Source: a virus
IMG/VR virus record: IMGVR_UViG_3300033153_006809
Location: 1 to 59,973 of that record
Reading direction: 5' to 3' (one strand)
Length of the DNA: 59,973 nucleotides
Shown here: positions 1 to 59,973 of the stretch, in pieces
How positions within the stretch are numbered: the first letter of the stretch is position 1
How the letters are laid out: each line of letters starts with the position of its first letter
Program-made: the position numbers and the translations under genes
The notes under the pieces: generated by a model
What the model was told of the DNA's origin: nothing
The model's input: only the letters and a program-made list of their open reading frames with translations
The model's database searches: none

Positions 1-392
1 TCCTCACCATTACTATATAGTGACACCCATTTTTCGTATTCATCTCCGGTTAAAAGTTTTACAATTTCATCTAATAACCATTGTTTGTGATGTCCACCAT
101 CAATGCCACCATATTCTATAATTAAATCCAATACTTTCTGTTTTCTACTTTCTTCTTCTTCTACTCCCACACTATTAGGATAATACAAACCTATCCATTT
201 CGTATGTTCTGTTGGTAGTTGTTTATTAACTATTATTGGTGCAACGAAATAGTCAGGGTAGTCATAACATTCTTTTACTGCCGCCTCTTCTGTATCAAAA
301 ATACCTGCAAAACTCCATGCACAAACCTCTCCTTCTTCACCTGAATCATACTTACCTACTAACCATAATTTAGTTTTACTTTTCATTATCAT
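1..392 (-). CDS. Conserved phage hypothetical protein, cut off at the window edge
   Basis: The frame is open from an ATG at 392 to base 1, so about 130 residues are present and the C-terminus lies outside the window. A strong Shine-Dalgarno (GAGGGGG) sits just upstream of ATG-ATA-ATG. The protein begins with a beta-rich segment (KTKLWLVGKYDSG), and the motif HHKQWLLDEIVKLLTGDEY lies near residues 99-117. I recall very similar unannotated proteins in many phages; no function is assigned to them. The reading frame is clean and codon use matches its neighbours, so the gene itself is secure. Confidence 0.8.
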   Translation of the reverse strand, partial: MIMKSKTKLWLVGKYDSGEEGEVCAWSFAGIFDTEEAAVKECYDYPDYFVAPIIVNKQLPTEHTKWIGLYYPNSVGVEEEESRKQKVLDLIIEYGGIDGGHHKQWLLDEIVKLLTGDEYEKWVSLYSNGE

Positions 393-404
393 TTTCTACC
401 CCCT

Positions 405-587
405 CTACTCTTTATTTTTAGTGTTATAATACAATTCTATTTGTATCATGATTAGTAGTGAACATATTAACAATCCAAATAAACTTATAAAACATATCGT
501 TATTACACCATACTCTATAGTGACCCAAATACCAAATAGAATCAGTGTTATAAATTTTAGTGTTGTACTCATACTTATACTCTTCAT
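405..587 (-). CDS. Small membrane protein, unknown function
   Basis: A 60-residue protein made almost entirely of two hydrophobic helices (about residues 9-27 and 30-48), followed by a short charged tail (YYNTKNKE). Its ATG overlaps the stop of the upstream gene (ATGA), and the Shine-Dalgarno AGGAG lies 8 nt before the start inside that gene, which indicates translational coupling. An internal ATG at codon 6 is an alternative start. No family recognised; it belongs to a run of small accessory proteins. Confidence 0.6.
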   Translation of the reverse strand: MKSISMSTTLKFITLILFGIWVTIEYGVITICFISLFGLLICSLLIMIQIELYYNTKNKE

Positions 588-815
588 ACTTGAAACTCCT
601 TTAGTGTTATAAATTCATTACTATATTGAACACCATATTTTAAAAAGTCAGTTGCGTCTTTTAGTGAATTGAAAACTGATAAACCTGATTTAGACAGGGT
701 TGAATGTAAATAACCATCATCAATTGAAATTACATATCCGTTAATCTTCTTTGATGTATAAGTATTTTGAAGAGTTTGGTTTATATTTCATTGGATTGAT
801 TAAGTATGGTTTCAT
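584..815 (-). pseudogene. Frameshifted small gene (apparent +1 shift at GAT-TAA)
   Basis: From the ATG at 815 the frame reads MKPYLINPMKYKPN and then YLYIKED before a TAA. The +1 frame directly after it continues with coding-like sequence (NGYVISIDDGYL, ending ITLKEFQV) to a TGA at 584-586 and has no start codon of its own. Joining the two gives a natural protein of about 76 residues. Its start resembles the neighbour at 1184-1414 (MNPHLTNPN), and its tail resembles those of the genes at 1184 and 1704 (ITIEEMTI, ITIEEFQI). It may be a true pseudogene, a programmed +1 frameshift or a sequence error. The 3' end still carries the Shine-Dalgarno for the next gene. Confidence 0.6.
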
Positions 816-830
816 CTTAGTAGGTTTCAA

Positions 831-1187
831 TCATAACTTTCTTCTTATATACAACTTTCTAATAGATTTTAAGAAGTCTATTTCTTCTACTACTAATTCA
901 GCACATTCTCTACATTGGATGTTTCGGGATTTATAAGGATGTATTAGTTTGTGATGTTCACTCCATTCTTCATATGGAGTACCTTTACATTTATATTTAT
1001 TAGTATACCTATATACCGGACAATCAGTACAGTACAGTTTGTTAGTATAGAATTCATGAAATTGTTTACATAGTCCACAATCTAGTATACCTTTGTCTAT
1101 AACTGAATGATTTCGTTGGATTTTCTCCCACTTCTTTATAGACTTGTTTAGAGCCATTATGGTTCTTATTTGTTTTATTATAATCAT
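831..1187 (-). CDS. Cysteine-rich probable zinc-binding protein
   Basis: 118 residues with a histidine/cysteine pattern spread over the middle (CGLCKQFHEFY, then CTDCPVY, then CKG) and another CREC near the C-terminus. This suggests one or two structural zinc sites. Similar cysteine-rich phage proteins (CxxC...CxxCP) are common and functionally unassigned. The ATG overlaps the stop of the upstream gene (ATGA) with a GAGGAA Shine-Dalgarno 8 nt before it. The start and frame are well supported; the function is unknown. Confidence 0.65.
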   Translation of the reverse strand: MIIIKQIRTIMALNKSIKKWEKIQRNHSVIDKGILDCGLCKQFHEFYTNKLYCTDCPVYRYTNKYKCKGTPYEEWSEHHKLIHPYKSRNIQCRECAELVVEEIDFLKSIRKLYIRRKL

Positions 1188-1414
1188 ATTGTCATTTCCT
1201 CTATGGTTATGAATTCAATACTATGTTCTTTGATGAATCTTCTGGCCGAGAGTTTACATCGTTCAACAGTTCCCATTTCATAGTTGTCCAAATAGTTCTT
1301 TGAATCTTTTAGACCCCAACCTGTTTGAGATCTGAATTCCTTGATTGCACGAATTCTTTGACCTTTTCTTATAAAAAAAGATATTATATTTGGATTGGTT
1401 AAGTGTGGATTCAT
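1184..1414 (-). CDS. Small hypothetical protein with L7/L12-like helix-turn motif
   Basis: 76 residues. The central segment (IRAIKEFRSQTGWGLKDSKNYLD) looks like the 'AIKxxRxxTGxGLKEAKxxVD' helix-turn-helix seen in the C-terminal domain of ribosomal protein L7/L12, a small motif that recurs in phage proteins. The C-terminus, FITIEEMTI, is shared with the genes at 584 and 1704. Its ATG overlaps the upstream stop. Role unknown; the L7/L12 resemblance is by eye only. Confidence 0.6.
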   Translation of the reverse strand: MNPHLTNPNIISFFIRKGQRIRAIKEFRSQTGWGLKDSKNYLDNYEMGTVERCKLSARRFIKEHSIEFITIEEMTI

Positions 1415-1707
1415 ATTTTTATACTCTTTTCTTTCATGTTATCTACATATAATTTGAATTCATCCATTCTATCAGTTACCCAAAGACCATAATCTAATAA
1501 CTCAGAAGAAGTGAAAATTGAGTACGTAATCCATACAGGTTTATCAGTCATAATAGCGACTGGTTTAGTAAACGTTGTTAGTCCTATTGTGAAATGACCT
1601 GGAACCTTTACTACTTCAAAATCATCTGGGGTATTGATTATCTGATATGATAACAATACAAACATTATCCAACATAAAAACCATCCACTACACATCATAA
1701 ATTTCAT
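1411..1707 (-). CDS. Small protein with N-terminal signal anchor
   Basis: 98 residues. A hydrophobic N-terminus (residues 3-22, with CSGWFLCWIMFVLLSY) looks like a signal anchor. It is followed by a polar domain presumably outside the cytoplasmic membrane. Start and stop overlap the neighbouring genes by 4 nt (ATGA) on both sides, so it is part of the translationally coupled chain running from 1982 to 1. No family recognised. Confidence 0.6.
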   Translation of the reverse strand: MKFMMCSGWFLCWIMFVLLSYQIINTPDDFEVVKVPGHFTIGLTTFTKPVAIMTDKPVWITYSIFTSSELLDYGLWVTDRMDEFKLYVDNMKEKSIKI

Positions 1708-1982
1708 ATTTGAAATTCCTCTATTGTTATGAAATCTTTTGATTCAAACCAATCTTTACTAAAATACCATGTTTTATATTTGGTTGCACGATATCTATAA
1801 TCATATCCTATTATATCATTATTACATTCTATAAAATCACTATCTTTATATTCTTTATCGAATAGACAAATCATTTCTTCATTAATATGTAACCCTTTAT
1901 AGTCTATTAAATCAATACCACATCCTGGATTATGACTATGTTTAAATTCTCTCTTTATTTGTTCTATAGATTTTAGTTTCAT
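1704..1982 (-). CDS. Small hypothetical protein, first gene of the leftmost operon
   Basis: 92 residues, soluble, no family recognised. The C-terminus DFITIEEFQI matches the tails of the genes at 584 and 1184. At DNA level this tail contains GAGGAA, the Shine-Dalgarno for the next gene. The promoter at 1991-2019 ends only 8 nt before this ATG, so the predicted transcript would begin at or almost at the start codon, making the mRNA leaderless or nearly so. The next in-frame methionine is residue 37, so a later start would remove over a third of the protein. Confidence 0.6.
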   Translation of the reverse strand: MKLKSIEQIKREFKHSHNPGCGIDLIDYKGLHINEEMICLFDKEYKDSDFIECNNDIIGYDYRYRATKYKTWYFSKDWFESKDFITIEEFQI

Positions 1983-1990
1983 TATTACCT

Positions 1991-2019
1991 ATAATAACAT
2001 ATATCAATGAGATTGTAAA
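1991..2019 (-). promoter_or_regulatory. Sigma70-like early promoter (TTTACA-N17-TATTAT)
   Basis: On the minus strand the -35 TTTACA lies at 2014-2019 and the -10 TATTAT at 1991-1996, spaced exactly 17 nt. It has the same architecture as the promoters at 2564, 6842, 21524, 24295 and 59280. It faces the operon beginning at 1982. The predicted start point falls at about 1982-1984, on the ATG. Confidence 0.7.
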
Positions 2020-2039
2020 TTAGTTATAAAAATTTTATT

Positions 2040-2055
2040 GGGGGAGGTTGGGGGG
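2040..2055. other. G-rich run in an AT-rich genome
   Basis: The plus strand carries five Gs, A, two Gs, TT and six Gs between the end of the 2085 reading frame and the leftward promoter. Only two runs reach three or more Gs, so at most a two-layer G-quadruplex is possible. The minus strand is correspondingly a CT tract. It lies at the 3' side of the PEP-CTERM-like gene, where it could affect transcript ends, but no terminator-type hairpin with a T run accompanies it. Confidence 0.4.
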
Positions 2056-2084
2056 AGAGATTATCTAGAAATTTATAAAGTGTG

Positions 2085-2240
2085 TTATTTAAAGACTTTT
2101 GGTTTTCTTACAGAATGTAGTCCTATTAAGGGTATACCTAAAAGGACTATTATTGAAGGATCTGGGACGTGTGGAGTTGTAGTGGTTGTTTCGTTTTTAG
2201 AAATATCTGTTTTGTGAAAAATTTTATCATACCCTAACAT
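2085..2240 (-). CDS. Small reading frame ending in a PEP-CTERM-like sorting signal
   Basis: An ATG at 2240 opens a 51-residue frame. It consists of a short polar segment, a threonine run (ETTTTTP), then VPDPS, a hydrophobic helix (IIVLLGIPLIGL) and a basic end (RKPK). This order of V-P-D/E-P-S, helix and basic cluster is the layout of PEP-CTERM tails handled by exosortase in Gram-negative bacteria. It has no signal peptide. It lies in the same frame as the gene at 2280-2480, 13 codons after that gene's TAA, so it could be the detached tail of a longer protein. The Shine-Dalgarno is weak (AAGG, too close), so independent translation is doubtful. Confidence 0.4.
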   Translation of the reverse strand: MLGYDKIFHKTDISKNETTTTTPHVPDPSIIVLLGIPLIGLHSVRKPKVFK

Positions 2241-2279
2241 ACCTTTAAATTGAAAGTAGAAGAAATTGACACTCAGTTT

Positions 2280-2480
2280 TTAGTTTCTCCTTATAAACAA
2301 ACTTATTAAACCAACACTTAATAGTATTATAGATGTACTTGGAAGTATTGGATTGGTGGCAGTACTATTGATATTATTTTCAATTATATGACTACCAATT
2401 ATATGACTAGTGGTGGCCATAGTGTTCTCAATAAACGAAAATAAGAACAAGAATATTAAACATAAATATATCTTTTTCAT
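2280..2480 (-). CDS. Small secreted protein with signal peptide and PEP-CTERM-like tail
   Basis: 66 residues. A signal peptide covers about residues 1-23 (hydrophobic core LCLIFLFLFSFI, likely cut after ENTMA). A polar linker of about 20 residues with a near repeat (SHIIGSHIIENNI) follows, then PILPSTS, a hydrophobic helix and a terminal RRN. Signal peptide, P-x-x-P/S, helix and Arg-Arg together resemble exosortase-processed PEP-CTERM proteins, although the usual E is missing. An AAGGA Shine-Dalgarno lies 9 nt upstream and its own early promoter is at 2564-2592. It could equally be a small bitopic membrane protein. Confidence 0.6.
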   Translation of the reverse strand: MKKIYLCLIFLFLFSFIENTMATTSHIIGSHIIENNINSTATNPILPSTSIILLSVGLISLFIRRN

Positions 2481-2563
2481 AACATGTTATCCTTTTGGTT
2501 TTTAGTATTATGTAAAAAAGGTGCTAAAAAACTAAATTAAAACTAAATTATTACCTAAATTAC

Positions 2564-2592
2564 ATAGTATCAGATTTTAAACTATTTGTAAA
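2564..2592 (-). promoter_or_regulatory. Sigma70-like early promoter (TTTACA-N17-TACTAT)
   Basis: On the minus strand the -35 TTTACA is at 2587-2592 and the -10 TACTAT at 2564-2569, spaced 17 nt. It faces the small secreted-protein gene starting at 2480 and leaves a leader of roughly 75 nt. It is the only feature I can support in the gap 2481-2676. Confidence 0.6.
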
Positions 2593-2676
2593 TTAATTTT
2601 GTTTGTGGGTATATAGATGATTCTAGGGTGGGACTCAATATAATTTTCTATATATTTACTATAATATATTCAAAAA

Positions 2677-3039
2677 CTATACCAAGTTGTGTTGTTTTTC
2701 AAAAATTTCTAATATAACTATTGACTCTGTTATAAAATACCATTCACCTTTATTAGATCTTAAATTCATAACCTTTGTAATGATAACTTCTAGATTTTTA
2801 ATTATATCATCGTTTTCTTCCATACTATCAATCGTTTTCACTATTTGATTTATTTTGGTATTTAACTTAAATAGTCTTTTTTTAAGTTCTATACTCACCA
2901 AAACATAACATAACATTATTATACTACATATAAGAATATATACACTACTAAGAAGTATTGATAAAATGAAAGATATTAGAGTAATTAAAGACATTAAAAT
3001 AGGACTTAAACGAGCATTTGGTTCTATATATGTTATCAT
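2677..3039 (-). CDS. Membrane protein with two N-terminal helices, unknown
   Basis: 120 residues. Two adjacent hydrophobic helices span about residues 12-30 and 33-50. A soluble, helical, charged C-terminal half follows (KKRLFKLNTKINQIVKTID). Its ATG overlaps the stop of the RCC1-repeat gene by 4 nt, with AAGGA upstream, so it should be made together with that secreted protein and may be its membrane partner; that is inference from position only. Not recognised. Confidence 0.6.
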   Translation of the reverse strand: MITYIEPNARLSPILMSLITLISFILSILLSSVYILICSIIMLCYVLVSIELKKRLFKLNTKINQIVKTIDSMEENDDIIKNLEVIITKVMNLRSNKGEWYFITESIVILEIFEKQHNLV

Positions 3040-4985
3040 TTTTGAGATCCTTTCCAGATTAGAGTGTTAATAAAACAGAAACCTGTATCATCACTACCAG
3101 ATGATTGGTTTTTCACTATAATTTCTTCTTCATATTCATCTTCTATATATTCTTCCATAACAACAATAGTCACGGTTTTTTCATCACTATCATTATCACT
3201 ATCAAAGACAGTAAGAGTAATTGGATATACACCTACTTCTTTAAAAACAACATTTTCTACTTCACACTTATCAGATTCTTCAATTACATTACTAAAATCC
3301 CATTGATATATATAAGGTAGATTTCCATCAAATACAAAACAAGAAAAGTTAAGAGAATCACCAACTGTAATCATCTGATTTGAATCAGGTGTTATTATTA
3401 TATCCACTACTGGTTGGAAGTCATTACAATCAAATACTCCGTCTTTATCAGTGTCTATATCTTCAACACCACAACCACAAATTCCAGGTACTATTTTCTG
3501 AGGATCAAGTGGACAGGCATCAAATACACTAACTGTTATATTCAAATCGTATGTATTACTATTATCCTGACCATCATTTACATATACAGGAACAATGATA
3601 ACACCAATAAATGAAATATCAGGTGTTACTATATTTCCATCAAGTTCATAATTATCACCACCTTGAACATGAAGTGTAAAGTCTTTTGGATATTCATTAT
3701 CACGATCACTTACTATCAAACTATCAAAAGTGATTATTATTGGTATACCACTTTCTGTACCTAATGATATTTGACTAGAAATTACAGAAAGATAATTATC
3801 GGGTTCTATCTCAATATCCACAGTCGCTATATTTGAATGAACAACACCATTATTAGTTTGAAATGTAAAACTATCATTTCCAAAGAAACCTGGAGTTGGG
3901 ACATATGAGATATAAGGAAGATTGCCTAATATTGTTCCATTAGTAGGTTCTATAATAATGGTAAATGTCAGATCATCATATTCAACATTTGGATCATCCG
4001 CTGATAAGGTAATATCAACAGAAATATCTTCAACTGTTATTATACTCATATCATATGAAACAGGTGGTTCTTGGTTTCCAAGTATCAAATTCCAATCATC
4101 AACATCACATTGATTATAAAAACAATAACCATCAGACACAACAGAACCATCAGATCTTAGACCAACTGTATGATAATAAAAAGACGATAATTGTATAATA
4201 TCAGACCAATGACCAATATCCCATTCATCACCATATGCGTTTATACCTACAGTCACTACCGTTCCATCTGATTTAAGACCTACCGTATAAGTAGATCCAG
4301 CCGATACTTGTATAATATCAGTCCAATCTTCTACATCACATTTTCCATATACATCACTACCTACAGCCACAACGGTTCCATCAGATTTAAGACCAACAGT
4401 ATGTTCTTTTCCATTTTCAGCTTGTACTATATCAGTCCAACCTTCAACTTCACCTTGTCCATGATCAGTATATTTACTATTCCAAATAGCAGCCACAACG
4501 GTTCCGTCCGATTTAAGACCTAATATTGTATTTACACCAGAAGATATTTCTACTATATTAGTCCACACATTTGTATCATAAAAATTTGTAACTATAACAG
4601 TTCCATCGGATCTAAGACCCGCTGTATACCAAGAACCTGCCGCGATCTGGACTATATCAGTCCATGTATCAAGATGAAAACACCTATATTTATCACAATT
4701 TCCATCAAACACAACTGTTCCATCTGATTTAAGACCCACAATATGAGAATCACCAGCAGATACTTGTATTATATCAGTCCACGTATCAACAATATACTCA
4801 TTACCAGTTATCCGTTCTCCTTCTTCATCCCAAATACTGTATGTACTGTTAGCAATAACAGTTCCATCAGATTTAAGACCAACTGACATTCTAAAACCCG
4901 CGGATACCTGTGGTTCAATGGCGAACACTGGTTGACTAATTAGAAATAATACTAATACAAATTGTAACACTCTTTTGACAAACAT
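3036..4985 (-). CDS. Large secreted RCC1-propeller / cadherin-like / PKD protein
   Basis: 649 residues from the ATG at 4985, chosen over an upstream in-frame ATG at 5033 because AGGAA precedes it and a clean signal peptide follows (cut after VFA, about residue 22). Next come seven RCC1-type repeats (about 25-320, core VGLKSDGTVV and WTDIIQVSAG), enough for a complete seven-bladed propeller. Then cadherin/VCBS-like beta repeats (about 325-485), a cysteine- and aspartate-rich thrombospondin-3-like segment (CGCGVEDIDTDKDGVFDC), a PKD domain (about 525-608), an acidic linker and a C-terminal GFCFINTL. The last resembles the start of the CFIATAAYGS tail of some bacterial surface proteins. It is probably exported to the host periplasm or surface; a virion role is possible but it sits outside the tail module. 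Confidence 0.8.
   Translation of the reverse strand: MFVKRVLQFVLVLFLISQPVFAIEPQVSAGFRMSVGLKSDGTVIANSTYSIWDEEGERITGNEYIVDTWTDIIQVSAGDSHIVGLKSDGTVVFDGNCDKYRCFHLDTWTDIVQIAAGSWYTAGLRSDGTVIVTNFYDTNVWTNIVEISSGVNTILGLKSDGTVVAAIWNSKYTDHGQGEVEGWTDIVQAENGKEHTVGLKSDGTVVAVGSDVYGKCDVEDWTDIIQVSAGSTYTVGLKSDGTVVTVGINAYGDEWDIGHWSDIIQLSSFYYHTVGLRSDGSVVSDGYCFYNQCDVDDWNLILGNQEPPVSYDMSIITVEDISVDITLSADDPNVEYDDLTFTIIIEPTNGTILGNLPYISYVPTPGFFGNDSFTFQTNNGVVHSNIATVDIEIEPDNYLSVISSQISLGTESGIPIIITFDSLIVSDRDNEYPKDFTLHVQGGDNYELDGNIVTPDISFIGVIIVPVYVNDGQDNSNTYDLNITVSVFDACPLDPQKIVPGICGCGVEDIDTDKDGVFDCNDFQPVVDIIITPDSNQMITVGDSLNFSCFVFDGNLPYIYQWDFSNVIEESDKCEVENVVFKEVGVYPITLTVFDSDNDSDEKTVTIVVMEEYIEDEYEEEIIVKNQSSGSDDTGFCFINTLIWKGSQK
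4080..4910 (-). repeat. Degenerate tandem repeat encoding seven RCC1 blades
   Basis: About seven copies of a roughly 115-125 nt unit lie within the secreted-protein gene. The best conserved core on the plus strand is 'gttccatctgatttaagacc' and close variants, seen near 4145, 4260, 4375, 4500, 4600, 4718 and 4860. The copies have diverged at DNA level, so this is an old protein repeat and not a recent DNA expansion. Confidence 0.8.
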
Positions 4986-4986
4986 T

Positions 4987-5124
4987 TTAATGTTCCTTTC
5001 TTTTGATTTTATTCCACATATAAAAAACACCACTTAAAATCACATCTGTTATGTCTATTATAATATTAAATATTACATTCATATAAGTATATAAGTAATA
5101 TAAAAATTCTTTTTTATCATTCAT
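4987..5124 (-). CDS. Small single-helix membrane protein
   Basis: 45 residues: a short charged start (MNDKKE), one long hydrophobic stretch (about residues 7-37) and a basic tail (KIKRKEH). The ATG overlaps the upstream gene's stop, and its own TAA lies between the Shine-Dalgarno and ATG of the secreted RCC1 protein, so the two are translationally coupled. A role beside the exported protein is possible but unproven. It is too short for most gene callers, but phasing with both neighbours supports it. Confidence 0.5.
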   Translation of the reverse strand: MNDKKEFLYYLYTYMNVIFNIIIDITDVILSGVFYMWNKIKRKEH

Positions 5125-5269
5125 TATTTTTCTCTTTTTGTATTACACCTATGGCCTCTTTAACTCTTCTATTTAAACTAGCTGGTTTGATTTTACCAGA
5201 CTCTACTATACTACGAGATATTCTCCAACTATTCCTTGATAGTACTCTTCTTGCTGTTTTTAGTTTCAT
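5117..5269 (-). CDS. Small basic protein
   Basis: 50 residues, strongly basic, with two predicted helices (LKTARRVLSRNSWRISRSIV and SLNRRVKEAIGVIQKEK). A nearly ideal Shine-Dalgarno (AGGAGAAGAGGAATA before ATG) decides the start, although it overlaps the end of the upstream membrane-protein gene by 41 nt. The composition suggests nucleic-acid binding; no family recognised. Confidence 0.55.
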   Translation of the reverse strand: MKLKTARRVLSRNSWRISRSIVESGKIKPASLNRRVKEAIGVIQKEKNNE

Positions 5270-5534
5270 TATTCCTCTTCTCCTTTATCAATTCTAAATG
5301 TGATTTGTCCATCATGTTTTTATTTATAAATGGGTTATATTCACTGGTTTCATCAATATTTATTTGTGTACCTTTAAATGCTTGTACATCATACCATCTA
5401 TTAAAATGTACGTTTATTTCTGATTTGTAGTCATGTTTTATGGAATCCGCAATTCTCACTATTTCGGTACTTATAAATAACAGTATAAGCGTAATAATAG
5501 TAAGTAAAATAGAAGTGTATTTGTTATTCATCAT
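5229..5534 (-). CDS. Membrane-anchored protein with N-terminal helix
   Basis: 101 residues. An N-terminal hydrophobic helix (residues 7-24, ILLTIITLILLFIS) anchors a polar domain of about 75 residues. The two consecutive ATGs at 5534 and 5531 are both served by a GGAG upstream; the second has the better spacing. Not recognised. Confidence 0.6.
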   Translation of the reverse strand: MMNNKYTSILLTIITLILLFISTEIVRIADSIKHDYKSEINVHFNRWYDVQAFKGTQINIDETSEYNPFINKNMMDKSHLELIKEKRNNETKNSKKSTIKE

Positions 5535-5772
5535 TCAACTCCTTTTTAACACCATAATCTGGTGGTTCACCAGTTAACACAGATTTTATGTATTCAATAG
5601 ATGTCTTACTTGACATCATATTATATATTACATACTTTTTATCAAATGAGATATCACTCATATTAAATGAACTAATTATGATATCGAGCCTTTCCTGTTC
5701 ATTGTCTATTATTGATAAAGCAAGATTAATTCTTTCTTCCAATTCTTTTATAAGATCAATAGTATTATCCAT
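5524..5772 (-). CDS. Small helical hypothetical protein
   Basis: 82 residues, predicted mostly alpha-helical with acidic and leucine-rich heptads near the N-terminus (IDLIKELEERINLALSIID), which may form a short coiled coil. It overlaps the next gene by 11 nt. No family recognised. Confidence 0.6.
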   Translation of the reverse strand: MDNTIDLIKELEERINLALSIIDNEQERLDIIISSFNMSDISFDKKYVIYNMMSSKTSIEYIKSVLTGEPPDYGVKKELNDE

Positions 5773-5781
5773 ATAATAAAA

Positions 5782-6018
5782 TCAAGCATCCTTTTTCTCC
5801 TCTCCATTTGTAAATCCTATTTTTGTTTTAACATCTACTTTTGGTTTTATTTCAAAATATGACAAATTATAACGACTTCTTGATTTATCATCCCACACAG
5901 CAACATCATATGAAATGCTGTTATTTTCTCCTATATATACACCTGTTACAAATCCCACACTATCCAAATGAATTATTTCAACTTCCGTTCCAATTGGTAT
6001 TACTTCAATTTGTTCCAT
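5782..6018 (-). CDS. Small SH3/KOW-like beta-barrel protein
   Basis: 78 residues. The start (IPIGTEVEIIHLDSVGFVTGVYIG) has the small-barrel pattern of a hydrophilic turn, a V-x-I strand and a glycine that is typical of phage KOW/SH3-like proteins binding nucleic acid or protein. The gene at 49923-50090 has a similar start (VGDKVKIV). AAGGATAAAT precedes the ATG. The fold is inferred by eye and the function is unknown. Confidence 0.55.
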   Translation of the reverse strand: MEQIEVIPIGTEVEIIHLDSVGFVTGVYIGENNSISYDVAVWDDKSRSRYNLSYFEIKPKVDVKTKIGFTNGEEKKDA

Positions 6019-6020
6019 AT

Positions 6021-6182
6021 TTATCCTTTGTAATGTTTAATCATTGATCCATTTGTATGATTTACGAATCCCATGTGCCATAATCTAATTCTTTCACATA
6101 TATTTTTTGGTCTGATAAAACAAACCTTACTCACACCATTTACTGTAATAGTATCTATTCTACATACTCTTCTTATGTTCAT
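6021..6182 (-). CDS. Small basic hypothetical protein
   Basis: 53 residues with start MNIRRVCRIDTITVNG. It overlaps the upstream stop by one base (TAATG) and ends two bases before the ATG of the next gene, where its last codons supply the AAGGA Shine-Dalgarno. Positional packing supports it as a real gene. No family recognised. Confidence 0.5.
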   Translation of the reverse strand: MNIRRVCRIDTITVNGVSKVCFIRPKNICERIRLWHMGFVNHTNGSMIKHYKG

Positions 6183-6376
6183 TATTTACACTCTATTTTT
6201 TTCCATGTATGTCCAGATACGTCTGAAATATGAATTTGTTCATATCCATTTTCGATATATTCTTTCTGTATTTTATAATTAGTAATACAAAAAGTAATCA
6301 CACATATTATTACTGCTGAAAGTACCACTGACCATAAACAAAACCAAAATTTACCTTCTCTATCCATTTTATCCAT
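6182..6376 (-). CDS. Small single-pass membrane protein
   Basis: 64 residues. A charged start (MDKMDREGK) precedes one transmembrane helix (about residues 10-31, FWFCLWSVVLSAVIICVITF), and a polar tail follows. Its start overlaps the stop of the upstream membrane-protein gene. Its size and layout (one helix, charged ends) recall accessory lysis or superinfection-exclusion proteins, but nothing specific was recognised. Confidence 0.55.
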   Translation of the reverse strand: MDKMDREGKFWFCLWSVVLSAVIICVITFCITNYKIQKEYIENGYEQIHISDVSGHTWKKIECK

Positions 6377-6789
6377 TATTTCTCTTCTCCTTTTGTTGGT
6401 ATTTCTATATCTACATTTTCATTTATCCATTGTTCTAATTTTGTATTCAAGAATTTAGCCGCATTACCAGGTATTTCTTGTACATCTTCATTAGCCACTA
6501 TCTTAGGTATCGTATATATAGCTACGGCCTCTTTAGTTGTTGGTGTTAAAATATTCAGAACAAGAAATACAATAAATAAAACAAGTGGTATTTTCCAATA
6601 CTTCTTATCACATATTGATTTCCAATACTCAGCTTTTTTTTCATATCTGCCTTTATTATCCGCCCAATTTGTAAATGGTATAAAAAACAATCCAAGTACA
6701 AAAAAGAAAGAACTGGCTGCTGATAAGAAAAAAACCGTTGAAATAGCATCAAGTTTAATAATCAAATAAATCATCCATCCAATACTCAT
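6376..6789 (-). CDS. Multi-pass membrane protein, first gene of the leftward operon
   Basis: 137 residues from the ATG at 6789, chosen over 6807 because GGTGAGG lies just before it. Three hydrophobic helices are visible (about residues 4-22, 24-44 and 68-86). A C-terminal soluble segment ends in an acidic, lysine-rich tail. The gene is the first behind the leftward promoter at 6842. Function unknown; the layout suggests an inner-membrane protein made early. Confidence 0.6.
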   Translation of the reverse strand: MSIGWMIYLIIKLDAISTVFFLSAASSFFFVLGLFFIPFTNWADNKGRYEKKAEYWKSICDKKYWKIPLVLFIVFLVLNILTPTTKEAVAIYTIPKIVANEDVQEIPGNAAKFLNTKLEQWINENVDIEIPTKGEEK

Positions 6790-6841
6790 AACCTCACCAC
6801 CCTTCATATTATGTTTTAAAAGTCATATCACATTTTCTCTA

Positions 6842-6870
6842 ATAATAACATAAAAAATATATTTTGTAAA
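6842..6870 (-). promoter_or_regulatory. Sigma70-like early promoter (TTTACA-N17-TATTAT), leftward
   Basis: On the minus strand the -35 TTTACA is at 6865-6870 and the -10 TATTAT at 6842-6847, spaced 17 nt. It drives the leftward accessory operon beginning at 6789, with a leader of about 45 nt. It lies back to back with the rightward late promoter, so this 158-base gap is the switch point between early and late transcription. Confidence 0.7.
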
Positions 6871-6894
6871 TGATTTTTGTTTTATACTTTTGCA

Positions 6895-6902
6895 TATAAA
6901 TA
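6895..6902 (+). promoter_or_regulatory. T4-type late promoter (TATAAATA)
   Basis: An exact match to the T4 late-promoter -10 element TATAAATA lies 46 nt upstream of the first tail-module gene, with no sigma70-type -35 on this strand. In T4 this element is read by gp55, and a gp55 homologue is present at 21592. The match, orientation, position and sigma factor together make this the likely late promoter of the structural genes. Confidence 0.75.
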
Positions 6903-6947
6903 TAAAAGAGAAGTGATTTACTATAAAAATAAGAGGAATTTAAAATT

Positions 6948-7136
6948 ATGACAAGAATGAAGAGACATATAAAAGATTCAGAAGATGGTGTCGGTGGCGA
7001 TTTTACCAATCGACCAGTTCGTACTGATATAATAGATATGATAAATAAAAATACAACTAAATCTGTGTCACCATCTGGACACCCTCATTTTGGAATTGAT
7101 GATGAAAAAGTATTAGAATATATCAAAAAAGGTTAA
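6948..7136 (+). CDS. Small hypothetical protein at the head of the late operon
   Basis: 62 residues, polar, with no transmembrane segment. It begins MTRMKRHIKDSEDG and ends with a predicted helix (DDEKVLEYIKKG). AGAGGA precedes the ATG at about 9 nt. As the first gene after the late promoter and directly ahead of the gp53 homologue it is probably structural or an assembly factor. Not recognised. Confidence 0.55.
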   Translation: MTRMKRHIKDSEDGVGGDFTNRPVRTDIIDMINKNTTKSVSPSGHPHFGIDDEKVLEYIKKG

Positions 7137-7139
7137 AAA

Positions 7140-7523
7140 ATGACAATAACAAAACCAAATACAACATTCTATAAGAGTACTGGAAAACGATTAAGTAGTG
7201 TAAGCTCATTAAAGTTATATCCCATTTTTCTTGATGATGATAGAACAACTAAATTTCTTAATTTATTCAGATCATATCGTTTGAATGAAGACATAATATC
7301 TGATGTTGTGTTTTATGATTCATATGAAGTATCAAACGATGAATACTGGGATGATATAGCATTTAACATGTATGGTATTCCAAATTTATGGTGGATTGTG
7401 GCATTAATAAACAACACAGTAAACCCATTTGAAGAATTAGAGGCCGGTGATTCACTGAAAGTTTTAAAAGAGAACTATATATACACATTAATGAACGACT
7501 TAGAGAATTTATCTTCACTTTAA
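7140..7523 (+). CDS. 53: Baseplate wedge protein, T4 gp53 family
   Basis: 127 residues. The C-terminal half (about 60-110) has the gp53/LysM-like core: YWDDIAFNMYGIPNLWWIVA followed by NNTVNPFEEL. In T4, gp53 closes the wedge-to-wedge contacts that turn six wedges into the baseplate. The strongly conserved W-W pair and N-x-x-x-P-F-E motif are visible. T4 gp53 is longer (about 196 residues), so this is a short version. It heads a block containing the hub, spike, gp25 and gp6. Confidence 0.8.
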   Translation: MTITKPNTTFYKSTGKRLSSVSSLKLYPIFLDDDRTTKFLNLFRSYRLNEDIISDVVFYDSYEVSNDEYWDDIAFNMYGIPNLWWIVALINNTVNPFEELEAGDSLKVLKENYIYTLMNDLENLSSL

Positions 7524-7531
7524 GGAACAAT

Positions 7532-8140
7532 ATGAGACTAAAAGAATATATAACAGAATCTATAGATAATAATACAATAGATAAATTCATGAATAATGTA
7601 GAGAAAAATTGTAGACATTGGCTATCAGCTATAAAAAATTGTAAAAATAAAAAACTCTATAGAGGGTATAATGGCAGTGATATAGATAAGAAGAATGTAA
7701 GAACAGATAGAAAACCAACAGATATGTCTTCAAGTTCACATGTAATATTAGATGATATGTTCTATAAAAAATTTGGTTGGCAACCCAGAAGTGAAGGATT
7801 ATTTGCGACTACTCAAATTGGTGTAACATGGCAATATGGTCAACCGGGTCTATGTTTTCCAGCTGGTAACTTTAAATATATATGGAATCCTCATATTGTT
7901 GATTTATATAGTCATATATCAAATTATGGAATGATAGATAATGTCGATAATTACACAGATAAAAATTTACACAAATACATGAATAAATCCAATTGTGAAA
8001 TAATGATAAAGTGTAAGAGTTACTATATCATTAATGGATTATCTTTAATAACACATTTGAAAACAGTGGAATCAGAAAAATATTTAAGATTAACATTGGA
8101 AGAAGCTTTTGATATATGGATAAAGGAGAATCTTTTATAA
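7532..8140 (+). CDS. Probable internal-head (packaged) protein with RGYNG/FGW domain
   Basis: 202 residues. The first nine, MRLKEYITE, resemble the T4 head-targeting propeptide (MKTYQEFIAE in internal proteins) and end in I-T-E, a fit to the (L/I)-x-E site of the gp21 prohead protease. The body has LYRGYNGSD, then FGWQPRSEGLFAT, YGQPGLCFPAG and IWNPHIVDLY. I recall this domain from other myophages without a function. The R-G-Y and S-S positions faintly recall ADP-ribosyltransferase folds, which is speculative. It sits between gp53 and the hub gene, so late expression is expected. Confidence 0.6.
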   Translation: MRLKEYITESIDNNTIDKFMNNVEKNCRHWLSAIKNCKNKKLYRGYNGSDIDKKNVRTDRKPTDMSSSSHVILDDMFYKKFGWQPRSEGLFATTQIGVTWQYGQPGLCFPAGNFKYIWNPHIVDLYSHISNYGMIDNVDNYTDKNLHKYMNKSNCEIMIKCKSYYIINGLSLITHLKTVESEKYLRLTLEEAFDIWIKENLL

Positions 8141-8141
8141 A

Positions 8142-9446
8142 ATGGCAGTTGAACATGGTGATATAAAGGTTGACGAAGGCATATTTTCAGTTACGTTAGT
8201 ATTTGAAGATAAAATGATACAATTAGATACAGAAGATGTGATTGATTTATATTTTATTGAGGATATATTTAAATTTGCTCTAACTGGCAAGATTGTATTT
8301 TATGACAAATATAATTTTTTAGAATTAGGGCCATTTACAGGAAATGAACAAATACTGGTTACATATGGAAAAGAACATGAAACAACTATAATATTTGATA
8401 TATGGAAAGTAAATGAAATATCAATGACGTTATCTCTTGATTCACAATCGTTTGGAATGATTGAACTTTTTTTCGTAGATCCAAGTTTTCAACAAATAGC
8501 CTTCAGAAAATACAGTAAGAGTTGGGCTGAAAATACTGAGATAGATGAAATAATCATTAGCATTTTGGATAATATGACAACCTTAACAAAAGAGAGCACA
8601 CTAGAATATGAACCAAGTAATTATAAAATGACAAATGGGTTTGTAATGCCATATTGGTCGCCTCAGCAAGCGTTGACTTTCCTTATGAAACGAGCAGTTG
8701 GTAGTAAATCAAAAAATTCAAGCTATCTATGTTATAATAATACACAGTATAACAAAATGACCACCAATTTATACACTCTTGATTACTTACTCAACGATGA
8801 AGGAAATTTTGCTGACAAAGATATATATGTATTCAGTGATAGAGATATATCAAATCAAAACAAAATACTAGAATGGACTATATCTGGTACTGACAAAATG
8901 TCTCATGAATATATACGAGGTGGTAAATTCAAAGGATATGATTGGAATTCAAAGAGTCTTACAAACACTGAAATGAAATACTCTGATGGTGTTAGAAAAA
9001 TGACAATGTTAGGAAAAAAGACTCTATTTCCAGATATAAGTGATACGTTTTCAACATCAATAAATATAGGTGAGGATGAAGAAACAATAAAGAATGTTTT
9101 CTATTCAGAATGGTCACAAAGATATGTAATGCAAAATGTTATAAAGGCTACGGTATATGGTCATGAAAAAAGGTTTGCTGGACAACTAATAGAAATTCAA
9201 TGGCCAAGTTCTGTTGAGACTGGTAGTGATAATTCTAGCTTTCAAGGTTTTAATTTATCTTATAAAGGAACGTATTTGATAAAATCAGTAACACACTCAT
9301 TCATTGGATCACAATCTCAACAAGAGCCATATTTACAGAAAATAGTTCTTATAAAAAATGGATATTCAGAAGTTGATACAAGTAATCTGTATGATTCAAA
9401 TAATGTTAAAAATACAATTAGTAAACAATCAATAGTAAGGGTTTAA
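8142..9446 (+). CDS. 27: Baseplate hub protein (gp27-like)
   Basis: 434 residues, mostly beta. N-terminal strands (IFSVTLVFEDKMIQLD, LTGKIVFYD), a middle region (YWSPQQALTFLMKRAV) and a C-terminal barrel (RFAGQLIEIQWP, KGTYLIKSVTHSF) match the layout of T4 gp27 and related hub proteins, which form the trimeric ring carrying the central spike. The spike gene follows after one intervening gene. Length is close to T4 gp27 (391). The family call rests on pattern and context; a gpD-type hub is the same structural class. Confidence 0.7.
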   Translation: MAVEHGDIKVDEGIFSVTLVFEDKMIQLDTEDVIDLYFIEDIFKFALTGKIVFYDKYNFLELGPFTGNEQILVTYGKEHETTIIFDIWKVNEISMTLSLDSQSFGMIELFFVDPSFQQIAFRKYSKSWAENTEIDEIIISILDNMTTLTKESTLEYEPSNYKMTNGFVMPYWSPQQALTFLMKRAVGSKSKNSSYLCYNNTQYNKMTTNLYTLDYLLNDEGNFADKDIYVFSDRDISNQNKILEWTISGTDKMSHEYIRGGKFKGYDWNSKSLTNTEMKYSDGVRKMTMLGKKTLFPDISDTFSTSINIGEDEETIKNVFYSEWSQRYVMQNVIKATVYGHEKRFAGQLIEIQWPSSVETGSDNSSFQGFNLSYKGTYLIKSVTHSFIGSQSQQEPYLQKIVLIKNGYSEVDTSNLYDSNNVKNTISKQSIVRV

Positions 9447-9449
9447 TAA

Positions 9450-10163
9450 ATGAAATTTAAACAATATTTAAATGAAATAACAACATTAACAGAAGATGAA
9501 CTAGATAAAATTATTGATACTATATTTTCTAATTTTGAAAAATATATGAAAAAAACAAAATTAAAATTCTGGCCAATCATTGCAGGAATTTTAATAAAAT
9601 CAGCTGCACCATTTAGAATATCTGTAATTCCAAAATTTTTAACTAGAATTGGTCAAGCAAAGAAATGGAGTAATGCATCAGGCACGGCTGATGCATCAGG
9701 TAATATAACAATATTTTTAGAAATTAAAGAATTAAGATCTTTAAAAAATAAGAGTGGGGTTAATAAAATAAAAAAGGAATTTAGAAAAACACTATCACAC
9801 GAATTGATACATAGAAAGCAATTTGAAAAAATAAAAAATAAAGGTAACATATCTATTAAAGATTATGACAATAACAAAACAGACTATTATTCTGATAAAG
9901 CTGAAATAGAATCATTCGCAAGAGAAGCTGTTGAAGAATTAAAGAATAATGAAGGTGATGTTTTATTAACATATGCTCTTCTAGTAAAAAAACAAAATAA
10001 CAAAGCATGGAAACGATTTCTAAAAAAACTTTATCAGTATATTGATGATCAGTCCAATTCTGATAAATTAAAAATAACTTTATATAACCATTTGAAAAGA
10101 AATTCAGAAATGTTTGAAATACTAAATAATGATTTAGAAGATATTATTAGGAAATTTGATTAA
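9450..10163 (+). CDS. Zinc metallopeptidase-like protein with head-targeting N-terminus
   Basis: 237 residues. The first nine, MKFKQYLNE, resemble a T4-type capsid-targeting propeptide ending L-N-E. A hydrophobic patch follows (WPIIAGILIKSAAPF). Then comes SHELIHRKQ (HExxH, about residues 115-123), and the downstream ESFAREAVEE could supply the third, glutamate, zinc ligand. These are the marks of a gluzincin-type metalloprotease. Located between hub and spike, it may be packaged with the virion and injected, or process cell wall or host protein; the substrate is unknown. The C-terminal half is helical and lysine-rich. Confidence 0.6.
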   Translation: MKFKQYLNEITTLTEDELDKIIDTIFSNFEKYMKKTKLKFWPIIAGILIKSAAPFRISVIPKFLTRIGQAKKWSNASGTADASGNITIFLEIKELRSLKNKSGVNKIKKEFRKTLSHELIHRKQFEKIKNKGNISIKDYDNNKTDYYSDKAEIESFAREAVEELKNNEGDVLLTYALLVKKQNNKAWKRFLKKLYQYIDDQSNSDKLKITLYNHLKRNSEMFEILNNDLEDIIRKFD

Positions 10164-10775
10164 ATGATAAAACATAAAATCGCAGATTTATTGATAAAAG
10201 ATACCAAGATAAGAGGTATATATAGAGGTGTAGTAGAGGATATTGAAGATCCTAAAAGTGCTGGACGTGTTCGTTGTAGAATACATGGTTTACATACTCA
10301 AGCAGGTAGTCCAGATAGTGGTTTATCAATAACAGAAACAGATGGAATACAGACAGATCATTTGCCATGGTGTGAACCTGCAATACCAACAATAGAATTT
10401 GGTATAGATGGTAGTGGAATGTTTGGTATTCCACAAATTGGCGCTCATGTGCTTGTGTTCTTTGAGAATGAAAATATATTAAGACCAATATATTTTGCAG
10501 CCCTACCATCCAAGTCAGAATGGAACACAGACGCAACATCTGGTGTTTTTATATTCAAATTACCAGGTGGTCAATCTATAGAATTTGATTCAAACTCAGG
10601 TAGTGAAACAATTAAGATCTCACATCCTACAGGAACAGAGATAGAAATAGATAGTGATGGGAAAATAATTATAACAGGGGCTGATAAAGCTGATATTACA
10701 CTGGCCGGTGATATAAATATAAATGTAACAGGAAATTGCAATGTAACCACAACAGGTACAATAAACTTAAACTAA
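10164..10775 (+). CDS. 5: Central spike protein (gp5-like: OB fold plus beta-helix)
   Basis: 203 residues. The N-terminal OB-fold (about 16-120: YRGVVEDIEDPKSAGRVRCR, then GIPQIGAHVLVFFE, then RPIYFAALP) is the standard gp5/VgrG-type barrel. The C-terminus (about 130-203) is a run of short beta-strands with alternating hydrophobics (IKISHPTGTEIEIDSDGKI), a small beta-helix needle. The lysozyme domain of T4 gp5 is absent. The next gene is the PAAR tip, as expected for a spike complex. Confidence 0.85.
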   Translation: MIKHKIADLLIKDTKIRGIYRGVVEDIEDPKSAGRVRCRIHGLHTQAGSPDSGLSITETDGIQTDHLPWCEPAIPTIEFGIDGSGMFGIPQIGAHVLVFFENENILRPIYFAALPSKSEWNTDATSGVFIFKLPGGQSIEFDSNSGSETIKISHPTGTEIEIDSDGKIIITGADKADITLAGDININVTGNCNVTTTGTINLN

Positions 10776-10785
10776 GGAATGACAA

Positions 10786-11085
10786 ATGGGTTCACAAGTA
10801 TCAAGACTGGGAGATAAAGGCAATGGAGTATGTAGTTGTCATGATAGTCCAAAAAATGCAGTTGGAACAATAATCAATGGATCGGCAAACGTAATAATCA
10901 ATGGAAAACCATGTGCTATGTTATCAGATAAGCTTGTTGCCCCATGTGGTCATATAGGAATGATAATAAATGGAGCCAGTAAAACATTAACAAATGGTAA
11001 ACCAACAGCGTATTTAGGAAGTAATTTTTCTGGTTGTTTTACAGGAACAATAATTAACGGATCACCAAACGTATTGGCTGGATAA
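10786..11085 (+). CDS. PAAR-repeat spike tip protein
   Basis: 99 residues with the repeated PAAR pattern (GTIINGSANVIINGKPCA, GMIINGASKTLTNGKPTA, GTIINGSPNVL). Conserved cysteines and histidines (CSCHD, CGHIG) are the likely metal ligands. PAAR proteins cap the beta-helical spike of phage tails and type VI secretion systems and sharpen it for membrane puncture. It follows the spike gene directly and matches the family's usual length of about 95-100. Confidence 0.9.
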   Translation: MGSQVSRLGDKGNGVCSCHDSPKNAVGTIINGSANVIINGKPCAMLSDKLVAPCGHIGMIINGASKTLTNGKPTAYLGSNFSGCFTGTIINGSPNVLAG

Positions 11086-11094
11086 GGAGAGTAT

Positions 11095-11673
11095 ATGTCT
11101 TTTAATGACATGGTAAGTGAAATACCAAGTGCTGTTGCAAATATAGAATTCTCAATTACTAAAATTGATGAACAAATTCTTGAATTGAATACACAAATAA
11201 CTGATATTAAAACCAATGTTCTTTCAGTAATGTCCTCTGGATCCAGCGCTTATCTAATTAGTAAAACAGCAGCATTAACAATATCAGAAGGTATTACAAT
11301 GTCATTATGTACATCTGGTGGATATGGTTTACAAACAGATTATTTACATAATATTACAGACTGGTCAATTACTAGTGCTGCTGGTGGCCCAGCATGTGAT
11401 GGTATTGTGTATTTTACATCATCAATGTTAACTTCTGCATCATCTGGTACTGATCTAATTCAATATAATAGACAAGTTGGTTATGATCAAACAATAGATC
11501 ACATATATAGAGAATTTAATCATTTAAATCCTAATCCTCCTCCTGATGATTTAGAAACTGTAACATATGGTATTCAAGCAAATATAGATGGGCTACAACA
11601 GGGTAAAGATATTCTAGAAAAAGATAGAGATAAATTAAATGAAATATATAGTGTTTATAGTAATTATACATAA
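11095..11673 (+). CDS. Probable baseplate/tail structural protein with coiled-coil ends
   Basis: 192 residues. Helical segments with heptad spacing occupy both ends (about 14-42, ITKIDEQILELNTQITDIK; about 155-190, LQQGKDILEKDRDKLNEIY). A Ser/Ala/Gly-rich middle contains TSGGYGLQTDY. AGGAG precedes the ATG. Lying between the PAAR tip and gp25, it is likely a virion component, perhaps fibrous. No family recognised. Confidence 0.55.
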   Translation: MSFNDMVSEIPSAVANIEFSITKIDEQILELNTQITDIKTNVLSVMSSGSSAYLISKTAALTISEGITMSLCTSGGYGLQTDYLHNITDWSITSAAGGPACDGIVYFTSSMLTSASSGTDLIQYNRQVGYDQTIDHIYREFNHLNPNPPPDDLETVTYGIQANIDGLQQGKDILEKDRDKLNEIYSVYSNYT

Positions 11674-11689
11674 ATAAAGGTATAGAATT

Positions 11690-11944
11690 ATGGGTTTTAA
11701 AACTTGTCCAAAATGTGGTGTAACACTAAGCTATACTAAGTTTGGTTGTAACAAGAGTAGAAAAGATGGTATGCAACCATATTGTATAACTTGTATGAGA
11801 AAAGCAAGAAAGAGAGAAAAAAAGAAGTTAATAAGAGTGGACACAAAAACAGTAGATTCCATCACAAACAAACGGAATCACAATGATAATAAGAAACATA
11901 GAATCACTCTCAATCCCAAGCCAATAAAGAAAAATAGAGGTTAA
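11690..11944 (+). CDS. Small zinc-ribbon, lysine-rich protein
   Basis: 84 residues. CPKCG near the start and CITCM about 25 residues later form a four-cysteine zinc knuckle of the kind found in phage HNH-associated and DNA-binding proteins. A very basic tail follows (KARKREKKKL). No HNH catalytic residues are present, so a nuclease call is not justified. Probably nucleic-acid binding; it is an odd neighbour in a baseplate block. Confidence 0.6.
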   Translation: MGFKTCPKCGVTLSYTKFGCNKSRKDGMQPYCITCMRKARKREKKKLIRVDTKTVDSITNKRNHNDNKKHRITLNPKPIKKNRG

Positions 11945-11948
11945 ATAA

Positions 11949-12315
11949 ATGCCAACAACATATACTTGGTCTGACATAGATGCTGAATTTGCAAAGGATT
12001 AAAAAATCAACAGACATCGATGCTATACTTAATAGTTTAAAAAATATTCTTGGAACTGATCAAGGCACAAGAAGGATGTTACAGAGATTTGCATCTAACG
12101 TTAAAAGCCTTTTATTTGAACCAATGGATCAAACATCAGCAAGATTTTTAGGACAACGGGTTTTAGAATCTATAAGATATTGGGATGATCGTATAAACAT
12201 TGATGGTATAGATATTCAACCAGATTATGAAAAAAATCTATATAGATGTAGATGTAGATTTACTATTGTTGATTCTGATATAGAACAATCAATAGATTTT
12301 ATTTTATCTAGATAA
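11949..12315 (+). CDS. 25: Baseplate wedge protein gp25 homologue, frameshifted at residue 17
   Basis: From the ATG at 11949 the frame reads MPTTYTWSDIDAEFAKD and then meets TAA at 12000-12002. In the +1 frame the sequence continues KKSTDIDAILNSLKNILG to 12315, giving a 121-residue gp25-type protein if one base is skipped. T4 gp25 begins similarly (YSDIDPEM). The N-terminal piece aligns with the family and the remaining frame lacks it, so the two belong together. If unshifted, the second frame could only start at an ATG at 11980 with no good Shine-Dalgarno. gp25 is a conserved wedge/sheath-initiator protein, so loss is unlikely; a recoding event or sequence error is more likely. Confidence 0.75.
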
Positions 12316-12346
12316 AAATTAATAAAACAATGGAGAATTATATATA

Positions 12347-14056
12347 ATGAGTACTTTTACACCGAGTTATTTAGAACTCGACTTTAATACTATAGTAGAA
12401 AAGTTTAAAGAAGAACTACAAAAAGATGGTACTTTTAAAGATTATGATTATAGAGGCAGTAATATATCTGTTTTACTTGAATTGATGGCATATTTTGGTG
12501 ATCTAAATACATACTTTATAAATAAAATAGCAAAAAATATATACTTGGAAACATCTGATATATATGAATGTATAAATAGATTATCCAGACAAATTGGTTA
12601 TAATCCAAAAGGAACCAGAAGCGCAAGAGTTACGCTTTCATGTACGGTATCAGGACACACACCCGGTGATATTATAAGTTCACTGCCATGGAAACAATTA
12701 AATTCTGGTAGGTTGGCATCAAATGGTGATACAATATATTATGCTACAACATTATCCGAATCAACAACGTTGACAAGCACAACAGGTACGCTACCAATAA
12801 ATTTGATACAGGGTGAAATTATAAATATTACTGGATATACTGGAAATGATCTTGTTGATAATGAATTAATCTTACCATCAAATTATGCATATGATGATGA
12901 TTTAGATGATGATTACCCAACTATAGAGGTCATAATTAACAATGATATATGGCAACGAGTATCTGATTTCTATGACAACATAACACCATTATCAACAGAT
13001 GATGTATACATGTTCGTATATGATAGATATGAGAGAAGTAAAATTGTTTTTAATTCATCAAGAAACGTACCAGATACAAATGATACAATATCAATAAAAT
13101 GTTTAAATTCATTATCAACAGAAGGAAGTATAGGTGAAGACACATCATCGGATAATTGGATAGTTGTTGATGATATATTTATACAAAGAACAACAGGACA
13201 TGTAGTATATAATATACCAAATAATACTTTAAACCTATCAACATCTGCAGCATCAATAGGTGCGTCGGATCCAGAAACAATTGACGAAATTAAAGAAAAT
13301 GCTCAGTCTACTCTTAGAACACAATTCCGTAATGTTACATCTACAGATTATAGAACATATCTTACTGAAAGATCAGATATAAGTTCCGCTAATGCATGGG
13401 GTGAGCAAGATTTAGCACCATCTGCTGGTTCTATACTAGAATATAATAAAGTTCACTTATCAACAATACCTTCTACATGGAGTAATGAAACGATTTCTAC
13501 CAGTGCTAGCACGTGGACAACAGAGTGGAATACTTCTGGTAGTATACTTGTTCCTACATCATATTCATCTACATGGACTGATACATTAAAAACATATTTA
13601 CAACCAAGAAAAATGATATCAGTATATGAAGTATTTGATTTACCAACTCTTGTTTATTTTTCATTTGAGTTTTCATGCAGAATCAAAAGACTATTCACGT
13701 TTTTAAATGTATCTACTGATATAAAAAATAAATTAATATATTACTTTAGAACTATAAATCATGATTTTGGAGAAATTATAAGCTTCAATAATATTATAGA
13801 ATATATACTTGACACAACAAAATCATCACCATCTGATGATTTTGAAAATATCGTTGGTATAAGAAATCTTAATTTGCGTGATATAAATGTAAACGTAACA
13901 ACATATGAATACAACAGTACAAGTATAAACTATCCATATTGGATAGAAGAAATATGGACAGATAGAGACAATACTTTAAGAAGAATACAATTAGGATATG
14001 ATCAATTTCCTATATTAGAATCTAACTCAGTACATATATCACAAGAGGAAGCATAA
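12347..14056 (+). CDS. 6: Baseplate wedge protein, T4 gp6 / baseplate J family
   Basis: 569 residues. The N-terminus (YLELDFNTIVEKFKEELQ, then YRGSNISVLLELMAYFGD, then QIGYNPKGTRSARV) is diagnostic of gp6-type wedge proteins. A middle beta region and a C-terminal helical region with ARTVTSTDYRTYL-like sequence (FRNVTSTDYRTYLTERSD) follow. In T4, gp6 dimers form the inner iris of the baseplate. T4 gp6 is about 660 residues, so this is slightly short but complete, with GGAG before the ATG. Confidence 0.88.
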   Translation: MSTFTPSYLELDFNTIVEKFKEELQKDGTFKDYDYRGSNISVLLELMAYFGDLNTYFINKIAKNIYLETSDIYECINRLSRQIGYNPKGTRSARVTLSCTVSGHTPGDIISSLPWKQLNSGRLASNGDTIYYATTLSESTTLTSTTGTLPINLIQGEIINITGYTGNDLVDNELILPSNYAYDDDLDDDYPTIEVIINNDIWQRVSDFYDNITPLSTDDVYMFVYDRYERSKIVFNSSRNVPDTNDTISIKCLNSLSTEGSIGEDTSSDNWIVVDDIFIQRTTGHVVYNIPNNTLNLSTSAASIGASDPETIDEIKENAQSTLRTQFRNVTSTDYRTYLTERSDISSANAWGEQDLAPSAGSILEYNKVHLSTIPSTWSNETISTSASTWTTEWNTSGSILVPTSYSSTWTDTLKTYLQPRKMISVYEVFDLPTLVYFSFEFSCRIKRLFTFLNVSTDIKNKLIYYFRTINHDFGEIISFNNIIEYILDTTKSSPSDDFENIVGIRNLNLRDINVNVTTYEYNSTSINYPYWIEEIWTDRDNTLRRIQLGYDQFPILESNSVHISQEEA

Positions 14057-14070
14057 GGAGAATATAGAAA

Positions 14071-17000
14071 GTGGCAAAATTTTCAGATAGCAACTGGTCA
14101 ATTCTTAATGAGTATTTTAGTATTTTAAGTGGCAGTAGATCCGGAACACATAATTCGTATCTTTTATCACCAAAACATACAATAGTAACAGAAGGTGGTT
14201 TATTTGTGGATCTATATGAACATAGTGATGAATATGGATATATTGGTCATAACTTTACATCAGATTCGGTTAATGATAATATTTTTAAATTCAAATATCA
14301 GAGTGTTATATCAACAAACTCATTAACTAGTGGTATAACAACAATAACCAATGGATCAGAAATGTATTTTCGTAAAAATTCTTACTTTTACGAATGGTTG
14401 CTGAATCATTATTCGGAATATAGAGATTATCTTAATACGAATAAAATGTTTTTATACTTTGGTAAAATATGGGCAATATCCAATGAAGAAAATTATTATT
14501 CAATAGAATTTAAAGGTTTAAAAGATTATATGTTGGAATTGTTACCACCAATAAACAGAACAACTGCGATGGAAGATTGGTTGAAAGGATATTTTGATGG
14601 AACACATCATCAAATATATAACTTAACAAAAAATATATGGTCGATGAAAGATTCTAAAGAAATTGATATAAGATTTTTACAATATATAGCCAATGACTAT
14701 GGAATTGAAATAAAAGAAGGATTGACTACAGAATTAGCATTAAGAGAATGGGTTGATAATCTGATATATTTTTTAAAGAGAAAAGGTGATTATTCAACAC
14801 TGTATATAGTATATAAATTTTTGCTTTCAAACACCACAAATACATTGAATGTGTTTGAAAGATGGCATGATTGGAGACTCTCTGATTATAATGATGCACC
14901 GCTTGCATCAGATTGGGAAGATCATCATATTCTTGAATATTATAGTATACAACCATCCGGTGCGGCTGGTGATGAATACTATTCAAGATATAACCCAGAT
15001 GGGTATCCCGCTTATGCTGACTCACAAGGAAGTTTATCTATTAATCAAAACGTTGATTTATTTTTAGAATATAAATTTGATGAAACAGGTGGATTAACAG
15101 CAACAGATAGTTCATCAGCGGGCAACAACGGTACTCTAACAAATTTTGCAACTAGTGCTTCTAATGATATGTGGGTAAGTGGAAAATTTGGAAATGGAGT
15201 TGAATTTGGTATATCAGATGATGAGCATATAGACATAGGTGATTCTCTAGTATCAACACTTAGTGATAGTTTTACTGTATCATATTATGTAAAACATAAC
15301 AAATTTAATCATGCCATGGTTCATTTTATGTCAAGTGGTATTGGTGGTGTTCTTATTGGTATAACACCAGGTAATAAATTTGTTATATATTATGATGATG
15401 GTATAAATACAACTTATTGGGAATCAGAAGATGATGTTTTAAATGGTGTTGAAACAAAATTTAATAAGTATGTTATTGTATTTAAAAACAATGATATAAT
15501 AACGGTATATAAGAATAATGTATTATTAGAAAATAATGGTGTTGATACAGGTGATATGACAGATATTACAATGTCAAATTTTACTAATACTACAAACGCT
15601 ACAATAGGTAATGGTTTCTGTGGTATTATGGATGAATTTCGTATATATAATACAACTTTATCAGAATTATACTTAAAAGCTCTTATTTTATCACCACATT
15701 ATAGAGTAGAATTAGATTTAACATCAGAACCTCTTGGTACTGATTATATAATAAATGAATCTATAGCAAATGAACTAGTAAGATACTGGAATTATACAAA
15801 ACCTGTATCAAGATTTGTTACATATAATGAACTTGTAGCGCCATATGCAGAAATAGATGGTACAGATTCTAAGGAAATATCAACATATAGTACGGACGAA
15901 ACAGCATACTTAACAACAAAGTTTACTGGCGCTCAGTATCTATCATCTGAACAATCATCTGCGGGTTTTGGTGATAATACACACAACTATAACAGCGTAT
16001 TAAGTTCTGATAGTTGGATAATAGAAATAGATTCTGATACATGGAATGTTAACCATAATTTGGGATCAAAAGGAACAATAACACAAGCTTATGATAACAA
16101 TAATAATCTTTTACTACCAAGTAGTGTTGAGGTTTTAAATGATGATACATTAGAATTTTCTTTTAATAGTTCTGTTAAAGGACACGCATTAATTGCTGAT
16201 GGTAATTATACAGAAGCAATAGAAGATACCGTTGGTCTTGGTTATGGTTATAGTGCTACTAGTAGCGGCGCAACTGCTTTAGATTTTCATTATAAATTTG
16301 ATGAAACCTCTGGTACTACTTGTGATGATGATACTGGAAACAGTAATGGAACATTATACAATTTTCCTGGTGATAGCTCTCAGTGGGTAACTGGTAAATA
16401 TAACAATGGATTACATTTTCGTGGTTTCTCTGAAGATGATTATGTAAATACAAATACAACAATGCAGACGTTATTTCGTTCAAGTTTTTCCATATCAATG
16501 TGGATAAAAGCTGAAAAAATGGGTACAAGAGCACAAGTAATCAGTGGTATTTCAAATTATAGTGGTAGTGCGCAATCCACTTTTTGGCTTGAAATGTCAA
16601 CAGATAGAAGAATATCAGTCAGAATATATGATAATTATGGAAATGGGGTTACAAATATACGTACACCAGCATTGACTTTAGAATGGGAAGCTGGTGGAAA
16701 TCAAACTGAATATCATTTAATCGTGGTTGCGGCAAATTATAATAATACATTAGAAATATACTATGATGGTGTTAAGCAAATATTAGATGGTAGTAGTAAC
16801 GATTTAACTCTACTTGATATGTCTACTTTTAGTGGAGTTAAAAGTATGGCTATTGGTGCTAATATAGCTTATGATGGAAATGATTATAATCATTATGAAG
16901 GATCTATAGATGATGTAAAATTTTATAGTGGTGTACTAAATCAAGAAGATGCATCTTCTATATATGTAGGAGGACCACCAAATCAAACGATTACACATAA

Positions 17001-17706
17001 TCTCTATTCAGCATCAGCTGCAGAAGGTGTATTGACACAATTATGGTCGGATTCAGAAAAAGAAATGCAATATGAGATAGAAAGAAATCCGAACAGTGAT
17101 GATCTTACTGTTACACTTTCAGCATCTGGTAGTAATAGATATATTATTGTAAGAAAGTCTGATTATACATATACACAGTCAACACCTGAAAGTACTTGGA
17201 ATATAAATCATAATTTAAATACTAATGCTTTAATATCACAAGTTTTTTCACAAAATAAAGAAATATTACCTCTAAATACCCAACATGAATATAATGATTC
17301 AACTATAACATTTAGTGAAGCTGTAACAGGAACCGCTGATTTTGTATGGATAAACACTGAATTTAACACATATCCAACACCAGACGATCCATCGGGTCTT
17401 AGTTTATCAGTTTCCGCATCATATTGGAAAGTGGGTATAGGAACAACACCAACATTTAATTCAATTGACGCTAATGATATAGAAACAATAGCTGCAAGTG
17501 GTAGTATATTATCATATGAAAATAGTACAAATGGTGATATTATTATATTAGAATTTGATGTTTCTCAAAAAATAGATATAAATATAACAGAGATAGGAAT
17601 TTTTAATGATGAAGATCGTCTTATGTTTTATACAAAATGTAGTCCATTGTATAAACCAGTAGATGTTATATTAAAATTATTCTATAGAATTACAAAATTT
17701 GAATAG
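14071..17706 (+). CDS. Large tail protein: tail-protein-I-like N-half with two LamG-like domains
   Basis: 1211 residues starting at GTG (14071) behind AGGAG. About residues 150-270 carry a tail-protein-I-like helical block (LLPPINRTTAMEDWL, FLQYIANDYGIEI, NLIYFLKRKGDYSTLYIVYKF), the family that links baseplate wedge to fibres. Two concanavalin/LamG-like jelly rolls follow, near 330-535 and 735-970. Each starts with a YKFDETxG...NNGTL pattern and ends with a MDEFRIYN or IDDVKFYSG strand. Its position after gp6 is that of T4 gp7. The LamG modules suggest glycan or surface binding by the baseplate periphery. Confidence 0.7.
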   Translation: MAKFSDSNWSILNEYFSILSGSRSGTHNSYLLSPKHTIVTEGGLFVDLYEHSDEYGYIGHNFTSDSVNDNIFKFKYQSVISTNSLTSGITTITNGSEMYFRKNSYFYEWLLNHYSEYRDYLNTNKMFLYFGKIWAISNEENYYSIEFKGLKDYMLELLPPINRTTAMEDWLKGYFDGTHHQIYNLTKNIWSMKDSKEIDIRFLQYIANDYGIEIKEGLTTELALREWVDNLIYFLKRKGDYSTLYIVYKFLLSNTTNTLNVFERWHDWRLSDYNDAPLASDWEDHHILEYYSIQPSGAAGDEYYSRYNPDGYPAYADSQGSLSINQNVDLFLEYKFDETGGLTATDSSSAGNNGTLTNFATSASNDMWVSGKFGNGVEFGISDDEHIDIGDSLVSTLSDSFTVSYYVKHNKFNHAMVHFMSSGIGGVLIGITPGNKFVIYYDDGINTTYWESEDDVLNGVETKFNKYVIVFKNNDIITVYKNNVLLENNGVDTGDMTDITMSNFTNTTNATIGNGFCGIMDEFRIYNTTLSELYLKALILSPHYRVELDLTSEPLGTDYIINESIANELVRYWNYTKPVSRFVTYNELVAPYAEIDGTDSKEISTYSTDETAYLTTKFTGAQYLSSEQSSAGFGDNTHNYNSVLSSDSWIIEIDSDTWNVNHNLGSKGTITQAYDNNNNLLLPSSVEVLNDDTLEFSFNSSVKGHALIADGNYTEAIEDTVGLGYGYSATSSGATALDFHYKFDETSGTTCDDDTGNSNGTLYNFPGDSSQWVTGKYNNGLHFRGFSEDDYVNTNTTMQTLFRSSFSISMWIKAEKMGTRAQVISGISNYSGSAQSTFWLEMSTDRRISVRIYDNYGNGVTNIRTPALTLEWEAGGNQTEYHLIVVAANYNNTLEIYYDGVKQILDGSSNDLTLLDMSTFSGVKSMAIGANIAYDGNDYNHYEGSIDDVKFYSGVLNQEDASSIYVGGPPNQTITHNLYSASAAEGVLTQLWSDSEKEMQYEIERNPNSDDLTVTLSASGSNRYIIVRKSDYTYTQSTPESTWNINHNLNTNALISQVFSQNKEILPLNTQHEYNDSTITFSEAVTGTADFVWINTEFNTYPTPDDPSGLSLSVSASYWKVGIGTTPTFNSIDANDIETIAASGSILSYENSTNGDIIILEFDVSQKIDINITEIGIFNDEDRLMFYTKCSPLYKPVDVILKLFYRITKFE

Positions 17707-17723
17707 GAGAGTATTAAAAAACA

Positions 17724-18506
17724 ATGGCTAGAATACATTTTTGGCAATATATAGTTAATGAAAATGGAGATCCACTAGAGAATGTAAATGTAAGGATTTA
17801 CTTATCAAACTCACCGGAAGAAGAAGCAGATATCTTTACACATCATATAACAGGAAACCCAATTAAATCAACAGAAGCACTATTATCCACTGATGGAAAT
17901 GGGTTTTTTGAATGTTGGTTTGGTGATATATTAGAAGATTCAGGCGGATATTCATCTAATCAAACATTTAAAATAGAATGGGAAAGAGCTGGTTTATTAA
18001 ATGGATACATTGATAATATGACAATATATCCAAATGTTTTTAGCGTAGTACAAACAGATAATGTGAGTCCAGATAAAGATGTTAAAAACAAGCTTATAAG
18101 CAATCAACTAGCATACAATTGGGATACACATATAAATGCAGAATCTATTAATGTACATGGATTAGAAGCTGTTAATCAATATGATACTAATACTGATTAT
18201 AATAAACTTGTAAGTAATAACCTTATGAATTATGTATTTTCTGTTCTTGCAAGTGCCGGTTCTATATCAATTGCAGCATCAGCTGCCACTGCAAGAGAAT
18301 TTGACGTTACATCATGGTCTTCTTCTGGTGGTAAACATTATATTGATTTGGATCACTTTTTAAATAGAGATTATCCAGTTGTAACATCTTACAAAACATC
18401 AAATGGAATGCAAATATATCCAGATGAAATAGAATCAATTTCAAGTTCAAGAATACGACTTTGGATGCCAGATGAAGTATCATTAAATATTACAATTATA
18501 GGTTAA
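17724..18506 (+). CDS. Tail fibre/baseplate-attached protein A (tandem paralogue)
   Basis: 260 residues. The N-terminal 100 or so form a beta domain (MARIHFWQYIVNENGDPLEN, with VNVRIYLSN) resembling a fibre-attachment or carboxypeptidase-regulatory-like fold. A middle heptad region containing NQLAYNWDTHIN and a C-terminal beta domain ending IRLWMPDEVSLNITIIG follow. The next gene is a clear paralogue in the same order (HFW start, NQLAYN, SNNLMN, terminal I-x-I-x-G). Probably a trimeric fibre or adaptor. Confidence 0.6.
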   Translation: MARIHFWQYIVNENGDPLENVNVRIYLSNSPEEEADIFTHHITGNPIKSTEALLSTDGNGFFECWFGDILEDSGGYSSNQTFKIEWERAGLLNGYIDNMTIYPNVFSVVQTDNVSPDKDVKNKLISNQLAYNWDTHINAESINVHGLEAVNQYDTNTDYNKLVSNNLMNYVFSVLASAGSISIAASAATAREFDVTSWSSSGGKHYIDLDHFLNRDYPVVTSYKTSNGMQIYPDEIESISSSRIRLWMPDEVSLNITIIG

Positions 18507-18521
18507 AGGGAGATTTAAAGC

Positions 18522-19304
18522 ATGGCATTGAAACATTTTTGGTATTCTCTTAGAGATGATGAAGGCATACCAATATCAGGACAACAAGTATATATATACA
18601 AACATGGTACAACTGATGAATTAGATATTTTTAACTCTATAGAAACACAGATATCACAACCTCTAATAACAACATCAACATCACCCTCTGGTATATTTGA
18701 TTTTTATATAAAAGATATACACTCATCAGGATACTTAGCATCACAAAAAATGACTATAGATTGGAGTCTTGGTAGTGTAGATAATTTAGATATATTTGAT
18801 AAAATATATCCTGTAAATGAAACAGATACTGATTCAGATAAAGATAAATCTACAAGTAATCAACTGGCATATAACTTGGAAATACATAAAGAATTGCTTG
18901 TAGATGGTGGAACAACTATACATAATTTATTACCAGTAGATGAAACAGACTCAAATGTTGATTTTAATAAAATTGTAAGTAATAACCTTATGAATAATTT
19001 GTATTCTGGTCTTGCATCAGCGGGTACAATAACAATTTCATCATCTGGTGCTATAATATCTTCATTCTCTATAGATGTAAAAGATGGTGTAGTGCCGGCA
19101 TGGTTAGATTCATTAGTGCCATCAGCCGGTGATTATTATGTTGATATAAATCATGGCCTTGATATAAAATATCCTTTGATATCTATATGGAAAACATCTA
19201 ATAAAAAAACTATATTTCCACCAAATATAATGTCAATTGATGAATATAATATTAGAATCTGGTCAAATGAAAATATGAAATCAGAAATATCAATAGTTGG
19301 TTAA
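18522..19304 (+). CDS. Tail fibre/baseplate-attached protein B (tandem paralogue)
   Basis: 260 residues, the same length and architecture as the preceding gene. It shares the start MALKHFWYSLRDDEGIPISG, the central STSNQLAYNLEIHKE, the repeated KIVSNNLMNNLYSGLASAG and the C-terminus ending MKSEISIVG. Tandem duplication followed by divergence of the middle and C-terminal parts is the simplest explanation, giving two fibre variants or a hetero-complex. AGGGAG precedes the ATG. Confidence 0.6.
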   Translation: MALKHFWYSLRDDEGIPISGQQVYIYKHGTTDELDIFNSIETQISQPLITTSTSPSGIFDFYIKDIHSSGYLASQKMTIDWSLGSVDNLDIFDKIYPVNETDTDSDKDKSTSNQLAYNLEIHKELLVDGGTTIHNLLPVDETDSNVDFNKIVSNNLMNNLYSGLASAGTITISSSGAIISSFSIDVKDGVVPAWLDSLVPSAGDYYVDINHGLDIKYPLISIWKTSNKKTIFPPNIMSIDEYNIRIWSNENMKSEISIVG

Positions 19305-19307
19305 AGT

Positions 19308-19658
19308 ATGAGATTTTCAAAATTTATGGAATACTCTGTTGATGATAAAGATATAAATGAATTTAGATCTTGTAAAATTCATTTTTCTGAAAATATAAAG
19401 AATATTAAAAGAATAAAAAATATAATGGAAGAACATGCTCTTGATATGAGTATTATACATAAAATAGAAAAAGAAAATAAAATGTTAGATGTATTTCATG
19501 ATGGTAGTATATTTATAGATTTTACAATAGATGAAAAAGAAAAAAATGATTATAAAATTAAAAATAAGTTAAAATTAAAAGTACTAGATTTTAATAATGA
19601 TTTATGTAAGATACAAAGAAATCTAGAAGAAGATTTAAAGAAAATGGAGGAGTTATAA
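19308..19658 (+). CDS. Small helical protein with possible head-targeting start
   Basis: 116 residues, highly charged, lysine-rich and helical (KIHFSENIKNIKRIKNIMEEH, then KLKLKVLDFNNDLCKIQRNLEEDLKK). The start MRFSKFMEYS partly resembles the T4-type head-targeting peptide (M-K/R-F-x-x-F/Y-x-x-E) but lacks a clean L/I-x-E cleavage site. Small, basic, helical proteins of this type are typical of phage internal head proteins. Its position among fibre genes would also fit a fibre chaperone. Confidence 0.5.
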   Translation: MRFSKFMEYSVDDKDINEFRSCKIHFSENIKNIKRIKNIMEEHALDMSIIHKIEKENKMLDVFHDGSIFIDFTIDEKEKNDYKIKNKLKLKVLDFNNDLCKIQRNLEEDLKKMEEL

Positions 19659-19659
19659 T

Positions 19660-20547
19660 ATGAAAAGTCATGGACTTGACATGATAGGAAATATAAAATT
19701 AGAAGTTGTAACAACATTACCAATATGGGCATCAACAGATGAAAGAAGATTGGTATATGCTACAGATACAGGTCTGATATATTACGGTGATAGTACTGGA
19801 TGGAAAATCGTTGTTGGAACGGATAGTACACAAACACTTACTAATAAAACTATTACTAGTAGTGAAAACACTCTTACATTAGATGGTTCTGATATAGTGG
19901 CTGGTTCTATAACTGATGCAAATATTAATGTAAGTGCTAATATAAAGGGTACAAAATTATTGGATAATACTATACCAGATGCTAAAATAATGAATGGTGT
20001 AAATGCTTCAAAAATAGGTAATCTTAATGTCAATAATACGGAATTATCTTTATTAAATGGTATAACGGATCTTGGAAATACAGGAACGTTTGTTACTAAT
20101 GCTAATGGTAATCCAACTATAGATGATGATTATTTTACAGTAACAAACAGTCATCCAGAGTCCACATGGGGATCTGTTGGCCCAACGGACTCCAATGCTT
20201 TAAAGGAATGGGAATCTATGGATTCTGTTGAATCTGGTGCCGACTATGTAATTATAAAATTATATGCACAATCATCAAGTGTTGATGATTATAAAAATCA
20301 AATGAGGTACATATCTGTACATGCTAGAAAAACAGGAGGTAATCAGGGGATTACCACTAGAAACAGGATGATTTATGTAAACAATGTTACAAACGATAAT
20401 AGTGGTTACACTTGGGCAGCAGGGCAATCAGAAGTGATAGTACCAGTTGATGATGATTTACGATTTGATTTATATTGGTATACCACATTTAATTATAATA
20501 GAGTAGTATCTTGTACACTGGTTGGATGGGGATTCAATCCATCATAA
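19660..20547 (+). CDS. Tail fibre protein (paralogue 1)
   Basis: 295 residues. The N-terminal module (KSHGLDMIGNIKLEVVTTLP, then DERRLVYATDTGLIYYGDST) is the short head found in many phage fibre or structural proteins. A repeat-rich shaft follows (TQTLTNKTITSSENTLTLDG, ANINVSANIKGTKL). The C-terminal globular beta domain ends SCTLVGWGFNPS. AGGAG lies inside the preceding gene. The next gene shares only the head module, so the distal parts likely provide different receptor specificities. Confidence 0.7.
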   Translation: MKSHGLDMIGNIKLEVVTTLPIWASTDERRLVYATDTGLIYYGDSTGWKIVVGTDSTQTLTNKTITSSENTLTLDGSDIVAGSITDANINVSANIKGTKLLDNTIPDAKIMNGVNASKIGNLNVNNTELSLLNGITDLGNTGTFVTNANGNPTIDDDYFTVTNSHPESTWGSVGPTDSNALKEWESMDSVESGADYVIIKLYAQSSSVDDYKNQMRYISVHARKTGGNQGITTRNRMIYVNNVTNDNSGYTWAAGQSEVIVPVDDDLRFDLYWYTTFNYNRVVSCTLVGWGFNPS

Positions 20548-20585
20548 AATAATTTTGAGTAAAAATAAACACGGAGAATAAATAA

Positions 20586-21515
20586 ATGGAAAATTATGGA
20601 ATAGACATGAAAGGAAACATTCAGATAGAAAATGTTTCAACACTGCCAGCATGGACATCATCAGATGAAAGAAGAATGATATATGTCGCTTATGATGATA
20701 GAATCTATTATGGGTCTGGTTCAAAATGGGAACGTGTTCTTGATAATAGTTATTATATTAGTGAGCATAATAAAGGATGGTATAAAAGACCTCTTTTTAA
20801 ATGGATAAGTGATACTACTATAGATATATATCCTGGTGCATATCACTATAATGATGGAACAACAGAAAAAATGGTATATTGGAATGATAAGTTAACATTT
20901 GTATTGGGGCCAGGTGGATCAAATGTTAATTCAGATTCATTAAGTACAGATCAGTGGCACTATATATATCTACATAAAACATCAATTGATTCTCATGGAT
21001 CTGTAGAACTTGATGAAGGATGTTTTATTAATTCAGCATCTGCATCACCATCAATATTAACAACTGGTGGTTATGGTATTTATTATGATACAAGTAGACT
21101 TATATACGCATTAAGAACAGATGGATCTAGTAATATTGCAGAATTTTTCCAATATGGAAACTTTACACAATGGGCTAATTTTTTAACAAGAGTTAGTTCA
21201 CAAACTTTAGGATCTTCATGGACAAATATAGGTATGTCAGTTCCAACAATAACTGGTGTTAATATAAGATCAAGTATAACAATTCATGATTCTTATTCTG
21301 ATTCTACAGCAGATTTATTTTGGAGAACAAAATATCAAACAGGATCAACAGGAACATATATACTTAGTATAGATTCTACATCAGCATATAAAAATAGTAA
21401 TATAGATGTTATTTCAGATTATCTTAATGGTTATATTGAAATGAGACATGTAGGTGGTGTTCTTAATAATATTACTGTACATCAAAATGGATGGTATTTA
21501 CCAGATGGAATATAA
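20586..21515 (+). CDS. Tail fibre protein (paralogue 2)
   Basis: 309 residues. The head (MENYGIDMKGNIQIENVSTL, then DERRMIYVAYDDRIYYGSGS) is clearly paralogous to that of the previous gene. The rest is different: no T-I-T-S shaft, a larger beta-rich body (IDIYPGAYHYNDGTTEKMVYW) and a C-terminal NITVHQNGWYLPDGI. Probably a second fibre or receptor-binding tip attached through the same head. It is the last structural gene before the early-type promoter at 21524. Confidence 0.7.
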   Translation: MENYGIDMKGNIQIENVSTLPAWTSSDERRMIYVAYDDRIYYGSGSKWERVLDNSYYISEHNKGWYKRPLFKWISDTTIDIYPGAYHYNDGTTEKMVYWNDKLTFVLGPGGSNVNSDSLSTDQWHYIYLHKTSIDSHGSVELDEGCFINSASASPSILTTGGYGIYYDTSRLIYALRTDGSSNIAEFFQYGNFTQWANFLTRVSSQTLGSSWTNIGMSVPTITGVNIRSSITIHDSYSDSTADLFWRTKYQTGSTGTYILSIDSTSAYKNSNIDVISDYLNGYIEMRHVGGVLNNITVHQNGWYLPDGI

Positions 21516-21523
21516 TATTTTTG

Positions 21524-21552
21524 TTTACATTTAATTAATTATAAGTTATAAT
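21524..21552 (+). promoter_or_regulatory. Sigma70-like promoter (TTTACA-N17-TATAAT) before the late sigma gene
   Basis: The -35 TTTACA at 21524-21529 and -10 TATAAT at 21547-21552 are spaced 17 nt, close to the host consensus. It begins the gp55-gp47 transcript with a leader of about 33 nt. It follows the end of the tail-fibre block and separates late from early transcription. Confidence 0.75.
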
Positions 21553-21591
21553 AGTTATAGTTGATTATAGATAAATTGAAGCTGGAGATAT

Positions 21592-22035
21592 ATGGATAAA
21601 AAACAAAGATATTATATAAGAAACAAGGATTTATTACCAGAAATAATAAAATATAAGGATAGTGGAGAAATTGGTGAAAAGCTAGCAATAATGATACAAC
21701 AAATAGCTATAAACTATTCCAACAGAGGAAATTTTGCTGGATATACATGGAGAGAAGATATGGTATCTGAAGCTATCTTAATATGCTTTAAATACATGCA
21801 TAATTTTGATCCAAAGAAACAAAAAAATCCAAATCCATTTTCTTATTTTACAACAGTAATACACAATGCTTTTATAAATTATATAAAGAAACAAAAGAAA
21901 CATAGTGATATAAAAGATGTATGTTATAAAAACTGCCATCTTATAGATGAAGAAAATGAATTCTATCACTATGCTGTAAAGGGAATAGATTATCAAATAA
22001 TGAGAAAACATGATATAGTTGTGAAGAAAAAATGA
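21592..22035 (+). CDS. 55: Late-transcription sigma factor, T4 gp55 family
   Basis: 147 residues. The core (LAIMIQQIAINYSNRGNFAG, WREDMVSEAILICFKYMHNF, NPFSYFTTVIHNAFINYIKK) matches T4 gp55, a minimal sigma carrying only region-2-like sequence. gp55 binds host RNA polymerase core and recognises TATAAATA. T4 gp55 is about 185 residues; here the C-terminal tail that contacts the sliding clamp is short, so clamp coupling may differ. Overlaps the next small gene by 4 nt (ATGA). Confidence 0.88.
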   Translation: MDKKQRYYIRNKDLLPEIIKYKDSGEIGEKLAIMIQQIAINYSNRGNFAGYTWREDMVSEAILICFKYMHNFDPKKQKNPNPFSYFTTVIHNAFINYIKKQKKHSDIKDVCYKNCHLIDEENEFYHYAVKGIDYQIMRKHDIVVKKK

Positions 22036-22133
22036 CAGTAATAAAACATAAAAAACCAAGAGTGAAAAAAATTGTAGAAAAAAAGTTTAAAGTAAAAATA
22101 CCTGAGTCACTAAAGAGGAAATCAAAAAAATAA
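22032..22133 (+). CDS. Tiny basic protein between gp55 and gp47
   Basis: 33 residues, more than a third lysine or arginine (KHKKPRVKKIVEKKFKVKI, ending KRKSKK). It starts in the gp55 stop (ATGA) and ends one base before the gp47 ATG, so spacing supports it as a translated, coupled gene. Probably nucleic-acid binding or a peptide that contacts the polymerase; this is inference from charge and position. Confidence 0.5.
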   Translation: MTVIKHKKPRVKKIVEKKFKVKIPESLKRKSKK

Positions 22134-22134
22134 T

Positions 22135-23112
22135 ATGAAAAAATTTGTGATGTTAAGTGATGTACATTTAGGAATATATAATGATTCAGAAACATGGCAC
22201 AATGTAGCAATTATATTATTTGAAGAAGTATGTGACTATTGTATAAGAAATAACATAGACACACTATTATTACTTGGTGACTTTTTTCATAATCGCAAAT
22301 CAACAAATACAAAGACCCAACACGCCGCACATAAAATAGCAAAAATAATTAGTCCATTAAAAACCTATATAATAGTGGGTAATCATGACTGCTATTTCAA
22401 AAACAAAATCATACCAAATTCATTAGAGTTATTCAAAAAATACAATCATATAAACATAATAGAAGAAACAACAATAATTGATGATATGTCCTTAGTTCCA
22501 TGGCTAGGTGAACTAAAAAAATCAAAATACTGTTTTGGCCATTTTGCAATAAATGGCTTTAACATGAATGATAACTATACATGTGGTGATGGAGTTGAAT
22601 CTACAAAGTTTAAATCATATAAATCCGTATTCTCTGGACACTTTCATACACCATCTAAACAAAAAAATATAACATACTTAGGATCACCATTTCAACAAAC
22701 ATTTAATGATATCAACGGCAAGAGGGGATATTATATATTTGATAATGGTGATTCGCATTTTATAGAGTTCACCAAATACCCTCATTTTATAAAACTCAAT
22801 GCTGGGGATAAAATAACAGATGATATAAGTGGTAATATAATAAGACTTATCTTTACAGAGGATTTTGGAGAAAACAAAAATCAGATGATTGTAGATAAGA
22901 TAACAGATAGAAACCCACTTCAACTGCATGTGGATTTTAAAATATCTGGAAACGACAACGATCAGCGTCAAGAAGAAATGGATATAGGCATATTAGATCA
23001 TGATAAAGTTATAAAAGAGTACACAAAGAATTACGATTTACCAAAGTATATTAGTAGAAAAGTATTAATTAAAATGATGTTAAAGATCAAAGAAGAGGCT
23101 TATGGATTATAA
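22135..23112 (+). CDS. 47: Recombination exonuclease subunit, T4 gp47 / SbcD / Mre11 family
   Basis: 325 residues. Metallophosphoesterase motifs are in order: D9-x-H11 (SDVHLG), GDFFH (48-52), GNHD (82-85) and SGHFHTPS (about 168-175), which bind the two manganese ions. With the gp46 ATPase at 25062 it forms the nuclease that resects DNA ends for recombination-dependent replication and degrades host DNA in T4. Length matches T4 gp47 (339). The gp46 gene is separated from it by several small genes, whereas in T4 the two are closer. Confidence 0.93.
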   Translation: MKKFVMLSDVHLGIYNDSETWHNVAIILFEEVCDYCIRNNIDTLLLLGDFFHNRKSTNTKTQHAAHKIAKIISPLKTYIIVGNHDCYFKNKIIPNSLELFKKYNHINIIEETTIIDDMSLVPWLGELKKSKYCFGHFAINGFNMNDNYTCGDGVESTKFKSYKSVFSGHFHTPSKQKNITYLGSPFQQTFNDINGKRGYYIFDNGDSHFIEFTKYPHFIKLNAGDKITDDISGNIIRLIFTEDFGENKNQMIVDKITDRNPLQLHVDFKISGNDNDQRQEEMDIGILDHDKVIKEYTKNYDLPKYISRKVLIKMMLKIKEEAYGL

Positions 23113-23296
23113 ACAACATAACTATAGAAGAGTAAACGTAACCGTAACAGAAAGCGATTGGTGTTCATATAGTGGTATTTGTAAAAAAAGTATATGTATT
23201 AAAAATGATTTGTGCTCTCATTGTAAGTATAAAATACCAGTTGATATACCAGAAATGATAAAGAAAAAAATGGAAAGTATAAAAGAAGGTGGATAA
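23102..23296 (+). CDS. Small cysteine-rich protein
   Basis: 64 residues, overlapping the end of gp47 by 11 nt. Cysteines at about 21, 27, 32, 38 and 41 (CSYSGICKKSICIKNDLCSHC) form a likely zinc site. A basic, helical C-terminus follows (PEMIKKKMESIKEGG). No family recognised. Confidence 0.6.
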   Translation: MDYKQHNYRRVNVTVTESDWCSYSGICKKSICIKNDLCSHCKYKIPVDIPEMIKKKMESIKEGG

Positions 23297-23647
23297 ATGA
23301 GTATATTAAATAGTGCTGGTGATTATTGGCATATTACAGATAATAATATTGCTAATGGTGGTGGTACATCTATAACAACAACATATAGTAGTAGTGATGA
23401 TGGTGATTTTTTAATAGTTGATGATAGGCATGAATTATACAATAAAATAAACAAACATGAGAAACATATAGATCTTTTATATAGAATCATTAGCAAAACC
23501 ATGAACGAAATTATAGAGAAAAACATAAGTATTAGTAATTCTTTGAGATATGAAGTATTTGATTTACTTGAAGAAATTGAGTCTAACAAAAAAGAAAAAA
23601 AGAAAGAAGATGATGGGTTCATTCAAGAGGAAGAAATGGCAATATGA
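23297..23647 (+). CDS. Helical protein with disordered start, unknown
   Basis: 116 residues. The first 40 are glycine/serine/threonine-rich (NIANGGGTSITTTYSSSDDG). A coiled-coil-like region follows (YNKINKHEKHIDLLYRIISK) and a lysine/glutamate tail closes it. It overlaps the next gene by 4 nt. A disordered start plus coiled coil fits a structural or scaffolding role. Not recognised. Confidence 0.55.
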   Translation: MSILNSAGDYWHITDNNIANGGGTSITTTYSSSDDGDFLIVDDRHELYNKINKHEKHIDLLYRIISKTMNEIIEKNISISNSLRYEVFDLLEEIESNKKEKKKEDDGFIQEEEMAI

Positions 23648-24291
23648 CTATACATAATGATTTTGTTGTACGTAAAAATGGTAATATAAGATATGTTGGT
23701 TGTGGTGAATCATATAACATAACTGAATTTTACCAATATTTAATAAACTTATCAGATGATTTGTTAGATATAACATCACATGTTCCAATTGAACGAGTAA
23801 CACCAGATATTATGAGATTAACTAACAATTATAATATAAATGATTATGCTTCTATATATCTTTATGGTGGAACTATTATACAAGGTGAAAATGATACAGA
23901 AGAAGTATATAATGGATTAATTATAGTGGGTTTTGTGAATAATCCAAAAACCAATATAAGTATAATACAAAATAATAAGGTATATGATATAATAAAACCA
24001 GGACATAATGGTGATTATGGTGAGTCTGGTATTATAGCAAGATATATGGTAAAATCAAAAACAAAAGGCGAACTTATAGACGATGGTAAACTTATTGTAA
24101 GAGCAATATATCCTGGTGATACATTTTCAGAATATATTGCTAACATGAATTGTCTTGGAAATGTTTATATAGCCATTTTTACACAACCAGATTTGTTATA
24201 TTCTGTTGATACAATATATGATACAGATGATGTTTACGTTGATGAAAATAAAAAATATGAGTTTATAAAAAAAGAAGAAATGATGATATAA
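23644..24291 (+). CDS. Unknown beta-rich protein
   Basis: 215 residues, predicted mainly beta. Clear strands include FVVRKNGNIRYVG, YASIYLYGGTIIQGE, GLIIVGFVNN and GNVYIAIFT. The pattern suggests a compact jelly-roll or decoration-type domain, but I do not recognise the family. It is the last gene before the promoter at 24295, and its start overlaps the previous gene (ATGA). Confidence 0.55.
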   Translation: MTIHNDFVVRKNGNIRYVGCGESYNITEFYQYLINLSDDLLDITSHVPIERVTPDIMRLTNNYNINDYASIYLYGGTIIQGENDTEEVYNGLIIVGFVNNPKTNISIIQNNKVYDIIKPGHNGDYGESGIIARYMVKSKTKGELIDDGKLIVRAIYPGDTFSEYIANMNCLGNVYIAIFTQPDLLYSVDTIYDTDDVYVDENKKYEFIKKEEMMI

Positions 24292-24294
24292 GTG

Positions 24295-24323
24295 TTTACA
24301 TTTTTTATTAAAAATTGTATAAT
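24295..24323 (+). promoter_or_regulatory. Sigma70-like promoter (TTTACA-N17-TATAAT)
   Basis: The -35 TTTACA (24295-24300) and -10 TATAAT (24318-24323) are spaced 17 nt with an AT-rich spacer. It faces the metallopeptidase-like gene at 24359 and probably the gp46-UvsX block behind it. The -35 begins right after the previous stop codon. Confidence 0.75.
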
Positions 24324-24358
24324 TACTTATCATAAATTGTTAAAAGGAGAAATTGTAT

Positions 24359-24820
24359 ATGAGATTTGAAGAGGCACCAACAGAAGTATATGAAATATTG
24401 AGAGAATGTAAAGATCAACATTTTCCAACTCTAGCAGGATGTAATATAAAGGTAGTTTTTGATTTAAAAAAGAGAATGTCTGGTGGAAAATTAACACTGG
24501 GATCATTGCAGAAACCAAATGAGCTATTAAGATTTTTCACAATAGATGAATCTGGTAATGATGAAGGATATGACTATCTAATGAGAATAGATAAAAAGGC
24601 ATGGACTGAGATAATGACTAGTGGTGATAAAAAAAGATTAGTTCGCCATGAATTAAGACATTCAGATGTTGATTTTGATTCATCAAATCCTTATAAGCTA
24701 AGAGGACATAGCGTTGAGGATTTTTATTCTGAAATAACATTAAACGAAGATGATCCACGGTGGGGCGAACGAGTTTCAATGGCAACATTCTCAGCATATG
24801 AAATAGAAAGGAACGGATAA
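24359..24820 (+). CDS. Putative phage metallopeptidase (HELRH)
   Basis: 153 residues from the ATG at 24359, chosen over a TTG at 24353 because AGGAG then lies 9 nt upstream. The motif VRHELRHSDVDF is an HExxH zinc-binding site, followed by the family-typical PYKLRGHSVEDFYSEI. This matches the 'putative phage metallopeptidase' domain (Pfam PF18894) as I recall it. Substrate unknown; it is expressed early from the promoter at 24295, in contrast with the HELIH protein in the late tail block. Confidence 0.75.
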   Translation: MRFEEAPTEVYEILRECKDQHFPTLAGCNIKVVFDLKKRMSGGKLTLGSLQKPNELLRFFTIDESGNDEGYDYLMRIDKKAWTEIMTSGDKKRLVRHELRHSDVDFDSSNPYKLRGHSVEDFYSEITLNEDDPRWGERVSMATFSAYEIERNG

Positions 24821-24957
24821 TGGATTTTATATTAAGTTGTTTAATAATATTTGTAAAAGCATCAATTGGTGGTATGATAGTATCTACATTTTTTGGTATA
24901 CTTGTATTGTTTACTGGATTTGTGTCTTATGCACTACTTGGTGTTGGAAAAGATTAA
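24820..24957 (+). CDS. Small two-helix membrane protein
   Basis: 45 residues, almost entirely hydrophobic, with two helices split by a glycine pair (FILSCLIIFVKASIGGMIVS, then FFGILVLFTGFVSYALLG). It overlaps the preceding stop by one base (TAATG). Size and hydrophobicity fit a small holin-like, antiholin-like or exclusion peptide; no specific family is recognised. Confidence 0.5.
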   Translation: MDFILSCLIIFVKASIGGMIVSTFFGILVLFTGFVSYALLGVGKD

Positions 24958-25002
24958 CCAGGCTGTCTTATTTCCTCCTACTTTATAATGATGGTTTGGA
25001 TA

Positions 25003-25036
25003 GGTGAAGCAGTATAAGTCTATATACTGCTTCACC
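25003..25036 (+). other. Perfect 14-bp stem-loop upstream of gp46
   Basis: GGTGAAGCAGTATA (25003-25016), loop AGTCTA, TATACTGCTTCACC (25023-25036): a perfect inverted repeat with moderate GC content in an AT-rich intergenic gap. No T run follows, so a simple intrinsic terminator is unlikely. It lies 25 nt before the gp46 ATG with GGAG in between. An RNA processing site, mRNA stabiliser or operator are the alternatives. Confidence 0.7.
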
Positions 25037-25061
25037 AAATATAATGGAGTAATATGTGTAA

Positions 25062-27257
25062 ATGAAGCTTGAAATTGAATCTGTAGAATTTAAAAACTTT
25101 CTAACATTTGGTAGTCGAGTACAGAGAATACCATTTTTAAAGGGATTGAACCTTGTTACTGGTATTGACATGGATCGTAAGAGATCAAATGGATCAGGCA
25201 AATCCTCGCTTTTAGAATCAGTGCCGTTTGCCCTTTTCGGACAGGTGCATAGAAATATCAATAAGAAACAAATAGTCAATTGGAAGAATAGAAAAAAATG
25301 TGAGGTATCACTTGATTTTAAAATAGGTAGTGATGATTATAAAGTATCAAGAGCAATCAAGCCTGATAACTTTGAAATATATAAGAATAATACTCTAATA
25401 GATAAGCCATCACATGTTAAAGAATATCAATTAATTCTAGAAGAGATCATTGGAATGAATTATAAAACATTTATGTCTCTTATACATTCTAATATCAACT
25501 CATCAGCTAAAATACTCACAATGGGTAAGCCAGAGAAAAGAAAGCTTATTGATACAATGTTTGGATTAACAGTATATAAGAATATACAAGAACATTCAAA
25601 TAAAAAGTTGAGAGGCATAATAGAAAAATTAAAAGAAATAGAGATAACAAGTTCCTCTAATGTAGATAGGATAAGTGATTTAAAGAGCACTGTAGATGAT
25701 CTAGAATTTAAATACTCAGCAAAACCAATTCAATATACCCAATTGAAAGAAAAGGAAGAAGAGCTGGATGAAATAAAAGAAATATTAGATGATTCAAAGA
25801 AAGAACTAGAAAAGAAAAGAACTCTATTGGCAGACAAAGAGAGTTCTTTAAAATACTTTGAAATGATTGAAGGCAATATAAAGAACTCATTGTATAAAAT
25901 CGGTGTAAAACTAAAAAGCATAAACGATTCATTGGCAAAATCTGAGAAGATAGAAAGAATAAAAAAAGAGAACAATAGATACAATGATATGATTGATGGT
26001 ATGAGAACAGAATATGGTAGTTTGGATGAAATTGAAAGAAACCTAACAGACAAGAGAAAAGAAGTAACAGATCTTGAAAAAGATATAGTCAATGAAAGAA
26101 ACAACCTTAGCGCATTAAGTAAAGAAATATCAAATCTTGAGAGGGATGAGATCAAATCATCTGTTAAACTTGAAAAACTTGAAAAGGACATCTGCCCAAC
26201 ATGTAATCAAAGGATAACAGATGAATCGTTATTAAAAAGCGAGCGAATAAAACTTGATAGCACAAAACTGAAAATAGAGAGTAGTAAAGAAAAAGAGCGA
26301 AAATCATCAAATAGATATGATAATAAGAAATTAAAACTACCAAATTTTACAAACACAATAGATAGCTATGATACTATAAGAAAAGAAATGATTAAAATAA
26401 GTGATAAGATAATAAACATTGATCTTTCAGATAATATAGATAAATTAAAAAGTGATAAATCAAGATATGATAGAACATTTGTAGCACTAGAATCTTTAGC
26501 TGGAAAAACAGAACATGATAAGCTTAAAATAGAAAAAACAATATCACTACTATCAGAAAGAATTGGAGAACTACAAGAAAGGGTATCAAAGGTATATGAT
26601 CTGGAACAAGAAATAATAAAGCTTGAAGAGTTTATAGAATTAGAAAGAAAGAACCAGAAAAGTCTAAAATCACTAATAGATTCAAATAGGAAAAAGATAA
26701 CTCTATTAAATAAGAAAACAAGTGAGTCAACAAAAAAGAAAGAAACATTAATGAACTTGAAGAACTATGTTTCATTGATAAAGGATATATGTAAAGATGA
26801 AAATATAAAACAATACGCTATATCATCCATTATGCCATATATCAATGAGCGAGCAAATTATTATTTATCAAAGGTAAATTACTCATTTTATGTTGTGCTA
26901 GATAAGTGGCTGGATATGCAAATAAAAGGACCGGGTATAGTGGACGCATCTTATGGATCACTATCTGGTGGTGAGTCAAGAGGCATTGATATAGCAATAC
27001 AACTAGCATTTCTTGATATATCAAAATTAAGAGCTAATATATTTCCAGACTTTTTAACACTTGATGAGTTATTAGATTCTTCTATTGACAGTGGTGGTAT
27101 CTCACAATTGTTTAAAATAATAAGCTTAAAACAAAAGAAAGATGATTCAAAAACATTCATCATATCACATAGGAGCGAGCTTGATGAAATGGCAGATGTG
27201 GACAATATTTATCATGTAACTAAAAAGGGTGGTTACTCAACAGTGGAGATAACATAA
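25062..27257 (+). CDS. 46: Recombination nuclease ATPase, T4 gp46 / SbcC / Rad50 family
   Basis: 731 residues. Walker A is GSGKSS at 44-49. Two long charged coiled coils flank a zinc hook (ICPTC, about 376-380). The ABC signature LSGGESRG lies near 632-639 and Walker B LTLDELLD near 663-670, ending in FIISHRSEL (D/H-loop). It pairs with the gp47 nuclease to process DNA ends. It is longer than T4 gp46 (560), mostly in the coiled coils. An ATG 9 nt upstream stops after three codons, so 25062 is the start. Confidence 0.95.
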   Translation: MKLEIESVEFKNFLTFGSRVQRIPFLKGLNLVTGIDMDRKRSNGSGKSSLLESVPFALFGQVHRNINKKQIVNWKNRKKCEVSLDFKIGSDDYKVSRAIKPDNFEIYKNNTLIDKPSHVKEYQLILEEIIGMNYKTFMSLIHSNINSSAKILTMGKPEKRKLIDTMFGLTVYKNIQEHSNKKLRGIIEKLKEIEITSSSNVDRISDLKSTVDDLEFKYSAKPIQYTQLKEKEEELDEIKEILDDSKKELEKKRTLLADKESSLKYFEMIEGNIKNSLYKIGVKLKSINDSLAKSEKIERIKKENNRYNDMIDGMRTEYGSLDEIERNLTDKRKEVTDLEKDIVNERNNLSALSKEISNLERDEIKSSVKLEKLEKDICPTCNQRITDESLLKSERIKLDSTKLKIESSKEKERKSSNRYDNKKLKLPNFTNTIDSYDTIRKEMIKISDKIINIDLSDNIDKLKSDKSRYDRTFVALESLAGKTEHDKLKIEKTISLLSERIGELQERVSKVYDLEQEIIKLEEFIELERKNQKSLKSLIDSNRKKITLLNKKTSESTKKKETLMNLKNYVSLIKDICKDENIKQYAISSIMPYINERANYYLSKVNYSFYVVLDKWLDMQIKGPGIVDASYGSLSGGESRGIDIAIQLAFLDISKLRANIFPDFLTLDELLDSSIDSGGISQLFKIISLKQKKDDSKTFIISHRSELDEMADVDNIYHVTKKGGYSTVEIT

Positions 27258-27580
27258 TGGAAAAATTATATTGGGCTTTGTTGTTAACTATATTAGTGTA
27301 TGTATGGGTACAGATTGATCCCTATAAAGCTCCTTATATATTGGCGCCATACAAATATGTGTACCATAACCCGATAATATGTATTGTAGATACGTTATGT
27401 AATGGCCCCGATTGTCCTATACTTAGACTTCGTAGAGTAAATGGTAAATCTGTTTTGAGTGGCACGTTTAGTCAATGCATTGAATATGACCACACTACAA
27501 CGATCTATGACAGTAAAATAATCATGTTTGAGGTTAGTGGTGTAATTGGAGAAAAGGAAAACAATGATGAGAGAATTTAA
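27257..27580 (+). CDS. Small membrane-anchored or secreted protein
   Basis: 107 residues. An N-terminal hydrophobic helix (residues 4-18, LYWALLLTILVYVWV) acts as a signal anchor. A cysteine-containing polar domain follows (IICIVDTLCNGPDCPILRLR), which could form disulfides outside the membrane. Overlaps the gp46 stop by one base. Not recognised. Confidence 0.55.
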   Translation: MEKLYWALLLTILVYVWVQIDPYKAPYILAPYKYVYHNPIICIVDTLCNGPDCPILRLRRVNGKSVLSGTFSQCIEYDHTTTIYDSKIIMFEVSGVIGEKENNDERI

Positions 27581-27692
27581 TGGAAAAAAATTTCTTCATA
27601 CAAAAGCATATAAAGCAGCTCGTGAACAAACCAAAAAGAAATTAGAAAAAATGAAAAAAGTATTCATAGAATTGGCCAAAGAAGGAGAGTAA
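27564..27692 (+). CDS. Small basic helical protein
   Basis: 42 residues beginning with two ATGs (27564 and 27567) behind AAGGA. It is lysine-rich and helical (KAYKAAREQTKKKLEKMKKV). It overlaps the end of the upstream gene by 17 nt, and its TAA shares a base with the next ATG (TAATG). Supported by Shine-Dalgarno and packing only; possibly DNA binding. Confidence 0.5.
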   Translation: MMREFNGKKFLHTKAYKAAREQTKKKLEKMKKVFIELAKEGE

Positions 27693-27997
27693 TGAATATA
27701 ACAGAAAACATGTATAAAGAAGATGTAGAATTATTCTTTGAAAGAATACGAGAAGACAGTAATATGACATTTTATCAGATAGTTGATTTCATAAAAAATG
27801 TAGCATCTGGTAAAACATCATTTCTTATTGAAAGTGACTATACACAGGAGTTAGAAGAAAAATTAAAATCTAAGACAGAAGAAGTTGAAGATCTTATGGA
27901 CACTCTTCAAAATATAAGAAACGACCCGACTAGAGATAGAAGTTTTGGAGATATGTTAAGAGATAATGCAGGCACAAGACAGAGAGCAAGGAGATAA
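27692..27997 (+). CDS. Coiled-coil protein ahead of UvsX, unknown
   Basis: 101 residues. An N-terminal helical domain (ENMYKEDVELFFERIREDSN) is followed by a coiled coil (YTQELEEKLKSKTEEVEDLM) and a basic tail (GTRQRARR). It sits three bases before UvsX. A recombination accessory such as a mediator would fit the position, but it has no recognisable UvsY sequence. Confidence 0.6.
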   Translation: MNITENMYKEDVELFFERIREDSNMTFYQIVDFIKNVASGKTSFLIESDYTQELEEKLKSKTEEVEDLMDTLQNIRNDPTRDRSFGDMLRDNAGTRQRARR

Positions 27998-28000
27998 AAT

Positions 28001-29140
28001 ATGACAATAACATTTGAAGATTTAAAAAAGGCTATAGAAACGAATGTCAAAGGCACGCATGTATCAGTTCTTTCTGAATCAGATATTGCTGTAAATAGAT
28101 TTTGGGTATCAACACCAGCATACGATTTAAATAGAATACTATCTGGATCGCTCTTTAAAGGTATTCAATCTCGGAATTTAATGGCTCTTGTTGGGCCAGA
28201 GCATTCAATGAAATCATCACTAATGGTATTATGCATGGCGGCCGCACAAAAACAAGGCAAAAAATGTGTAATAATAGATACAGAAGGTGGTGTAAATGAA
28301 GAATTCTGTAAAAGATGGGGTTTAAATCCAGAAGAAACACTATATGTATACACACCTTGGGTACATGAAATAAAATCAGTTATAGCACAAATAAAAGAAT
28401 CTGGTGAGGAAGATTATATAATTGGAATTGATTCAGTTGGTGGAATTGATAGATATAAATCACATACAGACGCTCTAGCGGGTGATCCTAAGGCAGATCA
28501 AGGACTTCTGCAAAAAGAAATTAGAGGAGTTTTGAAATTATTGCTAAATATATGTATTGGACAGAACTCCATAGGAATAGTAAATGGTCATTATTATGGC
28601 AAGCCATCACATATTCCAATGCCGGATCAAATAGGTGGTGGAAAGGCAATGAAGCTGTTTCCTTCCATACTTGTGACACTAAAAAAAGAAGTAATGCATG
28701 AAACAAGTGCAAAAACATCACCAGTTATTGGTACAAAAATAACAGCCACAACTATGAAAAATAGATTATATCCACCATATCAAAAAGCAACCATTATGCT
28801 AGACTATAAAAATGGTCTACAAGAATATGGTGGTATGATGGAATTAGGAATGGAAGCTGGATTGATAAAACAATCTGGTTCATGGTATTCATATAAAGGA
28901 GAACGATTAGGACAAGGAATTATAAACGCCATGGAAGCCTTAAAGAGTCTTCCAAATATAACAAAGGAATTAGATAAGTGGTTAGAATCATCAGGATATT
29001 CTAAAATGGATGCTGATATAAAAGAGGCAGCTGAAATTGTAGAAGAGGAAGAATTAAAAGTTGAGGTGAGAGGAAAACCGACACCAAAAAAAGAAACAAC
29101 AAAATCAGCAAAAAAAATAACCATAAGGAAAAAGAAATAA
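28001..29140 (+). CDS. uvsX: RecA-like recombinase, T4 UvsX family
   Basis: 379 residues. The Walker A variant GPEHSMKSS (65-73) is of the UvsX G-P-x-x-x-x-K-S type. A DTEGG motif (about 90), Walker B YIIGIDSVGG (about 140-148) and the conserved GGGKAMKLFPS and MKNRLYPPY segments follow. Catalyses strand exchange during recombination-dependent replication and repair together with gp46/47. A lysine-rich C-terminal tail ends at 29140. Length close to T4 UvsX (391). Confidence 0.92.
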   Translation: MTITFEDLKKAIETNVKGTHVSVLSESDIAVNRFWVSTPAYDLNRILSGSLFKGIQSRNLMALVGPEHSMKSSLMVLCMAAAQKQGKKCVIIDTEGGVNEEFCKRWGLNPEETLYVYTPWVHEIKSVIAQIKESGEEDYIIGIDSVGGIDRYKSHTDALAGDPKADQGLLQKEIRGVLKLLLNICIGQNSIGIVNGHYYGKPSHIPMPDQIGGGKAMKLFPSILVTLKKEVMHETSAKTSPVIGTKITATTMKNRLYPPYQKATIMLDYKNGLQEYGGMMELGMEAGLIKQSGSWYSYKGERLGQGIINAMEALKSLPNITKELDKWLESSGYSKMDADIKEAAEIVEEEELKVEVRGKPTPKKETTKSAKKITIRKKK

Positions 29141-29160
29141 AACAGGGGGTGAATGTTGAA

Positions 29161-29463
29161 GTGGAGTGTTTAAGTGAATGTGAATTTCAGAAATTTAAAG
29201 AAGGCAAATTTTATTGTAAATATTATGACTTAAATTTAGAATACAGTGTGGAAAGTATGAAAGATGATATGAAAATTATAAGATGTGATTCTTGTGCAGA
29301 AGGAGATATTATTGGAAAAAATTCAATACAGGAAAAAGTTAAAAAAATAAAATATAGAATAGGTCTTGTGATGGATTCATTTTACTCTTTTAAAGATGAT
29401 GTGGAATCAGAAATAACAGAAATATATAGAAATTTGAAGGATTTAGAAAATGAAGATCAGTAA
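29161..29463 (+). CDS. Small cysteine-containing hypothetical protein
   Basis: About 100 residues starting at GTG 29161, preferred over the in-frame GTG at 29149 because GGTGA then lies 8 nt upstream. Cysteines at CLSEC, FYCKYY and IRCDSCAEG could bind zinc. The C-terminus is helical and acidic (DDVESEITEIYRNLKDLEN). It overlaps the next gene by 14 nt. Not recognised. Confidence 0.55.
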   Translation: MECLSECEFQKFKEGKFYCKYYDLNLEYSVESMKDDMKIIRCDSCAEGDIIGKNSIQEKVKKIKYRIGLVMDSFYSFKDDVESEITEIYRNLKDLENEDQ

Positions 29464-29653
29464 ATGGAGATCATTAAAAGTTGTTAAAAATCTAGAAACA
29501 ATAAATGAAGGTGATTGTTTTCTTATGGGTGAAAGGGTAGCAGAACAAAAAGAAACTAAAAAGATAGGTGATGAAATATCATATTACAAAATATTAAAAA
29601 AAGGCAAAAGCATAGAATATATACCATTATATGATATGTTAGAGGAGGGTTAA
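29450..29653 (+). CDS. Small hypothetical protein
   Basis: 67 residues, mixed alpha/beta, basic start (MKISKWRSLKVVKN). The second half (YYKILKKGKSIEYIPLYD) looks like a small barrel. It ends with AGGAGGG, which is the Shine-Dalgarno of the next gene. No family recognised. Confidence 0.55.
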   Translation: MKISKWRSLKVVKNLETINEGDCFLMGERVAEQKETKKIGDEISYYKILKKGKSIEYIPLYDMLEEG

Positions 29654-29655
29654 AA

Positions 29656-30060
29656 ATGGTAGATAAAAAAGTGGCAATAGTAGTAAAAATAGAGTATGAA
29701 ATTGATGATAATAGAGAAAGAGTATGGACAGCGTATATTATGGCATTTTCACAAGATGAAGCTGTTGAGTATCTTGCAAAATTTCTGAAGAAAACAATAA
29801 AGGTTACCTCAGTAGGCATGGAGGCACCAAGAATTGACGCCATAACAAGTGAAGTAAGAGAAACAATAACAGGTAAACCAAAAAAGAAAAAAGCAAATGT
29901 AGAACCAAAGTTAGATGGTTTTAAAAATCTTCAAAACGCTAGAGAACAAGCTTTGAAAGATCTAAAAGATCAAAATGTTGGTACAGAACAAAAAGAAGAA
30001 AAACCAACTGAAAAGAAAAAACCAACTATTAGTAAATCTTTGAATATAAAGAAGAAATAA
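29656..30060 (+). CDS. Hypothetical protein with lysine-rich tail
   Basis: 134 residues. The N-terminal 70 form an alpha/beta domain (VAIVVKIEYEIDDN, FSQDEAVEYLAKFLKK). The rest is disordered and lysine/glutamate-rich with KKP repeats (TEQKEEKPTEKKKP). AGGAGGG gives a strong start. A basic tail behind a small fold fits a nucleic-acid-associated protein; unknown otherwise. Confidence 0.55.
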   Translation: MVDKKVAIVVKIEYEIDDNRERVWTAYIMAFSQDEAVEYLAKFLKKTIKVTSVGMEAPRIDAITSEVRETITGKPKKKKANVEPKLDGFKNLQNAREQALKDLKDQNVGTEQKEEKPTEKKKPTISKSLNIKKK

Positions 30061-30914
30061 TGATAGGAACATATAACATAGAAAAAAATATGGTTCATAA
30101 AATATCAGATATAATGGATGTTTATGAATTTTCTACAGACGATGTTGAATTCCCAGAAATTGATGGTATACTTATAGATTACATAAGTAAAGATAATTAT
30201 AAAGAATGGGTATATCAAGCGGCATTAATAGAAAAATATGTTAAAAAAACCAAAACAATAATATTTGATAGATATCTCTCTATAACAAACAAAGAGTTTG
30301 ATTGGTTAAAGAAATTTAATGTAACATTCTTTGAGCCAGCTATAAACAATAGACGGGATTTTCAATATTTGCCATATTGGGTAGATAACATAGAAATAGA
30401 TTGGTCATATGATATAAAAAAGAGTATACATCTAGCATATACTCATAATAATATGGAAGACAGACTAAAATATTTTGAAAAATATTATAAACAATATGCT
30501 ATGTTATTTCCTGATAAAAAAGTATGTTATTCTAGTAACATATTGAATGAAAAAAAAGTAAAAGACTATGAAAACAATAACATGATTTTTTATAAATCCA
30601 TTGATTATTCTAATGTATTATATAGTATATCAATAGATAATAAAAAGAATTATGAGATTGGATATCTGGATGAAAGCGTATTTAAGGCTTTAAAATGTGG
30701 ATGCGTGCCACTATTACCAAGTGAACATAAATATTTTCATGCTTTATTTGGAAATCTTGTTGTTGATAGTATAGAAGACATAGATTATTTAACATCAACA
30801 CCAGATTTAAATTGTGTCTTTATTGAAGATATATTAAAAAATCTTAATACGCTTTATCCAGAATTTTTGATAGATAATGTTGCAAAAGTATTAATAAATT
30901 GTTTAAAGGAGTGA
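30060..30914 (+). CDS. Glycosyltransferase-like protein (GT-B type C-terminal motif)
   Basis: 284 residues. The C-terminal third has EIGYLDESVFKALKCGCVPL followed by HKYFHALFG, the pattern of the donor-binding half of GT-B enzymes (E-x-F-K-A-L-x-C-G-x-V-P). The N-terminal half is less clear (YWVDNIEIDWSYD). It is on the plus strand, the first sugar-related gene seen, and ends just before three small genes and an epimerase. Donor and acceptor unknown. Confidence 0.5.
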   Translation: MIGTYNIEKNMVHKISDIMDVYEFSTDDVEFPEIDGILIDYISKDNYKEWVYQAALIEKYVKKTKTIIFDRYLSITNKEFDWLKKFNVTFFEPAINNRRDFQYLPYWVDNIEIDWSYDIKKSIHLAYTHNNMEDRLKYFEKYYKQYAMLFPDKKVCYSSNILNEKKVKDYENNNMIFYKSIDYSNVLYSISIDNKKNYEIGYLDESVFKALKCGCVPLLPSEHKYFHALFGNLVVDSIEDIDYLTSTPDLNCVFIEDILKNLNTLYPEFLIDNVAKVLINCLKE

Positions 30915-30918
30915 ATTT

Positions 30919-31239
30919 GTGGAAAAAATAGATATAACAATAGGTAATAAAATGACAATAAATACTCAGAATTATTCTAGTATTCAGCCTAATGTACAAC
31001 TAACAGTAAATGGTGTATCAACAGAAAGACTGGCTGAAGTTAAAGAGGCGATGAATAATATACTGGGTGTTTTTATGGCCGAAGAAATTTGTGATCTGAG
31101 TGGGATGATGGATACAATAAAAACTAATGGACTTGGAGAAGTAATTAAAAGATTCGAAAATCCTGATATGATTGAAAATATGAAAATTAGTTTACAAAAG
31201 TCTCTTGATGTTATACAATATACAATAGAAAGTGCATAA
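30919..31239 (+). CDS. Small hypothetical protein
   Basis: 106 residues starting at GTG behind GGAGTGA. A beta N-terminus (IDITIGNKMTINTQ, VQLTVNG) is followed by a helical half (RLAEVKEAMNNIL, DMIENMKISLQKSLDVIQY). Two-part architecture but no family recognised. Confidence 0.55.
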   Translation: MEKIDITIGNKMTINTQNYSSIQPNVQLTVNGVSTERLAEVKEAMNNILGVFMAEEICDLSGMMDTIKTNGLGEVIKRFENPDMIENMKISLQKSLDVIQYTIESA

Positions 31240-31257
31240 TAGAGAAAGGAGATTATA

Positions 31258-31530
31258 GTGGATAAATTTGTACATGCTAGAATAGTATGTGTTGCTCGTT
31301 GTGAGAATGAATTAGAATCTTTAGACTTACAAATATTTTTCAATGAATACGAAAATGTTCAAAGAAGATTGTTGATAAGTAAAAATGAACATGTAATCAA
31401 AAATAATCCAGACGTTGATTATATTAATGTTGGCAAAGTATTTCATTGTATACTAAGGCACAATGAATTAGAAACCTTTGATGGCCCAATAAAAGGATGT
31501 TATATAAAATTAGAAGAAGAGATAATATGA
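31258..31530 (+). CDS. Small hypothetical protein
   Basis: 90 residues starting at GTG behind AGGAG. Beta-rich (VHARIVCVARCEN, NVQRRLLISKNEHVI) with a short C-terminus ending LEEEII. The end overlaps the next ATG (ATGA). Not recognised. Confidence 0.55.
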   Translation: MDKFVHARIVCVARCENELESLDLQIFFNEYENVQRRLLISKNEHVIKNNPDVDYINVGKVFHCILRHNELETFDGPIKGCYIKLEEEII

Positions 31531-31712
31531 ATTATTTTAGTAAAACGAAATTTGATAGTATAAAAGGAATTAGAAAAGGTATAATGAGCCTTGGTATACA
31601 TCAGTTTATACAAAAGAACAAAGACAATAAAGAGTTTACTGAAAAAGAAAATGATATGAGACTAGAGAGGATGGGGTTTAGTGAAGAAAAATATTTTAAT
31701 AACAGGGGTTAA
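31527..31712 (+). CDS. Small basic hypothetical protein
   Basis: 61 residues from the ATG at 31527 (overlapping the previous TGA and with GAAGAGA upstream); a longer in-frame version from 31497 would run deep into the previous gene. Basic start (NYFSKTKFDSIKGIRKG) and a helical, charged end. It overlaps the epimerase start by 32 nt. Confidence 0.5.
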   Translation: MNYFSKTKFDSIKGIRKGIMSLGIHQFIQKNKDNKEFTEKENDMRLERMGFSEEKYFNNRG

Positions 31713-32505
31713 TGGATATATAGGATTAAATTTATCTAATTACCTTATTAGAAATGGATATAATGTTTCTGGTATTGATAAGGTATTTGGTAATCCAGCA
31801 GAATTATTAACCGGATCAAATACCTTATATATTGATGCTATAGTTCACTTAGCTGCTCTATCAGGCATTAAGGCATGTGAGGATAATTTTGAAGAATCTA
31901 TAATAGATAATATTTCATCTGCTTTTAATATTTTTAATTTATCACATAAGTTTAGTACACCTGTTATATTCTTATCATCACAAGCGGCAAAAGATCCAAA
32001 ATCTAGTATATACGCAATGATGAAAAGAACAATAGAAATCCAAGCCGAGATGTTGAATAGAAAAACAGACTCAGATATAAAAGTATTGAGGTTGACTAAT
32101 ATATATGGTGGTGTTAGTTATCTTGAAAAAAAGAACACCGTAGTTAAGAAATTTATTGAGGCATATAAGAACAAGAGACAGATAATTATAGATGGTGATG
32201 GGTCACAGACCAGAGATTTTATACATGTTGATGATGTATGCGAATATATAATGAGATGCATTAGGTTTGATTCTGGTATAAAAATACTAGAGCCAGTAGA
32301 TATAGGAACTGGTGAACAAACAACAATAAATGAATTAGCAAGAATGTTTGATAATTGTAATGTAGAGTATGACACAGATTCCAGATCAGTAGGTGTGGAT
32401 ACTAACTATGCTGATATAACAAAGGCTGTTGAGATATTTGAGTATAAAGCAATAAATAGGTTAGAAGAATATATAGACGAAATATTAAATAAAGAAAGGA
32501 ATTAG
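31681..32505 (+). CDS. NAD-dependent sugar epimerase/dehydratase (extended SDR)
   Basis: 274 residues starting at GTG. The Rossmann motif TGVNGYIG lies at residues 8-15, the IVHLAALSG strand near 59, the catalytic Tyr-Lys in YAMMK (about 110-114), and the GDGSQTRDFIHVDDV substrate-domain signature near 180-194. It converts nucleotide sugars, most often by 4-epimerisation or 4,6-dehydration. It is short for the family (usually 310-340). It lies on the opposite strand from the main sugar block but only 220 bases from it, so it probably feeds the same pathway. Confidence 0.85.
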   Translation: MKKNILITGVNGYIGLNLSNYLIRNGYNVSGIDKVFGNPAELLTGSNTLYIDAIVHLAALSGIKACEDNFEESIIDNISSAFNIFNLSHKFSTPVIFLSSQAAKDPKSSIYAMMKRTIEIQAEMLNRKTDSDIKVLRLTNIYGGVSYLEKKNTVVKKFIEAYKNKRQIIIDGDGSQTRDFIHVDDVCEYIMRCIRFDSGIKILEPVDIGTGEQTTINELARMFDNCNVEYDTDSRSVGVDTNYADITKAVEIFEYKAINRLEEYIDEILNKERN

Positions 32506-32510
32506 AACTC

Positions 32511-32753
32511 ATGTTTGATGATATTTTTAAAGGTACGGACTTTGGTGATATAAAAGATAAAGAAGAAGATAAGGTAATTGAAAATGCTAATGAAAAAGAT
32601 ATTTGGCATACTGGTCAAAAACCAGATGTTTGGTCAGTGGTACAAGATGAATTTTGGGATCTTGATGATTTAGATGAAGATGAAGATGAATATTCTAAAG
32701 AGGAAACGAGTTCTGAAAAACCAACTAGTGGTTTATTTGATGATATTTTTTGA
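32511..32753 (+). CDS. Small acidic protein with the same FDDIF motif at both ends
   Basis: 80 residues, strongly acidic (DLDDLDEDEDEYSKEE), with MFDDIFKGT at the very start and GLFDDIF at the very end. Identical short linear motifs at both termini, joined by a disordered acidic linker, suggest a bivalent docking peptide. Acidic tails with F-D-D-x-F-type ends recruit partners in phage replication proteins, such as the gp32 tail. That link is inference; no family is recognised. Confidence 0.55.
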   Translation: MFDDIFKGTDFGDIKDKEEDKVIENANEKDIWHTGQKPDVWSVVQDEFWDLDDLDEDEDEYSKEETSSEKPTSGLFDDIF

Positions 32754-33420
32754 CTAATGGTAGTATAAAATCTTCACGAACTCTATTATATTTTATAGTA
32801 TAATCATTGTTGTCGCCAGAAGAAATATCATCTGGTGTTGAAATAACTTTAAATGTTGCTGAAGGGCAAGGTATTCCATATATACCTTGCCCTAAACATT
32901 TTATAAGAAAGGCCCAATCAAGTAGCCGTTTATATTTATTATCAGTAACCAATCCAACTTTTTCTATAATTTCTGTTGAATACAGTGAATTAGAGCTTAT
33001 GTAATTTGCTTGTAGAAGTTTTTTTGGATCAAAAGGAATTGCTGGAAAATCATGATCTACATATCCTGTGTACTTAAAAGATGCATAGGCATATCCAATA
33101 ATAACATCACTTCTAATAGAATTATTTTCTAATGTATTATATAATCTATCTAACGTATGTCTTCCTAAATCAATATCCCTATCAAGAAAAAATATATAAG
33201 GTGGTAGTTCGCCAACTCTTTTTTTATACCAATCAATACTATTAAGATGGTTCATTGGTATATTATTATTACTAGAACAAGACAACCATGTATGAGGTAC
33301 ATCATTTCTTTTTAGTGTTTTTTTGGTTATTTTACTTATTTTATGTGATGTTAGTAGTGGTGTTAACACTAATATTTCTGCATTCTCATGTTTTTTTAAA
33401 ACTTTAACATCATACTCCAT
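32725..33420 (-). CDS. Glycosyltransferase-like protein (GT-A)
   Basis: 231 residues from the ATG at 33420, preferred over 33483 because AAGGA is upstream and the longer form would overlap the next gene by 74 nt. The start ENAEILVLTPLLTSH resembles a GT2-like first strand, and FFLDRDIDLG provides the D-x-D metal site. The C-terminal half has LLDWAFLIKCLGQG. A perfect 12-bp inverted repeat (32863-32893) lies inside the gene. Its end overlaps the convergent acidic-protein gene by 29 nt. Confidence 0.55.
   Translation of the reverse strand: MEYDVKVLKKHENAEILVLTPLLTSHKISKITKKTLKRNDVPHTWLSCSSNNNIPMNHLNSIDWYKKRVGELPPYIFFLDRDIDLGRHTLDRLYNTLENNSIRSDVIIGYAYASFKYTGYVDHDFPAIPFDPKKLLQANYISSNSLYSTEIIEKVGLVTDNKYKRLLDWAFLIKCLGQGIYGIPCPSATFKVISTPDDISSGDNNDYTIKYNRVREDFILPLVKKYHQINH
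32863..32893. other. Perfect 12-bp inverted repeat near the convergent gene ends
   Basis: AGGGCAAGGTAT (32863-32874), loop TCCATAT, ATACCTTGCCCT (32882-32893). It lies inside the 3' part of the glycosyltransferase gene, 110 nt past the stop of the rightward operon. A bidirectional transcription stop for the rightward operon is possible, but neither strand has a proper T run. Confidence 0.65.
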
Positions 33421-33829
33421 TCTTTTTTCCTTTTGGTAAACGATATATTTTTTTCTTCTTTGATGATTTAGTATATGCTTCAATTTTTATTAGAGCATTA
33501 TATCTCATATTTGCTCTCCATCTCCACATTCCATCCTCTACACACTTATTTCTATATCTTTTATCAACTGATTTTTTAACATCATGAGATAACAGACCAT
33601 ATCTCATTAATTTATAAAAGGCATCATGTTCTGCTGAAGCTTGTTGACTTGATTTAGTATCAAACACACCACTAGACCCATCCCACGCATATCCTTTTTT
33701 TAAAATTAATGTACCATCTTCTTTTAATATTATCCATTTTGTTTCTATATAATTTGCCGGTAACACACCAGTTGATGCTGTATAATCTTCTTCTAATTGA
33801 TATTTAAAACCCCTTTTATATGATATCAT
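33410..33829 (-). CDS. DUF1353-like phage protein
   Basis: 139 residues. The centre (KGYAWDGSSGVFDTKSSQQA followed by HDAFYKLMRYG) matches the DUF1353-type phage/prophage pattern of G-x-x-x-D-G-x-S, then A-x-x-H-D-x-x-Y. The tail is very basic (SKKKKIYRLPKGKK). These proteins often sit near lysis or tail genes; their function is unknown. It is an unrelated insertion within the sugar block. Confidence 0.6.
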   Translation of the reverse strand: MISYKRGFKYQLEEDYTASTGVLPANYIETKWIILKEDGTLILKKGYAWDGSSGVFDTKSSQQASAEHDAFYKLMRYGLLSHDVKKSVDKRYRNKCVEDGMWRWRANMRYNALIKIEAYTKSSKKKKIYRLPKGKKNGV

Positions 33830-34632
33830 TTGTTCCCTGTTTTATAGATAGTTTTTAACATATCTTCAAATTTATCTTTCAATAGATTATATGTGGCTGG
33901 ATTATGTGCGACATATAAGTTTTTATTTTTAATTATCTCATTTACTATATCACCTTTAAAAAATCTAAGACTTGTTTGAAATTCCTCAGTAATAGGTTTT
34001 CCCATATATCCCATAAAATTATTTGCTATATAAAATAAACCAACATCCCCATGCATATCTATTTTTTTAAATACTTTCTGCCACATTACTTCTTCTGTCT
34101 TATATTTCTTATATACTTCTTTTATAAAATTAGAATTAAATATAACTATTGTTTGTGATAATCTAGATGGCAATTTCTTTATCTTCATATTATCATATTT
34201 TATCACTTTTGTAAACTCTAAAGGTGGGGTATCTATATTAACAAATGGAGTTATAAAACTCCATTTATCTTTCATCTTCTCATTATATACTGGAAGAAAA
34301 TCTCTGAAAATAAACATATCATTATGTAATAGATATACTTCATCATATCCAATTTCATAATAATACTTATACATAGAAAACATACCTATAATCTCACAAC
34401 AATGAAACTCTCTGTTTAAAGGTACAAAATCCTGTCTATGACAATCATAAAATATATAACCATGCTCTTTTGAATACTCTTTTAATTTTTTAGATTGCTT
34501 TTGATTCTTATTACCAAACGTAGATATACCAATATCTATACTATCTTTATAAACAAATTTTATACTTTTCAAACAGTTCTTTATTCTGGGTAAATGTGAA
34601 TCAAGCCCACAAATAACAAATATTCTTTTCAA
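33826..34632 (-). CDS. Glycosyltransferase-like protein
   Basis: 268 residues if started at the TTG at 34632, which overlaps the upstream stop (TTGA) and has GGAGAAAG just ahead; an ATG at 34656 without a good Shine-Dalgarno is the alternative. A first strand RIFVICGLDSHLPRIKNCLK is followed by the acidic site YLLHNDMFIFRDFLP. The length and order of motifs fit a GT-A enzyme acting on a nucleotide sugar. The exact family is uncertain. Confidence 0.5.
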   Translation of the reverse strand: MKRIFVICGLDSHLPRIKNCLKSIKFVYKDSIDIGISTFGNKNQKQSKKLKEYSKEHGYIFYDCHRQDFVPLNREFHCCEIIGMFSMYKYYYEIGYDEVYLLHNDMFIFRDFLPVYNEKMKDKWSFITPFVNIDTPPLEFTKVIKYDNMKIKKLPSRLSQTIVIFNSNFIKEVYKKYKTEEVMWQKVFKKIDMHGDVGLFYIANNFMGYMGKPITEEFQTSLRFFKGDIVNEIIKNKNLYVAHNPATYNLLKDKFEDMLKTIYKTGNK

Positions 34633-35261
34633 ACTTTCTCCAATATAAGTAAACAAATATCATCTACTTTACAATCATAACCTATTATTTTATATTCTTT
34701 ATATTTTTTTACCTTCTCTATTTCAGATTTTGCCCAATTAGAAAGTTGTTTATTTTTACTTTCTAATGATCGGGTTTGGAATAATAATAAAGCACCTGGA
34801 TTTAACTTATTTTTCAATTCTTTTAAATATAAATCAATAGACCAATGAAACCCTATAGAAATAATACTATATACTATATCAAATTTAACTTTAGGTAATT
34901 GTTCCTTTTCATAATTGATTAAAACCAAATTTTTTAATCCATTACTATTACAATACTCTTTTGTAGCATCTAATGAATTATAATACACACCTTTTGACCC
35001 AACATTAACACCACCAACTGTTTTATTACCACTATCACCATCTAATAAATAAAATTTAGTATCTATCCAAAAGAGTTTTTTAAAAATATACACAGAACCT
35101 CTACCCAACCCAGCACCCAATTCAAGAACATTTTTAGGATGTATATCTTTTAAACGATCTATCATCATATCAAGAATTTTTGACTCTTTGTATGCTTTAA
35201 AATCATTTAAGGTATGCAACTTCACATATCTTTTAGTTTTTTCTGTAAAAGTCAATTCCAT
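34629..35261 (-). CDS. SAM-dependent methyltransferase
   Basis: 210 residues. Motif I LELGAGLGRGSVYIF lies near residues 45-59, an acidic loop FYLLDGD near 74-80, and FDIVYSIISIGFHWSID near 126-142, all typical of class I methyltransferases. It lies within the sugar block between an epimerase and a transferase, so an O-methyltransferase acting on a sugar of the glycan is likely. The substrate is inferred from context only. Confidence 0.75.
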   Translation of the reverse strand: MELTFTEKTKRYVKLHTLNDFKAYKESKILDMMIDRLKDIHPKNVLELGAGLGRGSVYIFKKLFWIDTKFYLLDGDSGNKTVGGVNVGSKGVYYNSLDATKEYCNSNGLKNLVLINYEKEQLPKVKFDIVYSIISIGFHWSIDLYLKELKNKLNPGALLLFQTRSLESKNKQLSNWAKSEIEKVKKYKEYKIIGYDCKVDDICLLILEKV

Positions 35262-35262
35262 A

Positions 35263-36252
35263 TTACATTACTCTAAAATCATAACCATTTTTTATTTCAT
35301 CTTCATAAAAAGTAATCAAATCATCAATAGTTTCCTCTACAAGAAATCTTGGTTCCCATCCAACAAATTTATGTATTTTATCTGTATATGGTATTTTATC
35401 AATTGCTTCTGCAAACAAAGGGCCATGAATTTCTTTTGGATCAATATAAATTATTTCACATTTCTTTGTATACCTTTCATTGATTTTCTTCACTACCAAA
35501 TATGCGAGGTCATTTATTGTCATTCTATTTTTAACATTACCTATGTTCCAAATTTCATTTATATTTTTAGAATTTAAAATTTGTAATATAGCTTCACATA
35601 TATCACGAACATCTGTAAATGCTCTTTCTTGTTCACCATCTCCAAATATAGTTATAGGCTGATCTGTTAGTGATGCAATTATAAATCTTGGAAGAACAAA
35701 ACCACCATCTGGTCTTTGTCTTGGCCCTGCGACATTAAAAGGACGAATAATATGATATTTTAATCTCTCATCAACTTTAGCTTTATTTACAACAGCTATC
35801 TCTGATGTCATTTTACCTGCGCCATATTCAGTTCTTACTTGATATACACCTGGATATACTTTTTGGCTATCTTCTTTTAATAATCCTGTGTGACCATACA
35901 CCTCTGAAGTAGAAATATCAATAAACATTGCCCCTGTTCTTATACAATAATCTCTAACTTCAAGTGTATCATTTAAAATTATTTTCGCCATTTCTCCAGA
36001 ATATTTCAATATACCCGATGGCCCAACAAACGAAGCCAAATGAAACACAACATCAATATCATCTGGAAAATATTTTACAGCATCACCAGTATTATCAATT
36101 ATAACTTCACATTTATCAGAAAACATATCCTCTGAAACAGAATTACTAATTTTATTATCTACAATAATAATTTCTATACCTTGATCTAAAAGCATATCAA
36201 CTAAATTAGAACCTATAAAACCCAAACCTCCAGTTACTACTACTTTTTTCAT
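35263..36252 (-). CDS. NAD-dependent nucleotide-sugar epimerase/dehydratase
   Basis: 329 residues from the ATG at 36252 (AAGGA at 9 nt). The Rossmann motif TGGLGFIGSNLVD is at 7-19, FHLASFVGPSG near 70-80, a catalytic YGAGK near 143-147, RPFNVAGPRQRPDGG near 172-186, and FGDGEQERAFTDVRD near 206-220. All are standard for extended SDR enzymes such as UDP-glucuronate decarboxylase and UDP-glucose 4-epimerase. Full length for the family. Substrate unknown. Confidence 0.88.
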   Translation of the reverse strand: MKKVVVTGGLGFIGSNLVDMLLDQGIEIIIVDNKISNSVSEDMFSDKCEVIIDNTGDAVKYFPDDIDVVFHLASFVGPSGILKYSGEMAKIILNDTLEVRDYCIRTGAMFIDISTSEVYGHTGLLKEDSQKVYPGVYQVRTEYGAGKMTSEIAVVNKAKVDERLKYHIIRPFNVAGPRQRPDGGFVLPRFIIASLTDQPITIFGDGEQERAFTDVRDICEAILQILNSKNINEIWNIGNVKNRMTINDLAYLVVKKINERYTKKCEIIYIDPKEIHGPLFAEAIDKIPYTDKIHKFVGWEPRFLVEETIDDLITFYEDEIKNGYDFRVM

Positions 36253-36926
36253 ATATCCCATTCCTTATAAATTTGGAAATAGTTATCACTAACCAACTCT
36301 TTTAAATAGTTTCCAAATTTATCATTCAATATTTTATGAACGTTATTATTTATTCCACTTAAAGCACTTCTCATCATATTGTTATTTATTTTATTTGAAT
36401 CTTTTTTTGCGTATTCAAATCTAATTATTTTATTTTTTAATTTTACATGATCCTCAACAAAACGATTCCAAAGACTAGCATACCATTCAACAGCTTTTTT
36501 GCTATTCAAACCAACACCAAGTTTTTCTAATGTTTCTGGATGTCTTCTTGTCATAAACGAAGCCATAGCATTTGTAGGATGCCTTACAAGACAAATAACA
36601 CTTATCTTGTTATCTAAAAAGAAATTACCCAACAAAGATATAGATCCACCTAAAACACAATATGTATTTGTTTTATATAGTTTATTTATATACCTAATAA
36701 AATTTTCTTCAATTGTTAAGTCAGCATTGAATTTTATAAAATTCTTAGTTCTCTTATTGAAAACTTTTAATTGTTCTTCATTTGGTCTATGCTTTAAAGT
36801 ATAGTCTTGCCACTTTGCCCATTCTCCTATGCCTTTAAATGCTATATCTGGTCTAGAATGTGCATTTAATCGACTTCCAAGATATGATGAAGCATGTGCA
36901 CCAGGTGCTATTATTATATTTTCCAT
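36249..36926 (-). CDS. Sulfotransferase-like P-loop protein
   Basis: 225 residues. The N-terminal IIIAPGAHASSYLGSRL is in the place of the PAPS 5'-phosphosulfate loop. VICLVRHPTNAMASFMTRRH (about 122-141) matches the 3'-phosphate-binding motif (R-x-P-x-x-x-x-x-S) of sulfotransferases. No glycosyltransferase or methyltransferase motifs. A role in sulfating the glycan fits the neighbours. Confidence is limited because the first loop is an atypical variant. Confidence 0.55.
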   Translation of the reverse strand: MENIIIAPGAHASSYLGSRLNAHSRPDIAFKGIGEWAKWQDYTLKHRPNEEQLKVFNKRTKNFIKFNADLTIEENFIRYINKLYKTNTYCVLGGSISLLGNFFLDNKISVICLVRHPTNAMASFMTRRHPETLEKLGVGLNSKKAVEWYASLWNRFVEDHVKLKNKIIRFEYAKKDSNKINNNMMRSALSGINNNVHKILNDKFGNYLKELVSDNYFQIYKEWDI

Positions 36927-37546
36927 TATCTTTTTCCAAATATCTCAAAATGAGCACCTTTCCAATTAGGGCCACTAACTATATAATGCTTCAAATCATA
37001 TTCTTCAAATTTTGATTCATTAATTATATTTATAACAGATGATTTATTCATACCAAAAGGCGTCCATTTAACATACTCTTCATCCGCAATAGTAATAAAA
37101 AATTTACCACCTATTTTCATAGCATCAAAAATTTTATCACATATATACCGAGTAAAGGGACTATGTTCTCCCAAAACACCAATTGAATAAATAAAATCAT
37201 ATAATTCACTTCCAAGATCCGTATGGTAGATATCCCCTTTAATCAAATATATTTTAGATAAAGATGACTTATCCATTAGAGCTGGATTTTCTGCATATTC
37301 TAACATAAAATGATTAACATCAATACCAACCAACTTTCTAAAATTTCTCACAGCATGAAAATATCTTCCACTTCCACATCCAACATCTAAAACATCTATT
37401 TCTTTATTAAAAGAATTACATATATCAAATATTATTTTATCTCTATGTTTTCTTGCCTTTTTATTTTTTTCTGAAAAGTCTGTTTCTTTATATCTGTCAG
37501 CTTTTTTCTTTGGATAGTATTCTTGTACTGTTTTTATATTTTCCAT
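36926..37546 (-). CDS. SAM-dependent methyltransferase
   Basis: 206 residues from the ATG at 37546 (a second ATG lies 9 nt upstream). Motif I DVLDVGCGSGRYFHAV lies near 50-65, VGIDVNHFMLEYA near 72-84, a DFIYSIGVLGEHS loop near 116-128 and GGKFFITIADE near 147-157: a complete class I fold of the UbiE/small-molecule type. Small molecule or sugar methylation is likely. Confidence 0.8.
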   Translation of the reverse strand: MENIKTVQEYYPKKKADRYKETDFSEKNKKARKHRDKIIFDICNSFNKEIDVLDVGCGSGRYFHAVRNFRKLVGIDVNHFMLEYAENPALMDKSSLSKIYLIKGDIYHTDLGSELYDFIYSIGVLGEHSPFTRYICDKIFDAMKIGGKFFITIADEEYVKWTPFGMNKSSVINIINESKFEEYDLKHYIVSGPNWKGAHFEIFGKR

Positions 37547-38127
37547 AAGCCACATTTTTTTAGAGGATCTTTACTCCAAGTCCATACTTTATTATTTTTA
37601 TATATTAATTTTATCTTATTATAAAATGATATATCTATTGAGCAGTCCTTTATTTTATTATTTAAAAAGACCCTTTGATATGTTTTTGATATTTTTTTCC
37701 AATATGACCAATCACTAGGTATAAACATATCACTTATAATTACAGGATATTCAGAATGCATTGCTATATTAAAAAGTATAATATGATCCATCATACCATA
37801 TTCACCCCACGGATTATGGGTAAAAATATAATCGAATGAGAATTTTTCAATATTTTGAGTTATATCATCACATATACTTTTTAAAGCACCACCCTTACCT
37901 GGTGTTTTATAAAATGCTGAATTATAATCAAGGCATGTATATTTTATAGATAACATATCACATATTTGGCCAAAAATACTCTTACGATGTGAACACCATT
38001 TTCTCTCAGGATTATTGACATCACTTGTACACATAAGTATCTGTTTTTCTATATTATTATCTTGTAATATAGGCCATCCACATATTATTTCATCATCTGG
38101 ATGTGCCATTAGCATTAATACTTTCAT
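37534..38127 (-). CDS. PIG-L/LmbE family deacetylase
   Basis: 197 residues. MLMAHPDDE (about 5-13) is the canonical zinc-binding AHPDDE of PIG-L enzymes, and HNPWGEYGMMDH (about 104-115) supplies the third histidine region. The family removes N-acetyl groups from GlcNAc-containing glycoconjugates, including PIG-L, MshB and bacterial polysaccharide genes. In this block it most likely deacetylates an amino sugar of the glycan or its precursor. Length is near the family's usual 220-250. Confidence 0.9.
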   Translation of the reverse strand: MKVLMLMAHPDDEIICGWPILQDNNIEKQILMCTSDVNNPERKWCSHRKSIFGQICDMLSIKYTCLDYNSAFYKTPGKGGALKSICDDITQNIEKFSFDYIFTHNPWGEYGMMDHIILFNIAMHSEYPVIISDMFIPSDWSYWKKISKTYQRVFLNNKIKDCSIDISFYNKIKLIYKNNKVWTWSKDPLKKCGLWKI

Positions 38128-38128
38128 A

Positions 38129-38713
38129 TTATTTCCTTATAAAAAGACCATCTGGACGATTACCAATTAGTTTACAATGAAACCTTTTCGAAAGTCTTTC
38201 TATTATTTTATCAACATCCTTTTTAGTTATATCAAAATAATCTCTAAATGAATGAAACTCTACAGATATTTGATCACATCTAGATAATAGATTCAAGTCA
38301 CCATTCAAAAGTATATTTTTTTCAGCACCTTCACAATCTAATTTTAAGAGAGCAACTTTACTATGATTCTTTAAAATATCATCAATACTAATCACATCAA
38401 CTTTATATGATTCTGTTGGTGTTCTTTTACTATCAATTAAAGTATTACTACCACCATCCCATCCATATCCAAATACATTAAAATTGGATTTACCTGTAAA
38501 ATCTGATACAGCTTTATTAAATGCTTTAAACTTTGGATTATTTATTTTCTTTAGTTTTTCAAAATTATCTTTACTAGGTTCATAAGATTCAATATAACAA
38601 TGAAACTTCTCTAACATAGGATTTGCAAAAATACCATACAAAGCACCAATATCAATAATTACTGAATTTTTGTTTATTTTGTTTTCTTTAAACGTATGTC
38701 CACTTATCTTCAT
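38129..38713 (-). CDS. FkbM-family methyltransferase
   Basis: 194 residues. The start SVIIDIGALYGIFANPM, the middle YIESYEPSKDNFEKL, then AVSDFTGKSNFNVFG and LLKLDCEGAEKNIL are the ordered FkbM motifs. FkbM enzymes are O-methyltransferases common in polysaccharide and phage-borne sugar loci. It overlaps the upstream gene by 4 nt. Confidence 0.88.
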   Translation of the reverse strand: MKISGHTFKENKINKNSVIIDIGALYGIFANPMLEKFHCYIESYEPSKDNFEKLKKINNPKFKAFNKAVSDFTGKSNFNVFGYGWDGGSNTLIDSKRTPTESYKVDVISIDDILKNHSKVALLKLDCEGAEKNILLNGDLNLLSRCDQISVEFHSFRDYFDITKKDVDKIIERLSKRFHCKLIGNRPDGLFIRK

Positions 38714-39423
38714 AATTTATAATATTCCTTTATTTCTTTATGACCCATATGTAATATTATTTCATCACCTATACCACGATGTTCTCTACAAACATTCCAT
38801 TGTGGCGGAAGTATATGAGGAGTAAACTTATAACCATAATCCCACATAGTACGCCAAAATGATACAGTACCTCTTCCTTCTTTTTTTCTTCTTATACAAT
38901 AATCATTCAAAAATTTTCTTGCTATTTCATTATCTCTATGAAAACTCATTACACCTGTGTTTGCAGATAAACCAAAACCACCAGATTCATCTAATTGTTT
39001 ATCACTATCCAATCCTTTTAGTGTATCTTTGCGAACAACATATCTTGGATTTAATGGTGTACATAATCCAAATTTTTTAGTAAGTGGAATTATATATTTA
39101 ATATTAGGTGAGTATACATAAAAATCACTATCCATAGCAATAGATATCTCACTTGTGGATTCTAAAAGACCGTTATGTTTATAGTAATTACTTGACCTCC
39201 ATGCACTTCTTTTATTATTTTTAGCGATAAGCGGCACGATTTTTAATTCAAAATTCGGTATATTTAAATTCATATCCACATTAGAATATAAAGTAATTTT
39301 GGCTTTTGGAAAGTATTTTATAAATGTTGAAACTGTTGGATCAAGTCTAGAGAAACCATTCAAATTACCTCCACCACAATTTCTCCTTGCTATACCAAAT
39401 TCAGCTAAAATAAGATTTATCAT
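38710..39423 (-). CDS. Glycosyltransferase-like protein (GT-A, DxD)
   Basis: 237 residues. ISIAMDSDFYVYSP holds the D-S-D metal-binding motif. Ahead of it, WRSSNYYKHNGLLES looks like the acceptor loop. The C-terminal HILPPQWNVCREHRGIGDEI followed by HMGHKE supplies a conserved W/H segment as in GT8-type enzymes. The N-terminus (LAEFGIARRNCGGGN) is unusual and lacks a typical first strand. The family call is by motif order. Confidence 0.55.
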   Translation of the reverse strand: MINLILAEFGIARRNCGGGNLNGFSRLDPTVSTFIKYFPKAKITLYSNVDMNLNIPNFELKIVPLIAKNNKRSAWRSSNYYKHNGLLESTSEISIAMDSDFYVYSPNIKYIIPLTKKFGLCTPLNPRYVVRKDTLKGLDSDKQLDESGGFGLSANTGVMSFHRDNEIARKFLNDYCIRRKKEGRGTVSFWRTMWDYGYKFTPHILPPQWNVCREHRGIGDEIILHMGHKEIKEYYKL

Positions 39424-39424
39424 A

Positions 39425-40168
39425 TTACTCCATTATTTTCTTATAGATATTTTCCATAGTTCTTTTCATTTTACCTTTGAAATGAAGAATTTTATAATCA
39501 TTATCTTCTAATTTTTCCCACATTTCTTTATCAGCTTGCTTTATTGTTATTCTATCTGGTGCGCTGGGACAATAATTATATTTTGAACCTAAATCAATAA
39601 CATTACAATCAAAAGGCATTGATCCTTTATTATTATGCATAGCGCATAGAAAATCCTGATCCACCCACCACCATTTTCTTGGATTTCTATCTCGATTCCA
39701 TTTATTTCTAAAACCCACAAGTGGTCGCCATCTTGGATTATATATTTGTTCTATATAAAAATTCAACCATTTCTTTGATTTATCATTCCATCTCATACCA
39801 CAAGTGCCGGCATTTACTGAATAATGATAATCATAATGTCTTGATGTATAACAGACATCAAATTCTTTAATATCAAATATACTAAAGATATCATCTTTTA
39901 TTAACATATCAACATCTAATATATATATTCTATCACCCTCTTGGAACTTCTTTGATTCTCTTTGAACTCTTTCTATTTTACATGTTTGTATTCTATTATT
40001 CCATTCAATATCAGGTATATCAAAATATATAACATCATCCCTTTTAGCAAAATTACCATTGTGATTTAATATAACATTACAATCATTATATTTTTTTAGA
40101 GTATCCACCATCATATTAAAATACTTTTCTAAGTTTTTATCACATATAGTACATACCCAATTAGTCAT
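39425..40168 (-). CDS. Glycosyltransferase-like protein (nucleotide-diphospho-sugar transferase fold)
   Basis: 247 residues. IYILDVDMLIKDDIF contains the D-x-D donor site. NAGTCGMRWNDKSKKWLNFY and WWWVDQDFLCAMH give the downstream acceptor and second acidic motif of GT8/GT77-like enzymes. Final HFKGKMK resembles the conserved H-x-x-G-x-x-K. AAGGA precedes the ATG. Sugar and linkage unknown. Confidence 0.7.
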   Translation of the reverse strand: MTNWVCTICDKNLEKYFNMMVDTLKKYNDCNVILNHNGNFAKRDDVIYFDIPDIEWNNRIQTCKIERVQRESKKFQEGDRIYILDVDMLIKDDIFSIFDIKEFDVCYTSRHYDYHYSVNAGTCGMRWNDKSKKWLNFYIEQIYNPRWRPLVGFRNKWNRDRNPRKWWWVDQDFLCAMHNNKGSMPFDCNVIDLGSKYNYCPSAPDRITIKQADKEMWEKLEDNDYKILHFKGKMKRTMENIYKKIME

Positions 40169-40177
40169 TTAATTTCC

Positions 40178-40849
40178 TTAGAATGGTTGTATATTGAAAT
40201 ATTTTTTTGATATATTCTTGATTTCATTATCAAATACACTTCTATAACTTTTATTATTTGTATATAATTTCCATCTTTCACTAGTTTTCATTTTACTAGC
40301 CTTACCATGATATTTTTTCATATCAAAACTACTACCTGCTCTACCTTCTATATCATCATATCCATTATCAGTAAATTCAAAACCTAAATTAAGAATCAAA
40401 TTTTTTCTATAACCTTTATTTTTACACCACTCATTGTAATTTATAACCTCACCATTATATAATATATGATTTTTCCATATATCTTTATTCCATCTTGGAT
40501 TGCCATAAGATTTCATTCTACTTGATATTAAATTGAATGGATCTCTAACAATTGTTGATGTTATTTCTTTTGCATCAAATAGAAAATTTTTTCTTTCTCT
40601 TAAATCATAAACTGGTTTATCTTCAAAATTAAATACTACTAAATTATGTTCTTCTATATTATATTTACTACCAACAATATGTTTTTGAAATTTTTTATTA
40701 TATGTATAAAATTCATTAGCTAACAATATTTCATCATTTTTATATAAACAACTATTAAAATGTATAGCACTTAATGATTGCTCACAAATCCAATTTATAA
40801 TAGCATGTTGTCCGCTTCTTTTCATAGAAAAAACAAATAGAATAATCAT
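40178..40849 (-). CDS. Sulfotransferase-like protein
   Basis: 223 residues. SMKRSGQHAIINWICEQ (residues 8-24) is a close fit to the PAPS 5'-phosphosulfate loop of bacterial and phage sulfotransferases. TSTIVRDPFNLISSRMK (about 97-113) fits the 3'-phosphate loop. The remaining sequence ends FDNEIKNISKKYF. Likely transfers sulfate from PAPS to a sugar; the second candidate sulfotransferase in the block. Confidence 0.68.
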   Translation of the reverse strand: MIILFVFSMKRSGQHAIINWICEQSLSAIHFNSCLYKNDEILLANEFYTYNKKFQKHIVGSKYNIEEHNLVVFNFEDKPVYDLRERKNFLFDAKEITSTIVRDPFNLISSRMKSYGNPRWNKDIWKNHILYNGEVINYNEWCKNKGYRKNLILNLGFEFTDNGYDDIEGRAGSSFDMKKYHGKASKMKTSERWKLYTNNKSYRSVFDNEIKNISKKYFNIQPF

Positions 40850-41667
40850 TTCTTATTTTTTATATAACTTAATACTTTATTTGCTGACCGACTCCAAGAA
40901 AACTCACTAGCTTTATTTATAGCATTTTGAATATCCATATCATCAATAGCTTTTTTCAACACATCTATTATTTTATCTTTCTTGATATCAAATTTTGTAT
41001 GATCTAATTTTCTGAAATCTTTATTGACTAAATATCCCCTCGGAATAACTATATGAGAGCCAGACATTGCTGATTCAATTATTGAAAAACCACAAGATTC
41101 TGGATGAGTAACACAAAATATATTTGCTTTTCTATATAATATAACAACTTCCGGCCACGGTATATTTATAGGTAGTATTTTAAATTTAATTATGAAATCC
41201 TTTTGTAATTTTTTTATAGCGTCTTTATATAAATCAATTGATTTATTATAATGAAAATGTCTAGGATTATAATGAGGGTGGTCTATCAAAATATTTATTA
41301 CACCATCTTCTTTTTCTGGATAACAATAGTCTATATGAGCAGCCCACCATATTTTATTCATATTTTTTATCATTGAAAATTGTATCTCATTTCTTGCTGG
41401 TGGTGTAGTTTGATTGGCTATAGAATACATACGTTTATTAATAAGTATTCTATATAATTTTTGATTGAAACTTTGAAGTTTGGATAACTTAGCTAAAGAT
41501 ATGATAACATCATGTTGTGGTAAACCTTGAATGTTTTTTTCTCTGAAATCAATTGTTACAACTTCATTTTCTTTTTCAAATTCTTTTTTAAAAAAATGAC
41601 TACAGATTCCATGAAAATTTACAACTTCATCAATATTAAAATTTCGACCTATAAGCAGTATTTTCAT
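40846..41667 (-). CDS. Glycosyltransferase (GT-B, group-1-like)
   Basis: 273 residues. The C-terminal THPESCGFSIIESAMSGSHI (about 195-214) is the group-1 E-x7-E donor motif, and LYRKANIFCVTHP leads into it. The N-terminal half starts KILLIGRNFNIDEVV. A short member of the family (usually 350-400), missing part of the N-terminal acceptor domain. Overlaps both neighbours by 4 nt. Confidence 0.7.
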   Translation of the reverse strand: MKILLIGRNFNIDEVVNFHGICSHFFKKEFEKENEVVTIDFREKNIQGLPQHDVIISLAKLSKLQSFNQKLYRILINKRMYSIANQTTPPARNEIQFSMIKNMNKIWWAAHIDYCYPEKEDGVINILIDHPHYNPRHFHYNKSIDLYKDAIKKLQKDFIIKFKILPINIPWPEVVILYRKANIFCVTHPESCGFSIIESAMSGSHIVIPRGYLVNKDFRKLDHTKFDIKKDKIIDVLKKAIDDMDIQNAINKASEFSWSRSANKVLSYIKNKK

Positions 41668-42557
41668 ATGTTTAAAACTTCTTTAAACATAGTTCTATAA
41701 TTCTCTGCCATAATTTTCCATGTCCATGATTGCTCTATTGTTTTTCTAGCTTCATTTCCCATTTCTTGTAATAGATGTCTATCATTATTTAACAGCATAA
41801 TTTTTTTAGTATATTGATTTATATTTCTTTCTTTCAATAAAAAACCATTGACACCATCATTTATAAGTTGTGGCATATTTCCTATTCTATTACTAATTAA
41901 AACTTTACCACATGAAGCGGCTTCTAATGCTGGATTTGGTGTACCATCTGTTATACTGGCAACAAGCAAAATATTTATTTTACTATAAAAATCTACAATA
42001 TTATTTAATTTATCTGCATTTTTCCATGTTTTATTATTAGAAACCAATATAGCTTTTGCTCTTTGTACCGATGGTACAACAAAATTTTCAAAACCTTTAT
42101 CTGGAATAGATTTTCCAATAAAACCAACCTTAATCTTATTACTCTTTATCATTGAAGAAGGCTTAAATAATTTCTCATCAACACCATTTGGTGTATAATA
42201 AATATTATTATGGCTTTCATTCTTTTTCAATAGATTTAAAAATTGTTGAGAATTAGCATGCATACCTATAACTCTATCAGCAAGTGATCCTTTATTTTTT
42301 ATATGTTTCCTATATGCTGGCATTCCAGTAATACCTGTTATTATTCTATCTTTATCTATACCGTTTTTTTCTAAAAATTTTATATGAGTTGGTGTGTAAT
42401 TCATATATAAATCATAAGTATTTTTTACTTTATTATGTCCTTGTGTATAAAAAACATCAACTTTGAACTCATCAGACAAATATTTCTGTATATATTTAGA
42501 TTTGTATCCCCATGCCCAATTTGGAACATCGGCTATAAGTAATATTTTATACATCAT
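41664..42557 (-). CDS. Glycosyltransferase family 4
   Basis: 297 residues. The start KILLIADVPNWAWGYKSKYI, middle YYTPNGVDEKLFKP and KVGFIGKSIPDKGFENF, then DGTPNPALEAASCGKVLISN (E-x7-E equivalent) and NDGVNGFLLKE are in the canonical GT4 order. Enzymes of this type transfer sugars from nucleotide donors with retention. Complete but short N-terminal domain. Confidence 0.85.
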   Translation of the reverse strand: MMYKILLIADVPNWAWGYKSKYIQKYLSDEFKVDVFYTQGHNKVKNTYDLYMNYTPTHIKFLEKNGIDKDRIITGITGMPAYRKHIKNKGSLADRVIGMHANSQQFLNLLKKNESHNNIYYTPNGVDEKLFKPSSMIKSNKIKVGFIGKSIPDKGFENFVVPSVQRAKAILVSNNKTWKNADKLNNIVDFYSKINILLVASITDGTPNPALEAASCGKVLISNRIGNMPQLINDGVNGFLLKERNINQYTKKIMLLNNDRHLLQEMGNEARKTIEQSWTWKIMAENYRTMFKEVLNI

Positions 42558-43491
42558 TTATCATCCTCATAAATTCTATAGCTCTAATTTTTGCAGTATG
42601 ATTTGAATGTATCATATCAAATCCATTATCAGATATGTGTTTTATATCATCCGATTTTAACCATTTTTCTACTAGGTTCTTTACATTTCCTTTTACTTCA
42701 ACCATGTTTTCATTTGGTTTAAACCCAAGCTCACCCATTTCAGGTATATAATCAGAAAATAACACAGATCTACAAGATGGTATTTCAAAAAATTTTAATA
42801 CAACATAATTTACTAATGAACTACAAGTAAATGTTATCTTAGAACTATTTATCAGTTTAGCATAGTCAACACTAACTGGCCATTTTTTTACTTTTTTTAT
42901 AGTTTCTAGTGGTCTATCTATACTTGTATAGTATGATTGACCATTAAGTTTTCTATGTATTTTATTTCTTAATTTATATATTCCATTACCACCTTTACGA
43001 CCACCTTTACTACCTATCATCAACGCATCTATTTTCTTTTCTAATTTATAATCTTTAAATATAAGAGGATCTATAGAATGTGGAAGCCATCTTATTTTAG
43101 ATTTTTTTAGATGTGGATGTCTTTGAAGAATACCAGTTTTATATCTGGTAAAGAAAATATCAAATCCATCATCAAGATATTTTTTTGAAAATTGTGGATT
43201 TGGTCCGTGCTGATCTTCTATTAGTAACCCTTTAGGCACATCAATTTTATTCCATTTTTCATTAGTAAATGCAAACGGTGCATCAACCATAATAAAATCA
43301 AATTCATTAGCAAATTTAACATCAACTACATCATCATCAATTACTTTAAATCTTTGATATTTACTAGCTAACATATTTATTTTCTTACGAATAAAAGAAA
43401 CATCAGATAATTTCGCAACCTCTTCCTGTAAAGGTTCAAATATTCTTGAAACTCTATTACTTCTATCTACAGTAACCCATAATATTTTCAA
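42547..43491 (-). CDS. Glycosyltransferase (GT-B, CgeB-like)
   Basis: 314 residues. LLIEDQHGPNPQFSKKY and DIFFTRYKTG are followed by RWLPHSIDPLIFKDY and DALMIGSKGGRKGG. The C-terminal VVLKFFEIPSCRSVLFSDY with GELGFKPNENMVEV matches the DUF3880/CgeB-type group-1 pattern of F-E-x-P-x-C-x-x-x-L. Similar proteins occur in spore-coat and phage glycan loci. It overlaps the upstream start by 4 nt. Confidence 0.75.
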   Translation of the reverse strand: MKILWVTVDRSNRVSRIFEPLQEEVAKLSDVSFIRKKINMLASKYQRFKVIDDDVVDVKFANEFDFIMVDAPFAFTNEKWNKIDVPKGLLIEDQHGPNPQFSKKYLDDGFDIFFTRYKTGILQRHPHLKKSKIRWLPHSIDPLIFKDYKLEKKIDALMIGSKGGRKGGNGIYKLRNKIHRKLNGQSYYTSIDRPLETIKKVKKWPVSVDYAKLINSSKITFTCSSLVNYVVLKFFEIPSCRSVLFSDYIPEMGELGFKPNENMVEVKGNVKNLVEKWLKSDDIKHISDNGFDMIHSNHTAKIRAIEFMRMINDV

Positions 43492-44315
43492 ATTCGTTTA
43501 CCCCACTTTTTAAAAAATCTTTTACCACTATTAATTGCATGTTGTTTATTATGTCTTATAGATTCATATTCTATTGTGTTATCATTATTACTATTGATTG
43601 CATAATAATCTTTTATAGCCAATATTGCCAGTTTCCATCCAGCTTTTCTCATCTGCATACAAAAATCAATATCACCCCAACCAATAAAATATCCTGGATC
43701 AAGATCGGATGTTTCAAATACCTCTCTTCTCATTACCATAGTTGCTGATCCCATTGCATCAACATAACCAAATGGTGATTTTGGTTTTCTATATATCATA
43801 TTTTTATTACCAATTTCCCATGCATTTAGATTAGGATAACACCATATATCAACAGCACCTATCTCCGGATTATCTTCAAGAATAGAAATTTGAGCTTCTA
43901 TAGAACCTGGTGGGAAATACATATCATCATCTGTAGTCATTATATAAGGTGTATTAAAATCTAAAGCTTTATGAACCATATCGTGTCGTGGTATACCAGT
44001 TCCAAAATTACCTTCATTATAAAAAATTTTGGATTTATTAAAATTTTTATTTGAATACTCTTCTATAAGTTGTTTCTGTCTTTTACTTATTTTCTCAGAT
44101 CCTTGTACATTTAATGATAAATTTGATTTTATATATATATGTTGTCCCCAGTGATTCATCATAGATAACAATTTATCTATTCTATATAAAGATAACATAG
44201 CAACACTAATCATTGGTTTCCTTTTATTCAGAACTCTTCTAACGGTATCACAATTAAACCCATCCCATAATTCACATATTTTCTTTTCAATATTTATTTT
44301 AGATATTTTGGTCAT
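43488..44315 (-). CDS. Glycosyltransferase family 2
   Basis: 275 residues. MISVAMLSLYRIDKLL (about 34-49) is the first strand, YIMTTDDDMYFPPGS (about 124-138) carries the D-D-D metal site, and GYFIGWGDIDFCMQMRKAGW (about 207-226) is the E/W-D-x-D-x-x-x-R segment typical of GT2. An N-terminal 30-residue extension precedes the catalytic domain. Likely inverting transferase. Confidence 0.85.
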   Translation of the reverse strand: MTKISKINIEKKICELWDGFNCDTVRRVLNKRKPMISVAMLSLYRIDKLLSMMNHWGQHIYIKSNLSLNVQGSEKISKRQKQLIEEYSNKNFNKSKIFYNEGNFGTGIPRHDMVHKALDFNTPYIMTTDDDMYFPPGSIEAQISILEDNPEIGAVDIWCYPNLNAWEIGNKNMIYRKPKSPFGYVDAMGSATMVMRREVFETSDLDPGYFIGWGDIDFCMQMRKAGWKLAILAIKDYYAINSNNDNTIEYESIRHNKQHAINSGKRFFKKWGKRI

Positions 44316-45126
44316 TATTTCTTCTTAAAGCCTCTGTTTTCATTTTTTGAGTCCATTTAATATTACTTTTGTATTTCATAAAATCAATATATTCTGCATT
44401 TTCATATCCCCACATATCCCCAATTTCTTTTAATATATTATCCCAATCCTTTTTTGATAATAATAACATATCCCATATTATTAATTGTTTTTCACTTATT
44501 CTTGGTATATTCTTTTCATGCCATAAATGAAACACCACAGCATTTATATAAGAAAAACTATACCCATATATTTTTAGTTTTATAAGAAATGAATTATCAG
44601 GACCACCCCAAGTTCCTTTAAAATCCTCTGGTATACCTTTGACTCTATAAAATATATCTTTTGGGCAATAAAAAACACCACCAGCAGCGCCCATCATAGA
44701 TGGAGTTTTTATTTTTTCAATTTTTATATCTTTATTGTTACCATTTATAAGTTCTTTAGTAGATTCTTTACTTATATATAGCATTTCATTCCACGCCACA
44801 CATGGAATATCAACATTTTCAATACTATCCCACCAATTTTTACTGATTAAAATATCAGCATCCATTAAAACCAATCTATCATTAGTGGATAATAATCTCA
44901 CACCTCTATTAAGTGACCATCCACGATGCATTATACCATCATACTTATCAAATCTATATTTTATATCTTTTGGTAAATTGTTTAGATATTGTTTAGTACC
45001 GCTTTCATGAATACATATTTCAACTTCATCAGCATTATATGTTCTCAATGATTCTATACATTTCATTAAAAGCATATATCTATTCCGTGTATGCATGTAT
45101 GGTATAACAACAGATATTGGTATCAA
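44299..45126 (-). CDS. Glycosyltransferase family 2 (start unclear)
   Basis: 275 residues if TTG at 45126 is used. The first strand ISVVIPYMHTRNRYMLL, then LVLMDADILISKNWWDS (D-x-D) and GTWGGPDNSFLIKLKIYGY with VVFHLWHE are in GT2/GT7-like order. An ATG 12 bases upstream would give a typical start (MKKIL-IPIS) but is out of frame by one base across a run of six As, so a homopolymer deletion or slippage may hide the real start. No clear Shine-Dalgarno precedes the TTG. Confidence 0.72.
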   Translation of the reverse strand: MIPISVVIPYMHTRNRYMLLMKCIESLRTYNADEVEICIHESGTKQYLNNLPKDIKYRFDKYDGIMHRGWSLNRGVRLLSTNDRLVLMDADILISKNWWDSIENVDIPCVAWNEMLYISKESTKELINGNNKDIKIEKIKTPSMMGAAGGVFYCPKDIFYRVKGIPEDFKGTWGGPDNSFLIKLKIYGYSFSYINAVVFHLWHEKNIPRISEKQLIIWDMLLLSKKDWDNILKEIGDMWGYENAEYIDFMKYKSNIKWTQKMKTEALRRNNDQNI

Positions 45127-45180
45127 AATTTTTTCATATCAAGTATAACTTTATCTCCATTAACTTTTGAAATCACAAAT

Positions 45181-46344
45181 TTACCTCCACTTTATTTTTG
45201 GCATCACAACACTTCTTAAAGGTTCTAATCTCTTTTTATAAGGTAGAAGATAATTAAACATATATTCTATTTCTTGTTTAATAGTTCTAGTTGGGACATA
45301 CCCCATTTTTTTCAATATATCAGTTTTATAATTATAGTAGTGATTACCAGTATACTCATTTCTTGGTGAATCTATATGCTGTTTTTTAACATCTAATTCA
45401 AATTTATCACCAACTTCAACCACCATATCAGCAATATCATTCATTGAGTGCCATTCTGATAATTGATTCCATACTTGAACTCTACCTTGATCTGGCTCAT
45501 TATTTACAGCTATCATTAGAGCCTGTATACTATCATTAAGTGATAAAAATCCTCTTTGATGATTTCCCTCTCCATATATTGTAAGTGGCTCACCAAGAAT
45601 AGATTGTATAACAAACCTATGTATTACTGTGCCTCCAGCTTCATCGCTATCTAATCTACTCCATAATTTAGATTTATCTATATCATCAGTATACATACCA
45701 AAAACAATAGATTGCATAACATCTGTACATTTCATTTGCCATGCTCTTGATATAAAATCAATTAAATATGTTGATGCGACTTTTGATGTATGATATATTG
45801 AACCAGAGCGACGTGGAAAAATCATTTCATTAGATATTCTATCTTTCCATTTCATTTTACAATATCCTTCATAGATAGGAATATTAGAATAATGATCATA
45901 TTCACCAGTTGTTCCTATAGTTATATAATGAGCATCTGGTAAATGCTCTTTCATCAACCATAAAACATTATTGGTTCCTATTATATTATTTGTTAATGTT
46001 ATATTAGCATGTTTGTGGGATTTTTGACTATATGGTGCGGAAGGTATATGTGCGAGATTTATTACAATGCTAGCATTGCTTTTCTCCATCATATATTCTA
46101 GAGGTTGTATATTATTAACAATATTAAACTCATAAAATAACACATCACCCATTGGTTTTAAAAAATGTCTTCTATATGGATCTATTTTTGTGGCGGATAT
46201 TGAATTCATATCCTCTCTAATCCACTTAGATCTCATATAATTATCAACTGCAAAAACTTTATATCCGGAATTTAGTAATCTTTGTATAAGAGCATTACCA
46301 ATATAGCCGTCGTAACCCAACAATATTACATTTTTTTCATTCAT
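45181..46344 (-). CDS. UDP-sulfoquinovose synthase-like epimerase (SQD1 family)
   Basis: 387 residues. The Rossmann motif LGYDGYIGNALIQRLLNSGY is at the start. The family order known from SQD1 is visible: PSAPYSQ, NIIGTNNVLWLMKE, IGTTGEYD (catalytic Thr/Glu), YHTSKV (Tyr-Lys pair), GEGNHQRGFLSLNDS, NQLSEWHSMNDIA, NHYYNYK. SQD1 converts UDP-glucose and sulfite to UDP-sulfoquinovose. The length matches SQD1 catalytic cores (about 390-400). It is the first gene of the sugar block on this strand. A plain epimerase of the same subfamily remains possible because the sulfite-binding pocket cannot be judged by eye. Confidence 0.82.
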   Translation of the reverse strand: MNEKNVILLGYDGYIGNALIQRLLNSGYKVFAVDNYMRSKWIREDMNSISATKIDPYRRHFLKPMGDVLFYEFNIVNNIQPLEYMMEKSNASIVINLAHIPSAPYSQKSHKHANITLTNNIIGTNNVLWLMKEHLPDAHYITIGTTGEYDHYSNIPIYEGYCKMKWKDRISNEMIFPRRSGSIYHTSKVASTYLIDFISRAWQMKCTDVMQSIVFGMYTDDIDKSKLWSRLDSDEAGGTVIHRFVIQSILGEPLTIYGEGNHQRGFLSLNDSIQALMIAVNNEPDQGRVQVWNQLSEWHSMNDIADMVVEVGDKFELDVKKQHIDSPRNEYTGNHYYNYKTDILKKMGYVPTRTIKQEIEYMFNYLLPYKKRLEPLRSVVMPKIKWR

Positions 46345-46357
46345 TCATTACACCTCT

Positions 46358-46951
46358 TTACATTTTATTTTTTATTAGAACAACTCTATTTAACCATCCT
46401 CTAGCAAATCTTTCTTGTTCTGTTGATTTTTTCATAAACTCTATATAGTGGTTTCCCTGAAGAATATTTATGATTTTTATCAGATAGTTTGATGAATCTT
46501 TAATAAAATATTTCTCTAAAGCTTCAATTGTCTTATCACCAACTTTACCATCAACAACTATATCATTATATAATGATTGATTTCTATTCATAGCATTTAA
46601 AGCAATCTGTAAGAATTTACCAGATCTATAATACCCCATATTTACAGAAATATCAAATAATTCGTTTGCTAAATCTTGGCTCAATATATCATCTAACAAT
46701 AGAGTATCCCAATATATATCTTTATAACGTTTTTTTACTAACTGATCAAGTATTATATTATTGACAAGACATTCTGGAAAAACATGTGATAAATCAGATT
46801 TCATGGTATCTATAATCAACCATCCAGCCCAAGTTTTTGAATATCTTCTAGCTATGCCTTTATACGTTTCACCGCCTCTATCAATTGGATCATTTGAGTA
46901 ACCACCCTCATATCCAAGGACAAATTCATATGCGTTTTCAAATTCAGGCAT
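46358..46951 (-). CDS. Endolysin, glycosyl hydrolase family 108
   Basis: 197 residues from the ATG at 46951 (GGTGA upstream); a longer in-frame version would run back through the overlapping gene. YEGGYSNDPIDRGGETYKGI (about 14-33) is the GH108 catalytic signature with Glu15 as the general acid. A C-terminal NGxxDGKVGDKTIEAL-like peptidoglycan-binding segment (VVDGKVGDKTIEAL) follows. No signal peptide, so a holin should be needed. Cleaves murein glycan strands at lysis. Confidence 0.9.
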   Translation of the reverse strand: MPEFENAYEFVLGYEGGYSNDPIDRGGETYKGIARRYSKTWAGWLIIDTMKSDLSHVFPECLVNNIILDQLVKKRYKDIYWDTLLLDDILSQDLANELFDISVNMGYYRSGKFLQIALNAMNRNQSLYNDIVVDGKVGDKTIEALEKYFIKDSSNYLIKIINILQGNHYIEFMKKSTEQERFARGWLNRVVLIKNKM

Positions 46952-47150
46952 TTTTTTCACCATCTTCAAAACCAAGTTTATATGCCTTTTCAATTGCAGA
47001 TGGAACCCAATTCCAATCACGAACAAAACTACTATCTTCTGGTTCACCACCATCATATTCTTCTTGTATGATTTCACCATTATGTATAATTCTCATCACA
47101 TATCTATCATCCCATTTACTCTCTTCTAATTCTAACGTTGTCTTTAACAT
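46944..47150 (-). CDS. Small hypothetical protein overlapping the endolysin start
   Basis: 68 residues, acidic, alpha/beta (DDRYVMRIIHNGEIIQEEYD, AIEKAYKLGFEDGEKNA). It overlaps the endolysin gene by 8 nt and its 3' end carries the endolysin Shine-Dalgarno (GGTGA). No membrane segment, so not a holin. Not recognised. Confidence 0.55.
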   Translation of the reverse strand: MLKTTLELEESKWDDRYVMRIIHNGEIIQEEYDGGEPEDSSFVRDWNWVPSAIEKAYKLGFEDGEKNA

Positions 47151-47165
47151 TTTTTCTTCACACTC

Positions 47166-47357
47166 CTATACTTTTAATATTTTTTTGATTGCTGTTTTGA
47201 TATCTTTATATTCCTTATTTGAAATATTATCATATGATACTTCTTGAGCTAATATGTTACCAATTTTAGCCATTAACATATCTCTAATTTCACGAGGCTC
47301 TGCCCCACCAGAGGTTTGTAATTTCTTTTCATCTAAATATTTTTCTATTTTATCCAT
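47166..47357 (-). CDS. Small helical protein of the KIEKYLDE pair
   Basis: 63 residues from the ATG at 47357 (AGGAGTGATAAAA upstream); an in-frame ATG at 47396 would overlap the next gene. The start MDKIEKYLDEKKLQTSGGAE is shared with the gene at 50800 (MGKIEKYLDEGKIDL). Helical remainder (YKDIKTAIKKILKV). A phage-internal small paralogue pair; role unknown. Confidence 0.6.
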   Translation of the reverse strand: MDKIEKYLDEKKLQTSGGAEPREIRDMLMAKIGNILAQEVSYDNISNKEYKDIKTAIKKILKV

Positions 47358-47577
47358 TTTTATCACTCCTTTGTCTTTTATTCCAATCATCATCACAGTG
47401 CTTCATAAAATTTTTATCTAACATATCAATAGCTTTTGTTAAACAACCTTTACAATAAACACCATTAGTAACGTATATATATTGTTCAGCTAAACTAGCA
47501 CAACCATCACATTTTACATCTGTTGCAAAACTATCACCTTTATCAAATTTTCTAAAATTTTCTAATATATCCCACAC
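47350..47577 (-). CDS. Small zinc-ribbon protein
   Basis: 75 residues starting at GTG behind AAGGAG at 8 nt. CDGC (about 23-26) and CKGC (about 42-45) form a four-cysteine zinc site, followed by a helix. An out-of-frame ATG lies between the Shine-Dalgarno and the GTG and opens only a six-codon frame. No family recognised. Confidence 0.6.
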   Translation of the reverse strand: MWDILENFRKFDKGDSFATDVKCDGCASLAEQYIYVTNGVYCKGCLTKAIDMLDKNFMKHCDDDWNKRQRSDKNG

Positions 47578-47604
47578 AGCATGATCTCCTTTTGATTAAA
47601 TATT

Positions 47605-47663
47605 GGTCCCACCTACGTTACGAATCCCACCACACCTTGAGCCTCCACGATCACGGATTCACC
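47605..47663. other. GC-rich island in a non-coding gap
   Basis: 34 of 59 bases are G or C, in a genome otherwise near 30 percent or below. On the minus strand it directly follows the stop of the gene at 47670-48749 and stays open in that gene's frame for a further 18 codons (NNGESVIVEAQGVVGFVT). It could be a remnant coding end, an acquired fragment or a structured RNA. I could not fold it into a tRNA. Confidence 0.5.
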
Positions 47664-47669
47664 ATTATT

Positions 47670-48749
47670 TTAATATACTTTTATAAATGTTGAACTAAAC
47701 TCACTTGCAGATGATGCACCAACAAAGAAAGTATTGATAATATCATCAGCCTTACCTTTATTACTATTTAAGAAAGCACCTAACTCTAAAGAATGAATAA
47801 TTGACTGCCAATATCCTATTCTATCTTGAATATTATTCTTTCTTTTTTCCCATCCTTGAGCCATTTGTTTATCAGAAAAATTATAACCACATTGTTTCCA
47901 AAGATTTTGAACTGATTTTATGAGTTGATCATCTGTTTGATCACCAATTCTTTTTTTTGTTAATTGTGGTATATTATTATCTTTTATAGCTTTCTTCAAT
48001 ATTGTAGATGGAACCTTTCCATGTCTTGCAGCACCACCAACCATTACTATTTCACCAGTTATATCAGCTTGATTTGATATTCTAAAACTTCTAAAATTTA
48101 TTCCTGTACCAGTTTTAATAGTCATAACCATAGAACCCGTAGGTAAAACATCTCTAGGTTTTTTAATAGATTTATATCCAACGGGTTCATGTTTTATTTT
48201 TGGAGAAGATAAAACAACCTTAGCACTTTTACCAACCATTTTCAATGATATACCAACTAGTTTACCATTGTTCAAATTTTTCTCAATCCAATCATTAAAT
48301 TCAATAATAGTATTAAATTTTGGAACAGAAGACATTGTAGTGGCCCATATATCAGAAGGATTCCATTTATCACCACCAATCCTAACGCCTTCTTGTTTCA
48401 ATAAAACTAAAGCCTGTTCATATATAGAATTCATGAATGGTGATCCTCTATGAAAGACATAGTTGTTTTTCTTTAAATATCCAGATTTTTTACAAGTATT
48501 TGTTGATGCAACAATAGAATCAACCCATTTACTATTATCAAATATCCAATCAAATAATGTATTATCAGGTGTATCAATTGTACAATATTTTGCATAAGCA
48601 TCAATAAAAAAACCAGGTTCAAGAACATCATTCCTGGTTATATCTTTTTTAGTCATTTGTCTCATAGCATAGGCAACACAATGAACACACTCTTGTAATC
48701 TTGTAGTTGTTGAAGCATCAGCCTCTATTAAATATTCTTCAAATCTCAT
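47670..48749 (-). CDS. Probable internal-head protein with head-targeting N-terminus
   Basis: 359 residues. The start MRFEEYLIEADAS resembles T4 head-targeting propeptides and offers an L-I-E cleavage point. The body has YVFHRGSPFMNS, then GGDKWNPSDIWATT, a block I recall in uncharacterised large-myophage proteins, and GGAARHGKVP. C-terminal half helical. The gene lies outside the tail block but near the endolysin, in the minus-strand cluster. The function is unknown; packaging in the head is inference from the N-terminus. Confidence 0.6.
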   Translation of the reverse strand: MRFEEYLIEADASTTTRLQECVHCVAYAMRQMTKKDITRNDVLEPGFFIDAYAKYCTIDTPDNTLFDWIFDNSKWVDSIVASTNTCKKSGYLKKNNYVFHRGSPFMNSIYEQALVLLKQEGVRIGGDKWNPSDIWATTMSSVPKFNTIIEFNDWIEKNLNNGKLVGISLKMVGKSAKVVLSSPKIKHEPVGYKSIKKPRDVLPTGSMVMTIKTGTGINFRSFRISNQADITGEIVMVGGAARHGKVPSTILKKAIKDNNIPQLTKKRIGDQTDDQLIKSVQNLWKQCGYNFSDKQMAQGWEKRKNNIQDRIGYWQSIIHSLELGAFLNSNKGKADDIINTFFVGASSASEFSSTFIKVY

Positions 48750-48760
48750 AATTATTACCT

Positions 48761-49603
48761 CTAGTAATTCATAATCAAAAGTTCTTCACTCTTGTTTTGT
48801 TTTACCCCTTTCCGTGCAGCAGCGGCTTTTGTAAATCCTTTAGTAATCCATATATATTTATCATCTGGAAACCAATTATTAAGTAGATCAAAATTATAAT
48901 AACTTAAACTAAATCTACCTTGAATACCTCGTAAAACATTAGCCAACCTTTCATGATCACTTCTATCAAAATCATGATTAGAATAGTAGTTTTCTGTCTT
49001 CCAGTATGGTGGATCTAAGTAAAAATATGAAGTTGGTGAATCATATTTTTTAATTAGTTCTTCAAAATCCATATTCTCAACATTTGTAATTCTATCAAAA
49101 TGATATCTATATGCTGGTTTCTTTAGCTTATCCATGAATGTTAAGAACTTACATTTATACTTGCCTTTATAGTCCATATACTTAGCTTTTTCAGGCTTAG
49201 ACCCAGAAAATATTTGGGTTAAAACATATAGATATTTCTTAGTTATATCAAATTTGTTTTCTTCTGTTATAACCAATTCTTTAGAAAATATTTCTTGTTG
49301 ATATATATAGAACTTATCTTTTAGTTCTTGTGGCGTATTTACCACATCGCGTTGCTGGAATGACTCACTATTTAAAATATCCCATAGCTTATCATACTCT
49401 GTAACACACTCAAAAAGGTTTGCATTTAATCTATTAAAATCATTATATACAATGTTTTCAAGATAAAAATATGGTGATAAATCCATATTGTAAAATACCC
49501 AAAACATTCCACCAAAAGGTTCAACGTATGTTTTTATATTTTTTGGAATATAATCTCTTATCCACTTACCTATTCTTGATTTACCACCAATATAACTGAT
49601 CAC
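48761..49603 (-). CDS. dam: N6-adenine DNA methyltransferase (Dam-like, D12 class)
   Basis: 280 residues starting at GTG behind GAGG at 8 nt. YIGGKSRIGKWIRDYIP at the start, VEPFGGMFWVFYN (motif I, about 28-40) and YFYLDPPYWKTENYY (motif IV, DPPY) define the D12 class. T4 Dam has 259 residues. It probably methylates GATC-like or other adenine sites to protect phage DNA from restriction; specificity cannot be read from sequence. Confidence 0.9.
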   Translation of the reverse strand: MISYIGGKSRIGKWIRDYIPKNIKTYVEPFGGMFWVFYNMDLSPYFYLENIVYNDFNRLNANLFECVTEYDKLWDILNSESFQQRDVVNTPQELKDKFYIYQQEIFSKELVITEENKFDITKKYLYVLTQIFSGSKPEKAKYMDYKGKYKCKFLTFMDKLKKPAYRYHFDRITNVENMDFEELIKKYDSPTSYFYLDPPYWKTENYYSNHDFDRSDHERLANVLRGIQGRFSLSYYNFDLLNNWFPDDKYIWITKGFTKAAAARKGVKQNKSEELLIMNY

Positions 49604-49629
49604 TTATTATACCTCACTTTCCACAATTT

Positions 49630-49926
49630 TTAAAATCTTCTTCTTATATCCATTTCAGTTAACACTTTTTCTAACAATTCTACATAACTATGAACCTCAA
49701 CTATATACTGGTTATTCATTGGATCTTTTCGCTGTTTAACAATATGTTTATCCATTAATTTATTGATTTCAGCAAGTTGTTTTTTCAGTTGTTTTACTTG
49801 ACTATTATAATCTTTTATCATATCCTTCCGCATGGTTTTTTTCTTCTTACCAGCTTCAAGATATTTGGCATACTTACCTTCATCAATATCAGATTCTATA
49901 ATGTATTTCTTATACTTGTCTTTCAT
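49630..49926 (-). CDS. Coiled-coil protein, unknown
   Basis: 98 residues from the ATG at 49926 (GGAG upstream, ATGA overlap with the previous gene). A basic start (KDKYKKYIIESDIDEGKYAK) and a long helix with heptad leucines (YNSQVKQLKKQLAEINKLMD). No family recognised. Confidence 0.55.
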   Translation of the reverse strand: MKDKYKKYIIESDIDEGKYAKYLEAGKKKKTMRKDMIKDYNSQVKQLKKQLAEINKLMDKHIVKQRKDPMNNQYIVEVHSYVELLEKVLTEMDIRRRF

Positions 49927-50090
49927 AATAACTCCATTTCTTCCTCTTTGAATGAATATAACAAGTTTGGCCAAAACTTATTGTCCAGAATAACAGCATA
50001 AAGATTATAACCAAAACCATCTATAATCCATTTTATATATCCATTATATGAACAATTTACTATTTTAACCTTATCCCCAACTTTAAACAT
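49923..50090 (-). CDS. Small KOW/SH3-like barrel protein
   Basis: 55 residues. The start MFKVGDKVKIVNCSYNGYIK has the small-barrel pattern (V-G-D-x-V-x-I) seen in KOW-type domains, comparable to the gene at 5782. ATG and stop overlap both neighbours (TAATG, ATGA). The call is by pattern only. Confidence 0.5.
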   Translation of the reverse strand: MFKVGDKVKIVNCSYNGYIKWIIDGFGYNLYAVILDNKFWPNLLYSFKEEEMELL

Positions 50091-50362
50091 TATCCATCTC
50101 CATCTAATTCAGCAATACGAGGGTTTTCGCCATTTTTCTTCATTTGTTTATATTTATCAAAGTATTTAGATCTATTACCATCCCAATCTACCATATCTTT
50201 TTTATTATCATAAACTAACTTAAAATTTGGTGGTGATTGTGGGCATAATTTTTTTAAATCACCACTACCACATTTTTTACATTTAGGTATATCATCAGAA
50301 TGTATTACAAAAAATTCAAAACTATATTTACAAGTATTGCATAAAAAATCGTGAATTGGCAT
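50090..50362 (-). CDS. FmdB-like zinc-ribbon protein
   Basis: 90 residues. The start MPIHDFLCNTCKYSFEFFV with CKKCGS downstream is the FmdB-type zinc ribbon (M-P-x-Y/H-x-F-x-C-x-x-C ... C-x-x-C-G). The C-terminus is disordered and acidic. Regulatory or DNA-binding roles are usual for the fold. A second FmdB-like gene lies at 50596. Confidence 0.7.
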   Translation of the reverse strand: MPIHDFLCNTCKYSFEFFVIHSDDIPKCKKCGSGDLKKLCPQSPPNFKLVYDNKKDMVDWDGNRSKYFDKYKQMKKNGENPRIAELDGDG

Positions 50363-50595
50363 TAATCAATCTCCTTTTGAACAACTTTTAAAACATCAAA
50401 AGCTATCTTTATATCACTATCTTTTTCTGATTCTGATAGATCAATATATTGTGTTTTTATTTGTCGCTTCCATCTATCAACTTTATCTTTTGGAATAACA
50501 ACACATCCATCATTTCTTTCTTCACATGTAGAAAATAAATAGTCCATCCAATGTGACCATATTTTATGTTGAGCATCGGCTATTTTTTCAATCAC
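50362..50595 (-). CDS. Conserved phage hypothetical protein (WxHWM family)
   Basis: 77 residues. AQHKIWSHWMDYLFSTC followed by VVIPKDKVDRWKRQI and a YxxLxExEKxSD block (YIDLSESEKDSDI) matches a conserved phage and bacterial family of unknown function that I recall. Its ATG overlaps the neighbouring FmdB-like gene (ATTAAT arrangement). Helical, soluble. Confidence 0.65.
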   Translation of the reverse strand: MIEKIADAQHKIWSHWMDYLFSTCEERNDGCVVIPKDKVDRWKRQIKTQYIDLSESEKDSDIKIAFDVLKVVQKEID

Positions 50596-50784
50596 TTATT
50601 CTTTCTCCTTTTTGCTATATCCTTCACTATACCAGCCACCGCCTTTAAGTATAAATGTAGATTGTGATATTATTTTTTCCATTTTAGTACCACATTTAGA
50701 GCATACCACATCCTCTTCGGAACCAATAATAAGGTATTCGATTTCTTTACCACATCCATTACATCTATATTCTCTAATAGGCAT
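50596..50784 (-). CDS. FmdB-family zinc-ribbon protein
   Basis: 62 residues. MPIREYRCNGCGKEIEYLI with VVCSKCGTKMEKIISQSTF is the standard FmdB zinc ribbon (pairs CNGC and CSKC). Family members are putative regulatory proteins. Paralogous to the gene at 50090, and the two flank the WxHWM gene. Confidence 0.78.
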   Translation of the reverse strand: MPIREYRCNGCGKEIEYLIIGSEEDVVCSKCGTKMEKIISQSTFILKGGGWYSEGYSKKEKE

Positions 50785-50799
50785 TTCAATTATTCCATT

Positions 50800-51024
50800 T
50801 TATCTTGATCCAAGATTTTTCATAAACACTCGTTCTACATCTTTTATAACACTATGCATGTTTGAATCTTCAAGCAATCTTAAACAAAAAGCATATACAT
50901 CAACATCTCCCCATTCACAAGCTGCACTAACCTTCGATACAAGACTTGTAGCTTTTGGATTAAGAGTACCACTACTCATAAGATCTATTTTTCCTTCATC
51001 TAAATATTTTTCTATTTTTCCCAT
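50800..51024 (-). CDS. Small helical protein of the KIEKYLDE pair
   Basis: 74 residues. The start MGKIEKYLDEGKIDLMSSG is shared with the gene at 47166. The rest (KVSAACEWGDVDVYAFCLRL) differs. The conserved first ten residues suggest a common docking or targeting element. AGGAG precedes the ATG. Confidence 0.6.
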   Translation of the reverse strand: MGKIEKYLDEGKIDLMSSGTLNPKATSLVSKVSAACEWGDVDVYAFCLRLLEDSNMHSVIKDVERVFMKNLGSR

Positions 51025-51030
51025 TTAATT

Positions 51031-51243
51031 TCACTCCTTATTTAATGATTTATGTAGTTCTTTTAATGTTGAAAACCAATATTCTCCATCAACTTTTATC
51101 ATATCATCTAATGATATTCTTCTATTACTAGATATCATATATGCTCCTTTCTTTTTGAATACATATAATCTATCATATTCTTTATACCCTTCTATTACTC
51201 TAACCTTTCCATATACACTTTTTACAAGCTTTGATTTAATCAT
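51031..51243 (-). CDS. Small basic hypothetical protein
   Basis: 70 residues, basic, alpha/beta (KLVKSVYGKVRVIEGYKEYD). Overlaps the start of the upstream glycosyltransferase-like gene's stop (ATGA). No family recognised. Confidence 0.5.
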   Translation of the reverse strand: MIKSKLVKSVYGKVRVIEGYKEYDRLYVFKKKGAYMISSNRRISLDDMIKVDGEYWFSTLKELHKSLNKE

Positions 51244-52082
51244 TTTATTCCTTTCAAAAAAAAGTCTATAGAATTTATCAAAACAGATATACTTGTATCA
51301 TCATCAGATGGTATAACAGAACATTTATCATTATTAAAATTAAGTATACCATCTGCTCTATATTGACTAGGGTTTCCTCCCCAGCTAAAAACAGGTATTT
51401 TTTGTAAATTACACAATGATGTCCAATAGCTTGAAGGACAAACAACACACTTAGATTCTAATATATAACATAAAATATATTTCCAACCATTCTCAAAATA
51501 ATCTGGAAATTTTAGTATTACATTATCACTAGAAAACCATGAATCCATATTTCCAACAACTATAACATCATCTTTATAGTTGTCTTGTAGATATTTTAAT
51601 ATCATTCCTAACTTATTTATATTTTCATTTCTATCAGGTATAAAAACTATCTTGTTTTTATGCTTTGATAAAACACGAACATCATTTGGCTTTACTATTT
51701 TATTAAATACTTTATTATAATAAGGATAATTACTTAAATTTTTACTATAATTTAAGTAATATATTTCAACATTGCTTTTATTACAATTTTCTATATCTAT
51801 TATTTTCTCTTTAAACTTTTTGACTAGCAGCATGAAATCTTTTTTAGATAAATCTTCATGCATATATCCATTTTGACCAAGTTCATTTCTAGAAAATGTT
51901 TCATACACAGGAATTATATTTTCATCTGGTACAAAATCATAAAGAAATCGTCTATTCATATGTGTATTTAAATATAAATTATCATAACTTATAATTTTAG
52001 ATAACCATTTAACATATGGTCTAAAGGTCAATAATTCTTGTTCAAAATCACCAACATATGGTCCTATTCCAATAATTTTCAT
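51240..52082 (-). CDS. Orphan glycosyltransferase-like protein (GT-B)
   Basis: 280 residues. A first strand (KIIGIGPYVGDFEQELL) is followed by KHKNKIVFIPDRNENIN and YKDDVIVVGNM, then VVCPSSYWTSLCNLQKIPVF (donor-side motif with P-S-S-x-W-x-x-L-x-x-x-x-x-x-P). The order resembles GT9/heptosyltransferase-type or glycan-modifying GT-B enzymes. It is separated from the main sugar block and lies beside the primase. The call is moderate. Confidence 0.5.
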   Translation of the reverse strand: MKIIGIGPYVGDFEQELLTFRPYVKWLSKIISYDNLYLNTHMNRRFLYDFVPDENIIPVYETFSRNELGQNGYMHEDLSKKDFMLLVKKFKEKIIDIENCNKSNVEIYYLNYSKNLSNYPYYNKVFNKIVKPNDVRVLSKHKNKIVFIPDRNENINKLGMILKYLQDNYKDDVIVVGNMDSWFSSDNVILKFPDYFENGWKYILCYILESKCVVCPSSYWTSLCNLQKIPVFSWGGNPSQYRADGILNFNNDKCSVIPSDDDTSISVLINSIDFFLKGIK

Positions 52083-52085
52083 ATT

Positions 52086-52559
52086 TTATCTGCTAGATAT
52101 TATAACATTACCACGCCAATATTCTAGAATATCATCCTTTTCATTAAAAATATCTTCATTTATATCTATAACTTCAACATTTTTTAACAAATCTTCAAAA
52201 ATATCATCTTGTAAATAATACATACGATTAATAGAATCAAAGTAATTAAAATTCACTAAAATCTTATTATTTTTTCTAAAAAACGAAACCATATTAGTAT
52301 CAATAATATTAGATACATAATACTTTTTGCTTGTTCCCCTTAAAATAAAGTTATAAATTTTTATGTTATTTTCTATAACGAATCTGTTTGTTTTTGGAAA
52401 CAAACTCAAAACCTTTTTTACTTTTTTTTCAGTTGGTTCATTGAAATTTAATTTTATCAAATGAACTCTTGGTATTTGTTGTAAATCTTTATTATATAAA
52501 TTATTTTCATTTAATTCTATATAATCTGTTCCAACAGAAGTAATTATCATATTTTCCAT
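52086..52559 (-). CDS. Unknown protein beside the orphan glycosyltransferase
   Basis: 157 residues, alpha/beta (NMIITSVGTDYIELNENN, VHLIKLNFNEPTEKKVKKVL). Ends DILEYWRGNVIISSR. A small Rossmann-like or receptor-like fold cannot be confirmed. It lies 3 nt from the glycosyltransferase gene and 8 nt from the primase. Confidence 0.5.
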   Translation of the reverse strand: MENMIITSVGTDYIELNENNLYNKDLQQIPRVHLIKLNFNEPTEKKVKKVLSLFPKTNRFVIENNIKIYNFILRGTSKKYYVSNIIDTNMVSFFRKNNKILVNFNYFDSINRMYYLQDDIFEDLLKNVEVIDINEDIFNEKDDILEYWRGNVIISSR

Positions 52560-52567
52560 CCCCCACT

Positions 52568-53614
52568 TTAAAACAAGTTATTTATTTTTAATTTAACTAA
52601 TGCACTAGAGTACTCATATGAATTATCAATAATCATATTATAGATATTAATATTATAAGCAGTCCTGATGTTATTTATATCTTTATAGTCTTTATATTTC
52701 TTTGGGAAAAGAAAATATTTTACTCTATTAGCATATTTGTTTTTAAGTGTTTCTTTCTTTCTCTTTGTATAACCTAACATAAATTTTTTCAACGAATTAT
52801 ATCCTGCTTTATCATTATCTAAAGCAATAATAACTCCCCTATCAGTCAAAGAAATTAGTTCTTTAAGAAATTCCTCTGTGATATTGGTTCCAAATGAACA
52901 TGTTCCTTGATTACCAATTGTGTATGCATCAATGACACCCTCTGTAACAATAATATATTTTTCTCTATCAAATTTTTCTCTATTGAGGATTATTCCACCT
53001 TTTGTTAATGTTGGGTTTTTATATTTTGGTAATATATCAAATCCAGGAACTCTTCTAGCTTGAAAATATACTATATGTTTATATTCATCATATATAGGAA
53101 TAATAAATCTGCCTTTATAATCGCCTTTATATGCGATAAAAATATCAAAATCTTTATCAATTTTTCTGTCTCTATAAAATTGTTTTAATAAATTTAAATA
53201 TGATGAATAGAACACTGTGGACACTGGTTCTATATTTAAACCAATACAATCATCTAACAACCAATCATGGTTTTCATGTTCAATTTCTTTTATAACTTTA
53301 TCTTTTTTTCTTTTAGATAGTTTCTGAATTAAATAATCTGAATCAAAACCAAATAATTCTTTCTTTGCTTCATTTATTGTTAAACCTTCAAATCTACAAA
53401 ATAATTCCAAAAAAGAACCCGATTCGCCACAGTTAAAACAATGCCAAATCGGGTTCCCATTATTATAATCTAAATTAAATCTTCTTTTTGCTTTACTCTT
53501 ATTACTATCACCACATAGAGAACAACGAGCAAGAAAATGCGATCCATTAGAGGAAGAACTAACCTTCTCAAAATGCCTATATACAAATTCATTAACAAAT
53601 TGTAAATCTATCAT
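52568..53614 (-). CDS. 61: DNA primase (DnaG/T4 gp61 type: CHC2 zinc finger plus TOPRIM)
   Basis: 348 residues from the ATG at 53614; a TTG at 53659 is a less likely start. The zinc finger is RCSLCGDS ... WHCFNCG (about 30-65), followed by SGSFLELFCRFEGLT, typical of CHC2 primases. TOPRIM motifs VTEGVIDAYTI (about 225-235) and IALDNDKAGYNS (about 266-277) supply the metal-binding acids. Synthesises RNA primers; in T4 the partner is the gp41 helicase, not present in this window. Confidence 0.9.
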   Translation of the reverse strand: MIDLQFVNEFVYRHFEKVSSSSNGSHFLARCSLCGDSNKSKAKRRFNLDYNNGNPIWHCFNCGESGSFLELFCRFEGLTINEAKKELFGFDSDYLIQKLSKRKKDKVIKEIEHENHDWLLDDCIGLNIEPVSTVFYSSYLNLLKQFYRDRKIDKDFDIFIAYKGDYKGRFIIPIYDEYKHIVYFQARRVPGFDILPKYKNPTLTKGGIILNREKFDREKYIIVTEGVIDAYTIGNQGTCSFGTNITEEFLKELISLTDRGVIIALDNDKAGYNSLKKFMLGYTKRKKETLKNKYANRVKYFLFPKKYKDYKDINNIRTAYNINIYNMIIDNSYEYSSALVKLKINNLF

Positions 53615-53630
53615 TTTATCACAAGTTATT

Positions 53631-53813
53631 TCATGCCTCTTCCCATTCGTAACAATCAAAATCTATAGGCACATATATCAATGATTTTTTACTCTTTTCA
53701 CTAAAATATTTTTTTTTACAATACACCAGTCCATTTTTAGTCTTACAATTTACACACTCTATACATAAGAAGTGTTTATTTTTGTTGGAATTTAGATAAA
53801 TATTTTGCACCAT
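53631..53813 (-). CDS. Small cysteine-rich protein
   Basis: 60 residues. Cysteines in FLCIECVNCKT and VYCKKKY plus FDCYEW could bind a zinc ion. GAGGAAG precedes the ATG closely. It overlaps the end of the HTH gene by 38 nt. Not recognised. Confidence 0.5.
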   Translation of the reverse strand: MVQNIYLNSNKNKHFLCIECVNCKTKNGLVYCKKKYFSEKSKKSLIYVPIDFDCYEWEEA

Positions 53814-54132
53814 CTTCCTCTATCTTTTTCCTTGTTGCTGGTTTAAACAATTTAAAGAATTTTTTTAATTCTTCTTCACTATCTTGCTCAACTCCAAATA
53901 TTTGCGACATCATAACAGCAACTTCAAAATTATCCATGCCCTTTTCTAACTTTTTTACTTCTGCAAATACTTTATCCATGGCTCTTTTTAATGTATTTGA
54001 TACAGCTTGTCTTGTTATTCCTACTTCTTTAGCTATTTGAGATCCAGTCATTGGATTAGATGTTTGTTCAAATAACATATCCATAGTCATTTCTTCAATT
54101 TCAGATTCTTTAAAATGTTTTCTTATACTCAT
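53776..54132 (-). CDS. Helix-turn-helix protein (sigma region 4 / regulator-like)
   Basis: 118 residues. The motif TGSQIAKEVGITRQAVSNTL (about 29-48) is a clear HTH of the sigma-70 region-4 / MarR-like class, followed by a KRAMDKVFAEVKKLEKG helix. A helical C-terminal domain follows (EELKKFFKLFKPATRKKIEED). GAGGGG precedes the ATG. A regulatory DNA-binding role is likely; because it lies directly downstream of the ribonucleotide reductase gene it might control early genes. Confidence 0.7.
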   Translation of the reverse strand: MSIRKHFKESEIEEMTMDMLFEQTSNPMTGSQIAKEVGITRQAVSNTLKRAMDKVFAEVKKLEKGMDNFEVAVMMSQIFGVEQDSEEELKKFFKLFKPATRKKIEEDGAKYLSKFQQK

Positions 54133-54156
54133 TTTTATCCCCTCTTTCTTTAATAT

Positions 54157-56397
54157 TTATGAACATCGGCTGTGGCCACAAGCTGAACAACTAAAACACC
54201 CTTCTACTGCAGTCATTGAATTTCCACATTTCTCACATAATTCACTAGATAATTCACCTTCATATACAACACCAGAATAATATTTTGATAAAAGCTTAGC
54301 AATACCATCTGGAATACTCAAAATTTGTGTTGGTCTTTTATCAGTTTCTTCAAATTTATGCCACGCTATTTTATCACTATTTATATTTATTAATGTTTTA
54401 ATAATATCTTCTACTGGAACACCTCTTTGTAATGCTATAGATATTGATCTACCTAATGCCTCTGTCAACGTATTTAATATTTGACCACTTTTACCTATAT
54501 TCATAAAAATTTCAAGTGGTTTTCTTTTATGTTCTGAAATAGTTACATACATTTTTCCATTACCAGTTTCAACAGTATATGTTTTTGAATCCATTACATT
54601 CGGCCTTTTAAACTCTATAGATTCCTCAACAGATGAAAATGTTACTGGTTGATTTTGTTTTGAGCCATCACGGTATATTGTTATACCTTTCAACCCCTTT
54701 TTATATGCATATAAATATATTTCTGATATTTCTTCTTTTGTGGTTTCTCTAGATAAGTTTATTGTACTAGAAATCGCATTACTCGTATGTTTTTGAATTT
54801 CAGATTGCATATCTATACGATCACGATATTTTATATCATGTGCTGTAACAAATACTTCTCTTACATCTTTAGGTATTCCACGAATTCCTTTTAAAGAACC
54901 ACCATTCTTAAATATTCTTTCAATTAAATTATCCGTAAACCAATCTTCATTTTTATACTTTTCATAAAATATAGAATTGGCAACCATCATCTTTTCGCCA
55001 GAAATTAAATTCTTTTGAAATACAAGACCAAAAGATGGTTCCATACCATATGAAGAATCACAAGATAATGCAGTTGTGCCCGTTGGCATACAAGTAGTAA
55101 ATTGTATATTTCTAACACCATTTTCTTTTACTAACTCCATAACTTCTTTTGTATATGGTGACATGTTAGAATTATTTAATCCTATATGAGATGCAATTAT
55201 TTCTTCCATTTTTTCTTTATGCGTATCATAATTATGATATGGGCCTCGCTCTTTTGATACCAGAGCACTCTTATGAATACATGCAGTTGTTATTATTCTC
55301 ATAACTTTTCCAGCAAATTTTCTACCCTCTGCCCCATCATATCTATATCCAAGTTCAAAAAGTGAATCAGCCAGGCTCATAATACCAATACCAACTGGTC
55401 TATATTTAATAGAATTTTCTTTAAATTTTTCATCTGGATAATCCATTATATCTATAACATTATCCATCAGTTTCATGACATTAAATGCACACTCATATAA
55501 ACCATCCCAATCATATTCACCATTTTTTATAAATTTATATACATTAATAGCTGATAAATTACAACAATTATTGGGTATTAAAAATTGTTCACCACAAGGA
55601 TTGCTTGTTTCTATAAGAATTTCAGATGATAGTGGATTATATTTATTAACTGTATCAATAAAAAATATACCAGGATCGGCTGTTTTCCATGACATTAGTG
55701 ATATCATATCCCATATTTCTTGAGGATTTATTTCACTAATTTTTTTACCATCATAAGGTGTTATTAAATCAAATGGTATGTTGTTTTCTAAAGATTCTAT
55801 AAACTTATCTGTAACAGAAACAGATATATTCATATTTGATAACCTACCATCTTCTTCTTTACATCTTATAAACTCAAATATATCTGGATGCCATATAGGC
55901 ATTGAACAAAGAATAGCAGCTCTTCTAACTCTACCACCACTTTTTGTTGTTTCCCCAACAGCATCAAATAACTTCATAAATGTTATTGGCCCACTACTTT
56001 TTCCTCTTGGAAGCATATCTGTATTGTTTTCATATATCCATGATTCTTGTTCTCTTAAATTTCCTATTGGTATACCAATACCAGCACCATGTTGAAAAAT
56101 TTTACGAGCTGTATTAGCCACATCATATATTGAATTCATTGAATCTTGAAGACCAGTTACAAAACAACCAGAAAATATTTTATGATTAGTTCCAGCATTA
56201 AGCCATGTAGGTGTATTAGGCCGCCAATATCCTTTTGATAATAAATCAAACGCCATATCAAAATCTTTATCTTCTACTACAAATTCCTTCGCTACTCTTT
56301 TAAATGCATCTTTTATAGATTCATCTTGAAAACAATAAAGATCGTTAAATATTTTTATTGCATTCTCACTTAAACCATAATTATTATTTTCTTTCAT
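54157..56397 (-). CDS. nrdJ: Class II (adenosylcobalamin-dependent) ribonucleotide reductase
   Basis: 746 residues. The N-terminal WRPNTPTWLNAGT and FSGCFVTGLQDS, then SNPCGEQFLIPNNCCNLSAIN (active-site loop), FTTCMPTGTTALSC and KGLKGITIYRDGSKQNQ define the NrdJ family. A C-terminal zinc-ribbon-like end contains CEKCGNSM and CSACGHSRCS with the redox cysteine pair. It reduces ribonucleotides using vitamin B12 instead of the diferric class Ia enzyme of T4. No partner subunit is required. Confidence 0.92.
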   Translation of the reverse strand: MKENNNYGLSENAIKIFNDLYCFQDESIKDAFKRVAKEFVVEDKDFDMAFDLLSKGYWRPNTPTWLNAGTNHKIFSGCFVTGLQDSMNSIYDVANTARKIFQHGAGIGIPIGNLREQESWIYENNTDMLPRGKSSGPITFMKLFDAVGETTKSGGRVRRAAILCSMPIWHPDIFEFIRCKEEDGRLSNMNISVSVTDKFIESLENNIPFDLITPYDGKKISEINPQEIWDMISLMSWKTADPGIFFIDTVNKYNPLSSEILIETSNPCGEQFLIPNNCCNLSAINVYKFIKNGEYDWDGLYECAFNVMKLMDNVIDIMDYPDEKFKENSIKYRPVGIGIMSLADSLFELGYRYDGAEGRKFAGKVMRIITTACIHKSALVSKERGPYHNYDTHKEKMEEIIASHIGLNNSNMSPYTKEVMELVKENGVRNIQFTTCMPTGTTALSCDSSYGMEPSFGLVFQKNLISGEKMMVANSIFYEKYKNEDWFTDNLIERIFKNGGSLKGIRGIPKDVREVFVTAHDIKYRDRIDMQSEIQKHTSNAISSTINLSRETTKEEISEIYLYAYKKGLKGITIYRDGSKQNQPVTFSSVEESIEFKRPNVMDSKTYTVETGNGKMYVTISEHKRKPLEIFMNIGKSGQILNTLTEALGRSISIALQRGVPVEDIIKTLININSDKIAWHKFEETDKRPTQILSIPDGIAKLLSKYYSGVVYEGELSSELCEKCGNSMTAVEGCFSCSACGHSRCS

Positions 56398-56400
56398 ATA

Positions 56401-56856
56401 TTATTTAACCTCATTAGTCATTTTTATACTTACAATTTCTCCATGAATACCATATCTAATTGAACAACGTGGACAATAGAAATAATCTTGTTTATATTCA
56501 ATCATTTTTGTATTACTACCCAATAGTGGTGGTCCATATAGAGATATGTTTTCAACTTTAAAACATATCTCTATGTTACTTTTACAATTTGAACATGATA
56601 TTGTATTTTTCTCTGTTCTTCCTCTATATCTTTCTAATTTTTCTTCATATAATATTTCTTCCTCTACACTCCTTAATCGCCTTATAAGCATTTCTTGTTC
56701 ATATTTTCGTTCTTCTATTTTATATTGTTCTTCTAGTTTGTTTATATTATATGCTTCATAAGTTTTTTCAAAGTCATTCTTTTCTTCAGTTATATCTTCG
56801 GTTATATCTTCAGTTATATTGAAATTATCTACAATCTTTTCTATATCATCTAACAT
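56401..56856 (-). CDS. Protein with zinc ribbon and coiled coil, unknown
   Basis: 151 residues. A repeated acidic start (ITEDITEDITEE), a coiled coil (KLEEQYKIEERKYEQEMLIR) and a C-terminal zinc ribbon (CSNCKSNI and YCPRCSIRYG). A perfect 15-bp inverted repeat at 56538-56574 lies inside the ribbon coding region. AGAGG precedes the ATG. Possibly a nucleotide-metabolism or DNA-binding accessory beside the reductase. Confidence 0.6.
   Translation of the reverse strand: MLDDIEKIVDNFNITEDITEDITEEKNDFEKTYEAYNINKLEEQYKIEERKYEQEMLIRRLRSVEEEILYEEKLERYRGRTEKNTISCSNCKSNIEICFKVENISLYGPPLLGSNTKMIEYKQDYFYCPRCSIRYGIHGEIVSIKMTNEVK
56538..56574. other. Perfect 15-bp inverted repeat inside a coding region
   Basis: ATAGAGATATGTTTT (56538-56552), loop CAACTTT, AAAACATATCTCTAT (56560-56574). 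It is AT-rich but exact over 15 bp. The minus-strand transcript of the zinc-ribbon gene would fold here. No T run on either side; function unknown. Confidence 0.65.
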
Positions 56857-56867
56857 ATTATACCTCT

Positions 56868-57116
56868 CTACTCAATATACAATCTAGCTTTTACAGCATC
56901 CAACTGTGAATCATAACAATGTAATTTCAAGCATGAAAAAGATAGTGATCCCATTTCTATTTCCAATGAATCAGAAATATACTCACCTAACATAGTAATA
57001 CCACCCATATTTTCTGGAAACCCAGCAAATAAATCCCATGATCTAAAAGTCACTGACATATGTAATTTATTATCTTTTATATGAGTATCTATACCTCTGA
57101 GACATGGACTAGTCAT
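56868..57116 (-). CDS. Thymidylate-synthase family, C-terminal half (split gene, catalytic Cys)
   Basis: 82 residues. It starts at the ATG inside an 11-bp duplication and reads TSPCLRGID, holding the catalytic cysteine (P-C). FRSWDLFAGFPENMGG, the substrate-binding R-S-x-D-x-x-x-G-x-P-x-N motif, follows. The N that contacts the pyrimidine is kept, favouring dUMP over dCMP. The start overlaps the upstream half (ATGA), so the pieces could be translated in a coupled way and assemble. Alone it could not be a complete enzyme. Confidence 0.75.
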   Translation of the reverse strand: MTSPCLRGIDTHIKDNKLHMSVTFRSWDLFAGFPENMGGITMLGEYISDSLEIEMGSLSFSCLKLHCYDSQLDAVKARLYIE

Positions 57117-57127
57117 GGACTAGTCTG
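57106..57127 (-). repeat. 11-bp tandem duplication (ACTAGTCCATG twice)
   Basis: On the minus strand ACTAGTCCATG occurs twice in direct succession across the join of the two thymidylate-synthase-like halves. Deleting one copy restores a single open frame (ESERQTSPCLRGID). The duplication shifts the frame, adds a TGA stop and creates the ATGA restart. Confidence 0.85.
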
Positions 57128-57655
57128 TCTTTCTGATTCATCTTTCCAAGGTATATCATATGCAAAAGAACTTTCTGGATATCCAACTTGTATATAACAA
57201 TGGTTATTCCCAAATCCTTTTTCTTTATAATGTTTGATGATCCATTCCACTTGGTTTGGGACATGAATTAATAAATCACCATGATCAAAAGATCTGTCAT
57301 AATCTCTTTTCCATTTAAAATAGGGTAAAGTATATTCACCACCAGAAATAAATGTAGCATATCTATAATGTTCATTTTTAGCAAGATTATGACCATCCAT
57401 TATATAATTAGTAAAGTATTTTTCTATTTCATCATCTGTCGTAACTGGCGGGACACCTTCTGGCATTATAGGTGTAAGTGGTCTTATGGTAGGGTTATAT
57501 ATTGTACCAGCGGCAAAATCAAATTCCAAGCGTGATGATCCAGCAAAACTACCATAATCTATTGGATTCTTTCTTCCATGTTTATATAATTCGCTAAGTA
57601 GCTGAAAATAAACATCATCAATTGTATATCCTTCTACAAAACAACTTTTACTCAT
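57113..57655 (-). CDS. Thymidylate-synthase family, N-terminal half (split gene)
   Basis: 180 residues. YTIDDVYFQLLSELYKHGRK, RPLTPIMPEGVPPVTTDDEI, EWIIKHYKEKGFGNNHCYIQ and SSFAYDIPWKDESERQTSP resemble the archaeal/phage TS-like group, which includes thymidylate synthases and pyrimidine hydroxymethylases. The chain ends at a stop immediately before the catalytic cysteine. The product would supply dTMP or a 5-hydroxymethyl pyrimidine for phage DNA. It lies beside the reductase gene, consistent with nucleotide supply. Confidence 0.75.
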   Translation of the reverse strand: MSKSCFVEGYTIDDVYFQLLSELYKHGRKNPIDYGSFAGSSRLEFDFAAGTIYNPTIRPLTPIMPEGVPPVTTDDEIEKYFTNYIMDGHNLAKNEHYRYATFISGGEYTLPYFKWKRDYDRSFDHGDLLIHVPNQVEWIIKHYKEKGFGNNHCYIQVGYPESSFAYDIPWKDESERQTSP

Positions 57656-57858
57656 AGTTTATATACCACATCCCTACCATTTTCATCAATTTTTTCTACA
57701 GAACATCCTTTATATATTTCTGGAACTCCTTTCAACATTCTAATAGCATCATCTATATTATCAAATATATCACAATCACCATATCCATAAGGCAGTTGAT
57801 ACTCTTTCTCAAACACATTTCTTTCACTAATATTAATTATTACGAATCTTGGAATCAT
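57652..57858 (-). CDS. Small hypothetical protein
   Basis: 68 residues, beta-rich (RFVIINISERNVFEKEYQ, then YGYGDCDIFDNIDDAIRML). AAGGAGAG precedes the ATG. It overlaps the split thymidylate-synthase gene's start and the end of the DUF4326 gene. Not recognised. Confidence 0.55.
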   Translation of the reverse strand: MIPRFVIINISERNVFEKEYQLPYGYGDCDIFDNIDDAIRMLKGVPEIYKGCSVEKIDENGRDVVYKL

Positions 57859-58126
57859 TTAACACTCTCCTTTCTTTCAACAACTTAACTATCACATCTC
57901 CGTGACATTTTTTAGGTTCACAAAAACACCCAAGCACTTCATTTTCAAGCTTAGGCAACTCAGCCATTAATATCGGGTTCGATATTATATATCTTTCATA
58001 TTTTTCTATTACTTCATTTCTATCACCATCAACACCTATTATATAAGGATTTCCCCATATAGTTCCTCTATGTATTGGTATATATTCACCATCATAGTTC
58101 CTTATATTTACCACTTTTGTTTTCAT
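57833..58126 (-). CDS. DUF4326 family protein
   Basis: 97 residues. VVNIRNYDGEYIPIHRGTIW with GNPYIIG, then LGCFCEPKKCHGDVIVKLL are the DUF4326 signature (W-G-N-P and C-F-C-x-P-x-x-C-H-G-D). The C-H-G-D cysteines and histidine may bind metal. The family is common in phages and bacteria; its function is unknown. Confidence 0.82.
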   Translation of the reverse strand: MKTKVVNIRNYDGEYIPIHRGTIWGNPYIIGVDGDRNEVIEKYERYIISNPILMAELPKLENEVLGCFCEPKKCHGDVIVKLLKERRVLNDSKIRNN

Positions 58127-58332
58127 ACATCTTCACCACATTTGGCACAATATTCCCAACCAGCATCTATATATTCACCACATTTATCACACTTCAAGCC
58201 TACCCTCTCTTTCATCCATTTATCATAACCTAAAGCTAATAGCTTTAGTGTATCATTAACATCTTTAAACTCCGATTTTACTGTTATTGTATCGGTTCCA
58301 TGATGATATTCAATTAAAACTTTCACACTCAT
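58123..58332 (-). CDS. Small protein with C-terminal zinc ribbon
   Basis: 69 residues. A beta N-terminus (VKVLIEYHHGTDTITVKS) is followed by a helix and a C-terminal CDKCGEYIDAGWEYCAKCGE, a double C-x-x-C zinc ribbon. It overlaps both neighbours by about 4 nt. Probably a small nucleic-acid or protein adaptor; not assigned. Confidence 0.6.
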   Translation of the reverse strand: MSVKVLIEYHHGTDTITVKSEFKDVNDTLKLLALGYDKWMKERVGLKCDKCGEYIDAGWEYCAKCGEDV

Positions 58333-59247
58333 CTAATACAACTCCATCAATTTACTCTCTACACTATTGAAATTTTCTAAAAATCCACGCATTTGGTATC
58401 TCTTAAAAAATTGAAATATATTTGATGGTGGTGGAAAAGAGTAATTATCATATTGATCTAAAATACGGTTTGTTATTGTCTCTGGTATTTTATCAAAGTC
58501 TATTAGAATTTGATTTCGCTTATAATTTTTTTTAACATCTACTTCACCATATAATTTATTAATATGTCTCTTTTCCAACCATTCATCTATGCCGCTTTCT
58601 ACTACCTTTTTTAAAGCGGCTGGGCCAAATCCTGGTTTTCTTTTATTCATCGTTTTTTCTGTTCGTCCCCAATCATCTGGTGTTATAATATTGAATATAT
58701 CATCCTTCTTTTGACCCAACATTATTTTTTCTATCAAAAATTTTTGACAATCAGCAACCTTAACATAATCTTTCTTTTGTGGATTGTATAATAATATTCT
58801 ATCAGAAGACAATTGCAAATAATCTTCATCATTAGATATTACTATAACACTCTCTTCAACATTTTTAGCAATTATAGCTATAATATCATCAGCTTCAGCA
58901 GATCTTATTTTTATAACTTTAAACGGCATGTAATGTTTTAAATCACTTACTAGTTTGTTTAGATTATCAAATAAAAGATTCCATTTTACATCTGACTTAT
59001 CACGCTGTTTTTTTCTTGATTCTTTATATCTTGGAAAATATGACTTTCTCCACGAATTTTTATCATCAACAGCAATAACAACTTCAACTATATTTTCCTC
59101 TTTCCACAATGATTGATATATAGAATTAAATATATTATATCTCCATAACATAAAATCTGGTTTTTCAGAATGTGGTTCAACTTCCTTTATGAAAAAATTC
59201 CTAAAAACCAGATTATTAAAATCAAACAAAACAATTTTTTTTACCAT
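58333..59247 (-). CDS. rnh: RNase H / 5'-3' exonuclease, FEN-1 family (T4 Rnh)
   Basis: 304 residues. FDFNNLVFRN (D9), KESRKKQRD (basic bridge), AEADDIIAI (about 119-127), VIVISNDEDYLQL (about 134-146) and ITPDDWGRTEK are the ordered FEN-type acidic motifs. It removes RNA primers from Okazaki fragments. Length equals T4 RNase H (305). It is the first gene after the promoter at 59280 with GGAG before the ATG. Confidence 0.9.
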   Translation of the reverse strand: MVKKIVLFDFNNLVFRNFFIKEVEPHSEKPDFMLWRYNIFNSIYQSLWKEENIVEVVIAVDDKNSWRKSYFPRYKESRKKQRDKSDVKWNLLFDNLNKLVSDLKHYMPFKVIKIRSAEADDIIAIIAKNVEESVIVISNDEDYLQLSSDRILLYNPQKKDYVKVADCQKFLIEKIMLGQKKDDIFNIITPDDWGRTEKTMNKRKPGFGPAALKKVVESGIDEWLEKRHINKLYGEVDVKKNYKRNQILIDFDKIPETITNRILDQYDNYSFPPPSNIFQFFKRYQMRGFLENFNSVESKLMELY

Positions 59248-59279
59248 ATTAAATATCTCCTAACCACACATTTTGTCTA

Positions 59280-59308
59280 ATTATATCAAATTATACTACG
59301 AATGTAAA
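59280..59308 (-). promoter_or_regulatory. Sigma70-like early promoter (TTTACA-N17-TATAAT), leftward
   Basis: On the minus strand the -35 TTTACA is at 59303-59308 and the -10 TATAAT at 59280-59285, spaced 17 nt. It drives RNase H and probably the long minus-strand chain beyond it. Same architecture as the other five promoters of the set. Confidence 0.75.
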
Positions 59309-59312
59309 CTCT

Positions 59313-59621
59313 TTATTTAATTTTTCTTAGATATCCATCTTCTTTATTTCTAATATAAAACGGTATATTATACCTAGTCTTTCTCATATATGTACCGGCT
59401 GTTGAATCAGTTTTAAATCTAAGTCTTTTTCTATCCTGTTTCATATTATTATAAAATTCACCTTTAGACACATCAAATACAGGTGTTCCTTTATATTCGC
59501 CATCAGCAAACACATCAACAACATCTGTTTTTATTTTTCCATCCGGTGGTGTGCTAACTGCATTATCTTTTGCAGCCATTCCTTCCGGTGATTCTTGAAA
59601 CTCTCCTCCGAGTTCTCCCAT
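59313..59621 (-). CDS. Hypothetical protein upstream of RNase H
   Basis: 102 residues from the ATG at 59621 (AAGGAGAAG upstream); the longer in-frame ATG at 59642 lies inside the preceding gene. Disordered start (GELGGEFQESPEGMAAKDNA), then a basic C-terminal half (MKQDRKRLRFKTDSTAGTYM, RYNIPFYIRNKEDG). Not recognised. Confidence 0.55.
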   Translation of the reverse strand: MGELGGEFQESPEGMAAKDNAVSTPPDGKIKTDVVDVFADGEYKGTPVFDVSKGEFYNNMKQDRKRLRFKTDSTAGTYMRKTRYNIPFYIRNKEDGYLRKIK

Positions 59622-59622
59622 A

Positions 59623-59970
59623 TTATTCTTCTCCTTCTTCATAACCTATTATTTCTTGTATTATTTTAGCTTCTTCTGTTGAAAAACTAACAGAATCACC
59701 AATCCCTACAGCTTTCTTAATTTTTCTTATAGCTTTTCTAATCAATCCTTCTTTTTTCGGATCTTCTTTTTTCTTTTCTTCTGGCATTATTCTTATAGTT
59801 TGAATGGCATTTGAATCGCCTGTGAGTGTTTTTCTCGTCCACTTATATTTCATTCTCATTTCAGATGGCATCTCTAGATACATTTTCAAAAGTTTACTTT
59901 TACCACCCATGCCTTTAAAATCTTTCATAAGTTCTGTAAATTCTTCATTATTGGACATAACATCATCCAT
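59623..59970 (-). CDS. Hypothetical protein at the window edge
   Basis: 115 residues from an ATG at 59970, three bases from the window end, so an upstream start cannot be excluded (another ATG lies at 59958). Helical and charged (TELMKDFKGMGGKSKLLKMY, then PSEMRMKYKWTRKTL), with a basic middle and acidic tail (IIQEIIGYEEGEE). Not recognised; composition recalls prohead core or replication accessory proteins. Confidence 0.5.
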   Translation of the reverse strand: MDDVMSNNEEFTELMKDFKGMGGKSKLLKMYLEMPSEMRMKYKWTRKTLTGDSNAIQTIRIMPEEKKKEDPKKEGLIRKAIRKIKKAVGIGDSVSFSTEEAKIIQEIIGYEEGEE

Positions 59971-59973
59971 ATT

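Follow-up and report, generated by a model that had tools for sequence, protein, structure and literature searches.

A putative serotype-like glycan locus with a fixed frame and an exchangeable interior in a lineage of T4-like phages

Phage glycosylation is known mostly as the work of one or a few transferases, and the locus described here raises the question of what would be made, and on what acceptor, by a block of sugar-building genes of about 16 kb carried by an uncultured T4-like phage. The window that was analysed is the whole stretch of 59,973 nucleotides, to which all coordinates refer. A sequence-only reading had proposed a co-directional glycan pathway borne by a phage, and this proposal is supported: the open reading frames were found where it had placed them, the reading frames are intact and overlapping, and a tightly packed minus-strand run extends from 32725 to 46344, in which neighbours from 32725 to 45126 overlap or lie at most 9 bases apart. 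The run does contain a gap of 54 bases before the SQD1-like gene at 45181, and 30060 and 31681 have the opposite orientation (plus strand). The genes are as follows.

30060..30914, plus strand: frame gene of an unnamed family, kept in 7 of the 8 relatives compared (the region is absent from the partial contig of G001)
31681..32505, plus strand: frame gene, NAD-dependent nucleotide-sugar SDR of the epimerase/dehydratase family (PF01370, 7.8e-30); 38-45% homologues in seven relatives
32725..33483, minus strand: left frame gene (GT-L), glycosyltransferase-like by motif only, start uncertain (33429 or 33483); 72% identity in G001, 40-54% in seven others
33410..33829, minus strand: small protein within the run, phrog_1158 'tail assembly chaperone' (3.3e-9)
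33826..34656, minus strand: interior protein, glycosyltransferase-like by eye, no family match among Pfam and PHROG profiles
34629..35261, minus strand: interior SAM methyltransferase, weak (PF13489, 4.4e-5, under the curated cut-off)
35263..36261, minus strand: interior SDR, nucleotide-sugar epimerase/dehydratase (PF01370, 1.6e-40)
36249..36926, minus strand: interior protein with sulfotransferase-like motif ICLVRHPTNAMASF (motif only)
36926..37555, minus strand: interior SAM methyltransferase (PF13847, 7.1e-13)
37534..38127, minus strand: interior PIG-L/LmbE deacetylase with AHPDDE motif (PF02585, 1.9e-7)
38129..38713, minus strand: interior FkbM methyltransferase (PF05050, 2.3e-15; TIGR01444, 3.8e-24)
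38710..39423, minus strand: interior GT-A-like protein (DSD motif only)
39425..40168, minus strand: interior GT-A-like protein (DVD motif only)
40178..40849, minus strand: interior sulfotransferase-like protein (motif only); homologues in G002 and other viral contigs
40846..41667, minus strand: interior GT-B-like protein (PF00534, E 0.018; phrog_2518, 3.5e-11)
41664..42557, minus strand: GT1/GT4-type glycosyltransferase (PF00534, 6.4e-17); homologues in 6 of 8 relatives
42547..43491, minus strand: glycosyltransferase, Glyco_trans_1_2 (PF13524, 1.5e-8); homologues in G012 and G017
43488..44315, minus strand: GT2-type glycosyltransferase (PF00535, 1.7e-6); homologues in G012 and G017
44299..45126, minus strand: glycosyltransferase, galactosyltransferase N-terminal/GT2 (Glyco_transf_7C, PF02709, 1.3e-5); fused homologues in G012 and G017
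45181..46344, minus strand: right frame gene, SQD1/Agl3 family (UDP-sulfoquinovose synthase-like), full-length homology to SQD1
46358..47080, minus strand: endolysin (GH108, PF05838, 1.7e-18; PG_binding_3, PF09374, 4.6e-15), just upstream in the same direction

Profile searches of the block proteins bore out the proposed block and most of its enzyme families, with matches for the SDRs, for all three methyltransferases and the PIG-L deacetylase that had been named, and for four to five glycosyltransferases, but they left both proposed sulfotransferases and five other genes (30060, 32725, 33826, 38710 and 39425) without a family match. The families of 32725 and 30060 match nothing in Pfam or the PDB, and the term glycosyltransferase as applied to 32725 stays at the level of a motif. 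Where roughly ten glycosyltransferases had been counted, profiles give four (41664, 42547, 43488 and 44299) and the weaker 40846. The three proposed epimerases all match the Epimerase profile (31681, 35263 and 45181, the last at 2.1e-18), but 45181 belongs by homology with UDP-sulfoquinovose synthase and is not a plain epimerase. By its chaperone profile, 33410 does not count among the glycan genes of the run. A promoter scan gave 152 sites against 150 in shuffles, which is no excess, and the GC content of the cassette (26.8% against 29.0%) carries no clear foreign signal.

The two sulfotransferase assignments, 36249 and 40178, stand at the level of motifs. When the 5' P-loop-like and 3' RxxxxxxS motifs are compared, RSGQH...NW is invariant and RDPxN...S nearly invariant in the family of 40178, and 36249 carries LVRHPTNAMASF. 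Neither protein has a relevant Pfam match even at an E-value of 10, and hhalign of either against the true sulfotransferases of sibling phages gives below 1%, while two families of those true sulfotransferases, used as a positive control, match each other at 94%. The AlphaFold models, with pLDDT of 43 for 36249 and 39 for 40178, are too poor for a fold search. Sulfotransferase identity was thus left unproven after the Pfam, PDB and hhalign tests. Sulfotransferases recognized by Pfam and an APS kinase sit within the same locus of relatives, and the description of the pathway as sulfur-bearing holds for the lineage on account of these genes and the SQD1-like enzyme, but not for the two genes to which it had been attached in the window.

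The strongest sulfur signal in the window is the product of 45181, which aligns with plant SQD1 (1QRR) over its full length (residues 4-387, E 6.6e-64) and matches NF041015 at 2.6e-106, although its score of 355.9 bits falls under the NCBIfam equivalog cut-off of 575. It shares with Agl3, SQD1 and SqdB the GxxGxxG motif (G10/G13/G16), the Ser/Thr-Tyr-Lys triad of the SDRs (T145, Y184, K188) and E148 and Y149, all in its own numbering, the last two being Glu147 and Tyr148 in the Agl3/SQD1 numbering. It differs, in the latter numbering, by the substitutions H95N, E99H, R101P and M145T, and the [ST]MG signature of UDP-sulfoquinovose synthases (PMC8987622) reads TTG. All 80 cellular homologues compared have His95 and Met145, whereas 26 of them share with the phage enzyme a Pro in place of Arg101. 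Because H95N and M145T strike residues that are essential in Agl3 (PMC4388408), UDP-sulfoquinovose may not be the product, and sulfoquinovose as the core sugar is the least certain element of the account. The dN/dS ratios between the window phage and its closest relative, 0.13 for the SQD1-like gene and 0.16 for 32725, indicate that both genes are under constraint. A putative viral UDP-sulfoquinovose synthase has been reported earlier in a Mu-like virus (PMC7785012).

A quick tree, in which branches are long, groups the phage enzymes with the archaeal, Agl3-like sequences and not with those of cyanobacteria and plants (100 SH-aLRT). The archaeal host that this placement suggested was rejected because of the GH108/PG_binding_3 endolysin, which, as read from its domains, implies a peptidoglycan-bearing host. 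For the capsid of G001, the closest relative, the nearest group is Kyanoviridae (phage C48C1, 38%).

The organization of the locus across the lineage was compared in metagenomic records, most of which are fragments; those of G001, G012 and G014 stem from a study of Ace Lake. Scans with single proteins (UvsX and 40178) returned no relatives and alignment-based scans did; a first contig scan gave nothing, and a broader alignment gave 553. The SQD1-like gene was found in nine uncultured phages and at one contig edge, and in most of the nine the locus has the same framing genes and a differing interior. The frame genes 32725, 31681 and 30060 recur across relatives (dispersed in G009, G010 and G017), and the interior genes differ even between near relatives. 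In G001, the adjoining genes are 77-87% identical to those of the window phage and no common interior gene exceeds 44%. DNA identity of 83% extends as far as 45173, eight bases beyond the stop of the SQD1-like gene, after which nothing is common until 32743-33375 (77%). Genes shared at an identity of at least 50% number 7 of 12 in 45181-52082 as opposed to 0 of 16 in the interior (Fisher p 7e-4). The interior genes are thus replaced as a block between siblings while the SQD1-like gene stays. Modules are also shuffled, in that homologues of 42547, 43488 and 44299 occur in G012 and G017 and not in the nearest sibling, and G012 and G017 have fused multi-transferase proteins of 1012 and 994 aa.

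Among the 160 locus ORFs of at least 150 aa in the nine phages, none has two or more hydrophobic segments by hydropathy, whereas four or more occur in 80 of the 822 ORFs that surround SQD1 genes of cells. None of the 160 is a candidate membrane transporter, polymerase or oligosaccharyltransferase, and the nine loci offer no candidate flippase, initiating transferase, GtrA-like protein or phosphoglycosyltransferase, so that the proposed 'complete set' is not supported, although host components could substitute. Soluble glycosyltransferases could use host lipid-linked precursors, which are likewise cytoplasmic.

The reading that we prefer, with a probability of roughly one half, is that the locus is an exchangeable, serotype-like locus of a T4-like phage lineage whose enzymes act in the cytoplasm and most likely glycosylate virion proteins, the core of the glycan being conserved and its decorations exchangeable. 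Nucleotide sugars would come from the SQD1-like enzyme and the SDRs and be attached one by one by soluble glycosyltransferases of the cytoplasm; methylation, deacetylation and, in relatives, sulfation would be added to this. Assembly is probably cytoplasmic, because no locus ORF resembles a membrane transporter, polymerase or oligosaccharyltransferase, and the absence of membrane proteins favours, without proving, the virion over the secretion of a new surface polysaccharide. A virion protein would be the most likely acceptor because virions assemble in the cytoplasm and because recognition-type selection on a surface structure would favour swaps of decorations around a conserved core. Chloroviruses such as PBCV-1 offer a close likeness of this kind, with virus-encoded sugar enzymes, soluble and sometimes multidomain glycosyltransferases, cytoplasmic glycosylation of the capsid and a shared core with variable, strain-specific decorations (PMC7826918). 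They are, however, unrelated viruses of eukaryotic hosts whose product and acceptor are known, and no SQD1-type core enzyme was found described in the available portion of PMC7826918. Virion glycosylation in mycobacteriophages also employs phage glycosyltransferases. Known cases there involve one or a few genes, in contrast to the 15 or more here, which include genes for nucleotide sugars and methylation, joined in relatives by sulfur genes, and are swapped as a block. The mycobacteriophage enzymes modify capsid and tail proteins (Freeman 2023, as cited in PMC12619734).

The same genes might instead remodel the host envelope. The enzymes would then act at the cytoplasmic face on lipid-linked precursors of O-antigen, capsule or S-layer glycan, the host's own flippase, polymerase and ligase would export the product, and superinfection or the loss of progeny to debris would be blocked. 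This is possible, though on the unlikely side. The gene types resemble those of polysaccharide clusters, the locus follows immediately downstream of the endolysin gene in the same orientation, and cyanophages such as P-SSM2, a T4-like phage with a large glycosyltransferase/epimerase cluster, are known to carry LPS-type clusters; the present locus differs from these in its SQD1-like frame gene, its block exchange and its lack of a close isolate. Against such remodelling stand the lack of flippase, polymerase, GtrA-like and phosphoglycosyltransferase candidates in the nine phages and the need for wholesale swaps to follow host glycan types. An improbable alternative is that complex glycans are built on modified pyrimidines of the DNA as a defence against restriction. 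To our knowledge, this locus has more transferases than any known DNA-glycosylation system. A thymidylate-synthase-family gene (PF00303) is present in the window phage, G009, G010, G012 and G014, and adjoins the glycan locus in G009 and G010; G009 also has a dNMP kinase. An Asn selects dUMP in thymidylate synthase and an Asp takes its place in dCMP hydroxymethylases; the PF00303 proteins retain the Asn, which leaves their identification as dCMP hydroxymethylases unsupported, and the gene sits with NrdA in the window phage and G014 and is split by a frameshift in the former. A Tet_JBP search gave no match, but its controls were likewise silent. Glycan-decorated phage DNA, as in T4 with its glucosyltransferases, does resemble the present case in its phage glycosyltransferases with accessory enzymes (Pyle 2024), and complex glycans are known on phage DNA (Pyle 2024, cited in PMC12619734; Iyer 2013, cited in PMC10829341), but no dCMP hydroxymethylase signature was found here.

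Two further explanations would divorce the SQD1-like gene from its surroundings or deny the genes a joint function. Plant and cyanobacterial SQD1 serve sulfolipid, and a GT1-type gene resembling 41664 is often near the SQD1-like gene, as would be expected if the enzyme supplied the synthesis of SQDG for changes to the host's membranes and had nothing to do with the cluster beside it. The Agl3-like placement of the phage enzymes, their differences at invariant active-site residues and the position of the gene within a large multi-transferase block make this very improbable. Hardly credible is the remaining idea, of decaying cargo in the form of transient host-derived genes, which is compatible with the variation of the interior from phage to phage but at odds with the intact, overlapping reading frames, the fixed position and frame of the locus, the purifying selection on the frame genes and the fused multi-transferase proteins.

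Returning to the serotype-like reading, a more specific version of it is rather doubtful: that the conserved SQD1-like enzyme, which stays under purifying selection despite the replacement of His95 and Met145, has a product different from UDP-sulfoquinovose. This nucleotide sugar, such as a 5,6-ene or another C6 adduct, would form the constant core in a serotype system of phages whose siblings trade whole decorating sets. The lineage in any case provides a natural set of SQD1 homologues altered at residues thought to be essential. It appears to bear a whole interchangeable pathway in a fixed frame, like the serotype loci of bacteria, and if the glycan is on virions, it would allow the surface to be diversified by cassette exchange, with effects on adsorption, decay, grazing and recognition.

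The glycan block of the window (32725-46344, minus strand), whose genes are present and packed as the sequence-only reading described, with corrections, has a fixed frame and an exchangeable interior. Relatives were found by two alignment scans, one with the SQD1-like gene at the right end of the block (45181-46344) and one with gene 32725 at its left end. The SQD1-like gene is present in the window and in the relatives G001, G002, G009, G010, G011, G012, G014 and G017, and in part at one edge of the G006 contig; genes 32725, 31681 and 30060 recur in relatives holding those regions; G001, the nearest sibling, is without the 30060 region and has only a 27% match to 31681, which is probably a non-orthologue. 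The block lies between the frame genes in the window, G011, G012 and G014, and between the SQD1-like gene and 32725 in G001; the frame genes lie within about 20 kb of each other in G002 and are dispersed in G009, G010 and G017.

The DNA identity of 83% between the window and G001 stops at 45173, eight bases past the SQD1 stop, and the match resumes at 32743-33375. Identity of at least 50% is shared by 7 of the 12 genes in 45181-52082 versus none of the 16 interior genes (Fisher p 7e-4), the sole interior pair being a GT1 protein at 41-44%. Homologues of window genes 42547, 43488 and 44299 occur in G012 and G017, where they are partly fused (proteins of 1012 and 994 residues), but not in the closer G001. 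This pattern looks like module exchange rather than slow divergence. Other features of these regions are as follows (L-numbers denote pieces of viral contigs).

Window 47670-48749 (minus strand) versus L002:4203-5702 (G001): a second, smaller exchange between the endolysin and an adenine-methylase-like gene, with a 359-residue protein (phrog_1462) in the window and an unrelated 499-residue protein in G001
Window 33410-33829 (minus strand): a phrog_1158 "tail assembly chaperone" match within the glycan run
L120:13460-14212 (G012 25460-26212): an ORF with a lipoprotein-like product (MKNCVLLLFVLFFISCAS...), where the interior of the G012 block ends
L002:16425-17507 and L010:2877-4180 (G001), and L122 (G014): genes resembling an amino-sugar nucleotide pathway, namely a DegT aminotransferase, hexapeptide acetyltransferases and, at 57% identity in G014, a Gfo/Idh oxidoreductase

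An IMG/VR viral contig of 59,973 bases, the window is classed as linear (GC 28.6%). Among its products are baseplate and tail proteins, SbcC/SbcD-like subunits, a UvsX recombinase, a ribonucleotide reductase and an endolysin whose GH108 and PG_binding_3 domains indicate a host with peptidoglycan. Megablast of a 24-kb region of it against phage records gave no matches. Since the gp23-like capsid protein of G001 (IMGVR_UViG_3300035698_009562, 35,433 bases) is 38% identical to that of the Kyanoviridae phage C48C1, the two contigs are placed in a T4-like myovirus lineage without a close isolate. G009-G012, G014 and G017 are the contigs of L101-L104, L107 and L110. The IMG number of G002 (3300009509_001033, 69,803 bases) is that of a Mai Po metagenome (PMC6461988), and those of G001, G012 and G014 are of metagenomes that an Ace Lake (Antarctica) study used (PMC8542988), so that interiors differ among phages of one lake study.

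The protein encoded at 45181-46344 was one of three called epimerases; the SDR-type assignment stands, but the protein is a full-length SQD1 homologue rather than a plain epimerase. Its whole length aligns with plant SQD1 (E 6.6e-64), and the NF041015 model of UDP-sulfoquinovose synthase also matches it (E 2.6e-106). The protein is a member of the SQD1 family, and its binding of a nucleotide sugar and NAD is very probable. In mutagenesis of the UDP-sulfoquinovose synthase Agl3, the residues His95, Arg101, Met145, Tyr182 and Lys186 proved essential, and Glu147 as well as Tyr148 proved important (PMC4388408). The window protein keeps the Tyr, Lys, Glu, Tyr and Ser/Thr residues, whereas His95 is replaced by Asn, Arg101 by Pro and Met145 by Thr. 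Pro at 101 is tolerated, since it is found in 26 of 80 cellular homologues, but none of the 80 departs from His95 or Met145, and the protein is therefore not filed as a UDP-sulfoquinovose synthase. The change at His95 is common to the window, G001, G002, G011, G012 and G017, and that at Met145 to the window, G001, G012, G017, G009 and G010, with Leu there in G014. A dN/dS of 0.13 between the window and G001 shows purifying selection on the gene. A quick tree with long branches provisionally places the enzyme with archaeal, Agl3-like sequences (100 SH-aLRT). More distant SQD1 homologues (30-36%) occur in other viral contigs (L004-L009), and those of L005 and L006 adjoin a homologue of the window's ribonucleotide reductase.

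It is this gene, through its matches to SQD1 and NF041015, that suggests sulfur chemistry in the window, and not 36249 and 40178, whose reading as sulfotransferases is unproven: a Pfam search at E 10 returned no relevant family for either, and their profiles match the sulfotransferases of sibling phages at a probability below 1%, while two sulfotransferase families of those siblings, compared as a positive control, find each other at 94%. A 41% tblastn match to 40178 lies in a 458,813-base viral contig (L117:10001-10712), in a frame with 24 stops that reflects a frameshift, joined segments or another code. Profile search of the window found neither an APS kinase nor a sulfotransferase family; the relatives carry the following.

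Profile matches of sulfation genes in relatives
G002, APS kinase: PF01583, 2.6e-44
G002, two Sulfotransfer_3 proteins: 3e-13 and 4.6e-7
G001, two sulfotransferases: 1e-5 and 7e-7
G001, short APS kinase: 4e-17 (48% identical copy in G014)

Sulfotransfer_3 scores were also obtained in G009, G010 and G014. Because the PAPS that sulfotransferases use as donor is the product of APS kinase, and relatives have both kinds of gene, sulfation is well supported by gene content in the lineage, though not in the window itself.

The acceptor of the glycan is constrained by the absence of membrane enzymes. None of 160 locus ORFs of at least 150 residues in nine phages has two or more hydrophobic segments, compared with 80 of 822 ORFs with at least four around cellular SQD1 genes, so the locus seems to be without its own flippase, polymerase, oligosaccharyltransferase or polytopic initiating enzyme, which favours cytoplasmic assembly on an acceptor that is itself in the cytoplasm. 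The simplest acceptor of this kind would be virion proteins, and the exchange of decorations would be best explained by a surface structure; chloroviruses, which make a shared core with variable decorations in the cytoplasm (PMC7826918), provide the precedent. The lipid-linked precursors of the host are likewise cytoplasmic, however, and remodelling of the host envelope through them therefore retains about one chance in four. DNA is a less likely acceptor, because the thymidylate-synthase-family proteins retain the Asn typical of dUMP enzymes; a TET/JBP search gave no match, but its controls were silent as well. A frame break at an 11-base tandem repeat (two copies of ACTAGTCCATG, about 57110-57131) divides the window's own gene of the thymidylate-synthase family (56868-57655, minus strand) in two, through either a biological change or an assembly error, and G014 has an intact homologue of 263 residues adjoining NrdA.

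Very Ser/Thr-rich proteins (up to 81%) occur in G001, G009 and G010, which also carry sulfotransferases, and none was seen in the window; these proteins are possible glycan acceptors in the relatives. Ser-rich repeats, (SSSSSSE)n, lie near tail genes at L010:15735-18431 (G001 32735-35431) and also in G009 and G010. The locus of the window, with its fixed frame, its exchangeable interior and, as core enzyme, an SQD1-like protein of uncertain chemistry, is a real and informative variant of phage-encoded glycan synthesis.
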